Below are positions 1 to 64,000 of a DNA stretch of 64,000 bases, piece by piece; the stretch's first letter is position 1; every line of letters begins with the position of its first letter. The notes below the pieces were generated by a model that saw nothing but the letters and a program-made list of their open reading frames with translations, was not told the DNA's origin and ran no database searches. The DNA comes from Scenedesmus sp. ARA3. Taxonomy: Eukaryota > Chlorophyta > Chlorophyceae > Sphaeropleales > Scenedesmaceae. The DNA lies in contig RWJK01001657.1 in the NCBI GenBank assembly GCA_004335835.1, positions 1 to 64,000 of the forward strand, given 5' to 3'. The position numbers and the translations under genes are program-made.

Positions 1-48
<48 letters not shown>

Positions 49-1318
49 GCTGCTGCCGCAGGCGCCCCTGCAGGCCCCTCCATCATCCCAGGCAAAGGCA
101 ACCCCCCACCAAATGTAGTTAGCCCGGGCCTGCCTGGCTCTGTGCCTGAAAATGCACCTGATGGCCCTTTCGCTGCTGCTGCCACTGCTGCTGCTGCTGC
201 TGCTGCTGCTGCCGTAGGCGCCCCCGCAGGCCCCTCCATCATCCCAGGCAGAGGCAACCCTGGAGGCATTGACAGCCCGCCCCTGCCTGATCCTGTGCCC
301 GGCATCGACCCTGCGCCTGGCATCAACCCGGGAGACCTGGGCAGGATTGACAACAGGATGATGGGCGGTGTGAGCATGATGAGCAGCAACGCAGGTGGGC
401 AGAGTGGTGTTTCAGGATCTGGCCAGAAAGCAAGGGCAGCTGGTCTTACACTTCACATGCTTTCTGTGCAGGCGGTGCGTCCTGCAGCACGCTTGAGTCT
501 GAAAGTGCAGCCTGATGCGCCAGCATCCTTGTCCCACCAGCCTGACACACAACTGAGGTCCCTTGCACGCTGTTTGTATCCTGCTGCACACATCCTTGCA
601 GCTAATACGACACTGTGTGCGTTGTGGTGTTTTCTGTCTGTCTGTCTGAATGCAGGCGGTGGTGCGTCCGGATCGCCCAAGGCTGACGCCGCAGCCGTCG
701 CTCCCGGGCCTGAGCCATCAGGACCTCCCTCGGGCCAGCCTGAGGCCTGAGGAACTTGCCCACGCTTACAGCTGCATCTACTCCTTGTGTTTGCAAGGAT
801 GTTGGCTGATGCACACATCTTTGCAGCTAACACAACACTGCGTGCATTGTGGTGTTGTCTGTCTGCATGCAGGCGAGCCTGACCCTGCAGCCGGCGCCCC
901 CAAGCCTGAGGCCTCAGGACCCCCCTCAGACCAGCCGTCAGGCCAGCCTGAGGCCTCAGGCCCTCCATTCACTAGCTGATGCACACATCGCTGCAGCTAA
1001 CACACCGCTGCATGTACCGCGTTGTCTGTTTGTCTGCATGCAGGCGATGGTGTTTCCAGCACACCTGAAGTTGACCCTGCAGCCGGCATCCATAAGCCTG
1101 AGGCCTCAGGACCCCCCTCAGGCCAGCCATCAGCCCAGCCTGAGGCCTCAGACCTGCCGTCAGGCCAGCCTGGTGACGTGGCAAACCAAGAGGCAGCCGA
1201 GCCGCTGGTGGGCAAGGACAGGACAGCGGGGCCTGAGGCTATGGGGGAGGCAGGGGACAAGAAGCCGGAGGTTGGGGAGGCGGCAAACCCTGACCGCGTG
1301 CCGTTCTGGGGATCCTAA
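1..1318 (+). CDS. 3' part of a Pro/Ala-rich low-complexity protein gene with tandem terminal exons
   Basis: The gene is cut by the left window edge. Frame 1 is open from base 1: a long Ala run, then a Gly/Pro-rich segment in which the motif GAPAGPSIIPG occurs twice (about 60-100 and 210-250). A donor follows base 394 (GCAG|GTGGGC, one base left over). Four acceptor-led copies of a related last exon follow, at about 471, 656-750, 873-979 and 1044-1318. Each accepts the same phase and each ends in its own in-frame stop. The later copies encode PEASGPPSGQP-like repeats. The last copy is the longest and ends PNPDRVPFWGS-like before TAA. I recognise no domain. The exon-intron reading is inference; the tandem copies themselves are directly visible. 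Which terminal exon is used cannot be told from sequence. Confidence 0.55.
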
Positions 1319-1431
1319 TGGCTGGAAAGCTGCAAGCTGGCTAGCCATGGCTGGGGGACTCCCCCATGCTGAGCAAGCTCAAGCTCTGCCATGCAACAGC
1401 AGCAGCAGCAGCAGCAGGTGAACACTGCTGT

Positions 1432-1570
1432 GCCGCTGGTGGGCAAGGACAGGACAGCGGAGCCTGAGCAGATGGGTGGGGGGAAGATCTTTCAGATTCC
1501 GGAGGCTGGGCAGGCGGCAAACGCTGACCGCTTGCCGTTCTGGGGCTCTAATCTCTTTCCAGCTGGTTAA
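1432..1570 (+). pseudogene. Extra copy of the terminal exon end of the preceding gene
   Basis: This is a near copy of the last about 120 bases of the preceding gene's final exon. In the same reading it gives PLVGKDRTAEPE, then a diverged middle, then ADRLPFWGS, and it runs a few codons further to a TAA at 1568-1570. It sits after a (CAG)n tract and has no start of its own. It is either a spare terminal exon or a decayed duplicate. Confidence 0.6.
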
Positions 1571-1942
1571 CCCAACGTTGGGTTTTAAGTTGCAAGGCCT
1601 GTACGTTGAAGTTGTGTGTTGCCAGCTGTCACGTGCATGTGGTGTAAGCTGCATTGGAAGCAAGCTGATTGGCGGTGCAGGCACAAGCTCTGCTGTGTAA
1701 CGACAGCATGTGATTGTTGTGCACTTGTACATGCTGCATGTTGCCAGGCGCATGCTTATCAGCATGCATCGTGAGGCTCTGAGCTTGCTGGTTGCATGGG
1801 CTGAAAGCCCTGCATGCACTGCATGCAGGCAAAAGCTCTGCTGTGTAACAATAAGAAACAGCAGAACATAAACGTTACGCAGATGTGTTGCGGCATGCCA
1901 GGCCCGCCTGAACTGATGTGGCAAGGTGCAGCAGAGATGTGC
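1571..1942. other. Non-coding spacer
   Basis: No convincing gene. A 25-base motif (caggcacaagctctgctgtg and flank) occurs at about 1676-1700 and again, with one change, at about 1826-1850, each followed by TGTAAC. TGTAA is the usual green-algal polyadenylation signal, so this may be a duplicated 3' end of the preceding gene. Confidence 0.4.
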
Positions 1943-2365
1943 TAGCAGCTGATGAGTCGCTTGTTGGCAAGCCCTCAAATTGTGCAATTTTTGGCACCTA
2001 GTTTGCCGGACTTTTGCCTGCCCCCATAACCCCGCCTGCCTTATCACCTAATCAGCTGATCACTTGAATAAGAAAACATTGCCTGGCAACGCCCGAGTGC
2101 TGGCTCTTGCAAGCTCAGATTCACAACCACCTTATTTCCAGACCCAGTTTCAAATAGCAGCTGATGAGTCGCTTGTTGGCAAGCCCTCAAATTGTGCAAT
2201 TTTTGGCACCTAGTTTGCCGGACTTTTGCCTGCCCCCATAACCCCGCCTGCCTTATCACCTAATCAGCTGATCACTTGAATAAGAAAACATTGCCTGGCA
2301 ACGCCCGAGTGCTGGCTCTTGCAAGCTCAGATTCACAACCACCTTATTTCCAGACCCAGTTTCAA
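1943..2365. repeat. Perfect 211 bp tandem direct repeat (period 212)
   Basis: Copy 1 is 1943-2153 and copy 2 is 2155-2365, identical as far as I can read them. The second copy runs into the last codons of the MFS transporter (stop at 2362 on the minus strand). The duplication therefore started at the very 3' end of that gene and extended into its downstream flank. Identity implies a recent event or an assembly artefact. Confidence 0.9.
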
Positions 2366-5147
2366 CATTCACGAACCAGAACAACCTCCAAACTGTCAGC
2401 ATCAGCATTCATCCCATCACTCGGTGCTTCAACATCACTGTGTGCCGCAGCGCCTGCGGCTGCTGCTGCTGCTGCTGCCGCACCAGCCCTACTGCAGCAC
2501 AGACACTCCCACACTCCACGCGCAGCTGCAACTGCTGCTGCTGCCACCATTACTAATCCTACAAGCACTACTGCCCAATGAAAACCCCCTGTTGCCTGCA
2601 CTAACAAACCGATCACAGCAGGGCCAGCTAGGCCACCCATTGCCACAGATAGGTTGAACACAGTAAGACCGATACCAGCAGTAGAGGGCGGCACAGTGCG
2701 CGATGCTTCTGCTATCAGTGTGCTGTTGGCTGTGAAACCGGCGGTCAGAGCAAGACACAGCATAGCAAAGCCAGCACCGGGGTGTGTATTGTAAGCTGGT
2801 GTGAAGCACAGCAGGGGCACTGCAGCGACAGCCAAAGGCACCGCTACAAAGAACATCTTTGTGCGCTGCTGCTGCTGCTCAGGTGCAGCTGCATTGCTGC
2901 TGCTGCTGCTGCTGCTGCTGTTCTTCCTCCCAGATGCCAGCCACGCAACAAGTACTGTAGCTGCCGCTGCACCTATGTACGGCACAGTGGAGGCCAGCAG
3001 AGCTTGCGTAACATGCATGTCTGCAGCCGCCGCTGCTGCTGCTGCTGCACCAGCCGCATGTTCTCCATCAGCGCTGCTGTAGCTAGTACTGTTCCTGGTG
3101 GCCAGCACAGTTGCATGGCCCATGCTGCTGTGGCTGAGTGCTGTGCCGCTTTGTATGTTTGCAATCAGCAGCGGCAGCCAAGAGAATAACGAGGTCATGC
3201 AGAACATCCACAGGAACCCTAAACCACTGAAAAACAGCAGCGCAGGGTTGCGCAGCGCGGTTGCAAGGATGACTGGCAGCTGCCGCCAGCTGGGCAGCTG
3301 CTGCGCTGCTTGTGCTGCCTTGGGCGAGCCATGCACCTGTGGCAGCAGCAGCATGCCATCATGGGCGAGGGACACGCATCCACCACAAATGCGATCCGTC
3401 TACGACATATGTACGAATGCAGATGCCAGCACAGCCGCTGCTATCATCATGTGAGCGTGTAAAGCGTTCATAGAACTACTATGTTAGTAACACAGTGTTA
3501 GTGCAGAGGCTTGCAAGTTTGGTCTCAGCTGCCTGGGTTGCCTCCATCAACCCAGGCCATCGAGTTCTTTGTGTCACACTCTGCCTGCTCAACGGTGTAG
3601 CCTACATACGCCAACATTGCTTGAAGGTTCGCAACCATACATTAATTGTATCAAACTCTTTCCTTTTGCACAACAGTGGCTCACCTGCTCGTGCAGCAGC
3701 AGCTGCTGCTGCTCTGACAGCTGTCCAAACCCCAGTGGTGAAGCTGGCAGCCAGGCGACCATGGCAAAGCCCAGCAGCACCGATGGAAGGCCCTCTATCT
3801 GCAGGGGCAAGCAGCAGTGGCGAGCAGCAATGGCAAGAACATTCGAAGTTCAACTTTACCCACTCAAGCCACCTGCATTTGGCATCCAGCATCTTTATCA
3901 ATTCATTCATACATCGAGTCAGTCAGGCGAGTGCTGTATGATAGGGAGATGCAACGGACGGTCATGGCGGCAGCTGCAGCCGCTGCCACATGCAAGCAAC
4001 TGCAGCTCCTCAGACAGTGTTTGCAGTCTTGCCCCTTTCTCCCGGGTACAGCCACTGCCAGCCGCGTAGACCGCCCAGGCCGCCCGACATGCCATGCAAA
4101 ATGCCGGCACTGGCAAGAGGCGCCAGCATCACAGACAGCACTACATACTTTGAGAAGTGTTTTCATCCTGGCAAATGCTGCAGACAGGTGGATGCAGCAG
4201 ACAGCCGCTGCCACTTGCCAGCGACTGCAGCTGCTCATTCAAACTTTTCAAAGTAAACCACTCACCAGATAGAGCCACTGCCAGCCGCGCAGTCCGCCCA
4301 GGCCGCCCGACATGCCATGCAGAATGCCGGCAGAGGCAAGAGGTGCCAGCATCATCAACAACAACTGCAGCTGCCACGTGCCAGCGACTGCAGCTGCCTA
4401 TGAATTCTGCACAAAGCACTCAAAATCCTGCGGATGCACTCACTGCGAGAACTGCAGCTGCTCAATAGAACGTTTCAACCATCTTCCTCACGCACCAGGT
4501 ACAGCCACTGCCAGCCACGTAGTCCGCCCAGGCCGCCCGACATGCCATGCAGTGTAACTCGAGTCACACGAGCTACCAGCAGACAGGCGTGCCAGCGGCT
4601 GCAGCTGCGGAAATACAACATGTTCAAATCATTTTTCCACTCACCAGGTACAGCCACTGCCAGCCGCGTAGGCCGGCCAGGCCGCCCGACATGCCATGCA
4701 GGATTCCAGCACTGGCCAGCGGCGCCAGCATCATAGCAAAGACCTGCCCCAGCACATACACAGCCATAGGAAGGCCTCTTCTACTGCTTGGGTAGAACTG
4801 CGATATCAGATGCCACGTGCTGGTTGTTCCTGCAGCTTGAGATGCTCCCAGCACGACGCGCAGCGCGTACAGCTGTCGCCGCGTTTGAATCGTGCAATGT
4901 AACATGGAAATAACGCCCCAGCCGGACGTCATCGCGCCGAACCACCAGGAGCGGCCGCCGCGCTGCCGGACGGATATGAATGTCAGCGGCAGCATTAGTA
5001 GGCCAAATCCGAGGAAGTAAAGGCCTGAGGCTGTGCCGTACTGTGCTGCATTAAGCCCCAGATCTGAGTCGAGCTCCAAGGCAGCTGCAGCAGCACAGCA
5101 GGCACAGCCGGCAAGCAGGCAAGCAGGCAGGCAGGCAAGCAGGCAAG

Positions 5148-5178
<31 letters not shown>

Positions 5179-5875
5179 AGAGGCCGGTTAAAAAGATGCC
5201 TTTGTACCATTCAGCCCCAGATCTCAGCCCCAGATCTCAGCCCCAGATCTGAGTCCAGCTCCAAGGCAGCTACAGCAGCACACCAGGTACATCAGGCAGG
5301 CAGGCAAGCAGGCAGGGAGGCAGGCGAGTTTTGTGATCTGCTGTCACTGGAGCACTCATAGAAGCAGTGCAGGGCCTGTCGCTTGCCTAACATTAAGGTT
5401 AAGTGCACTTGCTGCGCACAAGCTTGTTGAGGCAAGTTAACTTCAAACTGGCACCCAGCTGATCAGCAAGCAGTGCACAGTGCAGGTGCAACTTGTGACA
5501 CCTCCAGTGCGGTGCAGGCATATATACGCCAGGTGTGTGCAGCCAATTTAACACTCAGGTCAGATCAGATATTGAGTTGCATCTGTTTTTGAGATGTGAA
5601 GGTGGCAGAGGCTGTCACAGGCCACTGTGGACATACAGCAAGTTGCTGCATATCGTATGCAGCAGTGCTGCATACAGTACATGAAAGCCCATGATTGTCT
5701 GTTGTAGGGCAGCAAGCCACCCACCATACTCCAAATTGGTCCGGCTGATATAGTTGAACACCGTTACCAGCAGCACAAAGGGCAGCACCACGTGATTGAC
5801 CGCCTTCTGGGCATGTGCCTTTTGCTGCTGCAGCTGCTGCTGCTGCTGCTGCTCCTGCTGCAGTGCAGCCGCCAT
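2362..5875 (-). CDS. MFS transporter, anion:cation symporter-like (4 exons)
   Basis: Spliced exons (minus): 5875-5725, 5084-4645, 3798-3685, 3336-2362, giving 559 aa with clean phases. Exon 1 starts at ATG 5875-5873, carries a Gln-rich leader and enters TM1 (NYISRTNLEY). Exon 2 has QYGTASGLYFLGF and RRGLPMAVYV. Exon 2 to exon 3 reads GWQWLYL then IEGLPSVLLGF, the hallmark mid-protein segment of the ACS/phthalate-permease branch of the major facilitator superfamily. Exon 4 holds the C-terminal six helices, interrupted by Ala, Ser and Gln tracts in the loops. The product is an integral membrane secondary transporter for an unknown organic-anion-like substrate. The tail is Ala/acidic and ends LVREC. 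Intron 2 contains three extra copies of the end of exon 2, and intron 1 a copy of its start. Confidence 0.85.
4052..4560 (-). repeat. Three extra copies of the 3' end of MFS exon 2 within intron 2
   Basis: Copies at about 4055-4130, 4266-4355 and 4497-4560 each re-encode part of APLASAGILHGMSGG and GWQWLYL. The genuine exon end is at 4645-4735. The 4266 copy keeps a consensus donor (GTGAGT), the 4497 copy has GTGCGT, and the 4055 copy has lost its donor (CCGGGA). Flanking intron sequence is repeated along with the exon fragment, so the unit is an exon end plus intron start. Confidence 0.85.
5100..5330. repeat. GCAG/GCAA simple repeat and echo of MFS exon 2 start
   Basis: Intron 1 holds (GCAG)n/(GCAA)n runs at about 5098-5176 and 5296-5325. 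Between them, at about 5214-5282, is a copy of the acceptor and first about 30 bases of exon 2, in which a 13-base unit (cagccccagatct) is itself repeated three times. Confidence 0.75.
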
Positions 5876-6376
5876 CTGCACACTGTTATCGAGGGTTTTT
5901 GCGTTCAAAGACAGTATATATCGCGTTATGTATTGTTGCAACAAAGCTGGGCGAAGTGGATTGCGTGTTTCGGGAAGTCCGGGCAGTGTAGACTCGCTAC
6001 GTGTAGGTCTGCGCATGATCTCTAGCGTCCAGGCACATGTTTGAGGTGTCAAGATAGATGTGAATGAACTTAAGCTACGCTTGACATGGTTTGCAAGCAG
6101 AGTTGCACACGTACCTGTGTGATGACCAAGGTGGTCACACTCTTGAGTGTGATGAAGAGTGAAAGGATTAGCTGCGCGAGCCCATACAAAGCAGACACCA
6201 CATCTGCAACACAATCACAGTCTCGAACATTTCTACTCTCTTTTTCCACAAGCACGTCAATTGTCAAGGGAAGCAACAACAGTGCAGCCCAAAGCTCAAC
6301 AGCTTCTTCACGAACGCAACGCACAAAGCGCATCCACAGCAAGTGCTAACACCCGACATCAAAAGCATAGATAGTT
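5876..6376. other. Divergent intergenic region between MFS and PTH2 genes
   Basis: This 500 bp lies between two divergently transcribed genes and must hold both promoters. I see no clear TATA box. A minus-strand open frame (6342-6070) encodes a leucine-rich stretch that could be an upstream exon of the transporter, but no splice into the ATG exon is convincing. Confidence 0.4.
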
Positions 6377-8040
6377 ATGGAGTTAGGCGGGCTGCGGGAA
6401 GCACGGCAGACTTTGCAAGGACAATTCCGGGGTAGGTCATCGTGATGGCTGGGGCCCTGGTTACAGTCACCCTGCTGTCGTTAGTCCTCGAGATGAATTG
6501 CTGCAAACCCTTCAGAAACAAGCTTGACAACTTAATATGTCTGCTGTTTCTCATCTGCAGGCAGGCAACTGCCTCTGATGTCGCATGCAGCGTCTCTTGT
6601 GCCGCGGCAGCAGCAGTGTTTTGTATGCAGGCCTAGGCCCTGCCAGATTTGTCACCAGCCACCACAGCAGCGGCAAAGTCCCCACCGTCAGCATACAGCA
6701 AGAGCAGCAGCACAAACAGCCGTCAGCTGCTCGAGTAAATTCAAACACCGCAGTGACAGCTCACTGGCTAGCATGCAGCACTGCAGCACAGCAGCAGCAG
6801 CAGCAGCAGCGGGAGCGTCACTGGTAGCTGCAAGGGCCGCAAATGGTGCTGCTGCTGTCACTTGCACGCAAGACGTGCAGCAGCAAGCAGCACACGACGA
6901 CTTGCCATTGAATGACTTGAAGATGGTGCTGTGCGTCAACCAGTCATTGAAGATGGGCAAAGGCAAGATAGGTGAGCAACGCACACCGATTGGACTTGTT
7001 GCCGTTCAATGAATAAAGGATTGGCCACGGCCTGACAGCACACATGCCAGGATGTGTCCGCCTGTGTTGCTCTGCTTGCCTGCTAAGGGCAGTGTATTGA
7101 TACACTGCACGTAGAGAACATGCACGTTTTCAGCGGTACTGGTCTGAAAGCCGGGCCCTGCGACCTCCATCTAATTGGTGCTGCCGCCGACACCACCGCT
7201 GCTGCTGCTGCTGCTTGCTGCACACCCTGTACACAGGCGCGCAGTGTGCGCACGCTGCAATCGGCGCAGTGCTGCAGCTGCTGGCGTCTGATGCGTCACT
7301 GTTTGTGCGCTGGGAGCAGTGCGGCCAGCGCAAGATTGTGGTCAAGGTGCAAGATGCGCAGTGCATGGTGAGCCCTGGCAGGCTCTTTCTTTGCATTTTT
7401 TTTTCTAAGCTAAATGTTGTGCAGCGCAAGATTGTTGTGAGGTGCAAGATGCGCAGTGCATGGTGAGGGCAAGGAAGATTCTGCCCAGCTGCTGATCATC
7501 ATACATGTTCTACAAGCAGCAGTGGTCAGCTTGCAGCTGGTCTTGCAATGCAGCAGCTGGCTTCTTGGAGCAAAGCCTGCAGTCTGCATGGCATGTGTTG
7601 CAGCAATTGTCGCAAGGTGGCAAATAGGTGAGGCGGCAGCTTGACCTGTGATACTTCAAATGTTCGCAGTGAACGCGGTTCTACACAAGCGCTGCTCAGG
7701 ATATGCGCGCCATGATGCTATTCTTATTGTCCGCTGAGCTGCAGCAAACAGCTCTGCCTTGTGGTCAGTGCAACGGATCACAGCACTGCTTCATTACACA
7801 CTGTGATTGGCAATCACATGCGGCATCACCTGACCTGCATCTGCTGCCTGTGCGCTGCATCCCCCGATCCTTTCACAGGAGGCGCTCGCTGCAGCAGCCG
7901 CCGCAGCTGGCTATGCGGCCTATATCATGCGCGATGCAGGGAGGACGCAGGTAGCGCCAGATTCACAAACCGTGCTGGCGCTGGGGCCAGCCCCAGAGGC
8001 TGAGATTGACAGGCTGACCGGCCACCTGCAGCTGCTGTGA
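6377..8040 (+). CDS. PTH2: Peptidyl-tRNA hydrolase 2 (4 exons)
   Basis: Exons 6377-6431, 6561-6971, 7237-7367 and 7879-8040 splice to 252 aa in consistent phase. The Pth2 fold occupies the C-terminal half: [18 protein letters not shown] then AQCAHAAIG across the exon 2/3 junction, then [13 protein letters not shown], and [20 protein letters not shown] in exon 4, ending TGHLQLL. The Lys of KMGKGK and the Asp of DAGRTQ match conserved Pth2 active-site positions. The enzyme releases tRNA from peptidyl-tRNA that dropped off ribosomes. The N-terminal about 130 residues are Gln/Ala/Cys-rich and could be an organelle leader (inference). The start was chosen because exon 1 from ATG 6377 joins exon 2 in frame; a hydrophobic ORF from ATG 6445 is the alternative. 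Confidence 0.85.
7421..7467 (+). repeat. Echo of PTH2 exon 3 end plus donor
   Basis: About 54 bases after the genuine exon 3 donor (7368) there is a near copy of its last about 40 bases. It includes CAAGATGCGCAGTGCATG followed by GTGAG, so the intron holds a second, intact-looking donor with matching exon flank. Confidence 0.85.
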
Positions 8041-8133
8041 GCATCCCAGTCACTGAGCTATTGGGCCCCGCCGGCGGCCAGGCACCTGGAGTACATCCCT
8101 GATGGCCATCTCAGATCTAGTAGATCATAAGAA

Positions 8134-8429
8134 GCCTGCCCCAGAGGCTGAGATTGACAGGCTGACTGGTAACCTGCAGCTGTTGTGAGCATCTACACAA
8201 TGACTGGACCAGTTGTGGTCCTTCCTGTGGCGGCCATCCTCAACGTTCTTGATCTTGCTAAGTCCTGGTTCTTGTCGCGGTTCCTGTCACTGTTGTCTCC
8301 ACATGTATAGTCAAGAGGTCCAATATCACGTGGTCCCTGCTGCATTTACCAGAGCGCAATCTGCTGGCGCTGGGTCCAGCCCCAGAGGCTGAGATTAACA
8401 GGCTGAATGGACATCTGCAGCTGCTGTAA
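8134..8429 (+). repeat. Two echoes of the PTH2 last exon, stop codon included
   Basis: Copies at 8134-8188 and about 8356-8429 re-encode [17 protein letters not shown] and PAPEAEINRLNGHLQLL and end in TGA and TAA. They lie downstream of the genuine stop at 8040. They could serve as alternative last exons only if an acceptor is present; I see none that is obvious. The TAA of the second copy sits inside a TGTAA, a possible polyadenylation signal. Confidence 0.8.
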
Positions 8430-9420
8430 ATGGAGAGTCTGCTGTGAGTATCTAGCTTAGCCTGTGTCTTCCGTCCTTGTAGTTAAGTGTTCCAAAAGTG
8501 CTTTGGTTTTCCAGGAGTCCTTCCTCTGTTGACGTGCCAGCTGGCATGGCCATTGGTGTGGGATGTGCGCGCGCGGCTGCATCAGATTTGTTTTCTGTTT
8601 GAATTTGTAGATCCGTTGTTATGCATCATGCGCCTCAAGAGCAATACTGGCAGTATTCACAGCACTCATATATGTACAGTGAGAGGATAGCGTCAGTGAC
8701 GGCCGGCATGCCTTTGTCCAGAGTAATTATAATCAAGCACCGTTGTCACACCGTTGCTCTATCGGTTGAACATGATAGTGCAAGCAAGGTGGTGATGCTC
8801 TGTGTGTTGTGTTGCGTGCAGCTATGAAATCTCTATGTCAACAACTGGTATTGCAGCAATAACTCGCTCCTGTCTCCCATGCATATGCATGCATTGCGTT
8901 GTGTTCAGTGTTGACCACTTGATGTTGACAGTGGCAATTACCTTGTTGACAGAGGTGCTGCATTGCAATGCATGTAAGCAGACCATTCAACATCTATGAC
9001 TGTTGTACAGCAACTGCCCTGCACATGTGGTGTGGCTTCATGTGAGGAGAATGACTCGTGTTACCAGCAACATTCAAAACCTAAGTAACATTTCAAATAC
9101 CGCGCAGGTAACGCCCTGCACATGTGGTGCGGCTCCATGTGAGCATGATGACTCGTGTTACCAGCAACATTTAGATCATGATCCTTATTACGGTAAAATG
9201 TTACGGTGACATTCAAATCCCAACCCGTCCGAGCATCAAAACATGCGACAACATGTTAGGAGCTGCGCCAGGGCTGGGACGTGAAACCCTGACCCAGCGC
9301 AAGTTGTTGGCCCTTGCAATTGCCGCCATCCGAACCACCATGCCTCATGTGCCCGAATCACAGAACGACTTCGGTGAGAATGGAACCAACCCCTGCTGGT
9401 GTTCGGGTCTACTTGACTAG
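8430..9420. other. Non-coding spacer with a 60 bp direct repeat
   Basis: No gene recognised. A roughly 60 bp direct repeat (9017-9078 and 9113-9172, starting gccctgcacatgtggtg) is about 90% identical. A short plus-strand frame ending at 9420 resembles nothing known to me. Confidence 0.5.
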
Positions 9421-9735
9421 TCCTCCTTCGCCGCTGCTGCGGCTACCGGAGCCGCCGTGCGGCACACCCAGGCAGTGCCACCACCTCAGCGTCGGGCCGC
9501 AGCAGCAGCTAGACTGTTGAGCGTCTGTAAGTCCTCCTGCGCCGCTGCTGCTGCTGCTGCTGCTGCCAGAGCCACCGCCGCGACCACGGCAGCCGCCGAC
9601 TGCGCCGCGCCGCTGGTCAGCTCTGCTCCAGTCAGTCCTACTTTGCTGCTGCTGCTGCTGCTGCTGGAGCCTCAGCCGCTGCAGCCGCCGCCGCCACCTC
9701 CGCCGCTACAGCAGCCGCCGGCTGCGCCTCTTCAG
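9421..9735 (-). repeat. Degenerate echoes of the USP terminal exon
   Basis: Downstream of the USP stop, about three diverged copies of its Ala/Pro-rich final segment follow. Each ends near a KxD-stop-like sequence, for example GCGAAGGAGGACTAG read on the minus strand at 9430-9416. Confidence 0.65.
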
Positions 9736-10005
9736 TCAGTCCTCCTTGGCTGCTGCTGCTGCTGCTGCTGCCGGAGCCTCAGCCGCCGCAGCCGCCGCCT
9801 CCGCCGCCACAGCCGCCGCCGGCTGCGCCGCGCCGCTGGCAGCAGCAGCAGGCAGCAGCTCTGCCTCTGCCTTAATGACAGCAACAGCACAGCCAAGGTT
9901 GTGTACGCAGTAGTCGCTGACAGACCCGAGGCCTACAAAGCCCATGAGGCTGCGCTTGAAGCTGCCCATTCCACGGCTGCCCAGGCAAACCAGGTCGATC
10001 TGTGA

Positions 10006-10038
<33 letters not shown>

Positions 10039-13000
10039 GTATGTAGGTGTCTGCAAAGCCCATCAGGGAACGCTTGAAGCTGCCCATGCCGCGGCTGCCG
10101 AGACACACCAGGTTGATCTGCAGCAGCAGCAGCAGCAGCAGCAGCAGGTATGCAGGTGTGAGCGACGTGCATGCGGGACTGCATGAAGCTGCCCAATGCC
10201 GCGGCTGCCCATGATGTACACAGCACGTCGGCCTGCAATGCAGCGACCAAAGCAGCGTCTGCAGCATGCATGTTTGACTGGCCCCCCTTCTGCTGGCCAT
10301 GCAGTCGCACCGAATACATCTTCAGCAGAAGGGGGAACACTCATGCATGCATGCTGCAGACTCTGCTGGGGCCGCCGCTGCATTGCAATACAATACGATA
10401 CCAATACCAATACCAAAGTATGGGACGGACCCACCTCAGGCACAAGCCCAGCGAGCCGATCTATCACTCATGATCATGAATACAATACAGTGCAACAAAC
10501 AGTACAGGACGGACCTGCCTCATGCACTTGCAGACCTGCACGGGATTGCTTGGCTCTCAAATGGGAAAGCTCAGCAAAGGTGCCCATCAAGCAGCACGTG
10601 TGGAAGATTTGTGCTGCAAATTTGCCACATACAGACCAAGCAATCCAAAATCCAAGGCTTGCCAAAGTAGGGCCACAGGTCCAACCACCAAGAAGCCAAG
10701 CAAGGATCATGTAATAACAGACATGTGGATATATTTCCTTTATATAAGCAAGTCAATTCCCTCCCCTTGTGGTTCTGAGATTACTTGCAAACCAATGCGC
10801 GCACATCATGACAGCCCACTCGCAGCATCAGGAGGCTGTTGGTAGGGATCTCTTGGTCCAGCTTTGCTTGAAGGTGCGCAGCTTTGCATTGATTATGCTA
10901 GTTCGTTGTGTTGGACTTTCCCCTCCCAACCACGGCAGCACAAAGCTCGTAATCATCACATCCCTGACAGTTCAGATGCAGCGCATGAGCTGTCAACATG
11001 CATCATGTCACACACCAGGTAGCGCTGTCACAGCACAGTGTGGCACGCCTCTGATGCCTATCCATGTGCAAGGAGCTGAAAACGACACCAACTAATGTCA
11101 TAGTATTACGCATCTCTCACCTTATGATCCTGAGCATACTTGCACACAGATGCGCCCACATCACTCGCCCCACCCTCCGGCAGCAGCGCAGAGCTGGTCA
11201 CGGCCACACCCCGCCAAATCCCGCTGCTGCTGCTGCTGCTGCTGCATGCACACTTCTCAGCAGCCCATGCAAACATGTGGGGCATTACAAAACACAAAGC
11301 CCGCACACTTCAGTGATTGTGATGGTACCTAATGATACAAAGGCAACCCCTCTCACCTTGTGGTCCTGAGCATACTTGCACACAGACGCGCCCACATCAC
11401 TCGCCCCACCCTCCGGCAGCAACGCAGAACTCGTAACCGTCACACCTTGCAGCCCGGCAGCAGCAGCAGCGCCCGAGATCGCCACTGCCGTCTTGGCTGC
11501 AAGGCTGCGGGCATAGTCCAGGCTGCGCTCAGTGCTAGCTTGCCACTGCTGAGCTTCAAGCGCTGCGACGGCTGCTGAGGTCTCGTCTAAGATCTGCAGC
11601 AGCAGCAGCAGCAGCAGCAGCAGCGTTGGAAGGCATAGTCCAGGCCGCGCTCAGTGCTAGCACGCCATTGCTGGCCTCTAGGGCCGCGACGGCTGCTGAG
11701 GTCTTGTCTAGAATCTGCGGCAGCAGCAGCAGCAGTGTTGAGAGGCATAGTCCAGGCTGCGCTCAGTGCTGGCACGCCACTGCTGTGCCTCAAGGGCTGC
11801 AACGGCTGCCGATGTCTCGTCCAGGATCTGCGGCAGCAGCAGCAGCAGCAGCGGCAGCAGCAGCAGCAGCAGTGTTAAACGAGGCATAGTCCAGGCTACG
11901 CTCAGTGCTAGCACGCCACTGCTGCGCCTCTAAGGCGGTGACTGCTGCTGAGGTCTTGTCCAGGATTTCCGGTGACAGCAGCAGCTGCAGCAGCAGTACC
12001 GTACCGGGTACGGCACAGGCAGCGCCACCACCACCACATGCACCCAACAAGCTATCAAGGACAACAACATTAAGCCCACTATACTCATGACACCAACACC
12101 ACAATGTATGCGTTTGTTATCTCCCAAAGCAACCCACCGGGTAGGGCACAGGCAGCGCCACCACCACCACGTGCACCTCATCTCTGCTGCGCAGCACGTG
12201 CGCCTGCAGCCAGCCCACCGCGTGCTGGCTGTGCACGGAGTCGTCCATGGCCAAGCACACCTTGCGCTGCGGGGCCTGCGGCAGCAGCAGCAGCAGCAGC
12301 AGAAGCAGCAGAAGCAGCAGCAGCAGCACACAGAGGCTGCTTTCAGCCAGACTGTCACGAACAAGCCAAGGCAATGTGCAGTAGGCCTGGCAACGAACCA
12401 CGCACGGTGGAGCAGTACACACATGCACGTCAGCACCTGCTGCTGCTGCTGCCGCGCCGTCACCATGCACCACCAGCACCGGCACGTGCGGCTGCTGCTG
12501 TCTTTGAATCCGCTACTCTACCAGCTACACTTGCTGCTGCTACACCTGCTGCTGCTGCTGTCCACTCACCTCGGCTCTGCTGCTGCTGCCGCTCCATCCC
12601 CATGCAACAGCAGCAACGGCACATGCAGCTGCTTCTGTCTTGCACTATCTACTACATTGGCTGCACCTTCTGCTGCTGCTGCCGCTGCTGTCCACTCACC
12701 TCGGCATCTGCTGCTGCTGCCGCTCCGTCACCACGCACCACCAGCACCGGCACATGCAGCTGATGATATATGTCGACACTCCATTAGCTACACCTGCTGC
12801 TGCTGCTGCTGCTGCCAGCTCACCTCCGCATCTGCTGCTGCTGCCGCACCATCCCCATGCACCACCAGCACCGGCACATGCAGCTGGTGGATGACGTGTA
12901 CCAACTACTATAGCAGCCACGCCTGCCGCTGCTGCTGCTGCCAACCCACCTCGGCATCTGCTGCTGCCGCTCCATCCCCATGCAACGCCAGCAACGCCAG

Positions 13001-13182
13001 CAACGGCACATGCAGCTGCTTCTGTCTTACACTATCTACCACACCAACTGCACCTATGGCTGCTGCTGCTGCTGCCAACCCACCTCAGCATCTGCTGCTG
13101 CTGCCGCGCCGTCGCCATGCACCACCAGCACCGGCACATGCAGCTGGTGGATGACTCACACAGCCTGCCAAGCACCTCAACA

Positions 13183-13219
<37 letters not shown>

Positions 13220-16200
13220 ACCCACCTCAGCATCTGCTGCTGCTGCCGCTCCATCGCCATGCACCACCAGCACCGGCACATGCAGCTGGTGGATGACTCA
13301 ACACAGCCTGCCCAGCACCTCAATACCTGCTGCTGCTGCTGCTGCTGCTGCTGCCACACCCCAGCTGCCAGCTCACCTCGGCATCTGCTGCTGCTGCCGC
13401 GCCGTCACCATGCACCACCAGCACCGGCACATGCAGCTGGTGGATGACGTAGTCACTCACACTGCCCAGCCCCACAAAGCTCATCAAGGACCTGGCAGCA
13501 GCAGCAGCAGCAGCATGTGGCAGCACTTATGTCTTGCTGCAACGATGGGTTGAGTATGCTCACACTGCCCAGCCCCACAAAGCTCATCAGGGACCTGGCA
13601 GCAGCAGCAGCAGCAGGGTACGGCAGCAGCAGCAGCAGCAGCAGCGGCAGCAGCAGGGTACGGCAGCAGCAGCAGCAGCGGCAGCAGGGTGCGGCAGCAG
13701 CAGCAGCAGCGGCAGCAGTTTGCGGCAGCAGCAGCATATAGCAGCATCACGATCTGGATGCAGCTGCTGGTTCTTCACTCATTCATACTGCCCAGCTCAG
13801 CAACACTTGTAAACGACCTGCGGTGGCGGCATACATACAGTGAACCAGCAGAAACACACCAGAAGCAGTGATGCTGGCACGTGCTGCTGCTGCCGCTGCC
13901 GAATTCCCCGCGCTTTGCCTCTGGTGCATATGTCTGATTAAAGTGCATATTTGCAGTGAGCCTGACACCGCTGCAAGCGTATGCACCAAAGCCAGCGGCA
14001 TTGTGTGCTGTGTTGCGATAATCAGCAGACAAACTTTCAGTGAGCTGGTGCCCGGATACTAGCAGCAACTCAACGAAAACTTGTCTGTTGGTGATCGTAA
14101 CATGACACACAATACTAACTCTGGCTTCAGCAGCAACAAATGCAGCTACTACAAGTCTGATGCAGAGACAACATTTCTTGCCATGACAGCATCAACCTAA
14201 CACACCAGCAGACTTGACTAGAAGTGGCAAGGCTGGCGTTTTCGATGTTTGTTCTTCCGCCCCCCTACGGCACGTCATGAACATGCTTGTGCAGAAGGCA
14301 CACATCAACCATGCTGCTGCTTCACATGATGTCGTCATGATCAGCACTGCATGCTACATGTTATCTTGCGGTTATATTGTTCCTGCAAACATGTCTTATG
14401 TTGCTCCTGCGCACATGTGTTATTAACTTGTCATCGGTCCGTTGGTTCCTGCCACCTCTGCATGCTGCCCAGCCGTGCTGCCAATGCTGCTTCGACTCCA
14501 CTGCAAAGAACTCTTCAAGTGGATGCTGCCCAGCCGTGCTGCCAATGCTGCTTCGACCCCACTGCAAAGAACTCTTCAAGTGGATGCTGCCCAGCCCTGC
14601 TGCCCATGCTGCTTCGACTCCACTGCAAAGAACTCTTCAAGTGGATGCTGCCCAGCCCTGCTGCCAATGCTGCTTCGACTCCACTGCAAAGAACTCTTCA
14701 AGTGGATGCTGCCCAGCCCGGCAGGTACTGTTATGATGTTATGTCACTTTATTATGTCACATGTTACTTTTGCGCACCTCTGGATGCTGCCCAGCCCCCT
14801 GCTGCCAATGACCACCATGCCAGCTCCCTTCGCCTTGGAAAACTCCACGATGCTGTCACCCACGCCTGCAGGCACATGTTACAATTGAAGCACAGTTGTA
14901 ATTCATGTTACACGACAAACAAACGTAGCAAGCACCAACAAGAGGCTTATACGGGTCACACAACACACAGTCATCTGAGCAGCAGAGTAAGGCGTGACAC
15001 ATCTACAAGGTTGCCGCATGGAAGGTTGCAACTGCTAGCAGCAGCAGCGGGCAGCTTCAGCAGCATCTTGTTAGCTGCCCAGGTGCTTCGCTGCAAGGAA
15101 ATTTAACAAGCACTTCCTGCAAGAGATCATCAGGTGCGCTGCGAATCAACCACAGACAAGCAAGTGCATGGACAACTGCAGCGCGCTGCACACGGTTGAA
15201 AATCAACCACGCCATCGGCAAGATGATAGAATCAGCTCAAGATGGTGGGACATGAAGAAGCAGCTGGCTCCCACCTGATGCGCCTCCAGCAGCTGGCAGT
15301 GCATGAGCATGCAGGCAAGACTTGGTCACCTGCACCACACACGCAATACAAGCAAACATGTACAAAATCAGGCAACCCGTGATGTAATCATTTATTTTTC
15401 ATCAGTTGCATGCTTGCAGGCAATGAAAGCATCCAAGAAACTTGAGTAACAACGATTTGGTGATGTGTTTGTTTGCAGTGACTATTGCGTGACTGGCGGG
15501 GTCACAAAGCAAGCTGTACATCAGGCCTGCTGCTGCTTTTTAAGGCGCACGTTTGCACTTTTGCAAAGTGTTGCACAGTGTGCTGTTGGGGCAGGTAACA
15601 AGCAGAGCACCAGTGACACATCTGGATGCAATGTCCCACACGTTTTGCCAAAGCATAGGACAACCTGCCAACACTTATACACAGCTTCCCACTAATGAAT
15701 TTAAATGTCAACGAGAGTAAGCAAGTACAGCAAGTAAGTCTCACCCCGGCCTCCAGCGCCTCCTGCACTGCTTACAAATGTTTTTTTTGCCAAAGCACAA
15801 GCATAGCATAGATTTAACTGCCAAAAATACTATCAGACCTTAGAGCTCGTAGTATTTTCAAGTCAGCTAGTACAGCAGGTGAAAACTTGAAAACTATTCA
15901 GCGCACAATCAAGCAATGCTGGACCAGGAGAATGTAAATCAACCTGCCAGTCCAACACCAACATACTATGCATCACCCCTGCATCACCAATAACCAAGCA
16001 ACAATAAAGCAAGGCAAGCATAACTGGCTCACCCCGGCCTCCAGCGCCTCCTGCACTGCTTCCCGCAGCACTTCTGTAGCATGTGCCTCGTCATGCTGCT
16101 TCTGCGCCTCCCACTGATGCGTGACAGCTGCCACTGCTGCTGCCGTTGCAACTGGGGCCACGGGATACACATTCATAGCCACTGGTGGCAGCACTGCAGG

Positions 16201-16523
16201 TTTGCAGGAAAGTTTGCAGGAGGGGCGGGGGTGCGTGAGGGAGCGGATGGGCAAAGCAGCAGTTGGCAGCGGAAGGGGCCCTCCATGCACAGCATAGCTG
16301 ATCAGGGCTCGTGAGCTGACATAAACGCATCTTTACTACCTTAAGGTTTGGCTTGAGCTGGTTGTGCAGCGAAAAAGGAAGGGTGAGGAGTGGGCTGAGC
16401 TGGACTCTTCTGCACACCTGTCACCACGTCCAGTTGCATGCCTTCCTTCCACAGATGCCGCGCGGTCCACAGCAAAGCGTCGTTGCCATGCTTACTGCCG
16501 TCGATTGCTACCAAGCAGTGCAT
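9736..16523 (-). CDS. Two-domain universal stress protein (8 exons)
   Basis: Exons (minus): 16523-16418, 16193-16033, 15329-15275, 14865-14778, 13491-13377, 12275-12138, 11593-11357, 9999-9736. They total 1164 nt (387 aa) and every junction is in phase. Domain 1 (residues 1-175) starts MHCLVAIDGSKHG, has GVGDSIVEFSKAKGAGMVV and IGSRGLG, and ends HVPVLVVHGDG. Domain 2 (176 to about 345) starts RKVCLAMDDSVHS, has LLPEGGASDVGASVCKYA and VCLGSRGMGSFKR, and ends AVAVIKAEAELL plus an Ala-rich tail. Both match the UspA nucleotide-binding fold. In both domains 14 residues separate GSRG from the following GS, against the usual 9. The likely role is a cytosolic stress/ATP-sensing protein. Only about 17% of the locus is coding; introns are filled with partial exon copies. 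Confidence 0.85.
10040..10262 (-). repeat. Two 5' echoes of USP exon 8
   Basis: Copies at about 10051-10120 and 10162-10231, upstream of exon 8, repeat its acceptor side and its GSRGMGSFKRSLMGF coding start. The second is more diverged (GSRGIGQ). Each is preceded on the minus strand by CTG-rich sequence like the real acceptor. Confidence 0.8.
11114..11212 (-). repeat. 3' echo of USP exon 7
   Basis: A near copy of the last about 90 bases of exon 7 (SSALLPEGGASDVGASVCKYAQDHK) with its donor GTGAGA, placed about 145 bp beyond the genuine donor at 11356. Confidence 0.85.
11629..11977 (-). repeat. Three 5' echoes of USP exon 7
   Basis: Copies at 11629-11721, 11741-11836 and 11881-11977 each begin after a CAG acceptor and encode ILDKTSAAV and QQWRASTERSLDYA. 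The genuine exon (11593-11357) alone continues into ARSLAAKTAVAISG. The copies are separated by (CTG)n on the minus strand. Confidence 0.85.
12000..12051 (-). repeat. 3' echo of USP exon 6
   Basis: Repeats HVVVVALPVPYP followed by GTACGG, about 85 bp beyond the genuine exon 6 end at 12138. Confidence 0.8.
12436..13290 (-). repeat. Array of about seven 3' echoes of USP exon 5
   Basis: Copies near 12447, 12575, 12690, 12817, 12942, 13081 and 13211 repeat the last about 60-75 bases of exon 5 (HQLHVPVLVVHGDG plus Ala run and DAE) and usually its donor. Spacing is about 110-140 bp, with (CTG)n or (CAG)n between. The whole of intron 5 (12276-13376) is this array plus short unique sequence. Confidence 0.85.
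13555..13840 (-). repeat. 5' echoes of USP exon 5 and CAG-rich tract
   Basis: A near-identical copy of the acceptor and first about 35 bases of exon 5 lies at 13558-13602. A decayed one lies at about 13783-13840. Interrupted (CAG)n/(CAGCGG)n fills the space between. Confidence 0.75.
14462..14719 (-). repeat. 61 bp minisatellite (about 4.2 copies) made from USP exon 4 end
   Basis: Units start at 14462, 14523, 14584, 14645 and, partially, 14706. Each holds the minus-strand segment for IGSRxGQH, derived from the end of exon 4, plus 30 bases of what looks like former intron. The period of 61 is not a multiple of three, so the array cannot be a repeated coding module. Confidence 0.9.
15736..15773 (-). 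repeat. 3' echo of USP exon 2
   Basis: Repeats AVQEALEAG followed by GTGAGA, 260 bp beyond the genuine exon 2 donor (16032). Confidence 0.8.
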
Positions 16524-19327
16524 GTTTCTTTATAGATACGCTACGGTCACTATCTCCGACACGTCTTGTCGTGAAAAGATAAGGTCTGCAGGGTTTGAAC
16601 TGCTTCAAAAGTGGGTAAAGTAACGGTTTGGTGGTGTTTGGCTGTCGTACGCTACACGAACAACAAGAGATACCGTTGAAGGAGGGTGCAGGGGCTTAGC
16701 GACTGTAACGAAAGGTACAAAGCGCTGCAAAGCTCGTGTAGCTGCTATCGGCGTGCGGATCCACACCCACATCACACATATGCTTGCAGGCGAACGCTCT
16801 CTTTCGCCAAGGTGCGCAGTTGCTGTAGATACGGCCGCAGCTGCTGTGTTGTGTGCGGCCGCCTCATCCTGGCTTGGCAGACACCTATTACCGTATTCAG
16901 AAATCATTGATGATGTGTATCGCGTGCAGCTTGCTCGGTTATGCGGCCTAGCCTGCACATGCAGTATGTGCAGCATCCACGCCTCCAGCCTTTGGCTTGC
17001 TCCCCATGCGAGATCAAGGTCCTTTAAGTGTGTGGCAGAGCGATTGGGTGCAGCCTATTCCCTGATGTGATGCCCATGAGCTGCAGGGAAGATCAGCCCA
17101 GACACATCTACTGCTGCAGCACACCAGCAGCAGCCAGCAGCACTGCACCATCAACTGCGTCTCCTGCAAGATTAAAGTCACATTTGCCTGACAAATTGCT
17201 GCTCTTGCTGCTGCTGTTTGACTGCTGCCTTCTGGACAGGTGGAGGAGAGCGTGGCAAGCAAGCATGGAGTCAAGCAGCAGCAGCAGCAGCTGCATCTTC
17301 ACACGGCGGCACCCAGGAGCAGTAGCACACTGGTGGTGCTGCAGCTGAGACCCTGTGGCACTCGGCACACTTTTGTCCCAAGTGCCCTATGCAACAAGAA
17401 ATCATCACTGATGTCTCCTGGCAGAAATCAGGCCTGTCCTCCATGGTCATGCCATTGCCTTCTGCGATACACTGTGCTATTGAAAAGACAGAATCTGTTC
17501 AAGTCTGCCCTTTCAACAGCAAATTGAATTGATGTAGGCAATGCCATGTCGGTTGAACAAGCCTGATTTTCAGCAAAAAGTGTTTAGCATATGCATGCGG
17601 GCATGCACAGCATCATCCACACCAAAACACTGGAACTTGCATGCTCTTGTGTTGGCGCTGCTGTTTGTGTTATCCTGGTGCTGCTCAGTTCTTCTTTTGC
17701 TGTGCTTGTAAAGTGAAGATATCATTGTGTTCTTGGTGATTTCTTGGTGGCGGTGTCTGTATTGTTTTACCAGTGTTTTTTTATGCCTGTTGTTCTTGCT
17801 TTTTGTGTATCCATTATTGTACTTTATGTGTACTGCTACTGCAGCTCTTCCATCTCCTCTGCCATTGCCCGGGTTGGCAGCGGGGCCATATTGTTGCACA
17901 GAGTAAACTGCAGCAGGCAGGCGGGGCTGGCGCTAGCCGGTTCTAGTGGCAGGGTGTGGCACAGCACCCTGTCGGCCTCCAGCTACAATATGCTTTGCTT
18001 TTCATGTGATTGAATGTGTTTCGTTTTATGTGTTCATTGTGTTCTTTCTGAAGACGTTGGTGCTGGGGACACTGCCAAGATCTCAGTGTGTTTGTGTTGC
18101 TGATGTACATGCCGTCTACAGGGTTGCTGCTGCTGCACTTGGTGCGGGATCTGCTCCCTACCCCCGGTTGTACTGCTGCTGCTGTCAACACGTGCCTGCA
18201 TGGTGTGCAGGCCCGCGTGTATCCCAGCGTGCTTCTGTCTTGACATCGGCAAGACCAGGTGCAGATTGTATTGTCTTTTCCTGCAAATCTATATACAGGT
18301 GGCACCGTGCTGTGACAGCAGCTGGCTGTACTGCTGCTGCTGCTTCTGCTTGCAGCATCCTCAGGCTGCCTGCACAGTGAGGTTTCGCAGGCCCGAGTGG
18401 TGCCAGCGTGCTTCGGTCTAACGGTCGCTTGCACAACTGCTTCAATCGATGCTGACTTGAGCAGCACAGCTGAGCTGTTGTCACCCCAGGTGACCGCACT
18501 GATTGGAGGTTGACTCAACCTGTGCACACTGGCACGGTGGCAGAGACAAAGCAGAAGGGGTAATGCCCCCCGCGTGTCCTGCATGACCACTTCTGTCTGT
18601 TGTCACGTATTGCTACCCCTCAAAATCCCGGGCACCAGGTCTTTCAAAGCATACTCGCAGGTGCGACAGGATCTCGCTGCATGATGCAAGACGTCAGCCC
18701 ATTGTTCTTCATACATATTAAACATCGAACGAGAATGATCGGACAGAGCACGCGTGCTTACGGTACATGCAATGGCTGTACCAGCTGCGAGTCCTTTTCC
18801 TTCAGCCCTGCAGCCCTGTACAGAAAGACAAGCCACACCGACAGCTCATTGGCAGCAGATCGCAGTTGAAGCTGCAATTGCCGCTGTTATGCGGCACGGC
18901 ATGCCCTTCCAGCGCTGCCTGGGCGTGTGCAAGCATACTGCTGCTGCACAGCAACATCAGAACCACTCACGCATGCAACCTTATCATGTACCATACGCTA
19001 TTCGTCTCTGGCTTCCTGGTATACTATATTACTGCTATGCAGGCTTCAGTTGCTGCCAGCCCACCCAGCCCATCTTGTACACGCCCCCGCTCCAGCGTGC
19101 TTGCCAAGCCATTCAGCGTGCTACAACCGGAGTAGTGCAGTCACCAGCTGCAGCAACTTGCGCGCCGCCGCACCAGCCACATCAACCAGCCCCCAAGCCA
19201 GCAGAGGCATCTGCAGATCTCTAGATCCACTTTCTCAGCCATTCAGCCGGCCAGCCAGCGCTGAACAGGGCCCAGGCAGTAGGCAGTACAGAAACAAGGC
19301 AGTACAGCAGTACACAGCGCAGCAGCC
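16524..19327. other. 2.8 kb region without a resolved gene
   Basis: The region lies between the divergent USP and EF-hand genes. Open plus-strand pieces exist, for example 17240-17530 (a Gln-rich stretch, then LVVLQLRPCGTRHTFVP) and 18754-19224, but I cannot splice them into one model or recognise a domain. A degenerate duplication (18205-18242 versus 18385-18420, gcaggcccg...ccagcgtgctt) resembles the exon-edge echoes elsewhere. That hints that a real exon is hidden near here. Confidence 0.4.
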
Positions 19328-21305
19328 ATGGGTATCAAGGACACCCCGATGTTCCGCAAGTGGGCGCGCAAGGCGTTTGACGAAATCGACATGGACAAGA
19401 CGGGCCGCGTGGACTACAAGGAGGTGCGGTGTTGCTGCATTGCAGAGTGCATTTTCATACCATATGACAGCTGCATTGCAGAGTGCATTTTCATACCATA
19501 TGACAGCTGCAGAGACACTCAAGTGCAATCTAGTCAGGACAAAGTGGGCCGCGTGGACTACAAGGAGGTGCGATGAGATGGATGGAATATCATGGTTGTG
19601 AACAGGATTTGTTGGTTGTGGATGAAGGCAGATAAGCATGATCAGACAGGCGATGTGGACCACAAAGAGGTGCAGTACAAATGGCGGTCACATGCGGTTT
19701 AGCTGCCAGTAGTGTGCAGCACAACAGCAACTGCAGCATCGCAGCTGGACACGGCAGCCGGCATGCTCCGGCATTTGTTTGCTGCATATCCGACCAGCTA
19801 TACCCCTACAGTGTCTTGATGTGCTGTGGAGGTGGTTAGCAGGGTTGTCTGCCCACCCTTCTGCTGCAGGTGTGCATTGGCATCCTGAAGATTTATGACA
19901 GCCTCAACGCAAAGTTCCCCGCACATGTCATCGCACCCAAGCGGTGAGAGCAAATGTAACATGCTGACTTGGCGCCAGCAGCGGTCGCAAAGTGCAGTGT
20001 GCAGTAGCAGACACATGACACGTGCAGCCTCAGCTGCAGTGCTGCTGCCTCCGTGCCATATAGTACCAGCTCACCTGGACAGCCAGGTTGTCGCAGCTTC
20101 AGCAATCGCTGACACAGCAACAGCACTAGCAACAAAAAAAAGGGCGCTGACTGTTTGCATGCTGCCCTGTGTCTGCATTTTGTTGCTGCAGCGTGGAGAT
20201 GCTGGACATGTGCAGGAAGTACGACAAGGATGGCAACGGCACCATTGAGTTCGAGGAGTTCCTGGAGATGAGCAAGGTGCGGGCCTGGTTACTACAAATG
20301 CTGCGCAAAGTGCCAGCAGCTGGTGGCATGTGCATGCAGACTTTCAGGCACGCTGCAGCAAGCATGGTTCGAGGAGTTCCTGGAGATGAGAGAGGTGCGC
20401 ATCTGGCTGTGAATGAGCAAGGCTACCGCAGCAGGCATGGCAGCAGGCTGTTGAATGCAGGCCCCCGATACGAGTTGAGTATGAGGAGTTTCGGATCCTG
20501 GAGATGAGCAAGGTGTGGTGATGCTGATTGCTGCAGACTGCTGCGCAGGCAGCTGCAGGCATGAGCACGCAGCATGCGTGGCACGCAGCATGCGCAAGCA
20601 GGCCGACACAATCAGGGTGCAGCAAGCATGGTTGACGAGCTCCTGATGATGGCCAAGATGTGGCGCTGGCCTGAGCAAGGATGCTTTCGGGCTTTGCTGC
20701 GGTTGACTGGCGGCAGGACAGTGCAAAGCAGCAGACACAGGTATTGCATGCGACTTGCGACTCAGTGTGGTGCTGCATGCTGGCTGCAGGTGCTGGTGGG
20801 CAGCAGGAAGAACTTCACAGAGAGCTTGGTGTGGAAGTACTTCTCAGGTAAGGATCGGCAGCAGCAGGCAGCAGCAGCAGCAGCAGCAGCAGCAGGCAGC
20901 AGCTTGAGGTTAGTCGGCTTGCTCAAGTGCTCACCATGACAGCGTCACAGCTGGCACCATTGCTGCAGCGCAGGTGCACACAAACTGCAGAAATAGACGT
21001 TGCAGGTTGCAGGTCTGCAGAGCTGGATCACAGCTTGGAGCAATGCCTGCAGGGGCCCCCTTGTCGCTGCACCTGAACCTGGCGTTGCTGCCACTTAATT
21101 GTTACACCTTGACTCTGTCAACCCATCAGCAGCATCATCAACAGCCTCCTTATATATAGTCCATCTTCTGGCTGGTGTGCCGCACACGCATTGGCAATGC
21201 TGCCAGGGTGGCATGCCAGGCCAGCCGCCTTCAACATTGCTGTGGGCAGCCGTGGTCATCCCATGCGGGCGCCTAACATGCTGGCTGGCTGTCGCCGCCG
21301 CCGCC

Positions 21306-21337
<32 letters not shown>

Positions 21338-21446
21338 TGCTGCTGCAGTGCTGACGCTCAAGGTGGTCATCTGCCCGCTGGCTGCCGCGTACCTGATCAA
21401 GTACCTGCGCTCAATGGAAGCCCCAATGGGTGACCGGCTGCTGCTG

Positions 21447-21486
<40 letters not shown>

Positions 21487-21646
21487 AGTGCTCACGCTCA
21501 AGGTGGTCATCTGCCCCCTGGCGGCCGCGTACCTGATCAAGTACCTGCGCTCGATTGAAGCCCCCATGGCTGAGCGGCTGCCTGTAGCACCCCTGGCCAG
21601 CATCCTCGAGATGGGCATCAAATTCATGGCGGCAAAGACGGACTGA
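19328..21646 (+). CDS. Two-EF-hand calcium-binding protein (5 exons)
   Basis: Exons 19328-19423, 19870-19943, 20192-20276, 20790-20847 and 21489-21646 give 156 aa in phase. There are two canonical 12-residue EF loops: DMDKTGRVDYKE (residues 21-32) and DKDGNGTIEFEE (68-79). Both have acidic positions 1, 3 and 12 and Gly at 6. A C-terminal hydrophobic stretch (VVICPLAAAYLIKYL) could be a membrane anchor or helix pack. The tail is EMGIKFMAAKTD. The role is presumably Ca2+ sensing; no catalytic domain is present. TGTAA occurs at 21827, 180 bases after the stop. Exons 1, 3 and 5 all have extra partial copies beside them. Confidence 0.85.
19434..19505. repeat. 36 bp perfect tandem duplication in intron 1
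   Basis: Two identical 36-base units (19434-19469 and 19470-19505, starting gctgcattgcagagtgc) lie just after the exon 1 donor of the EF-hand gene. Confidence 0.9.
19536..19676 (+). repeat. Two 3' echoes of EF-hand exon 1
   Basis: The first (about 19540-19574) repeats GRVDYKE exactly with donor GTGCGA. The second (about 19640-19672) reads GDVDHKE with GTGCAG. Both lie in intron 1. Confidence 0.85.
20367..20660 (+). repeat. Three 3' echoes of EF-hand exon 3
   Basis: Copies near 20367-20396 (FEEFLEMRE then GTGCGC), 20480-20515 (EEF, then LEMSK and GTGTGG) and 20624-20660 (most diverged) repeat the end of exon 3 in intron 3 at about 110-140 bp spacing. Confidence 0.85.
21345..21430 (+). repeat. 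5' echo of EF-hand last exon
   Basis: An upstream copy of the acceptor and first 80 bases of exon 5 (LTLKVVICPLAAAYLIKYLR). It follows a (CTG)n tract exactly as the genuine exon does at 21489, and diverges after EAPM. Confidence 0.9.
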
Positions 21647-21714
21647 CTCTGCCACTGTAGTAGTGTTGCCAGCTTGATGTCCAAGCTGAATGTAGCAGTG
21701 CATCTTGCATCAGC

Positions 21715-21763
21715 CGGGCATCAATGAGATGGGCATAAAGCCAATGGCGGCAAAGACAGACTG
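21715..21763 (+). repeat. Echo of EF-hand gene 3' end with stop
   Basis: Re-encodes EMGIKPMAAKTD plus TGA, 70 bases after the genuine stop. Confidence 0.85.
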
Positions 21764-22536
21764 ACCGAATCATGACCAGATTGGTTTGCTGACCAGATGG
21801 CTGCATTGATAGTCGTGTGGCTACTGTGTAAGGATGACATTGAGCGTGGATGGCTGGAATGAGGCAACAAGAGGTGCAGTGTATTTCTGCAAGCTTTGGC
21901 AACTTCTGCACAGCAGTGACTGCTGATGATCATCATCATCAAGTCATCGCAGGAACAGGAGCATGACTGCAAATTGATACTTCAAGCAGCAGGTGTGGCA
22001 GTGGCTGTAGTGGCCCTGCCCTGCACCTGCTACCAGCCTCAGGCTGCCAGGCTGGCAAGAGTTCTGCTGGCAGTAGATCAGCAGTGCTAGCAGCACTTGT
22101 TCGCCCTCACTCCAACACTAACTTCAAATGCACGGTAGTGTAACTTGCCACCTCCAAAGCAGCGGCTCACTGTGCAGCTGCAACAGCACAGCCATCATCA
22201 CCACCAGCTGATGCACCAGCATTGTGCTGGCAGCAGTGTTGGTGCTGCAGCAGTGAGCAGGCCGGCACTGTGTCAAAACATAATTTTCTTGCAACAACTT
22301 GTGTTCCATGTTCAATCGGCCCTTTTTGGCTCGTGTTACATGTCACAAAAGCATCGAGGGTTCGGGAGTGTTCTTTGGCGGGCCTTGTTCGCGTGCAGGG
22401 CTACACCTCCGCACTTTCAGCCAAATCATCGTTTTGTTGCTTGAAAACTGTCGGTGTTCTTTCGAGCTGCCTCAAAGCTGCAGCACCTGAAGCACAGGCA
22501 GTACCAACAGAGCAGTAGCACCAGCAGCACAGCAAC
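21764..22536. other. Intergenic spacer upstream of AHA1 gene
   Basis: No gene recognised. It contains the probable polyadenylation region of the EF-hand gene (TGTAA at 21827) and the promoter and 5' UTR of the AHA1 gene. The last 30 bases are CAG-rich. Confidence 0.4.
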
Positions 22537-25500
22537 ATGGCCAAGTTCGACGAATCCGACCCTCGCTGGATCGTGCAAGCTAGGGAGGACGGCACCAACG
22601 TAAACCAGTGGCATTGGAGTGAGAAGGACTGCAGCGAATGGTCTAAGCAGCGGCTGGAGCAGCTGCTAGGTGACCTGACGCTGCTGAATGGGCCAGCCAC
22701 AGCCAAGACAACAGGGCTCAAGTCAGTGGAGGGGGACTCCATTCTAAATGTGAGCAGCATATGAAGTCAGCAGCAGCAACAGCAGCAATAGCAGCACACT
22801 GCTACTAATCTGGCTGCAGGAATGACTAGGGCTACTCGCAGCATGCACAGCACGATGCACAGCTGTGCGTTGGCAGCAGCGGCCATCAGCAGTAGCAGTT
22901 GAAGCTAGTTGTTGCTACAACACTGAGACTCACATGCCGCACACACCGCCAGGTGTTGGGCGTTGCATGCCCACCACCACCAGCAGCAGCAGCAGCAGCA
23001 GCACGGCACTGTCAGGCCCACAGTCATTGTATGCATCACCTCAAGACAACAAACAAATTATCCATATATATCTATATATGGATATCTATATCTATATCTA
23101 TATCTATATCTATATCACCTCAAGAGGACCCACACTCACATGCAGCATTGTGCACATCTCCCTTCTTCCTTCTCACATTGCAACATCATGTGCACTGCAG
23201 ATCCGCAAGGCGAAGCTGATCGCCTCCTATGAGCTTGCCATCAAGGTGCAGTGGCAGGGCACAACAGCAGGTGGGCAGCAGGGTTCAGGGCTTATCGAGC
23301 TGCCCTATGTTGCTGATGAGAACCATGATGAGGACCCAGAGGTCAAGGTGCTGCTGCCGACCGAGGATGCGGCATCGCAGCAGCTCAAGGCGGAAATCTT
23401 GGCGAAGGGGAAAGAGGTGAGGCGTGCGTGGCACGATGCAATTGTTTGTGTTGAAGTGGAGCAGCAGCAGCAGCAGCAGCAGGTGCAGCAGGACTACAGT
23501 AGGTTTGCTTGCCCCTGAGCAACTGCAGCAACCGCAGCAACCGGCAGCAGCTGCCGCATCCAGTGTGTTTGCAGTAGGCTGTGGCAACACAGGACACATG
23601 CCTAGCTGTTGTCGGCTGTGTAACTTCACTGACTCAACTGCTTGTGCTTACATTGGGTGCTATGCCTGTTCTGTGTGTGCTGTACTGGCCCATGCAGCCC
23701 ATCTATGCAGCAATCCGCACATACGTCCAAGAGCTGCGATCAGGCGTGCCAGGCAAACCTGGCAACAGCAGCAGCAGCGCAGCAGCAGCAGGCAGCGGCA
23801 GCGGTGCTGCAGCAGCTGCTGCAAACGGCTCTGCTGCAGCAGCAGCAGTGCCACGGCCAGGCAGCAGCGGCAGCGGCAGTGCTGCTGCCAAGAAGAGCAG
23901 CAAGCGCTCTGTCAGCATGACAGAGAAGTTTTATGCCAGGAGTCAGGACATTTTTGAGTGCTTCACTGTGCAGGTGAGGCTGCATCATGACGCCTGTCAT
24001 ACCATGATGCATTGTTGTAGCAGTATCGCCCCGTTCAGTTCCTCGCTCATTTCATGCAGTAAGCCTGACAGCTGCATCCAAGTGCGAACCAGATGTTTGA
24101 ATTCCGCAGCCGCACAGAGGAGATGCATTGCAAGCATGCCTGAATGAGTGCTTCGTTGTGCAGGTGACGCTGCATCCGTGCTTTTCATGGCAAGGCGTGT
24201 TGCAGTCGTATGCATGCAAGACAACTGATCACCCGCTGGCAAGTCGTTGCGTGCTCTCCTGCCTGCCTGCCTTTGCCCCACTTGTGTTCTGCCTGCTTGT
24301 GCCGCTGCTGCTGCTGCTGCTGCCGCTCCCTCAGGGCCGCATCCAGGCTTTCACGCAGAGCGCAGCGCTGGTGCAGCCGCAGCCTGGGGGCACCTTCAGC
24401 TGGTTCAACGGCAACATCACAGGTGCGCGCAGCGCGTGTGTAGATCATTGTTTACATGTGGGGACGTGCGGTGCCTAGGTGTTGTTTGATGCCTGCCGCG
24501 TTGCTTGTGCAGATGCCTTTCACTGTCAAGCAGTGGGATGCAGTGTATCTATTAGCTGTTGGGCGCGGTGGGTTACACCCAGCACAATGCAGGAGGCCGA
24601 TTCATGATCCGCTGTGCTTGCAGGATGGCTGCCGCCGGCTAGTGTCATGTCATCAGAAGCTGCACATGACATAACTGTGGACATACCATGTTGCATTGTT
24701 GACTGTATGTAATGTTACTTGTCGTGTCTGGGGTGCTTGCAGTATGGCACTTGAAGGCTGGCGCAGTCAGGCAGGCTGGTGAAGTCAGCATCGACACCTG
24801 CACGCCATTGTGACAAGACTGTCATGTAACAGTAACATGTAACAACTTTGTCGTTTGATTTTGTAACATTGTGGCTGCAGGCACCTTCCAGGAGCTGGTG
24901 CCAGGTCAGCGGCTGGTGATGAGCTGGCGCTTCAACAGCTGGGAGGAGGGCTGCCTCTCAAAGGTGGGGCTGGGGAGGGCGTGTTTCTTTGTAGTTGGTG
25001 ACGCATGCTGAGCCTTCCTTGTGGTCATGCATGGCCTGCAAGTGCTGGGAGGAGGGCTGCCTCTCAAAGGTGGGCCAGGGGCAGCGTGTTTCTTTGTAGT
25101 TGATGAAGCATGCTGAGCCTGCCTTGTGGTTGCGCATGGCCTGCAAGTGCTGGGAGGAGGGCTGCCTCTCAAAAGTGGGCCGGGGGCTGGGGGCCTGCCT
25201 GCAGGATTGTGTGTTGAGGGACTCTTCCTAATGTCACAGGGGGAGCGACAACCTACTGGCTAGTCATACACCGCTTCACTCTTTGTTGAGTGGTGATTGT
25301 GCCTGGCAGTTGGCGCGTCTGTGTGCAGTTGATGGAGCATGTTACGCCTGCTATGCGGCAGCGCATCCGCCCACAACACTCGCTGCACATGTCCAGCTCA
25401 TTTGCGGCAGCAGCTCCCTTTGCCAGGGGTCGACTACGCAACACAACTTACTTGCAGGAAATATTTCAGGCGCTGCATGTCAGAGGATGCATCTGCACTA

Positions 25501-25794
25501 GCAGTGCAGCCGCAGCCATTGCCCACGCATACACTGCCTCTCACTCGCACTCATCCTCTTCCACATAATCCATCCTGCAATTGTGCCTGCAACCTTTCCT
25601 GCAAACTTTCCTGCAAGCAGGTGGAGGTGGAGCTGTCGGAGCCCGAGCCAGGCAACACAGTGCTGCAGCTCAAGCACACTGGGCTGCCAGAGGCCGACAA
25701 GTTCGGCCATGGTGATGTGCAGGAGCAGGTGGAGCAGGGCTGGCGGGGGCAGATCTTCAACAGGATTCGTGCAGTGTTCGGCTACGGCGTGTGA
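22537..25794 (+). CDS. AHA1: Activator of Hsp90 ATPase homologue, AHA1 type (6 exons)
   Basis: Exons 22537-22749, 23201-23416, 23698-23973, 24335-24422, 24881-24963 and 25621-25794 give 349 aa. The N-terminal Hsp90-binding domain opens with DPRWIVQAREDGTNVNQWHW and continues through KSVEGDSILN and KLIASYELAIKVQWQG. A Ser/Ala/Gly-rich linker (about residues 160-210) leads to the C-terminal AHSA1/START-like domain: FTQSAALVQPQPGGTFSWF, QRLVMSWRFNSWEEG and LKHTGLPEADKFG, ending FGYGV. The protein stimulates the ATPase of cytosolic Hsp90. Start and all phases agree. The linker is expanded by homopolymers. Exons 3 and 5 have downstream echoes. Confidence 0.9.
23063..23117. repeat. (TATATC)n microsatellite
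   Basis: An A/T-rich hexanucleotide array in AHA1 intron 1, unlike the CAG-type repeats elsewhere in the window. Confidence 0.9.
24136..24182 (+). repeat. 3' echo of AHA1 exon 3
   Basis: Repeats ECFVVQ followed by GTGACGCTGCATC, matching the genuine exon 3 end (ECFTVQ then GTGAGGCTGCATC at 23956-23986). Both exon and intron bases were copied. Confidence 0.85.
25036..25184 (+). repeat. Two 3' echoes of AHA1 exon 5
   Basis: Copies at about 25038-25075 and 25142-25182 repeat WEEGCLSK and the following GTGGGxCxGGG. Period is about 104 bp, and flanking intron sequence is repeated too. Confidence 0.9.
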
Positions 25795-26453
25795 TGCAGA
25801 GATAGTGCGAGGGAGGACGTTTTGCACTGGTGGTTGTATGTGGGTCCTGGCACCATTGGGGAGTGTGAAAAGACAGTGTATGAGCCGCAACTGGATGAGC
25901 GCATTGTCTGACATTGTGAGACTACCTGGGAGCCTCTCATTGGCCCCTGCACGGCTTGCCTCTGAGAGGTGTGCGATGCCGTTGGTGGCGTGGAATGTTT
26001 CCTGGTTCCATTTGTTGCAGCAGTGGCAGGCTGGTGTTGGCACAGCTTGCCATCAAGGAGTTCTGAGGCCTTCATGTACAGCTGGTAGCACCTATGCGGC
26101 TGTCACACTGAGAGACCTCTGGACAAACATTTTCCGAAAAAGGCTTGCACGTGGTGTTGACTCTAACACTGTTGAGAATGAGCGTTTTCAGGGCTCTAGG
26201 GTTTCACGTTCAACTTCAACTGTCGGTGCCAGCTGCTGGCAGCCAGAAGTATACGGCTGTATGTTGGCCACATATAATCTGCATTCAGGTTATTAAGAAA
26301 AACACTCGGACAAACGACAACCTGATTGCACAGAGCAGGGCTGTGGGCGCCAAACGTCGGTACATTCTATCGCCGATGTGCTGCTCCAACACAGCTATTT
26401 CAAAAGCACGAATACGTATCCTTTGACGATTTTCTGCTGAGTGCGTGCCGATC
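25795..26453. other. Intergenic spacer with one copy of a dispersed 19 bp motif
   Basis: No gene. It includes the AHA1 3' UTR and one copy (25838-25856) of atgtgggtcctggcaccat, also found at 30147 and 52262. Confidence 0.5.
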
Positions 26454-28033
26454 ATGCCCAGCCTCAAGACAGTCAGCAGCAAAACACGACAGCAGCAGAC
26501 CAACCATGGCAGCAGACAACAACAGCCAGGCCTGCAGCAACTTCCACCCGTACCCTGGAAAATTGCAGCATCCGGGCCTGGTGTTGCACGTGCTGCGCCA
26601 TCAGGCGTTGCAGCAGCAGTGTCTGAGGTGTCTGCTGCTGTTGAGGAGCTGCATGCGCAACTGGAAGTAAGCAGCGTGATTTGGTGGTGCTGTCCTGCAA
26701 GACATTTTCTGTTTCCTGCTGCTGCATGTGTTGCAAGTGGCAATTCAAACTGAATGAAGCACTTGCGTCACCATCGTAGCTACTCTTGTTGGCTTTCCTG
26801 CAAAGGTGAAGGTCTACTGTTTGGCTTGGTGATGTTTGGTGTTAGCTCAACTGCTGTGCTGTCCTGCAGGCACTCAAGTCCCTGAAAACCCAGCTCCTAA
26901 AGCAGACAGCTTCAGCTGCCAAAGCTTCGCAACACAAGCCCACAAAGCCAGCTACTACAACAGCAGCAAGACAAAGCAAAAAGGGCAACCGTGCAGCTGC
27001 TGCAGGCAGGCGCGGTGCAGACCAGGACTCAAGTGCAGAAGAAGCCAGCAGCAGCAGTGATGAGGATGCAGAGGGGCAGGAAGCTGGTGGCAGCAGGCAC
27101 AAGAGGCAGCGGCAGCATGCGGCCGTTGCTGGCTGTTCTGCTTGGGGCCCTGCTTGGCAGGCCCTGCAGGAGCTGCTGCAACCTGACAACAGGCGAGACC
27201 AGAACAAGCAGCAACAGCAGCAACAGCAGCAACAGCAGAGGCAGGAGCACCAGGCAGAGGATCCAAAGGAAGCGGCAGCCAAGCAGCAGCAGCAGCAGCC
27301 ATCAACCCCGCAGCCAGCTGATACTGCTTCGCAGCAAGAACAGCAGGCTGAAGCAGCAGCGCAGGCAGCAACTCCTGCAGCTGTACTAGAGCAGCAGAGC
27401 AGCAGAAGTGCAGCACCTGCGGCCCTGCAGCAGCTGGTGCAAGCCACACTGCCAGCTGTGTATGCTTGCAGCGCTGCTGCTGCCTCTAAGCCAGGCAGGA
27501 CATCTGAGGGCGCTGCAGCAGCACCAGCAGCAGCAGCAGCAGCAGCAGGGCCTAGAAACTATCAGGAGTTTGAGGCATTCCTGCAGCAGCAGCACCCAAC
27601 AGGCTGGCCGCTGCTGCCAGATGTAACAGCGTTGCTGCAGCAGTACAGTGTAAGTCAGCAACGGCAGCAGCATGCCACAGCTGCTGCAGTAGCGCCATCA
27701 CAGGAGCTGCTTGCAGGAAGTGTCCTGCAAGCACCTGCAGCAGCTCGTAGTATGTTTGACCTGGCGCCGTACCTGTCGCACTTCGAGCAGCAGCAGCGGT
27801 ACAAGCAGCAGCGCAGCACAGGCCCTGCTGTTGTTTTTGGGGAGAGTGGGCCTGCCACAGCAGAAGCAGCAGCAGCAGCAGCAGGCGGCAGCCAAGGGGT
27901 TGATGAGGGCTTGATTGGTGGCCGCTACATGCTGGTGGCAGCAGCAGATCAGTTGGAAGAGCACATGGGCGCTGTAGCCGGCAGCGGCAGCAGCAGCAGC
28001 AGCAGCAGGGGTAGATGGAGGCCTGTGGCTGGC

Positions 28034-28080
<47 letters not shown>

Positions 28081-28470
28081 CTTGCAGGAAGAAGGTTGGG
28101 GAGAAGAGGATGTAGAGCTCCCCAGCTATATGCAGCACCTGGTGCTGCAGCAGCCTACAGCAGCGCTGATGCGTGTGACAGCAGCACCAGCAGCACTACC
28201 TGCAGCAACTCAGCCACCACCAGCAGCGGCAAGCTCAGCTGAAGATGCAGAAGCAGCAGTAGCTGATGCTGGAGATTTGCACCTGCAGCCTGCAGGTCAG
28301 GGACTTGCAGCAGCAGCAGCAGCAGCAGCTACACAGCCCGGCAGCTGCAGCATTGAAGCAGAGGAACAGCCAGGACCAACAGACGATGCAGCTGCTGGGC
28401 TGGGCCCTGTTACAGGGTCAGCGACAGACCCTGCGAGGCGGCTGCAGTTGCAGGGCTTGGTGGCGTCACC

Positions 28471-28522
<52 letters not shown>

Positions 28523-31500
28523 CTTGCTAAGCAGTGCCAGAAGCCCAGTGGCTTACAGCTGCTGCAGCAGATGCAGCTAGATGATGCAGGCACAGCAGGC
28601 TGCTTGGGTGCAGGGGCGCTGCAGGTGTTAGGTCTTGAAGATGCTGCTGCACAGCTGGAGGGTTTTGGAGAACCTATGAGCAGCCAGCTGGTGGTGCCGA
28701 GCAGCCAACACCAGCAGCAGCAGCATTCACCAGCTGCCTGCAGCCCAGCTGCTTTCGCTGGCGACGGTGGCAAGGTTGATGCTGCTGCTGCTGTGGCAGC
28801 AGCGTCAGCACCAGCAGCATGTTGTGGTGGCAGCAGTGGTGACGAAGATGCATGGGGGGACCTGGCTGCATGTCTGAGCAGCCAACTTGACGTCATGATG
28901 GAAGATGCAGCAGCAGTAGGTGATGGGGAGCATGGAGGGGAGCAGGGTGCGGCGCGAGATGCAACTGCCGCGGCAGCTGTCCACACAACGGCTACGTCGT
29001 TTGGTGTTGGTCTTACTACTGCTTCTGACTCTTCAGCGCGTGCTGCGGCCGAGCACCAGCAGCAGAACAACAGATTGTCTGACAGCCAGTGTCAGGCTGA
29101 CGCTGTGCTTGCTGCACAAGAGGCGCGCATGATAGGTGCAGGACTACAACAGCTGAGCCAGAAGCAGGGGTCCACAAGTCAACCGTTGCCACAGCAGCAG
29201 CAGCAGCAGCAGCAGGTAGCAGCGCAAGTCGCGTGCAAGTATGTCCCTCGCTTTGCCAGGCGGCAGCAGCGCTACCAGCAGCTAGCTGGCGGCATACAGC
29301 AGCAGCAGCAGGAGGAGGCAGCCGCAGCAGCTGCTGCAGCAGCAGCATCAGCAGGTGGTGAGCAATCAGATGATGACACAGTTGTGGATGATGAAGCAGA
29401 AGGAAGGCAACTGCCAGGCAACGCAGCTGCAGCAGCAGCAGCTGGAACTGCCTTGCCGCGTGTAGTGCCTGTCCTTGGCAGGCGGCGGACCAGCAGCAGC
29501 ACAGCGGGAGGTGCTGCCGTGGCAGCAGCAGCAGCAGCACAGGCTGGCAAGGGATGCCTGCCGCTGCTGCTTAGTCGAGCCAGCAGGGGTGGCTTGGGCA
29601 GCAGCAGTCAGGGCGCTGGCATCGCCAGCCAGCAGCAGCAGCAGCAGGGTGCTGGTTGTGGAGAGAGTGAGGAAGAGATTGACAGCAGTGACAGCGATGG
29701 CGAGGTAACATCTGGAGAGGATGACGATTGGCAGCCAGCAGCTGCAGACATGCCAGATGCTGCTGAGGATGCAGCAGCAGCAGCAGCAGCTGTTGCTGCT
29801 GATGGTGGTGCTGGTGGGACTGGCTATGCTGGCGGAGCTGCTGGCAGGGTGGTGCCTGTGCTGGGCAGGTGAGGCTTTGTGCGGCATTGTGGGCGCACTT
29901 GAGGGACAGTCATCCAGCAGCCGTGTAAATCCGTCCTTTTACATCTGTCATTTTGTGCTGTCAAACACACCCATTGGATTGAGCTTGCTGTAGGCATAGC
30001 CAGCACTTTGTGCTGTCACGTTGTGCGGGTGGGACTTGGCATGCTGGCGCAGCTTCTGGCAGGGTGGTGCCAGTGCTTGGCAGGTGCGGCTTTGAGGGTG
30101 CTGTACGAGGTGATAGGTTAGCGTCTTTCTCAAAGATTATAGTTAAATGTGGGTCCTGGCACCATCTTAGCTGGTATGAGGCACTGTTTGCTGCCCATGC
30201 AGCTTGTGCCGATGCTGTATTTCCTGCCTGCTGCCCATCATGCCGCACTCATCTAGCCGTTGCTACAGTCTCAGTACAGCCTGCAAGCGTGGTGTTAAGG
30301 GGTGCTTGACGTGCTGTTATTGCCCTGCATTGTCATTGCTGCAGGCGCCAGGCTGGCACGCAGATCAGGGCGTCCCAACACGCTGCAGGTTCAACCAGCC
30401 AGCAGCAGCAGCCTGACCCTGACGTGTCACTAGCATGTGATGCAGCAGCAGCTGCTGCAGATGACAACAGTGGAAGCAGCAGCGGATGGAGTGACTCTGA
30501 GAATGAGGGCTTCCAGAAGCGTAGGAGGAAGGCCAGACAGCAAGGGCCAGCAGGGTCAACACAGCAGTGGGTGAGCATTCAAAGCGCAACAGCAGTGCAC
30601 AAGGGGGAGCTCTGCTGCCATAGCACCAACCAGATGCTGCGAGCTTTGAACACTGCAGATGTGCTCATGTCTGTGCAGCTCTCCGCTTGCTTGTTTGATG
30701 GCCTTGTGCTTCTGTTCTAGCATGTGGCGGTGCTCAGCCCTGCTGCTGCTGCTCTCGCTGAGCATACTGATCTGGCACTACAACTGTATCACCTTGCTGC
30801 TTCAGGGCACCAAGCAGCAGGCCAGCCTGCAGCAGCTGCCGCTGCTGCTGCCAGCTTTCAGGGCCTCCAACGCATGGCAGTACAGCAGCAGCAACCTCCT
30901 GCGGCTCGCGCAGCAGGGCCCCGGCGGCGGTTTTGAGCCCAGCAAGTCGAGGTTTAAGCCGGTTGCAAACCCTGAAGCCCTGTTGCGCAAGCCCAAGATA
31001 TCAGTGAGGCAGCTGAGGGGCGATGCCAGGACTGCGCTGCAGGTGGGTCGGTCACTGTATCTTTAAAAGTCGTGGATGTGGCCGTCTCAAGCCTGTTGCA
31101 GCTCAACATGAATCGTGTCTAGACCTACCCGTGTTGCAGAGCACGCTGACACACGCACAGATGCATGTAAGTCACACAACACGGAGTACTCTGCACAACC
31201 CCGCATGTTACGGCACCAGGCACATAGGTTATAAAGTCCACAGCACATGCGTGCATAAGGCAGGGAGAAGAGATACCTTACGCTTGATCCTTCACAGCGC
31301 TGCTGCATGTTGCCACCGTCTGCCTACAGGTGCCCCCAGAGGCGTCAGCAGCAGGCCGCCTGCTGCGCTCACTGCTGGGTGACAGCTTCGGCAGCTTTGC
31401 AGCATCATTCCCAGAGCTGCCAGCAGTACCCGGCATGGTGCAGCAGCAGCAGCAGCAGCAGCAACAGTGGGGCCAGGGGCAGCAACAGCAGCAGCAGCCG

Positions 31501-31577
31501 CAGTGCGGCCAGTGGATGCAGCAGCAGCACGTGCCAGGCCAGCAGCAGCAGCAGCAGCAGCAAACCTTGGGTCATCC

Positions 31578-31621
<44 letters not shown>

Positions 31622-31958
31622 GGCAGCAGAATTACCCGCATGGTGCACAGCCAGCTGCTGGCAGCAATGTTCACAACCAGCAGCTGCACTGTGAACAGCC
31701 ACTTCATGCTCAGGATGAGTGCCAAGAAGATGATGACATTGATTGGGATGAAATCGATGCCCTGGTGGAGCAGCACGCGACAACAGCAGCAGCTCCTGCT
31801 GCTCAGCAGCAGCAGCAGCAGCAGCCTGCTACTGACGTATGGGGTGCCTCCTTTGGCGCGGTTGACTTGTGGTCAGAAACAGCACCAGCAGCAGCTGCAG
31901 GATTGCAGGGGACTGGGTGTAATGCCAAGACAGCTCTTGAGGTCTTGAGGCAGGAGCA

Positions 31959-32003
<45 letters not shown>

Positions 32004-32152
32004 TGCGCACATGCAGGTTCAGCCATCTGGCATCAGCAGCATGCGCCTCAGCCTTGCAGGAGACTGCTGGCTGGCTGGTACTGCTGCAGCAGAAGATGCA
32101 GCAGAAGATGGTGAGGATGCGTTGCTCATCACAGGCCTGTTTGATGAGCCAG

Positions 32153-32190
<38 letters not shown>

Positions 32191-33371
32191 AGGCAGGCGC
32201 AATACCATGGATGGCAGCAGCAACAGACACTTGGCTGTTGGCAGCAGCAACCTGCGGCCCCCCAGCAGCAGCAGCAGCTTGCACACGCTGTGGAGTGGGG
32301 TGACATGGAGAACATGCAGCTGCAGGGCCTTGCTGAAGCAGCAGCAGAGCCTTCAGCAGCAGCAGCAGCAGCAGCAGAAGAAGATCAGGTGCTAGCTCCG
32401 GCAGGTGCCGGTGGTGTCAGTGTTCTGAGTCAGATCATGAAAGAGTTTGATGGACTCGATTGGGATGAGCTGGATATGCTGATGATGGAAGATGAAGGGG
32501 CAGCAGCAGCAGTAGGTGGCGCTGCTGCTGCAGTGGCATCTGGAGGCGCAGCAGCAGACGGCATAGCTGAAGGAGTCACAGAAGCAGCAGCAGATGCAGC
32601 AGCAGCTGTGGCCCAGGCTGCCACTGGCGCTGGCGTGCTGCAGCAGCTGCTGTGTGGGCTGGGGGGTGCTGATGTGTCACGGGCATGGGATGACCTGGAC
32701 AGCATGGATGTTGTCATGGCAGATGCAGCTGAAGAGGAGCCGCAAAATGCTGCTGCAGCAGCAGCAGGTGGGCTAGCTGGAGCAGATGATCCTGCAGCAG
32801 CAGGAGCAGATGAGGGCGTAGTTTTGTCAGCTGGCGATCAGCAGCAACAGCCGGATGAGGCTGCAGCTGCTGGCAGCAGCGGCAAAGCCCTAGGGTTCAA
32901 CAGGCAAAGTGACAAAACCTTAGGCCTGCTAAACCCCCGCGGGCGGACCCCAGCAGCAGCGCTCGCCAGCATGGCACCTGAGCAGCGGCGGGCGTGGGTT
33001 GCTGCAGCGCAGCAGCGGCAGCAGCGGCTGTATGGCAGATTCATCCAGCTGGCGCTGCAGGGGCAGCTGCAGGCTGCTGGTGCTGGCACCTGGGGCTTCC
33101 AGCAGCTGATGCTGCTGGTGGGGCAGTGCCTGAGGGAAACGATAGCAGAGAGGCAGGCAGCAGCAGCAGCAGCAGGATCAGCGGCAGCATGCACGGGGGA
33201 AGGTGGTGGCAGCGGGAAAGGTGGTGGTGGTGGTGGTGGTGCTGGCGGCGGTGGTTTTGGCGGCGGTTTTGATGTCATGGGGTTCATCAGGCGGGTGCAG
33301 CTGAAGCATAAGGAGCTTGTGCTGCGGCGGCAGCGGCAGGGCAGTAAGGCAGGCAGCAGTCATCAGGAACA

Positions 33372-33403
<32 letters not shown>

Positions 33404-33717
33404 GAGGTACATCCAGTGGTGCTTACGGGTGTGGGGGCAGTGGTGGTCAGGCAGTAGCAGGGGTTGCTGCTCAGCGGCTGTTTGTGGCTCTGCTGAATGT
33501 AGCGCACCAGAATAACATGGCAGTGCAGGCGGGCCCAGAGGGGGCTGGTGCACAGTCAGCAGCAACAGCAGCTGCTGCTGCTGCTGCTGCTGGCGCTGGA
33601 GCAGGAGGTGCTGCTGCTGCTGGTGGTGCCTCTGCAGGCCAGCAGGTTGGTGCCACTGCCGTGGCGTGGGTGCCCAGCAGTAAGATCAACCTAGGCAGCT
33701 GTGCAGGCGTGCTCTAA
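26454..33717 (+). CDS. Very large Gln/Ala-rich acidic protein of unknown function (5 exons)
   Basis: Exons 26454-26666, 26870-29868, 30345-30570, 30721-31042 and 31330-33717 encode about 2050 aa. Low-complexity Gln, Ala and Ser runs separate conserved-looking islands: basic KKGNRAAAAGRRGADQ; KYVPRFARRQQRY; VVPVLGRR (twice); GWSDSENEGFQKRRRKARQ; FEPSKSRFKPVANPEALLRK; and a helical RAWVAAAQQRQQRLYGRF region. Acidic Trp motifs of the type [DA]W[DG][DE][LI]D recur four times. I recognise no family. The composition suggests a nuclear scaffold or transcription/chromatin factor (inference). Exon 4 has 322 nt, one more than phase allows: the upstream reading (EHTDLALQLYHLA) stops at 30935, while the GGGFEPSKSRF reading is one frame over. 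A one-base frameshift or assembly error near 30890-30935 is likely. The two halves could also be two genes. Confidence 0.6.
30016..30095 (+). repeat. 3' echo of exon 2 of the Gln/Ala-rich gene
   Basis: Repeats the end of the 3 kb exon (LVPVLG-type coding, then GGCAG and GTGCGGCTTTG) about 150 bp beyond the genuine donor at 29869. A copy of the dispersed 19 bp motif follows at 30147-30165. Confidence 0.8.
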
Positions 33718-34133
33718 GGTGTGGCAGAAGGGGGACAATTTGGAGAAACAGTGTATAATATGTAGACCTGCGTAGGTCTGATGTGGCTTTGTGCACTGCC
33801 AGCGCTGATGGCACCAGTCCAGCAGCTAGCTACCAGATGACAAGACTGAAAGCACTTGCAGCGCTGTGGTAACACTTGACCTGAGTGTGTTACTAAGCTG
33901 GGTTGATGCAGTGTGTCGCTTCCTACGTGATGCTGCTGAGCATGTGTGATCTGCATCTGCATCAGCACCGTGTTAACTGCACGCGTCGCGTGCGCATGGC
34001 TTTGGCCGAGTAGCATTGAGGCAGCCTAGCAGGCTCTAGCTGGTGCTGATCCTGCTGCCGGCACAACAGGTGTATGAGGTGGTTTTAGAGGTGTCAGGGT
34101 GCCGTGATTTGATGCAAAACCCAGCACAATAGT
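33718..34133. other. Intergenic spacer
   Basis: 3' flank of the Gln/Ala-rich gene. No coding or structural signal recognised. Confidence 0.4.
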
Positions 34134-34213
34134 TGATGGCGGCAGGGTTCGAACCTGCGCCCTTGCGGACTGGAGCCTAAATCCAGCGCCTTAGACCACT
34201 CGGCCACGCCATC
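34134..34213 (-). tRNA. tRNA-Leu (anticodon UAG)
   Basis: Read on the minus strand, the 5' GATGGCG pairs with 3' CGCCATC, and the discriminator base is A. The D-arm has TGGCCGAGTGG and AAGGC. The anticodon stem CTGGA/TCCAG closes the loop TTTAGGC, so the anticodon is UAG (Leu). A long variable arm (GTCCGCAAGGGC) is typical of class II tRNA-Leu, and the T-arm has GGTTCGAACC. No intron; the 3' CCA is not encoded, as is normal for a nuclear gene. Confidence 0.95.
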
Positions 34214-35064
34214 GGTAAAATGTGTTGCATGCTGAGCTGTGCAAGCTGCTATAACGGCGATTGTGTTATTTTTCTGTTACTTTTCCGATTTTGCCTTATT
34301 CTTGATTATACGTGCTATAAAATATCGAACAGCACGTGCTCGACCATTTGGAGGGGTCTACAGGCCGATCGCACATCTCTGTAAGCCAAACTCAGCTCCT
34401 GCCACATGGCCCACGCTTAGATGCAGGCGATGCAAAGCTACAAACCACATGTTGACTTTATCCTATTACGTCGACACATCGTCGAGTTTGTTGGCGCATA
34501 TGTCCGCCCTGAGGTAAACCACTGGCAGACAACCCACCCAGCTGCAGGTGACACCACGCTTCAGCGTGCGCAGCGATGCACAACAACGCTTTGAAAACGT
34601 TTCAGGTCGACGTTGCGGTGCCAAATAAATGCGGCAGCAGGCTCAGCCTGCCTGAGCCTCCTGCAGCTGTGGGTCAAACCTTGGCCATAATGGCCCTGGT
34701 GCTGACAAACTGCTGCGCTGGCGGCACAAGATGGATGCACAACATGCGCATGGCCAGCCTCAGCTGCTGCTGCCGAAGCCTTTTTTGCTTGCTGGCTGCG
34801 GCTTCTGGCCCTTGCGTGCTGCCACCACTGGCGACTCCTTGAGGCCAGCGATGCGGGGCACCTGGCGGCAGCAGCAGCAGCAGCACGGCAGAACACTTGC
34901 AATTCATGCAACTCTGTGACTTCACAGGTTGCATATGTTCCACAGAAGGGCAGCTGGCATGGCATGACTTGAGTTGTAGCTGACAGTGGGAGCAATGTCA
35001 TGAGCATGCAAGCCATTCTGAAGCGATGCGTGTGATGGCAAGCAGCAAGGTGACACTCATGGCT
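34214..35064. other. Intergenic spacer
   Basis: No gene recognised between the tRNA and the 3' end of the SET-domain gene. The first 200 bases are A/T-richer than the surroundings. Confidence 0.4.
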
Positions 35065-38000
35065 TCAAACGGCAAGTGCAAGATGCGCAAAGCTCAGTAA
35101 TTGGTCATCATTCATGCCGCCATCGGCATCAGCCCATGCGCTGCCCACTGTCACTCTGCCGCCCACCTGCTTCAGTTTCTCTGCAAGCACCGAGATCACG
35201 CCCAGCAGCAGCTGCTTCCGCTGGCTGCGGAACAATACTGCAGTGCGCATCTCAGGCGTCAGCTCCTGCTGCTGCTGCGGCTGCGGCTGCTGCTCTTGGG
35301 TTTGCCCTGCTTCACTGCTGCTGCTGCTGCTGCTGCTGCCGTTGAGCAGTGCCAGGTCCTGTTCTAGCCCTGTGCTGAAGTTCTGCAGTGCTGCCATTGC
35401 CATGCCAATGAGTATGCGGATGGTTGCTGTCTGCAAAGCAGCAAAAAGAATGCTTAAAAATTGAGTGCAAAGGTGGTGCAAGGCGATTCAGTTACAAAGC
35501 ATTGTATGGCAGGTGGCACAGCAGGTAGAAGGGTCTGCCGCTTGCACAGGGGCAAAGTCAAGCATGTGCAATACACAGAACCCGCAGGGTCACCCACCTC
35601 ATTCTGCTTGTTGAGTGGTCGGTGCCAGCTGCCAAAACAGAGCATGTCACCAAAGCATGCCACCCCAAAGGTCATTATGGCACTGCTGAAAATCGGAGCA
35701 CTGCCGCACCATCACACTGCACACACGGGGTGCGAAAATCCCCTACCTCATTCTGCTTGTTGAGCGGCCGGTCCCAGCTGCCCAGCACTTCCAGTGTCAG
35801 CGCATCCATTTCGCTCTGGTATGTGGCCACCAGCCCACGCGCTTGGTTAGCATGTCACCCCAGCATGTCACCTCAAAAAGATTACTACGGTACTGTTACA
35901 ACTCCCGGCTCTGCAGCCTCATCATACTGCACACGCAGAGTTACATGCAGAGTCACCCAAAGCCTCTTTTTTACCCACCTCATTTTGCTTGTTGAGCGGC
36001 CGGTCCCAGCTGCCCAGCACTTCGAGCGTCAGCGCATCCACCTCACTCTGGTAGGTGGCCACCAGCCCACGCACCGCAGCCAGCAGCCGCGGCTCAACAA
36101 AATTGGGGCCACCCAGCAGCACCTGCAGTGCATGCACAACATAGCAGCAGAATTGTATGTTTAAGTGCCAGATTTTATGGGCGGATGCAGGTTCAGGAAG
36201 CTTGGGGCCACCAAGCAGCACCTGCAGAGCACAAGCATATTGCAGCACATGTTGGCTGGCAGTGTGTGGAGCAGCTGCAGCCAGCAGCCGCGGCTCCACA
36301 AAGTTGGGGCCACCCAGCAGCATCTACGACACAATTTGCACAATGCAGCACATGTTGGCAAATGGCTGTTTTGGCGGTGTGTTTATGTAGAGCAGCTGCA
36401 GCCAGCAGCTGGGCTCCACAAAGTTGGGGCCACCCAGCAGCACCTATGACACAATATGCACAAATTGCAGCATGTTCACCATGACAAGTTTGCAGTTTGG
36501 CGGTTTGGCAGTGTGTTTGCTTGAAGCAGCTGCAGCCAGCAGGCGCTGCTCAACAGAGTTGGGGCCACCCAGCAGCACCTGCAGTGCACACACAGTGCAG
36601 CACATGTTGGCAACGGCGCCTTGCTACGCACCCAAGCTAAGCACAACCCATACTCTGCCTGCGCACCTGCAAGCTGAGATGAGCAGCAATCGCTGGCAGC
36701 TCAAAGCAGCATATTCGCAGGCAGCCACGCCCCTCATACCATACCTGCAGGTTCTGCTTTGCGCCTCCCCCGCTGAGCCCCAGCTTAGCCAGGTGCTGCT
36801 GTCGCCACGGCGCCGCTGCGCTCAGCTCCAACAGCTTACCACTAGCATCGCGAGCGCCACCCGTCAGGGCAGCAGCCTGCATCGGCGGTACCAGCAGTCA
36901 ACACAGGTTTGGGGTTTGTTAGACGATCAAGTGCTGTCAAATCCAGCAGCTGCGGCGAGCATCACGCGCACCGCCAGTCAATGCAGCAGCCTGCATCGAC
37001 AGTGTCAGCAGCCAAGGCAGATGGACATCAGTTTGTTACATTGGCTGTTGCATGCTGCCGCCCGGGCCCTGCCGCACTCAGGTCCAAACGCTTTCCAATA
37101 GCATCGCATGCACCGCCAGTCAACGCAGCAGCCTGCAAACAGCACCAGCAGTCAGCACATGTTTGGGTTTGTTAAATGATCAAATGCGCTCAGCTCCAGC
37201 AGCTTGCCGCTCGCGTCACGTCCACCGCCAGTCAATGCAGCAGCCTGCAAGCAATGTCAGCAATGAAGATGGAGCCCATGTGTTGTGTGTTGTTGTTCCA
37301 TCAAGGTGTGCTCAGCTCCAGCAGCTTACCACTGGCGTCACGCACACCGCTGGTCAGGGCAGCCGCCTGCATTAGCGGCATTACAGTCAGCGCAAAAGGT
37401 GCCAGTTTGTTGCTCTAAAAGATGAGCTCAGCTCCAGTCGGTATCCGCTGGCGTCACGTGCGCCACCGGTTAACGCAGCAGCCTGCATTGGTGGCATCAG
37501 CAGTGCGTGCGAATGGCGTCAGTTTGTTACGTCTGTTGTTACATCAAAGTGTGCTCAGCTCCAGCAGCCTACCACTAGTGTCACGTGCGCCACCGCTCAG
37601 TGCGGCAGCTGCATGCATAGTCACATGGTAAGTGTTAAGCAGTGAGTGAGCATGGACTCTGTGGTGTCGGGCCGCTGCCACACTCCAGCCCCAGCCCCAC
37701 ACTTACCAACTGTCATTCATTCACAACTGATCAAGCTTTGAAAATCGTGACGCCCGCACCTTGACCAGTTCGATGTCGAAGCGCAGCGCCACTCTGTCGT
37801 GCTCGTTATCAGGGCTCACGAAGCCATAGTCCATGAGCAGGAAGTCGTTGCTGAGCCGCCCATAGCTCAGCAGCAGCGGCTCGCCCACGGCAATCTGATA
37901 CAGCAGGCAGGCAGCAGGCAGGTAGGCAGACACACATACACTGATTAACGTAATGTTGATGTGAGGAGTGGTCCAGATCACTGTCTGAGCCATCCGTAGC

Positions 38001-41000
38001 ACAGCAGCAGGGATAAGGCTTCAGTTACCAGGTAGCCCCATGCTCGTATACAGCAGGCTGCCCATGCACAAAGTGACAAAGCGAAGTACAATCAACACCA
38101 TCAGCAGCAGCAGCAGCAGCAGCCCACCTGCTTCTTTGCCACCATAGCTATTCCTCCCGGCACCGGTACCACCTCACAGTTGGGCTCAAAGCTGAGCCTT
38201 GCACCCATTGCTTGCAGCAATTCCTCAACCCTTGTTTGCTAGATCACAGCAATGCACTGGCTTGCAGAGATCAGGCTTCACTCCCAAGGTTACAGCACGC
38301 TCGAGAACTGCACAGTATGCAAAATCAAATTACAAATCCAACACCAACAGCAGCAGCAGCAGCCCACCTGCTTCTTTGCGACCATAGCCACCCCTCCCGG
38401 CACCGGCTCCACCTCACTGTTGGGTTTAAGCTGAGCCTTAAACACACTCCCAGCAGGAAACTTGCAACTCATATGTGCCTATGCCACAAAGATGTTTGCC
38501 CATGAAGCACACAAGCACCACCACCAGCAGCAGCAGCCCACCTGCTTCTTTGCCACCATGGCCACTCCTCCCGGCACCGGCACCACCTCACAGTTAGGCT
38601 CAAAACTGTGGTTGGCCATGTCAATCAGCGGCAGCAGCGCAGCAGGCGCTGCAGGGCCGGCCACCCTGAATGCACGTGACGTCACGACAGCAAGCGCCCA
38701 ACCTGCAGGCAGTTGGCATAAAAATGTACACACTTGAGACTGGTATCTATCGTCACACAATCAAAGTGGTCCCGCTGCAAGGTTCTGGCACAGCCGCCGC
38801 CCCCAGTGTGATGCGACAGCTGCTGCGCACCTAAGCTGTTGGTGTCCATTGTCACGCCGTCAAAGGGGTCGGCAACAATCTGGTGCAACAGCAGCTGACA
38901 CAGCAGCCAACACCAGTGTAACAGCAACGTAACAGCTGCTGCGCACCTAAGCTGTTTGTGTCCACTGTCACGCCATCAAAGGCGTCTGCTGCTGAGCATG
39001 GACGGTGGCTGCCACGGCCGCAGTGTATGTCCATCAATCAGCATATAATGCAACAGCTGCTGCGCACCTAAGCTGTTGGTATCCACTGTCACGCCGTCAA
39101 AGGGGTCTGCTGCTGTGCCTGGCAGCTTGGAGAGCACGTCCAGGCTGAAGCGGTGCAGCCAGCGGCCGCGCTTCTTGACCTGCAACAGCAGAGCAGCACA
39201 CAACAACATGCTTCAGACGCAGACCAGCGGCTGCAGCACGTCCAGGCTGAAGCGGTGCAGCCAGCGGCCGCGCTTCTTCACCTGCAAAAGCAGCACACAA
39301 CAACATGCTTCAGACGCAGACCAGCGGCTGCAGCACTGCAGTGCGAAGCGGTGCAGCCAGCAGCCGCGCTTCTTGACCTGTAGAAGCAGAGCAGCACACA
39401 ACAACATGCTTCAGACGCAGACCAGCGTCTGCAGCACTGCAGTGCTGAAGCGGTGCAGCCAGCGGCTGCGCTTCTTCACCAGGCCCGCGCAGAACGAGCA
39501 CAACGTGCCGTAAGCTAGGACTCAGGCTATCGAACAACAGGTGTGGCATTGCTCGCCGCGTTTGAGGTCGGCTGCTGTGCAGCAGCCAGCGATGCATGTG
39601 AGTTGGCGTTGTCCAGTGCCTCCTGGAAATACCATCAAAACAACCCATGCCCACTAGCAGCAGCAGGGTTTCAAACTGCCAATACCCACCCAAAGTAACA
39701 TGCGAAACAACATGCCAGCACCAGACACACCTGCTCGACTACTGGCAGGTACCTGATCGCCTCCAGCGCCTCGTGGGGGAAGAACATTTGGCACGCCAGA
39801 CACGCCCACCAGCAGCTGTAACGATCTCATCCGCCAAACAACATCAAAATAACATGGCAAATAACAAAATAACACACCTGCTCCACAACCGGCGGGTACT
39901 CGATCGCCTCCAGAGCCTCCCGGGAAAAAACATCAGCACGCCAGCAAGTCGCGTGAGAAAGCAGCTGCGATCATTCAAAACCTGTCAAGTAACACACAAA
40001 AAATGTCATATAACACAGAACCCACCTGCTCGACAACCGCCGGGTACTCAATCGCCTCCAGCGCCTCTCGGGGGAAGAGCATCGGCACGCCAGACACGCC
40101 CACCAGCAGGTGTGAAATGTACGTCGCAAAGTGACTGCCAGGCCCTGCGATTCGCTGAGTCAGCAGCTGCAGTGCCAGCTTGGCGCCCCACAGCTCCTCA
40201 GGGACCTGCCACATCAGGCTGAGCACCCTCAAGAGTACATCCATCAAAAAACACCAAGATGACAAGGAGTGAAAGAATAACACACCTGCTCCACAACCGG
40301 CGGTTAATCAATCGCCTCCAGCGCCTCCCGGGGAAAGAACATCCGCACGCCAGACACGCTCATAAGCAGATACAGGGTTGGCATCCCTCAAATAACATCA
40401 AAATAACATGACAAATAACAAATTAACACACCTGCTCGACTACCGGCGGGTACTCAATCGCCTCCAGCGCCTCCCGGGGAAAGAACATCGGCACACCAGA
40501 CACGCCCACCGGCAGGTACGAAATGTACGTGGCAAAGTGACTGCCAGGCCCTGCGATTCGCTGAGTCAGCAGCTGCAGTGCCAGTTTGGCCCCCCACAGC
40601 TCCTCAGGGACCTGCTGCATCAGGCTGAGCACCCCCACGGAATCGACCCACCAAAACAACATGACAAGTACCAGAATAACGCGTCTGCTCAACTTCTGGC
40701 GGTTATTTAATCGCCTCCAGCGCCTCCGGGATGAAAACATTGGCACACTAGCCATGTCCGCAAGCAGATGCAGGGTTGGCATCCCCCAAATAACACCAAA
40801 ACAACATGACACGTAACAAAATAACATACCTGCTCCACAACCGGCGGGTACTTGATCGCCTCCAGCGGCTCCCGGGGAAAGAACATCGGCACGCCAGACA
40901 CGCCCACCGGCAGCTGTAACGATTTCATCCGCCAAACAACATCAAAATAACATGGCAAATGACAAAATAACACACCTGCTCCACAACCGGCGGGTACTCG

Positions 41001-42735
41001 ATCGCCTCCAGCGCCTCCCGAGGGAAGAACATCGGCACGCCAGACACGCCCACCGGCAGGTACGAAATGTACGTTGCATAGTGACTGCCAGGCCCTGCGA
41101 TTCGCTGAGTCAGCAGCTGCAGTGCCAGCTTGGCCCCCCAAAGCTCCTCAGGGACCTGCTGCATCAAGCTGAGCACGCGTGCATCGCTGGACTCATCGTA
41201 GGTGAGCTGGCAGGCTCTGGGGAGTTCGATCAAGCGGCTGCCAGGCTGGGTGATGGCCTGTTGTAGCAGCGGGCAGAAGTATGCGGCATAGTATTAGGGT
41301 TTGAAGTTGGTGCTTCGAGGGCTGTGCTCGTCGTACGTGAGCTGGCAGGCCCGCAACAGCTCAATTAGGCGGCTGCCAGGCTGGGTGATGGCCTGCAGCA
41401 GCCAGCAACAGCATGCGGCCTAATGTTAGAGTTCAGAGCGGGTGCTTTTAGATTCTGACTCGTCGTACATGAGCTGGCAGGCCCGTGGAAGCTCGATCAG
41501 GCGGCTGCCGGGCTGGATGATGGCCTGTGCAGGCAACAATACGAAAACAATATGATGTGTAGGGTTGTGGTTTTAGCAAGTGTGTTTGCACCTTGGCTTG
41601 TCGTAGGTGAGCTGGCAGGACCGCGGAAGCTCGATCAAGCGGCTGCCAGGCTGGCTGATGGCCTGCGCAGGGTGAGGCATGCAGCAGCAACCAATCGTAC
41701 ATTTCAGCAAGTGTGTCTGCACTTTAATTCAATGCAGGTGAGCTGGCAGGCCCGTGGCATTGCAATGAGGCGGCTGCCGGGCTTGCTGATGGCCTGCACA
41801 GGCAACAGTACGAAAACAATATGAGGTGTAGGGTTGTGGTTTAAGCATGTGTGTTTGCACCTTGACTGGTCGTAGGTGAGCTGGCGGGCCCGCTGTAACT
41901 CGATCAAGCGGCTGCCAGGCTGGCTGATGGCCTGCGCAAGACTTGCAGCAGCAAGCAATTGTATGCCAGGTGCAGTTATAGGCCACTGCTTGTAACTGCT
42001 GGCAGCTACACACCGGGGGCTTGTCATAGCAGGCTGCTGACTCATCACGCATGATTTGTAAGGCCACAAGCATGATTTGTAACGCCACACAAGCCCCAGA
42101 CAGTTGTTGGAGAGTGTCTTTCCCCTGCTGCTGCAAATCCAGGCTCACCCACTGCAAAGAGCCTCAACCAAACAACAAACTACGCCATGCATTGGGACAC
42201 ATCTCAGGGCTAGGCTGGGAGCTACTTCCAGCGTCGCACCTGTGTTGCAACCAGGCCCCAGCCCCAGCCTCCGTCGCTGCCAGGCTGTGCCATTGCACAG
42301 TGTCTCAACCAAACAACAATCAACACCATAACACTGAACTACAGGTTGCAAGTGCTACTAGGCTGGGAGCTGCTGCTGCTGCTGCCGCACCTGAGTTGCA
42401 ACCAGGCCCCAGCCCGAGCCTCCATCGCTGCCGCTCAGATTTGCCATTGTTACGCCATTCACAGAGCCGCCATTGGCAACTACCCAGTCCACCAAGGTGT
42501 TGCTGCTGCTGCTGCCTGATGGTGGGCTACCGTCTGCTGCTGTTGCTGCTGCTGCGATGCATCTCCGTGTGGTGCAGCTGAGCTGCAAATAGCCGCTGCT
42601 GTGGCTGCTGCTGCTGCTGACTGGTGCTGGTTGTGTGGGGTGCCAGTGGTGATATGGATCCCTGCTACTGCTGCTGCGAAGTGTGCTGCACAGCGATGTT
42701 GATCTAAGGGCGTTGCAGGCCAATCGGCCTAGCAT
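35065..42735 (-). CDS. SET-domain protein-lysine methyltransferase, Rubisco LSMT/SETD3-like (9 exons)
   Basis: Exons (minus): 42735-42391, 42151-42089 (tentative), 41257-40976, 39179-39068, 38702-38542, 37894-37760, 36876-36745, 36122-35979, 35430-35065. They give about 579 aa with matching phases. The Ser-rich N-terminus (MLGRLACNALRSTSLC) looks like a chloroplast transit peptide. The SET domain is split: GGSGWGLVATQ, then PRACQLTYDESSDARVLSL, PEELWGAKLALQLL, SRAFRV, the substrate/AdoMet motif LIDMANHSFEPNC, and SYGRLSNDFLLMDYGF. The C-terminal Rubis-subs-bind domain contains FVEPRLLAAVRGLVATYQSE, FSTGLEQDLALL and MRTAVLFRSQRKQLL. The likely role is AdoMet-dependent trimethylation of a lysine in a plastid protein (Rubisco large subunit, fructose-bisphosphate aldolase or similar). 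Introns hold arrays of partial exon copies and two complete-looking cassette copies of exon 3. Confidence 0.85.
35595..35848 (-). repeat. Two 3' echoes of SET-gene exon 8
   Basis: Copies at about 35597-35636 (short) and 35747-35846 (about 100 bases) repeat SEMDALTLEVLGSWDRPLNKQNE or its end, with donor GTGGGT or GTAGGG. Confidence 0.85.
36180..36585 (-). repeat. Four 5' echoes of SET-gene exon 8
   Basis: Between exons 8 and 7, four copies (near 36190-36225, 36275-36325, 36395-36447 and 36525-36585) repeat the acceptor and VLLGGPNFVEPRLLAA. They are spaced about 110-120 bp and include repeated intron sequence. Confidence 0.85.
36940..37625 (-). repeat. About six 5' echoes of SET-gene exon 7
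   Basis: Copies near 36945, 37075, 37185, 37310, 37425 and 37550 repeat CAG plus AAALTGGxRDASGKLLELS at about 110-125 bp spacing. Only the last on the minus strand (36876) continues into APWRQQHLAKLGL. Confidence 0.85.
38125..38440 (-). repeat. Two 3' echoes of SET-gene exon 5
   Basis: Copies at about 38128-38205 and 38367-38440 repeat PVPGGVAMVAKKQ and the donor GTGGGC, in intron 5. Confidence 0.85.
38728..39010 (-). repeat. Three 3' echoes of SET-gene exon 4
   Basis: Copies near 38740-38777, 38828-38878 and 38947-38993 repeat DPFDGVTxDTNSLG with donor GTGCGC in the two better ones. Confidence 0.85.
39222..39485 (-). repeat. Three 5' echoes of SET-gene exon 4
   Basis: Copies near 39228-39284, 39340-39380 and 39450-39480 repeat the acceptor and KKRGRWLHRFSLDVL, each followed by a shared about 45-base intron piece (tgcttcagacgcagaccag). 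Confidence 0.85.
39745..40925 (-). repeat. Seven downstream copies of SET-gene exon 3, two of them cassette-like
   Basis: Five short copies (near 39748, 39874, 40285, 40685 and 40830) repeat SGVPMFFPREALEAIEYPP and VVEQ with the donor side. Two long copies, 40614-40432 and 40205-40026, also carry VPEELWGAKLALQLLTQRI. Each long copy begins after a CAG, ends at a GT donor, is 183 or 180 nt long, and is open in phase 0 throughout. They could be spliced in as extra exons. Confidence 0.85.
41325..41940 (-). repeat. Five 5' echoes of SET-gene exon 3
   Basis: Copies near 41330-41396, 41465-41525, 41605-41665, 41738-41795 and 41875-41935 repeat CAG plus AIxQPGSRLIELxRACQLTYD at about 135 bp spacing. 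The genuine exon begins at 41257. Confidence 0.85.
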
Positions 42736-43583
42736 CCTGTGCCTGGTTTGGCTGCTGCTGTTGCTGCTGCACGTCAGGGCAGACACAGGCAATGCTAAGC
42801 ATGCGATTAAACGAGGCAAATGGCTTCAAGGCGTGCGGCATAAGGAGCGCAGACGTGGGCAATCCTGCCTGTTGAGCCGTTGATGTCAAGCATGCAATTG
42901 CTGGGTCATTCAAACTGAACATACCTACTGCAGCAGTGCAACTCACCAAAGTGGTCTGCTGCCAGAGCACTGCCTCCCAGGCTGCAGCATATCTTGTTGG
43001 TGTGTTTCAACCCGCCAGCACTTCCTCCAAAGGAGAAGCGGCTACTGCTGCTACTGCTGCTGTTATGCTACACCCTCACTGCTGCGCTCTTTGTCAGCTG
43101 AGTTGCCCGTGCACTGTGCGTACGAAGTTTAAGCCTTCATCAAGCACAATGGTTCACTTTGGAGGACGTCAGGCGCTCGCACTGGCAGTCAAGCAGTCAT
43201 CATTCTGCTGCTGACACTGTCACATGTCAAGTTGCACGACACGGCAGCACTTGAGGTAACAAGCATTGCTTTGGTTCAAAGTTTGAACGAAGATAGAAAC
43301 GTGTTTGCCGTGGAAACGCTTTTGCCTGTGCCGCAACTGACCGCTCCATCACGGAGTCCCTGCACTTTCACGGTTTGCGCTGGTGTGTCAAGCTCGTTCC
43401 CCATATACAGTCTTTCTGGTTCCGATCAACGGCTTGGGGGCTGCCTTCTGTGTCCCGCCATGTTGTTGTGAAATGTGCCAGCTCTTGCTGTCTTGTGCGA
43501 CTTCTCAACAGCAAGGCAAAGCAGCAGCTGCCGCGATCGTTTCACTGCGGCGTTAGTCATTCTTAGATCGTCGCCTGTGTCAC
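42736..43583. other. Divergent intergenic region (SET gene / hydrolase-like gene)
   Basis: 850 bp holding both promoters. No gene recognised. The SET-gene frame stays open upstream of its first ATG but contains no further ATG. Confidence 0.4.
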
Positions 43584-46553
43584 ATGGTTCGCTTCCATTG
43601 GCATGTTGAGGATGGCTTCGGGGCCTACACACCGCCTCAAGCTTCTAAGGAGGCCCCTGGCAGCTCCGGGGTGCGGCACGTGTCGGTGCAGGTAGAAATA
43701 CCGGGCGAGTCCAGCCCTATGCAAGCCCTCTTCACCATCCCAGCGGGTTACTTGCACCCTGAGGGAGGGAAAGTCAAGGACGTTGGCATTGTGCTGGGCC
43801 ATGGCGAGAACGCAGAGGATTGGGACGGCCAACTGCTTTCAGAGGTTGCCGTGACTCTGGCCAAGGCTGGTGAGCAGCAGCAGGAGCAGCCAGTGCAGTG
43901 TGCTGTGCTGCAACTGCCACAGCTGTCGCTGCCGCTGCTATGGCAGTGGTTGGCTAGGCATTGCTTGCACCGCTAGCAGTCTGGTGATTGATCAGAGCTG
44001 GTAGCCACTAGCACCCAGCAAGGATTTGTGACCAGGCATGCTTTCAGTTGATGGCTCGCTCTCTCAACTCAGCCCCTCAGGGCCTGAGCTGAGTACAGCG
44101 TGCCGAGCTTGAGTTGCTGCAGCTGCTGTTGCCAGTGGTGCAGAAGGCTGCTGGCGAGCTTGCACAGGAGATGCCTACTTGCCTTTTTGCTTCACAGCAT
44201 GCAACTGCAGCAGCAGCAGCTGATCGGGCGCATAACAGCACGTTGACTGCAGCTGCTCCCAACCTGCTGGTAGCACTGCTGGGATGGTCGTCAAACATGT
44301 GCACATACGCAGAGTAGGTGCCTGTGCTGCAGCCCACACTGGGCCGTGCAATCGCAGCACAGCAGAAAAACTTTTGCAGCAACACATATGAGAAACTCAC
44401 AATGGTCATGGGGCACCTCTCTGGCAGCTGCAGCGCAGATGCACAAGTTCATATTTTTTGAACCATGTGTTCCCCTCGCTGCAGCTCAAACTGCCTCCAG
44501 GTGGTGCCCTTACCCACTTGCATCTGTAACAAGTCAACCAAACAACTAAACCCAACCCATCACATATGTCTGCATCTGTTGTGCTTGCAGGATACATCGT
44601 GGTGCGCTACCACAGCGCAGCAAAGGAGCTGCGGCGCCAGCGCATGTTTGAAAAGGCGCTGGACGTGTGCGCCACCAGTCCCTACGCACGCTGTGTGCAG
44701 CGCTGGGTGCTTGCAGGAATCGGCCACGGGGCGAGGCTAGCAGCAATTGTGGGGCCCAGGGCGCGCGGGCACGTGTGTGGCTACGTGTTCCTGTCGTACC
44801 CGCTCACGGTGAGTACGATAGAAGCCTAAAAGCAGTGGAAGCAGCTTGCAGGATGTTTCGACACAGGGTCCAGGCAATGGCAGCAGCTGGGATGTGGAAG
44901 GCATTCACAGCCGTAGTTCATTGATGGTGAAGGCAGTTGTGGCAGCCGAACGGTCGTCTGCTGGGCGTGCCCATGCAGCGGTAGTTCGGGACATGCTTAC
45001 ACGAGCACTGCCGCCTGAGCTATGCCGCAAAAGGGGCGCATCGTACGAAATGTACACGAGCTGCGCAGCTAGCCCAAATTTTTTGAACCAGGACGAATCC
45101 AGAATGTCTTGCTTGTACAGAAGCGTGGTACAACCATGTGGCTGCACACCGGCTGCTTTTAGTTGCTGATGCATGCCCCAACCGTCTTGTCACAATTTGA
45201 CCGTTACTGTTGTTGTTGCTGCTTTCTTTGCCTCATTGCATATCCTGCAGGACTCGCTGCAGACAGCCAAGGGACCTGTGCTTCCAGACAGCAGCATCCT
45301 GCTGCTGCGCATCCCGGCCCCCGTGCTGTTCATACACGGCGGTGCGTTTGACTAGTCAACTCAACCAGCAATGCTTGGCAGGCGCAGCAGCTGTTGCAAC
45401 GCAGAAAGCCACGTCCGTTGGTCTGTTGTGAAAGAGGTATCAGCTGGTTTGCATGCGTGCATCACCAGCATTGTTGGCAGGCGCCTGTGTTGGCGTTGCC
45501 AATGCAGCAAGGCACTTGTGTCTGTGCACACACACGTGCAGCGGCCTCAACTTGTGACCTCATCATGGTATCCTTATCCTTGCCGTGGCACATACCGTCT
45601 AAGATGGCGCCAGGACAGGACCCACCTGTAACTACACTCTTGTCCGTCTGCTGCTGCTGACAACGAGATTGCATCTTGCTGTGTGAGCAGGCAAGGACCT
45701 CTCGGCCCCAGCCAGCCAGGTCCGCACAGTAGCAGCACAAATGAAGCCATCAGCAGAGCCTCGTCTCGTTGAGGTGCCAGATGCAAACGGCAGCTTTCAA
45801 ACTGGCGAGCCCGCAGCACTGCAGCCGGAAAGCATTGCAGCAGTGGCGGAGCCTGTGTTGGAGTTCGTGAATGCGTTACATAGCGGCAGCGTGGGCTCAT
45901 GCAAGCTGCCGCTGGCAAACCCACCAGGCCAGGGGGCGGTGCAGCTCTCAGAGTCTGCCGCTGCAGGCATCGCAGCACAAATTGCCATCTTAGATGAGGA
46001 TGACACGCTCATCTATGAGGTAGAGCCGCTCGGGAGTGTAGCGGATGCAGCGGCGGTCAACGGGCAGCAGCAGGCGGCCGCGGCGCAGCAGCTGCTGCAG
46101 CGGCACGCGCAGATGCAGCTGCAGCAGGCGCTGGCGGCGCAGCAGCAGCTGGCGGCGGTGGTGGCGTCCAAGGCGGGCCTGCACCTACAGCAGGCGGCAG
46201 CGCAGCGTGCGGCGGCGGCTGCAGGAAGTGCTGCTGCGGCTGGTGCATTGCAGCAGAGCTTTGGCATACAGCTCAGCAAACTTCCTGGTGCTGCTGCAGC
46301 TGCTGCTGGTGGTGCACAGAGCGCTGGTGCTGTGGTGGCGCCTGTGATGCTGTCCGGGGTTCCTGCAGGAATCTTGACTGGGGGCCTGACCCCGCAGATG
46401 CTGGCAGCAGCGCAGGCGATGGCAGCGGCAGCAGCAGCAAAGCAGGGGATCAGGCCTGGCGGCGGCACACAGCTGGTGATGCCTGCGGGTGCAGGGGCAC
46501 CGGCGGCGCAGCAGCAGCAGCAGCAGCAGCAAGAAGCGGATGAAGGACAGTAG
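43584..46553 (+). CDS. KANSL3/TEX30-like alpha/beta-hydrolase homologue, probably inactive (4 exons)
   Basis: Exons 43584-43869, 44591-44808, 45251-45341 and 45691-46553 give 485 aa in phase. The fold runs from VGIVLGHGENAEDWDGQLLS through YIVVRYHSAAKELRRQRMFE, RWVLAGIGHGARLAAIVGPR and GYVFLSYPL to PAPVLFIHGGKD and a C-terminal helix (AEPVLEFVNAL). A 150-residue Gln/Ala-rich tail follows. At the nucleophile elbow the usual G-x-S-x-G reads G-I-G-H-G, and the usual catalytic His region reads DANGSF, so Ser and His both appear to be missing. This fits a non-catalytic KANSL3-like role (subunit of a histone acetyltransferase complex in animals) better than a hydrolase, but that is inference. No exon echoes were found here. 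Confidence 0.75.
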
Positions 46554-47475
46554 CAGCCTGCTGGAACGCACAGGCCGTTGCGTAGACGCCAGGTGTTTGG
46601 ATCTTTCACGTAGTTCGCTAGCGGTGCTGCCCAATGGGCTTGATGTTGCTGTCCTGCAAGCATGCACGTGCTTCTTCTACATATCGAATGCTGCATAGGC
46701 TGGAGGTGGCATGCCACATGGCCCAGTACCGTTGATACCAGTCAGACTATGGCGATGTGTCAAACGTTGGAGCGGTTTTCGGTGTGTGTGCCTCCCTTGA
46801 GTATCTCTTTAAGAGTCTTGTCTGCAGCTTCAAGTGCAATTCATGATATGGCGTCGTGCCGCAATGCTGCCTGATTCTTGCTTCTGATTGTGCAGCATGC
46901 TCGAGTGAGCACGCGTGGCACGTCACAGACCAGTATCAAGTGGTTATAACGTGCATGCAGGTCATACATTACAAGCACATGCAACATAATGCGTACTCAC
47001 ACAGCGAGAAGACCCGGTGGGGCAGTGCGCTGGGACTCACCTCAGGCATCAAGTGGTCAATTGTTGGGGACTACACGCACTCTTCTCATCCTATGATGTG
47101 CTTTTCATCGTCAGGTTTATAGGCACGGTGCCAGCCCTTGTGAGCTGGACTGCTGCAGCACTGCTGAAAGGTGGGTGCAGGCATGCAGTTGTCATGATCA
47201 CGAGTAGCCTGCCGGCTGCAGCCGGCGTAGCAGTCAAGCCATCCGCTTAAACAGTACGGTTGGTAGAGGTTGTACATTTTGGAAGAGGGGCGCTGCCGCT
47301 TCTGATTGCATTTGCGTTGAGCAAACCCCTGGTGACATAACACCATCGTACTGGGTTTGTTTGCTACACACCATCACCAAATTTTACTGCCAATACTTTC
47401 CATGTATGTAAACGCTTTTTTCTTGGCTGTGAACGTTGGGCCACCCATCGTCGATGCGATGCTGCAGGCGCTGAA
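46554..47475. other. Intergenic spacer
   Basis: No gene recognised. An upstream exon of the next gene may lie here, since an acceptor-like CTGCAG precedes its ATG (47466), but no coding exon is evident. Confidence 0.4.
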
Positions 47476-49980
47476 ATGAGCAATGTGCCGCATGCCAAGC
47501 TCCAGTTGAATAAACGCTCCCTGAAGCTGTCAGGTCAGACGTATGCAGTTCAACAAAAGAAGCTCGAGCGCGTCTTGGCTGAGCAGCTCGAGGACCTTGA
47601 GTTGAAGGAGAACGCGATTGCAGCTGATCGCACTCGTGAGCAGGCGTGTGCCAAGCTTTTGACTTGAAATCATATTGCTGTCGGTCTTCTGACAAGCACG
47701 AACACTGTGTGGGGACTTTCCGCAGGTACTTGCCGACCTTGTTGCTCACCAAGAGGTTGTGATCGGCCTGCTGGAGCACCAACAAGACTGGCTGGCCACT
47801 CTTCTCCAAGATGAGCAAGCAAAGGAGCCGCGTGAGCCGCATCAGCTGGGAACTGCTACCACGGGAGGTAACCCCGGCAGCGCTGGTCTGCCTGGCGCCA
47901 CTCAAACAACTGCTATCAAAGCAGAATACGATGAATCAGGTGGTAGCTGGGGCTCGCAGCTGCTGGGTGCTGCGCCGATGCCTCCCGCAGTCGGAGCTGC
48001 TGCAGCAGCAACAAAAGCAGAAGCAGGCGTGGCAGAGCCTGCAAGCCAGCAGCAGCTTGATGCAGCAGGTGGCATGAGCTACGTTGCAGGCCTGCTGGCT
48101 AACGCCACGCCTGCACAGCTGCGGCGGGTGATGCAGATGAAGGCAGAGGACTGGCAGCAGTACAAGCACGACCACTTCATGCGGCTCGTGGCGCTGCTGG
48201 AGCTGGTCAACAGGCCCTCATGCTTGCAGGAAGATGACGAGGATGATCAGCTTGAACAGCAGCAGCAGCAGCAGCAGCAGCAGCTTGTTGCAGGGTCCAG
48301 GTCAGCTTCAGGATCTGGAGGCAGCAGGGCAAGCGGCGCCACTGCAGCAGCAGCAGCGCCTGCAGGACAGCACAGCCCGGCAGCAGCAGCAGCAGCAGCA
48401 GCGCCGCGCGGCAGCGGCCTGGAAGCGTTCGGCATCCCGCAGCGCTTCTGCGATGCTGTGGATGAGGGCATAACGCTGTCATTCCTGGCGTTATTTTTCA
48501 ACCACCTGAGCATTACGCAGGCCTCCACAAATGCAGACCTGCCGCAGCAGGCCGCCCCCGCAGGCGTCTGGATGCGCGTGGTGAAGAAGCTGGACCTCAC
48601 CGATCAGCAGCTGCTGCAGCTGCGCATAGCCAGCGAGGAGTTCACGCGCCTCAACCGCAGCTGCTCGCTTGAAGCCGAGGCGCTGATGGGCCGCGCAAAC
48701 CGGCCCAGCCTGCTGCTGGCAGCAGAGGCGAGCATCCAGGCAGCAGCAGCAACCTCGTCCCTAGCCAGTGGCAGCAGTGGCAGCGGCGGCAGCGGCAGTA
48801 ATGCGCAGCCGGCGAGCTCGTCCGGCGGGCCAGCTGGCAGCAATGCGTCTGGCAGCAGCAGCGCGACGCCAGCTGCATTCTCAAGAGAGGCAGCGACAAA
48901 CATCAAATCTGAGGCTATGACGCAGGCAGCACCTGAGACGTACTCAGCAACGGCAGCAGCAGCAGCAGCAGCAGCAGCAGAACAAGAGGCAGAAGCAGCA
49001 GCAGCAGATGGTGATGGTGATGAGGATGATGATGGGCAGCTTGATGGGCTGCTGCAGAGGCACTTGCGGCTGCGCTTCCTGTACATGATTATGATCGGCA
49101 TGTTTGTGTTCAACACGCTCTCTCGTGTGCAGATCGCGCAGATGACCGTCACGTGAGTCTGACTAGCTGTTTGGTGTGTTGCTGGTTTTGTCGTGAGTGC
49201 CTTTCACAGCTCGTGCAGCTTTAGTAATGTTGCAGCGCCATTGCGCGTACCCTGCGGATGCTTGGGGTCGGGTCTCAAGTGTGGCTGGGGTGTTCTGGTA
49301 TAATGCTGTTTGTTCTCGTGAGTGCTGTAGTGTCTTGCGGGTGTCCTGCAGCTGTGTGGCCGTTCAAGTGTGGCTGGCGTGTGCATCTGACAGTGCTGCC
49401 CATGCTGCTGCCGTGTCGCCGGCTTGGGCTGTGCCTCAGCTGCTGCTCATCGCTGCTATCATCACTGCCTAGTTCGGCTCCGGCCCTGCTGCATGCCTGC
49501 GACTGCCGCGCCTGCTGCTGCTTGTAGCTGCTACCTTTGGTACCATGCTGCTGCTCCTGCTTCTGTAACTCTTGCCTATCCTGACAGCTGCTGTCTCGCT
49601 CCACCTGACACACATGTCTCACCTATTCCGCTGCCCTTGTTGCCATTACTGCGGCTGCTGCCTGCAGCTGCTACCCATTCTACCCCATGCTCACAGCGGT
49701 TGCGGAGGCTGCGGCCACGCTGCACAAGCAGCGGCAGCAGGAGGAAGAGAAACGCATCAGGGCCAGGCGGAGGCAGCGGCTGTTCAACGAAGATCCAGAG
49801 GAGCAGCAGCCCGATGAGAAAGGCGATGAGGATGAGGAGGACGGGGACGACAGCAGGAGCAGCGCTTACGCGCGGCAGCAGCTGCGGCAGCACCAGCAGC
49901 AGCGCAGCAGGCTGCTGCAGCTGCAGCAGGCGTTCTGGCAGCAGCAGGTGCAGCATGGGCTGCTGCCGATGCAGCCCTAG
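47476..49980 (+). CDS. Acidic coiled-coil protein, possibly bZIP-like (3 exons, GC-AG intron)
   Basis: Exons 47476-47643, 47726-49152 and 49668-49980 give 635 aa. Exon 1 and the start of exon 2 form a heptad-rich coil (KKLERVLAEQLEDLELKEN, then VLADLVAHQEVVIGLLEHQ). Intron 1 is read as GC-AG (CAG|GCGTGT...CCGCAG); every GT alternative breaks the frame. Further islands are LANATPAQLRRVMQMKAEDW, GITLSFLALFFNHLS, KKLDLTDQQLLQLRIASEEF and RFLYMIMIGMFVFNTLSRVQ, followed by an acidic/basic C-terminus with HKQRQQEEEKRIRARRRQ. The coil followed by an LTxxQ-helix block resembles large algal bZIP proteins, but I see no basic DNA-contact region, so this is only a suggestion. Ala, Gln and Ser runs fill the linkers. 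Confidence 0.65.
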
Positions 49981-50485
49981 CATGCGTTGATGTCATGGGT
50001 TGTGCGGCGGCTTGTGCTGGACGACTTTGCTTATCACAGATTGCTTTGTTTGTTGGGGCCAGGAACCTTTGAGTGTGGTCGGCGACGTAGTGCCACAAAA
50101 CGCTGAGGGGTTCTCACTGCCCCCGTACGCTGTGCGGCGGGAGATCTGCAACTTTTGCTTTTCAGGATCGCATTCTTTGAGCCTGGGGTGTTACTGATCA
50201 TGATGCGATAGTTGTTATGACAGCTGTTACGACAGCTGTTATGACGTTGTCTTAGACACAAACCATTGGAGGCGGGTCTTGCCGCAGCATTTGAAAGGGC
50301 CTGCAGTGTGCCGCTTATTACAGGCCTGTGTCAGCTTGCTGCTGCAGCAGGCTGCATTTCTTAAAGCACTTGTGTTGTGATTGCTGTTGCTTTTATTGCT
50401 GGGGTGTGCCCAGACAGACAGAGAAAGACATGCTGGCTGGGTTGGTTGCGGTCAGCCTTATTGTTGTGTGGCGTGGCGTCACCGA

Positions 50486-51260
50486 TGTGGAGTTTGCACA
50501 TTTTGGGTGCTTGCAGATGGGACTGTTGCATTGGGAACCCTCAGGCACGCATTGGCAGTGAGGACAGTGAATGCACTGCTCTTGCAGACAGTCTAATGCA
50601 CTGCTCTTGCGGACAGTCTAATGCACTGCTCTTGCGGACAGCATAATGCACCCTCTTGAGGACAGCCAGATGCACTGCTCTTGATGGCGGTCGAATGCAC
50701 TGCTTTTGAGGACAGTGGAATGCACTGCTCGTGCGAGGACAGCACAGCTGAGCTGGTTGTGCAATTGCTTGGCGGGTTGAGTTTGCACCACTTTGTAGGT
50801 GGGACTGGATGCTTCAGATGGGACTGCTGTGGTGGGAGAATATCACAGCCGCATCTTCAGTGCGGACGATCTTGTTACATGCACTGCTCTTGCATGGACA
50901 GCACGACTGAGCTGCTTGCGCGGTTGCTGGGCGTGTGGAGTTTGCTCACACTTTGGATCGTTTCAGATGGGGCTGTTGTGGTGGGAGGGAGCCAAGGGCA
51001 CATCTGCAGTGTGGACGAAATAGTCAAATGCACTGCTCTGAATTGATAGCACGACTGAGCTGCTTGCGCATGGACAGCACAGCCGAGCTGCTTGTGCAAT
51101 AGCTGAGTGTGGAGTTTGCTCACACTTTATATCCTTTTCAGATGGGGCTGCTGCGGAGGGAGGGAGCCAAGGGCACATCTGCAGTGTGGATTATATAGTC
51201 AAATGCACTGCTCTAGCATGGACAGCACGACTGAGCTGCTTGCGCGATTGCTGGATTGAG
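50486..51260. repeat. Four larger tandem units (about 130-290 bp)
   Basis: A block beginning GTGGAGTTTGC, then ACACTTT, then a CAG|ATGGGxCTG junction and ending in a GCACTGCTCT/GACAGCACGACTGAGC segment recurs near 50488, 50779, 50934 and 51108. The internal CAG|ATGGG looks like a 3' splice site, so the array may have grown from an exon edge. Confidence 0.75.
50565..50745. repeat. 25-30 bp minisatellite (about 6 units)
   Basis: Imperfect units of the type aatgcactgctcttgcggac follow each other from about 50568 to 50740, with growing divergence. Confidence 0.85.
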
Positions 51261-51570
51261 CTAGCCTGGCCCAGCACGCTGCATTGCAAATAGGCTGTCC
51301 TGTTCATTGCTGCGCTGGACATCTACTGCTGCATCAGCGCAAGGCGCTGCTAGTCTTAAGTAGAGTTGGGTTCAGGGTTGTCATTGTGGCTTGTAATAAG
51401 CGCTGCTGTTCCGTGGCCGCCTGTTGGCGCCGCAGCATGCAGCAGCAGCAGCAATGCGGCTGCATGGCTGTGCCTCTGGCAGCAGCAGCTGATCATTGCC
51501 TGCTGCTGTTTTATGATAGGAGGCCAGCAGCAGCTGCTAACCTTGGTGCTGTTTTTGGCGGCCTGCTTTT

Positions 51571-51830
51571 CGTGGCTTGGCGTGTGCTGTACGTTTGGCT
51601 GGCATGCGCTACGGTTGCAGTTATGTGCTACGATCGCCTGGTGTTTGCTTTAAGGTTGGCTGGCGTGTGTTGCGGTTGGCTGGCGTGTGCTGTACGGTTG
51701 GCTGGAATGTGCAAGGGTTGCCTGGCATGTGTTACGATTGGCAGGGTTGCCTGGCATGTGTAAGGGTTGCCTGGCATGTGTTACGATTGGCTGGCGTGTA
51801 TTGTGCTTTGCTGGCGCGTGCTGGCGCGCC
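51571..51830. repeat. 21-22 bp minisatellite
   Basis: About ten imperfect units of ggttggctggcgtgtgctg with variants such as ggttgcctggcatgtgttac. Confidence 0.85.
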
Positions 51831-54496
51831 TGCAGCAGGATCTGCAGCGTGGCACCGTCAGATGCATTGGCGGCGTGCGGGCTGTCTCAGTTGCTTTGTT
51901 TCTGGCTGTGTAGCTGCGCAGTTGCTGCGCTGCCAGTTCTGTGCGCTGCCGGTTTTTTTGTTGGTTTTCTTGGCCGGAATGGTGGACAATTGGCATGAGG
52001 AGCCGGTGTGCTTTGCGCTTACTCTACTTGCCTTACTGATTGTTTTGTGTGCCTGTGTGCACGGCAGTGTTCCGGTGCTGCTAGTAGTGTTGGCGCCTGC
52101 TGCACTTGTCTTCTGCCTGATGTGGGATGGTACGATTGAATATTGCATGAAAAGGCAAGGTGGGGCGCCGCTTGAGTTGGCTGCCTGCACAGTTGCAAGC
52201 GGGCTATGATGCACTGCATATGGCGTCGTGGTGTGTCGTTGCTTTGAGAGAAGAAAGTTACATGTGGGTCCTGGCACCATCTCAGCTTTGTCACTTGTGA
52301 GCTTTGTCACTTGTGAGCAGTTGGCAGGGATGCACAGCTGTTCATTGCTGGGATGAGTCATAACACACTTGCAACTGTTGGTGTGCACTGTGCGATGCTG
52401 CTCATTGTTACTGCAGCCTGTATGCACTGCTGTGTCAGGGTGGTGCATTGCACACAGACATGCTCTGCGAGCTTGCTGCTTGTTTGTTTTGTGGCTGCAC
52501 TGTTTGGCTGATGGGTAGAGCATGTCGACGTATTACACACTGAATGCATTACCCTCTTGGCACGTGTGCTTTATATATATCATCTATGCGTTATGCCCAA
52601 GTGCACTGCTGGTTGGTGAGCGCCGAAAGTGCTGTGCGTGTTTTGTGGTGTGCTATACTCGCACGCAGCCGCCAGTTGACTCAAGGAGAAACACGGCAAG
52701 GTACACACACTGTAGAACAGATCCTCTTCTGCCTGTTGTATACCAATCGAATCAATTATTACACATGTCTCGGGTAGCCCCTTGGTGCTTGTCATGCTGT
52801 TTATTGCTTACTGGCTGTATTATGTGATGAGCCGGACAACAGCACTGGCAGCAGCACTTGGGATGCTACGCAAAAAGCCCAAGAGAGCGAATTATTTTTG
52901 GCTTTTGGCCATAAGGTTCCTCAGAACAGGGCATAAGAGCTTACACTGCCGCCTGCACAGGGGTTTAAATGCCTGCATGCGCTTGTGGCAGCTGCAGTTT
53001 GTGTTGGCCTGATTGCAAGCCACGACACATTATTTGGTGGCAGCACGTGTGTGGTAGCTTTGCATGTCAGCTGGGGTGGCGTTGCCTTTGCCGTGCAGTA
53101 TTCATTGCTGTGCAAGGTCAGCATACATCACCTATATTGTTGAAACACACAGCAGCACGCGCATGCGGCACTTGGGTCACCGTTGCAAACAGGCACTGAA
53201 GCAACGGTGACACTGCTATGCTCTGCACTTGCGTGTATTTTGTGGTGTGCTGTGTGCAGCAAGTAGCCACTGTGAACAGGCTTTTTGGACAGGCAGATCA
53301 TGGCAGCAGCTGTTGCCGGCAGGTATGATTGTGCATTGCTGTCCAGCTTACTTCGTTGGTTGCAGCCTGCACTCATTCAAACATGATGTGCAATGCACGC
53401 TTGCGCTTGTGCCTGCAGGCCGGTACTGTCTAAGCGGTTTTGAGTTGGCTGCCCCCATGTTGCAAACTGTTTTCAAAAAGTGCAGGGTAGTTGTTGCCGC
53501 CGGCAGCGTTGGCTGCAGGCTCTGCTTTGTGTGCACGAGTTGCCAGTCTATTAGAAACTGGTCCAAAAACCGACAGTCCACTTCAATGTGCTGCGGCAGG
53601 CGCATGAAAGCTGATGCGCTGCTGCAGCCGTTCGGCGTGGGGTGCCATGTACTGTGCTTCTTCATCTCTGTGTGTTTGTGCGGCCACGCGCTTCTTTTGT
53701 TCGTTGGTGTGAAATTCAGGGTGAAAGTTATGGCAGAGTGAAGTAGTGGGGTTTGTGTAGTGACCCTATGCAGCTGCTAGCTGCATGTAAGGACCACTCT
53801 CAACAGGCCCACTGTATATGAGGCCTCTAGTATCATGTTGGTTTGAGCATGTGGCTGCACCATGGTGTGCAGGGGTGGAACAGCTTGCTGGAAGTGTTGC
53901 CGCTGCTGCTAGGGAAATCGGCTGCTGGGTCATCATTGCCCCAACAGTCTTATGACCACCACCAGTGGAGTATCTGGATCTGCTGCTGCTGTGCTGCGGC
54001 AGGCGTATTGGTACCAGCTGTATCATCCGCAGCTGCTGCGGTGATTTGGCTGCGTTTTGCACGGGTGGTGATGCCTCAAGAGTCTGCGGTGACTATCTGT
54101 CACACAGGCAGCTGCTGCTGCTGCTGCTGGCATGGAGAATTGGTCGTGTTGGATGAGCGTTCAATGAGCGCGCACCACAGCAGCTGCTGCTGCGCAACTG
54201 ATCAGTAATTCCTCAAGCTTTCTGCAGCTGTGGTGGGGAGCAGGGAGCAGCTGTACCTGCCCGTGTCGAGGTTAGCGCTGACTGAGCTAGCTTATTGGGT
54301 TGGCCATTGCGTTGTTTTTTGGATGTGTCTTGACAGCTGGTTGTCAGCGTTGACCGCCTGCCTGGGCTGGTTCATTAGGTAACCTTGCTGTTGTGGTTTG
54401 AAAAGGCGCGACAGCTACTAGCTTGGTAGTACTCAGCTTGAGTGGTGCCAGAGGTAGGGCAGTCACCTTCTTTGGCTTCAGCTGCAGGGTAATGTG

Positions 54497-55132
54497 ATGT
54501 CTGTATCCAGGATGAGATCTGACATTAGAAAGGAGTTGATGTGTTGCATTTTAGAGGGTTGCGAGCAGCGCCCTCCGGGTAGGGTTGTGCAGCTGTCAGT
54601 GACGCGTGCGTACGTTGGCAGTGCGATGCTGTACGTGTGCTGTGCATCGTCTTTCAACAAGCTGAATAGTATTTTGGCATGTAAACTGCGCGCACGAACT
54701 CACAAACTACCAGGCAACATGCAGGCCACGCATATGGCCCAATCAACTTTGGTAGCCACACAAAGGTCCAGCGAACCTCGCCCCGGAGCATGCTATATCA
54801 GTAGAAGAGATGCATCGATTTGCTTGCTGTCTGCCGCTGGTGCGTATCGCCCGAGTAGCACGGGAAGAAAAGGTCCAGCAGCAGCAAGTGCATGTGCATT
54901 CAGCAGCAGTACACAGGACGGCGTATCTTTTATCGCTCCTGCAAGCTTCATTTGGTACAAGCAAAAAAAGTATATATCTTGGCTGCATGCAGGAGCGTTA
55001 GCCTATGGGCCAGCAGCAGTTGCAGCGCAGGCTGAGCAGCTTGCATCCCCACACGCTATCCAAGCAATGAGAGCAGCTGCAATCAGCGCTGCCGCCGCAC
55101 CTACTGCAGCTGCAGCAGCAGCAGCACCACCT

Positions 55133-55163
<31 letters not shown>

Positions 55164-58100
55164 GCATTGTGCGGTGCAGTGCACAGCTGGACCCTTCACT
55201 GGCAGCAGCATTCATTGATGCTGTATATCAGACGGTGCAGCAGCAGCAGGTCATGCCGGAGCAGCAGCTGCAGGTGGAGCGGTACAAGCTGCAGACGCAG
55301 GAGTACAAGTACTACGCAGGTGGGGGCTATGTAATCTTGACTCTGTCGCTGCCATTAACTGTTTCCCCTGGGCGAGACAGTGGATGTGCCGAAGGCGAAT
55401 CAATCGTCGGAGTTTACTTACACCCATGTAATCCCTAGATTGCACCAGCATCGTCATCATCGTGTCACCACACCCTGCCGTGCCTGCTGTACAGCCGCCA
55501 ACCAGGCCCGCATGCCGGCACTGTCCTAGCACGACAACACCTTAGATTGCACCACCATGATCATCAACATCATTGCACCACACCATGCCTGCTGTCGGCC
55601 GCCAACCAGGACCGCGTGCCCTGCCATGATGGCACATGTGAGCGAGCATTATGTTGCATCGTGCTCGTGCATCCTGCAACTATTTACACTGCCGTGCCTG
55701 CCGTGCCAGGCCCGCATGCCCTGCCATGGTGGCAGGGGCCTCATCTACACATGTGAGCGAGCATTATGTTGCATTATGGTGCATTGTGCTTGTACAAAAA
55801 GCAGTGCTGTGATAAGTGTTTGGGAGTCCTCGGCGCTGCAGCGCCGAGCATAGCGCCGAGCGAAGCGAGGTGGCCGGCGCTCAGCTCAGGCGAGTTGGTA
55901 TATCAGTTTAAGCATATTTAAAGGCATTTAACAATTAAAAACGACGATTTGCAGTGAAGATGCAGCCGTATCGATGCTCTGCGGAACATATCATTCACCG
56001 CGAACTTGCAGGCAGGCACGCGGGCCTGCCGGCGCTACAGCGCCGGCAAATCCCCTAAAATCGCTTTGTTTGGCCGGCGCAGAGCTTCGGTGGCCGGCGC
56101 CGCGCCGGCGCGCCGGCAGTTATCACAGCACTGACAAAAAGTGTATCCTGCAACTACCTGCGCTGCCGTGTCTGCTGTGCAGCCGCCAACCAAGACCGTA
56201 TGCTGGCCCTGCCCTACCTGGAAGACAACAGCGGCGGCCTCAGCAACAGCACCTACTTCAATTTTGTGAGGTGAGGCACAGTGATGGACACCTTCTCTTC
56301 TTGCGCGGTGCCTGCCACTGCCAGCAAGCCACTGCCAGCAAGCCGCAGGTGAGATGAGGCCAGTCAACAGTGTGCTGCATGGGTTGAAGGCGGACTGTGC
56401 TGCATGTGTTTAATCCAGCACGCAGAGCAAATGGTGCCACCGAATGGGGCCTCAGCAACAGCACCTACTTCAACTTTGTGAGGTGATGCACAGCGATGCC
56501 TACGCTACGGCGGCAGCAGCCAGTTTCATCAGCAGGTGTCTCTGGCTGTGCTGCAGGCGGTTTGCAGCGCGCGCATGGACGCCTGCCATTTTGTCATGCC
56601 ATGCATGACATTGCCGCCTGTCTTTTGCTTCATTGCTTTCATGAAGTTCTCTCTGCAGTGCCAGCAGTCGGCTTTAGCATCTAACGGGATTTTCAAAACT
56701 TCTCATGTCAACTGTGCCGCGTCCTCCACCTGCATCCACTGCAGCTATGTGCTGTGGAAGGTCGTGGCACGCCACCTGCCCACCCCTCAGCAGCGCACCA
56801 CCTTTTGCGCTGCTGCGGGCAGCGTGCTGCTGCAGCAGCTGGCTCCAGAGCTGCTGACGTCACTGAAAGAGGCAGCAGGAGCTTCTGGTGAGGGAGGGAT
56901 GTAGCCGCTGCTGCGCCCAGCAACGCGGTGTTGGTTGTGTTGCGGGTGTTGTTGCTGCTGCGGTTTTTATCTTCAGTGTTAGTGCTGACATCACTGCAAG
57001 AGGCAGCAGCTGCTTCTGGTGAGAGACTGTTAGCCGCAGCTGCGCCCAGCAACGCTGTGTTGGTTGTGTAGCGGGCTTCCTGTTGTTGCTGCTGCAGTTA
57101 ACATTCTCGGTGTTAGTGTGCATGTGAGAGTGGATGGCAGCAGGTGCTCCGGCGTGCTGCTGCAGCAGCTGGATCCCGAGCTGCTGACATCACTGAGAGA
57201 GGCAGCAGCAGCTTCTGGTGAGGGAGGTATGTAGCCGCAGCTGCGCCCAGCAACGCTGTGTTGGCTGTGTTGAAGGCTTCCTGTTGTTGCTGCCGCGGTT
57301 TGAATTTTTTTGTGTTAGCGTGCGTGTGACAGTGAGTAGCAGCAGGTGCTCCGGCGTGCTGCTGCAGCAGGTTGTACCCGAGCTGCCGACGTCACTGCAG
57401 GAGGCAGCAGGTGCTTCTGGTGAGTGTGGATGGGAGCTGCAGGTGCTGCTTGCAGCGCTGCACTGCTTGTGGTTTGAGTGCCCTGGACTCTGGAACAGGG
57501 GTAATTATGTTGCCATGAAGGCCATAGCAGCGCCGCCATCGGCTACGCGCCCCAGAGGGGCGGCTGAGTTTAGTTCAGTTCTTTGTAAGTGCCCTGTTGT
57601 TGCTGCTGCTGTTTTACATACTGGGCGCTGTGGTGGATGCAGCGCTTTTGCTGGTGCAAATGCTTGGGCTGCTGCCTGAAGTGAAGCTGACCGAATTGAC
57701 CAGCACCCTGCATGACAGGCTGCGACGAAATGCTGCATGTTCAGCCAAGGCTGTCTATCGCTGTAATGGTACATTGTCTTGTTATCTTGATTGATTACTT
57801 GTGCTTTTTTTTCCTGCCGTGCGCTGCTGCTGCGCTGCTCATCTGCCCGCTTCCGCACACCCTGAAACTTCATCAATTGCAGGCGCCAAGGCGCCCGCAG
57901 CAGCATTTGTTGCCGCCGTGCAGCAACTATTAAACCTACTGCAGCAGCGCGGCTACATTTGCGGCTGGCAGCTGGTACTGGGCAGCTTACCTGGCGGCTG
58001 GCCTGCTGACTGGTCGGTGGCTGAGCAGCAGCTGGTGGGGCTTGAAGACCTGCAGCAGCAGCAGCCGCTGTCTCCTGGCCTGCAGTTCCAGGTATGAGTG

Positions 58101-58839
58101 TTTTGTTTGGCAATGGTCAGGCTCCATTTGAAGTGGCCTCTTGTGGTCGCAGCAGAATGTGCTTGCGTTCATGAGTGGGCAGGCAGGTGTTACAACTGCT
58201 ATGGTGTGTAGGCAGCGTCTCCTGCACAGCTGCACAGCTGCTTCGGGAGCTTTAGCGGCCGTCATTGCTGAATTGCCGCCAAACCCGCATATGTGTTTCA
58301 AACTTGCTTGATGCCTGCCGGCTGCTGCAGCTTCACCTGCACAAAGTAGCTTACACAGCAACACAGTATGCGCCCCAGGTGTTGATTAACTACCCTGTCA
58401 ATCAACACCTGGGGCTCATACTGTGCTTGCTGTGTAAGCTACTTTGTGCAGGTGAAGCTGCAGCAGCCGGCAGGCATCAAAAGCTGCGTGTTGCTTGCAC
58501 TAAGGACCCCTCGCTGCCACAACAACTCAAGGATGACGCCCCTTTCTGCACATGATTTTGCAGGTTAAGCTGCAGCAGCCGGCAGACATTGAGGGCAGCG
58601 TGTCACTCCGCTCAGAAGAAGACGGCTTCTGGAGCCGACACGTCAGCGCCATGACAGCAGCACTGCTGGCGGCCGGCGGTTACACCCCCGAGTCTGTTGA
58701 CGAGTACTTCTACCAAGACAGCTGGCAGGGGCCCAGCAGTGCGGCTGGCAAGCTGCTGCTGCTGTTTGGTGATCCGTTGCAGCAGGTAGATGTGCCGTGG
58801 ACACCCACCACACTTGTGCAAGACTGGACGCTGGCGTGA
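54497..58839 (+). CDS. Unrecognised conserved-looking protein gene (at least 5 exons; 5' end unresolved)
   Basis: Confident exons: up to 55319 (open from ATG 54497), 56183-56270, 56745-56887, 57883-58091 and 58564-58839. All phases fit, and the product is 512 aa if read from 54497. Conserved-looking blocks are LDPSLAAAFIDAVYQT, ERYKLQTQEYKYYA, NQDRMLALPYLEDNSGG, YVLWKVVARHLPTPQQRTTF, CGWQLVLGSLPGGWP, and SEEDGFWSRHVSAMTAALL to the end LVQDWTLA. I do not recognise the family. An alternative first exon from ATG 54810 (MHRFACCLPLVRIARVAREE, organelle-leader-like) would need a 38 nt intron. Intron 1 carries a hAT-type MITE, and exons 2, 3 and 5 have echoes. TGTAA occurs at 58965. Confidence 0.6.
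55485..55730 (+). repeat. Two to three 5' echoes of exon 2 of the unrecognised gene
   Basis: Copies near 55488-55520 and 55594-55626, and a weaker one near 55700, repeat the acceptor side and AANQxRxPA-like coding of the exon that genuinely starts at 56183. Confidence 0.7.
55802..56133. mobile_element. hAT-type MITE, 332 bp, with TIRs and 8 bp target-site duplication
   Basis: Perfect 14 bp terminal inverted repeats, CAGTGCTGTGATAA at 55802-55815 and its reverse complement at 56120-56133, are flanked on both sides by the same 8 bases, acaaaaag (55794-55801 and 56134-56141). An 8 bp target-site duplication and TIRs beginning CAGTG are the signature of hAT transposons. There is no transposase frame inside, so it is non-autonomous. 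The ends carry GCCGGCGC-type inverted subrepeats and the middle is A/T-rich. It sits in intron 1 of the unrecognised gene. Intact TIRs and duplication imply recent insertion. Confidence 0.9.
56441..56486 (+). repeat. 3' echo of exon 2 of the unrecognised gene
   Basis: Repeats GLSNSTYFNFV plus AG|GTGATG, 180 bp beyond the genuine donor at 56271. Confidence 0.85.
56975..57430 (+). repeat. Three 3' echoes of exon 3 of the unrecognised gene
   Basis: Copies near 56980-57020, 57146-57230 and 57340-57425 repeat LLQQLxPELLTSLxEAAxAS and the donor. The following intron piece (gccgcagctgcgcccagcaacgc and flank) is copied as well. Period is about 110-190 bp. Confidence 0.85.
58310..58478. repeat. 170 bp foldback palindrome containing a copy of an exon start
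   Basis: Left arm 58310-58387 and right arm 58400-58478 are reverse complements except for one indel and one or two mismatches, with a 12-base loop. The right arm includes CAG plus GTGAAGCTGCAGCAGCC, a copy of the acceptor and start of the last exon (genuine at 58564). Confidence 0.9.
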
Positions 58840-59870
58840 GGTGTGACTAGTGATTCTATGCGACTCGCATAGCTGATGGTTGCCCAATGAGCTCGCCATC
58901 ATGGCCAATGATTGGCTCGAAATCAGGCCCACTGGGCGCTGTGACAGCGGCTGTGGTCGCGTCGTGTAACACACAAGTCACTGTGGCTTTTGTCAGTGAA
59001 TCTGCCAGTAATGAGCACTGCCGCAGTGAGGCTCACTAATGACCAGTGACACTCGCCAGAGTCTCTGGGTTTTTTTTGTTACCAGAGTCTCTGGTGCTGT
59101 CTGATGGTCCACTGCTGACGGTCCTCGAGACACAAGTGGTGGAACGTAAGTGTTACTGGACAGCGTGCCTTGTGCCGTGTGTCAGCAGGGTTACAGCTCG
59201 TACGTACACCTGTACAACACAGGTCATACACACGCTTCCAACGGACACCAGCGTGCACAAGCGTTGGCTCTTCAGGACGAGTTGGCCATGCCATGGCAGT
59301 GCCATCCACCAGGTCCCATGGCCACACTCCAAGCTGCCGAATACACCGCACACTGCGTGCCTTTTGGCAGAAGCAATCTTTTGCACTGTATGCATTGGCT
59401 GCCACATCTGTCTACGCCGCCAGCGCATGCCACAGCCCCTTGACACGTGCACACAAAGGATGCATGCTTGTGCCAACACGCCACGCGCCACACCCTACCA
59501 TTGACACCCTGCTTGCTCAGCAGAAGGCTTCTGCGAGACCTGCACCAGCCATTCACTGCATGCCGCGCGGTGGCACCTTTTCTGGCCTATGAACACAAGT
59601 TGATGTTTATGCTGAGGATGCCTACGACCCAATGAAAACCCATCTTAATCCACCCTTCCAGCAACGATGCAGGCGTGTCGCTCGATCCTGCCCCACCCAA
59701 GCAGCAGCAACATCAACATGGGCTCTACTGCAGTGCTCCTGCTTCTTCATCATCAACTCCTCCTGCAGCAGCACCGGCCCAGCAGCCCACTGCTGCTGCG
59801 CGGTAGAACTGCCGCTGCTGCTGCTGCAGCAGCAGCAGCTTGGCGCCGTGCTGCTGCACCCGCCAGCACC
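58840..59870. other. Convergent intergenic region
   Basis: 1 kb between two genes that end toward each other. TGTAA at 58965 probably serves the left gene. Open frames around 59080-59600 overlap on both strands with no recognisable product, and I do not support any of them. Confidence 0.4.
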
Positions 59871-60099
59871 TCACGTGGTGCGGACGTTGCGCCGCGCGAC
59901 GCCGATCTCGCAGGCGTTGACCTTGGCCGCAAAGCGCAGCGAGCACAGCGACTCCGGCGCAAAGTCGGAGGTGGGGCTGATGTTGACAAACATGAGCGTC
60001 TTGGCGTCGCCGCCCAGGCAGGGCTGCAGCAGCCAGGTGAGCTTGCTGTTGCGGTAGGGGATGTGGCTCTCCTTGTTGGCCAGCGACACAATCACGTCG

Positions 60100-60145
<46 letters not shown>

Positions 60146-63100
60146 AGTGGCGAAGCAGTGGATCGAACAGCGTCAGCGACGTGACATGCATGGAAGCAGA
60201 GCCTGCGGCAGTCTGCGCCGTCTGAGACTGCCGCTAGCAGTTACTAATGACTGTAATGGCTGATGACGCTGCACCCACGGCCTCTGCAGAAGATATTGAT
60301 ACTAGTAGAGCACTCATCCCAGTGCGCTGCTGCTGCTGCTGCTGCGTCCACCTCACTCACCAAGCGCGCTGAATCTCTTGTTGATGGCCTGCGCCTCCTT
60401 GAGCCGCTGCCACTGCTAATGGCCCACCCACCCCATGCGATGCTGCTGCCACAATCGAGTGTACCACCCCACCCCACTCACCCAGCGCGGACAGGCTCTT
60501 GTTGATGGCCTGCGCCTCCTTGAGCCGCTGGCCCGTGGCGCCGCTCTCCTTCACGCGCTCACTGCCCGCCAGGTCGATCAGGTTGAGCACGCCAGACACC
60601 TGGGGGCATGCAATTCGGGGTGACGTTTAGGTTCAAAGCGAGGTGACACGTAGATTACAAAGCAATGTGTGTTGAAGCAGACAAGGACGCCAGGCTTTCT
60701 GGTGATGGTAACAGTGTGTGCCCGCGCACCTTGAGCTTGCTGGAGTCATTGGTGCCCTCAATGCGCAGCGTGAACACTGCGTGGCTGCGGCTGCTCTGCT
60801 CATTGAGCTGCGTGCAGCCCACGCTGCGCTTCTCCATCGCGCGGGACAGCAGCTCCTCCACGTCCTGCAGGGGCGGCAGCAGCAGCAGCAGTGCAAAGCG
60901 GCGTAATGTTAGTGCTGCATATGCATCCAGTGTCGGTGCATGCAGGCGCTGGTGCATTAGTAGCAGTGCATGCATGCAGGCAGCAGCTTGGTGGGTGGGC
61001 GTCATCATCATCGTGTCAGAAAAACAAGCCATAGCAAAATCCCGTTTTGCCCAGCGGTCCACTGCTAATGGTCCGCTGCTAATGGTCATTTGCATTGCGG
61101 ATTTGTGTACATCACAGGCTCAGCACCACGATACACGACAGCGCCACATGGCCTAGGCGTAGCGGGCTGACAGCTGCTGGTTGGCCGCACCTGTGGCGTG
61201 TTGACGTCGATCAGCGTGAGGTCAGACACGCTGGTGCCGCCGTTGGTGTCGTGTACCACCTGCAGCCGAAGCAGCAAACAGCGCAGCCTAAGACAAGCGG
61301 GAAGATGTCATGCATGACCAGCTTCTGTGTGCACCGGCAAGGTGCTGGCAGACGTTGCAGCTCACTACATCCGTGTGTGAGCAAGTGCTGCAAGTAGGCT
61401 CTCTCAGGCTCTGCCCACCTTGTGTGAGCGGCCGTCCGGCAGCTTCTTGCGCGCCAGCAGGTCCTTGTAGTCCTCGTTGTAAATCTCCAGCATGCTGGCC
61501 TGCATGGCAAAGCGCCAGCCCTGCTTGCCCAGGCTGCGGCTGCTCTCAAACACCTGCAATGCGGGGCAAGTGGACGTTGGGCAGGCACAGCTCTCAGCAA
61601 GGGTGGTGTTGCTGACGAACTACTGCCCTGGCTGCGGCTGCTCGCATACACCTGCAGGCCAGAAGAGGCTAGAGGTGTTGTGCACAGGGCGCTGAGCAAT
61701 TGGAGGAGCATTACCAGCAAACCTGGGGAGAGGCTTAACAAACAGAACCCTGCCGCAACACTGTGGAAGGCTGCTGATGGCTGCCGACATGCACGCGTCT
61801 TGCTGCCCAGAGTTTTTTTCTGAGATGTGAGCCAGCAGGGAAGTCTGCCCACAGCTCTTCTGGGAAGCAGAGCATCAGTTTGTACAGTCTGCTGCATTCT
61901 GCATACTCCGCAACAACTGCTCCCTGGAGCCACAACGCACCTGCGCCATTGCGCGGGGGATGATGCCCCTGTTGTCGTCGTTGCCAAACATGGTGTACGT
62001 CTTGCCGCTGCCTGTCTGGCCGTACGCAAAGATGCACACCTGGAACACAACACAGAACAGGAATCCAGCAGTAGCAAGGAAGCTGAAAGGTCAGCAGCCT
62101 CAGCATTGTCACGCACACAAGTGCAGAAGTGTGCGCTCCAGCTGCACACAGAGGGCATGCAGGCTGTGATGCACACTCATGCTCTGGGTCTGTTTTGCAG
62201 CACTCAGCATGTCATTGCACAGCCTTCATAATACAAGAGAGGGGGATAAAAAGAGACTTTGAGCAGGGAGAAGGAATGCTTGCACATACTTTGCAGCACT
62301 GCGCCACACCATTGCTTGCAGGTGAACGATTGTGCATCTACCGTGCCCAAAACTGTCATATTACAACATACCTTGTGGCCGTCCAGTGCTGACTGGATGA
62401 GCTCGCTGATCTCCTCAAACACCGCGCCCTGCCCGGCAGCCGGCCCAAACACCTTGTCGAACGCAAAGCTGTGCCGCTGCGGCGCCTGGCCGGTGAGGCT
62501 GCCCGGCACGGTGATGTCCAGGCCGCGGCCCAGCAGCTCGCCTGGGGGCGGCGGCAGCAGCAGCAGCAGCAGCAGCAGCAGGCATACTTGCGTATCACAC
62601 GATAACCACAGCAGCGTTGTTTAAGGGGAGTTTTGACTGGGAGCTCCAGGCCAGCATGCACCTAAACAGGCCAGCATAGAAAATGTTGTTCTGCAGTAGC
62701 AGCAGCTCTCTTGGGTAACTGCAACAAGCGCTTGGGCTCGCCGCGGTCGGGGCAACTCTGTGGCCAGCGCGCCGCTGCAGCTGCATGTAAAGCACATCTG
62801 CTGCAAGTCATAGCAGTCTGCACAGGCTGCTGGGCGTGCGGGCAAAGGCTTGCATGCTATATGGAATGTCTGCTGCTGCTCACCGCTGTTGGGGAACTCT
62901 GTGGCCAGCGCTCCGCTGCCGCCGTCGGCCGACATCTCGCTGCTGCTGGGCGGCCTCACACGCGCAAACACGCGGATGTTGCCCTTCAGCTCCTGCAGGC
63001 GGCAGCATCATGTTACGCCCGATACATACTCCACTCGCCCAAAAACTGAGAACCTCAACCAGGAGCCATCGACAGGCTCAAAGGGGCAGGAAACGTCCAA

Positions 63101-64000
63101 CAAGTCAGCAGCCAACGTGACGGTCATCACATCACAAAAAGACCTCAGCACATGGCAAGCACTGCAGAGAGGCACAAGATGTGCAAGCCATATGCACAGC
63201 TGTGCCTCTGATGTCATAGACTGCAGTGTGCTTCCAGAGCAGCAGCAGCAGCAGCACCAGCAGCAGCGCACCTGGATGGTGTTGTGCAGCTTGCGACGGA
63301 TGAGCTCACTCTCGTACACGCGGCGCTCCGCATCAGCCAGGCTGGCCTGCAGGCCCTGCAGCTGGGCCTGCAGCAGCAGCAGCAGCAGCAGCAGCAGGGG
63401 CAGCACGTTGTCAGCAAATGCTATTCAAGATGTATATGATTAATAAAATGGCTCTGCATAGCAAGGTGCACAGAAGCGTACCGAGGCAAGTGTCTGCTGG
63501 CATGCTATCACATCAGTCTGTGTGACTGATGGCATTGTGCCTTGATCACGTCTATCACTCTGCATCCCTGTACAAAGCGCCGCCCACCTGCAGCTCCTTG
63601 ACCTGCGACTCCCTGCTGTTGGCAAGGCTCTCGGCCAGCGCGTGTTGCTCCTGCAGCAGCAGCAGCAGCAGCAGCACTTTTGGCTGAGCAGCTGCGGTCC
63701 ACGTCTGCTGCGTAGCACAGCAGCTGCTCAGCCATACCAGCAGGCGCACCAATCTGGATGCACGCATGCAAGCATTCACACAGAGATGAGGCATGCCGTT
63801 TCAAGGGCCCTGCAGGCAGGCAGTCACCTTTGCGCTGCCCAGCTCCTGGCGCATGGCGTCGATCAGGCTGCGCTGGCTGGTGAGCTGCGCCTCCAGCGTG
63901 GCCTTGCTGTGCTTGACTGCCTCCAGCGTCTCCTCGCTCTTGCCGCCAGCGTCCTTGTACCTGCAAAGAGATAATACAGGGGCGGCCTCAACATGTAGCG
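59871..64000 (-). CDS. Kinesin-14 (C-terminal motor), 5' part outside the window
   Basis: Eleven exons (minus): 63960-63828, 63650-63588, 63367-63272, 62992-62884, 62541-62372, 62039-61941, 61553-61419, 61259-61191, 60864-60730, 60599-60482 and 60100-59871. They give 452 codons in phase; more exons lie beyond 64000. A coiled-coil stalk ([20 protein letters not shown]) leads to the neck [14 protein letters not shown], typical of the minus-end-directed kinesin-14 family. The motor shows the P-loop GQTGSGKT, switch I NEQSSRSH, switch II DLAGSE and INKSLSALG, and the protein ends shortly after SLRFAAKVN, as expected for a C-terminal motor. The role is microtubule transport or spindle organisation. 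Echoes lie beside exons 4, 7 and 10 as numbered here. Confidence 0.9.
60360..60415 (-). repeat. 3' echo of the kinesin switch II exon
   Basis: Repeats [11 protein letters not shown] and the donor GTGAGT, about 70-120 bp beyond the genuine exon end at 60482. Confidence 0.85.
61619..61662 (-). repeat. 5' echo of kinesin exon 61553-61419
   Basis: Repeats the CAG acceptor and VxxSSRSxG coding start upstream of the genuine exon. Confidence 0.8.
62737..62790 (-). repeat. 3' echo of the kinesin neck/motor-start exon
   Basis: Repeats SGALATE and the following bases of the exon that ends at 62884, about 100 bp downstream on the minus strand. Confidence 0.8.

Follow-up and report, generated by a model that had tools for sequence, protein, structure and literature searches.

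Echoes of exon edges in the introns and 3' flanks of genes of a Scenedesmus alga

The window, that is, the whole stretch of 64,000 nucleotides analysed here, raises the question of why the introns and 3' flanks of its genes hold so many partial copies of the neighbouring exons, and of how such copies (echoes) arise and persist. The sequence-only reading had counted upwards of 50 copies spread over nine or more genes, which proved about right: a strict search found 49 copies adjoining 16 exons in 8 predicted genes, and self-comparison of the window added at least six copies and two genes, the six lying beside exons 19328-19423, 20192-20276, 21489-21643, 58564-58836, 61419-61553 and 62884-62992. 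The copies are mostly 30-90 bp long, some about 200 bp, and lie about 100 bp or more from their own exon edge. Self-comparison returned 132 direct repeats less than 3 kb apart as against one inverted and one distant repeat. Twenty other loci yielded 199 near direct repeats, five inverted and eight far direct ones, two of the 20 being without any such repeats. In a 314-kb sample, consisting of the window and 25 further 10-kb pieces, 516 direct pairs were found less than 2 kb apart, together with 56 farther apart and 42 inverted, CTG repeats being included in the last two classes. The echoes at genes of the window other than the SETD3-like gene are as follows.

880..941, plus: acceptor-side copy of predicted exon 1044-1297 (strict edge search)
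4496..4552, minus: donor-side copy of predicted exon 4645-4767 (strict edge search)
4266..4355, minus: donor-side copy of the same exon (strict edge search)
4045..4131, minus: donor-side copy of the same exon (strict edge search)
7422..7467, plus: donor echo of PTH2 exon 7270-7367 (self-comparison and edge search)
8134..8193, plus: stop-codon echo of last PTH2 exon 7879-8037 (self-comparison and edge search)
8362..8427, plus: second echo of the same last exon (self-comparison and edge search)
10051..10117, minus: acceptor echo of USP exon 9739-9999 (edge search)
9648..9727, minus: copy downstream of this last USP exon (strict edge search)
12005..12044, minus: copy downstream of predicted exon 12138-12275 (strict edge search)
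13559..13594, minus: acceptor echo of exon 13377-13491 (edge search)
12440..13297, minus: array in which the end of the same exon is copied six times, at 12440-12497, 12576-12631, 12700-12765, 12824-12897, 13084-13155 and 13226-13297 (strict edge search)
19537..19575, plus: donor echo of EF-hand gene exon 19328-19423 (self-comparison)
20367..20399, plus: donor echo of exon 20192-20276 (self-comparison)
21718..21765, plus: stop-codon echo of last exon 21489-21643 (self-comparison)
25036..25069, plus: donor echo of AHA1 exon 24881-24963 (edge search; gene model checked with P0064)
25141..25173, plus: donor echo of the same AHA1 exon (edge search)
30020..30083, plus: donor echo of predicted exon 29526-29868 (edge search)
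58444..58491, plus: acceptor echo of exon 58564-58836 (self-comparison)
60348..60396, minus: copy downstream of kinesin exon 60428-60599 (strict edge search)
61624..61656, minus: acceptor echo of kinesin exon 61419-61553 (self-comparison)
62736..62781, minus: donor echo of kinesin exon 62884-62992 (self-comparison)

A 59-bp "repeat family" at 62308-62366 was set aside, being a kinesin exon with many relatives.

The exons of the SETD3-like gene (34763-42447, minus strand) were placed by spliced mapping of the T. obliquus protein P0001, which gave ten pieces, one of them spurious with a stop, and the edges of exons 7 and 8 were then set by hand. All 29 intronic copies in this protein-mapped gene extend to an exon edge, a single edge having up to seven different copies, and 1828 of its 6296 intron bases are made of copies. 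Gene finders are misled by such echoes, the self-trained predictor having given 18 exons where the protein supports nine (two edges hand-set). All features listed below are on the minus strand; exons are from spliced mapping and echoes from edge search unless stated.

42391..42447: exon 1
42240..42281: donor echo of exon 1 (identity 0.93)
40976..41257: exon 2
41321..41392, 41457..41524, 41601..41662, 41736..41793 and 41861..41931: acceptor echoes of exon 2
40830..40913: donor echo of exon 2
40685..40767: further donor echo of this exon (identity 0.75)
40432..40632: long donor echo of exon 2, covering aa 47-113 over about 200 bp (mapping and edge search); its portion 40432-40521 has six synonymous and no non-synonymous differences
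40286..40373: donor echo of exon 2
40026..40229: long donor echo of exon 2, aa 46-113 (mapping and edge search)
39878..39944 and 39731..39815: donor echoes of exon 2
39068..39179: exon 3
39235..39281, 39345..39377 and 39433..39479: acceptor echoes of exon 3
38947..39001 and 38831..38873: donor echoes of exon 3
38542..38702: exon 4
38368..38424 and 38128..38194: donor echoes of exon 4
37760..37894: exon 5, without detected echo (mapping and edge search)
36745..36876: exon 6
37053..37132, 37307..37366 and 37550..37609: acceptor echoes of exon 6
37185..37244: further acceptor echo of this exon, with 12 synonymous differences and one non-synonymous
35979..36122: exon 7 (left end hand-set, the mapping having overrun it)
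36277..36322, 36398..36443 and 36532..36578: acceptor echoes of exon 7
35747..35836 and 35598..35633: donor echoes of exon 7
35167..35433: exon 8, without detected echo (right edge hand-set, about 3 nt uncertain)
34763..34861: exon 9, without detected echo (mapping and edge search)

The association with exon edges was also observed throughout the 314-kb sample, in which 257 confident exons were kept out of 424 predicted. Edges other than those of actin, SETD3 and AHA1 come from the self-trained predictor, which was trained on masked sequence; as actin served as a training seed, its recovery is no independent check, and the independent checks are the AHA1 (P0064) and SETD3 proteins. Probing with exon edges detected 171 copies in the DNA nearby, all outside the 257 exons; 148 of them finish no more than 2 nt from the edge of the exon where 30.1 were expected, and among blocks shorter than the probe by 20 nt or more the same holds for 110 of 129 (10.6 expected). 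Repeat pairs touch 114 of the 257 exons, and among 245 short pairs, 88 join a copy at an exon edge to one lying outside exons, compared with 25.0 under rigid shifting (sd 5.7, maximum 46, 300 trials). Copies thus cross coding edges well above the chance rate, in support of the sequence-only reading, and the echoes are real and extend beyond the window, whose DNA is that of T. obliquus or of a very close strain. Echo-like internal repeats also occur in ORF fragments of two other algal assemblies, 51 aa apart in P0058 (a 230-kb metagenome contig) and 31 aa apart in P0059 (a 3-kb contig), these being the only two of 134 scanned homologues with any such repeat. A single bad assembly is therefore an unlikely cause, since an artefact of this kind should be missing from independent assemblies.

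The copies show a strong polarity. Donor-spanning pairs have the copy downstream rather than upstream in 98 cases to 10, and acceptor-spanning pairs have it upstream rather than downstream in 94 to 7 (314 kb; 311 rows, which are repeat pairs, so that arrays are counted several times), whereas copies wholly within an exon show none (22:20). The arrangement had been read from the window alone, together with the suggestion that the outermost donor or innermost acceptor preserves the reading frame; the polarity agrees with this, and homologous proteins hold each SETD3 segment only once. A spacing of 100-140 bp, also proposed, describes the nearest copies but not the whole set, since 100-160 bp accounts for 146 of the 516 direct pairs, with further peaks near 240, 375 and 500. 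Last exons do recur beyond the stop, both in the window (7879-8037 and 21489-21643) and at other loci. Fifteen downstream rows at eight terminal exons, with the same echo repeated in two rows, represent such stop-codon echoes, and 13 of them approach the CDS end to within 6 nt; 12 of these 13 have their end in the range from 6 nt short of it to 25 nt beyond, while one continues for 217 nt. It was also observed that stop-codon echoes keep this alignment though no splice site exists there.

The explanation preferred here, to which we give an even chance, is a joint one: tandem duplication over coding edges, selection that spares frame-neutral copies and continued exchange between exon and echo. 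Short tandem duplications, with a unit mostly of about 90-160 bp, would arise frequently in and near genes, and selection would keep those crossing a single coding edge (acceptor, donor or stop), the protein being unaltered because the innermost acceptor, outermost donor or first stop still functions, so that the copies survive as echoes. Spacers would later diverge, and the exon-derived repeat would go on recombining with the working edge and with sister echoes, direct repeats some 100-150 bp apart being open to unequal exchange, conversion or slippage. As a result of such recombination the exon part would evolve in concert and show coding selection, and the intron part would become unrecognisable. 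The copies themselves, their polarity and edge alignment, the synonymous bias and the independence of exon part and spacer are observed; birth by break repair or slippage, and continuing exchange, are what we infer, no exchange event having been witnessed directly.

Exon-derived copies stay nearer to the working exon than the surrounding DNA does. Their identity is about 0.9 with or without aligned flanks, so that the copies are more alike than their flanks allow, as under concerted evolution. The sequence-only reading had taken intron bases in the copied unit as the mark of tandem duplication; this is supported for the 26 of 72 echoes (30 when another span is compared) in which the intron part is alignable, but not for the rest, in which it is unalignable despite equal exon-part similarity. 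Alignability shows no trend with exon-part identity among the 72. The match enters the intron by 3-30 nt in 40 of the 74 nearest echoes and by at least 35 nt in 34. Among 179 echo-echo pairs (exon parts taken by score, and 18 masked pairs set aside), the 33 with aligning flanks have an exon-part identity of 0.905 and a flank identity of 0.823, and the 128 with non-aligning flanks an exon-part identity of 0.882. Plain neutral tandem duplication over splice junctions, with frame-breaking events purged and neutral decay afterwards, would account for polarity, frame neutrality and the 26 echoes whose intron part aligns at roughly the expected identity. It is nevertheless unlikely, given the 46 of 72 echoes without an alignable intron part though their exon part is equally similar, the independence of exon part and flank seen among echo-echo pairs, and a dN/dS between exon and echo of 0.25 (148 echoes; 1.57 and 2.15 in shifted frames) instead of the value near 0.5 expected of dead copies, which was reasoned rather than simulated.

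Differences between exon and echo are mostly synonymous. Changes private to a single echo are synonymous in 131 of 274 cases (27.7% expected), while 17 of 52 changes private to the exon are non-synonymous, which exceeds the expectation for well-conserved exons and suggests that exon and echo calls may be swapped in some cases. The bias depends on case selection, the flank-alignable set having 122 synonymous to 76 non-synonymous differences and BLAST-defined long tandem copies 31 to 52. Among pairs selected because the match runs 3-30 nt into the intron (short-extension pairs below), for which codon rates come from ungapped matches only, certain echoes are plainly decaying, such as that of actin (exon start 5512) with no synonymous and three non-synonymous differences. 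Serial births from a silently changing exon, or copies from diverged alleles, could also produce the synonymous bias.

Replicative template switching or patch-type break repair, in which the copied exon edge would be attached by way of unrelated filler and the spacer would be foreign from the start, is an improbable alternative to the joint explanation. A rice paper on "patch-mediated" events is reportedly to be grouped with break repair as an origin of small tandem duplications. Template switching or patch repair with foreign filler would fit spacers that are unalignable even beside echoes of 96-100% identity, and a homology that stops abruptly a few nt past the junction in short-extension pairs, a set chosen for that feature. 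On the other hand, 45 of 62 spacers from short-extension pairs have no match elsewhere in the 314-kb sample, 11 match within their own locus and six have only short weak matches. For one young spacer, together with its flank, no second source was found in the genome; elsewhere, however, a flank recurs within its own intron. A dispersed element as spacer source was dropped, none having been found in either search. Residual spacer homology also argues against foreign filler, as spacers without clear homology are still slightly closer than same-gene controls (39 cases, p 8e-5), the similarity fading by about 50 nt. So does the resemblance to true intron ends: echo flanks have their composition, the pyrimidine fraction at -25..-16 in short-extension pairs being 0.635 in echo flanks, 0.623 in real ones and 0.504 in the interior. 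This last result is in tension with the joint explanation as well, since old unused flanks should have lost their pyrimidine richness, yet retain it. A mini-exon or inserted-intron model was also rejected, the inner echo ends of short-extension pairs showing no GT/AG enrichment compared with random positions.

An origin from diverged alleles or a hybrid partner, by unequal haplotype recombination or chimeric assembly, seems decidedly improbable. The combination of about 0.2 divergence at silent sites and few changed amino acids, as in the exon 6 echo with 12 synonymous differences to one, would suit it, but the up to seven different copies per edge, clearly non-functional echoes (actin) and the presence of echoes in two other assemblies would not, and no long second haplotype was found among the candidates scored, which in two of the searches were 40 of 321 and 40 of 197.

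Splice sites of echoes in short-extension pairs have scores similar to those of real sites, with donor medians of 6.88 (echo) and 6.64 (real), 6 of 36 being lost, and acceptor medians of 5.26 and 5.86, 2 of 26 being lost. Exons with a donor echo end in AG in 42 of 55 cases versus 84 of 162, and those with an acceptor echo start with GT in 15 of 45 versus 39 of 194, an excess for which better exon calls alone may account. In-frame alternative exon edges were dropped as a candidate because the spacings fall about equally into the three remainders modulo 3 (for 0/1/2, donor 13/10/13 and acceptor 8/9/9). Direct selection of echoes for use, whether as alternative edges of exons, as points of recursive splicing or as decoys in regulation, is very improbable, for although the predicted site strengths, the synonymous bias and perhaps the AG/GT excess would favour it, the even spread of spacings modulo 3, the closure of 41 of 62 frames across the echo, the position of stop-codon echoes in 3' flanks and the single occurrence of each segment in homologous proteins do not.

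As to intron growth, local direct repeats make up 19.8% of confident intron bases and 49 of 142 confident introns carry an echo, so that much of this material lies in introns; that this is a main way by which introns grow, as had been proposed, is unproven, about 80% of confident intron bases being without a recognisable local repeat. According to the available text of a published comparison, T. obliquus has longer introns than its relatives (mean 462 bp versus 230-302) and a lower coding share (PMC5966456), both of which echo formation may help to explain. If the joint explanation is true, intron length in this lineage would be driven in good part by a simple process, coding-edge duplication filtered through splicing, an unusual route for intron lengthening and for sequence exchange with exons. 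The echoes would then be dated fossils of exon sequence, would allow recombination over short tracts to be measured between repeats separated by about 100 bp, and would supply many natural candidate decoy splice sites for studying spliceosome choice. More doubtful is the further idea that introns in this algal family are a living archive of exon edges, whose truncated, untranslated copies trade sequence with the exon so often that coding selection maintains them, introns then growing out of exons and returning silent changes to them.

No account of exon-edge echoes was found among the titles, opening lines of abstracts and passages covered, subscription journals being mostly outside that coverage. 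Introner elements, which are dispersed and similar to one another, represent another lineage-specific intron change in algae, but echoes are local and gene-specific, the 314-kb sample showed no dispersed family, and introners were rejected as a source given the one distant repeat in the window and the six of 62 spacers with only short weak matches in other loci. Intron gain by AGGT tandem duplication, as outlined in the text available, likewise has a coding-sequence duplication tolerated through splicing; it converts coding sequence into a new intron, whereas in the alga existing introns are lengthened and the splice site lies inside the unit. This model was rejected, as the echo stands apart from the edge and contains a splice site, and its inner ends lack donor or acceptor enrichment. 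In the potato RdRp gene, the available part of the report describes one young tandem duplication over an intron-exon boundary that made a new intron (PMC4974935). There too the unit crosses the 3' splice site and takes its splice signals from the parental intron; the alga differs in having 114 of 257 exons touched, arrays, exon-like sequence that is kept, and no extra exon in the proteins checked. Direct repeats at intron/exon borders have also been described, in the passages available, as 4-30 bp long (mean 11.4), flanking both intron ends and interpreted as insertion footprints (PMC11782384); the algal copies reproduce one edge, are mostly 30-90 bp and lie about 100 bp or more away. Fill-in repair of breaks, which yields small tandem duplications, is a plausible origin of short direct duplications, although as presented in the available text (PMC8355091) it has neither the coding-edge preference nor the later concerted evolution that the algal echoes suggest.

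The sequence-only reading had taken the window-wide exon-edge echoes (truncated near-copies of an exon edge in the neighbouring intron or 3' flank) for tandem duplications across splice junctions, and a refutation test run on a 314-kb sample showed that duplications in that sample are indeed commoner across coding edges than elsewhere. Rigid shift of 245 short repeat pairs predicted 25.0 pairs joining an exon edge to non-exon DNA (sd 5.7, maximum 46, 300 trials) against 88 observed, with 17 inside-exon/non-exon pairs observed and 24.1 expected. Probes of at most 90 nt taken from every exon edge found 171 copies in neighbouring DNA; 148 end within 2 nt of the edge, where random placement would put 30.1, one at 3-6 nt and 22 further in. 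Self-comparison of the window gave 132 close direct repeats against one inverted and one distant, and 20 other 10-kb loci gave 199 direct, five inverted and eight far repeats, with none in two of the 20.

At least one repeat pair was found at 114 of the 257 confident exons, and the 311 pairs touching such exons are strongly polar. For pairs spanning only a donor the other copy lies downstream in 98 cases and upstream in 10; for those spanning only an acceptor it lies upstream in 94 and downstream in seven. Copies fully within an exon have partners in both directions (22 downstream, 20 upstream), and 24 pairs span both exon edges. The actin gene, identified beyond doubt by its protein, has two exon starts echoed 119 and 122 bp upstream and one exon end echoed 220 bp downstream.

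These sample statistics depend on predicted confident exons; the SETD3 exons were taken from protein in the SETD3, edge-copy, dN/dS and shift analyses. The gene finder, a small hidden Markov model with actin exons among its seeds, was trained on the 314 kb (the window and 25 loci) and predicted 424 exons there, 257 of them confident. It recovered six of the seven actin exons to the base and missed the first, while AHA1 provides an independent check of one whole gene model. The window (57% G+C), from an 87-Mb assembly in 1567 contigs, derives from Tetradesmus obliquus (Scenedesmaceae, Sphaeropleales) or a strain very close to it, since database proteins closely match two genes:
34763-42447: SETD3-like gene, matched exon by exon by P0001, a T. 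obliquus protein of 461 residues, with about four residue differences.
22537-25791: AHA1 model, 99% identical over its full length to P0064, an AHA1 protein labelled Tetradesmus.

Other features were also seen in the window:
1943-2365: a 212-bp unit present twice in tandem, with 100% identity between the copies and no predicted exon involved, apparently a very recent event; the unit somewhat exceeds the usual echo spacing.
14462-14719: 61-bp unit, 4.2 copies at 97%, adjoining predicted exon 14778-14865 of a universal stress protein gene.
19434-19511: perfect 36-bp tandem repeat in the stretch that separates an exon from its echo, within the first intron of an EF-hand gene.
34134-34213, minus strand: tRNA-Leu gene of 80 nt, the sole RNA family match at gathering score.
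62308-62366: kinesin exon with 87-92% DNA identity at at least 30 other genome places (40 of 321 candidates scored), which suggests a large kinesin family.

CAG/CTG triplet runs are very common throughout the window and the 25 loci, and masked simple repeats make up 9.6% of the 314 kb, partly within predicted coding exons.

The SETD3-like gene carries 29 echoes at six of its nine exons, occupying 1828 of 6296 intron bases. All extend to the exon edge (28 at 0 nt, one at 1 nt), and the largest arrays hold seven downstream copies of one exon end and five upstream copies of one exon start. On inspection every segment occurs once in P0001 and in three related proteins, P0002-P0004 (P0003 has a transcript-style name), and a scan found no internal repeats in the four, so the splice sites used are the outermost donor and the innermost acceptor.

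Repeat spacing has its main peak at 100-160 bp and further peaks near 240, 375 and 500; echo spacing is evenly distributed modulo 3, and inner echo ends show no extra splice sites. Exon edge and echo are separated by 53 nt or more in donor-side cases (37, with a single exception of 29) and by 35 nt or more in acceptor-side cases (35). Among the 74 nearest echoes, the match extends into the intron by 3-30 nt in 40 and by at least 35 nt in 34. The boundary of the copies looks like the coding edge rather than the splice signal, because stop-codon copies without any splice site show the same limit. Among 15 such downstream matches (eight terminal exons), 13 extend at least to within 6 nt of the CDS end, 12 of them stopping from 6 nt before to 25 nt past it and one continuing for 217 nt; the remaining two end 55 and 76 nt inside. 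At another locus (L029:540-1140) one exon start occurs in five copies with two alternating spacer types, which suggests that a unit holding two copies was later duplicated.

Duplication across the coding edge accounts for polarity and frame neutrality. Alone, it leaves unaccounted for the similarity of exon parts beside lost spacers. An alignable intron part, at identities consistent with ordinary decay, is present in 26 of 72 echoes (30 of 72 with another comparison window). Of the 22 echoes with an exon identity of 0.93-0.97 it is present in 10, and of the two above 0.97 in neither; echoes whose intron part does not align have exon parts just as similar. When echoes are compared with one another, their exon parts are 0.905 identical in the 33 pairs whose flanks align and 0.882 identical in the 128 pairs whose flanks do not. 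Distance by distance, echo flanks that do not align to the real flank have the same base composition as true intron ends, and unalignable flanks are still slightly more alike than other same-gene junction flanks (mean 0.27 vs 0.20, 39 cases, p 8e-5), a residual similarity that fades by about 50 nt.

Divergence between exon and echo is 0.067, 0.051 and 0.184 at codon positions 1, 2 and 3 (62 junctions, ungapped matches), and in SETD3 the differences comprise 147 synonymous and 76 non-synonymous changes. For the 148 echoes that reach an edge, dN/dS comes to about 0.25, against 1.57 and 2.15 when the frame is shifted; it is similar for alignable flanks (0.24, 36 echoes) and unalignable ones (0.30, 77), and 0.11 for 24 echoes with masked flanks. 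A copy that never had a function, next to a fully conserved exon, would be expected to give about 0.5, by reasoning rather than simulation. Of 274 changes found in a single echo of a group, 131 are synonymous against 27.7% expected, an excess that can partly be silent exon changes recorded at successive births. Clearly decaying echoes such as those of actin, however, run counter to constraint, as do the 31:52 synonymous to non-synonymous count in BLAST-defined long tandem copies and the 17 of 52 exon-private changes that are non-synonymous. Ongoing exchange with the exon-derived repeat as its anchor, a reading for which we see an even chance, would keep the exon part alike while the spacer is lost; it would also account for the excess of synonymous differences and for flanks that look functional, and would require no outside sequence source. 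Plain decay, filler-type repair and diverged alleles are possible alternatives.

Echoes occur beyond this one assembly. Internal repeats were found in only two of 134 scanned homologous proteins, P0058 and P0059. Both are fragments of ORFs in other algal assemblies and run from exon into echo or from echo into exon. In P0058 (a 230-kb metagenome contig) the SETD3 exon 7 end recurs after 51 residues (153 bp), and in P0059 (a 3-kb contig) an exon start recurs 31 residues (93 bp) upstream. Their identity to the window's protein over short stretches, 84% and 68% respectively, shows that they belong to other species.

That echoes are the main way in which introns grow goes beyond the evidence, but they are a major contributor to introns, as judged from repeat coverage, echo-bearing introns and published intron lengths. 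In 50.7 kb of confident intron, 19.8% of the sequence belongs to local direct repeats; the share is 20.3% in confident exon and 6.5% in intergenic DNA. Echoes are present in 49 of 142 confident introns, whose median length is 378 bp with an echo and 300 without; the shortest tenth, in contrast, is at 72 bp among introns with an echo and at 161 bp among the rest. In a published comparison, introns average 462 bp in T. obliquus, whereas the means for three other Sphaeropleales and Chlamydomonas are 230-302 bp, and T. obliquus has the lowest share of coding sequence (PMC5966456).
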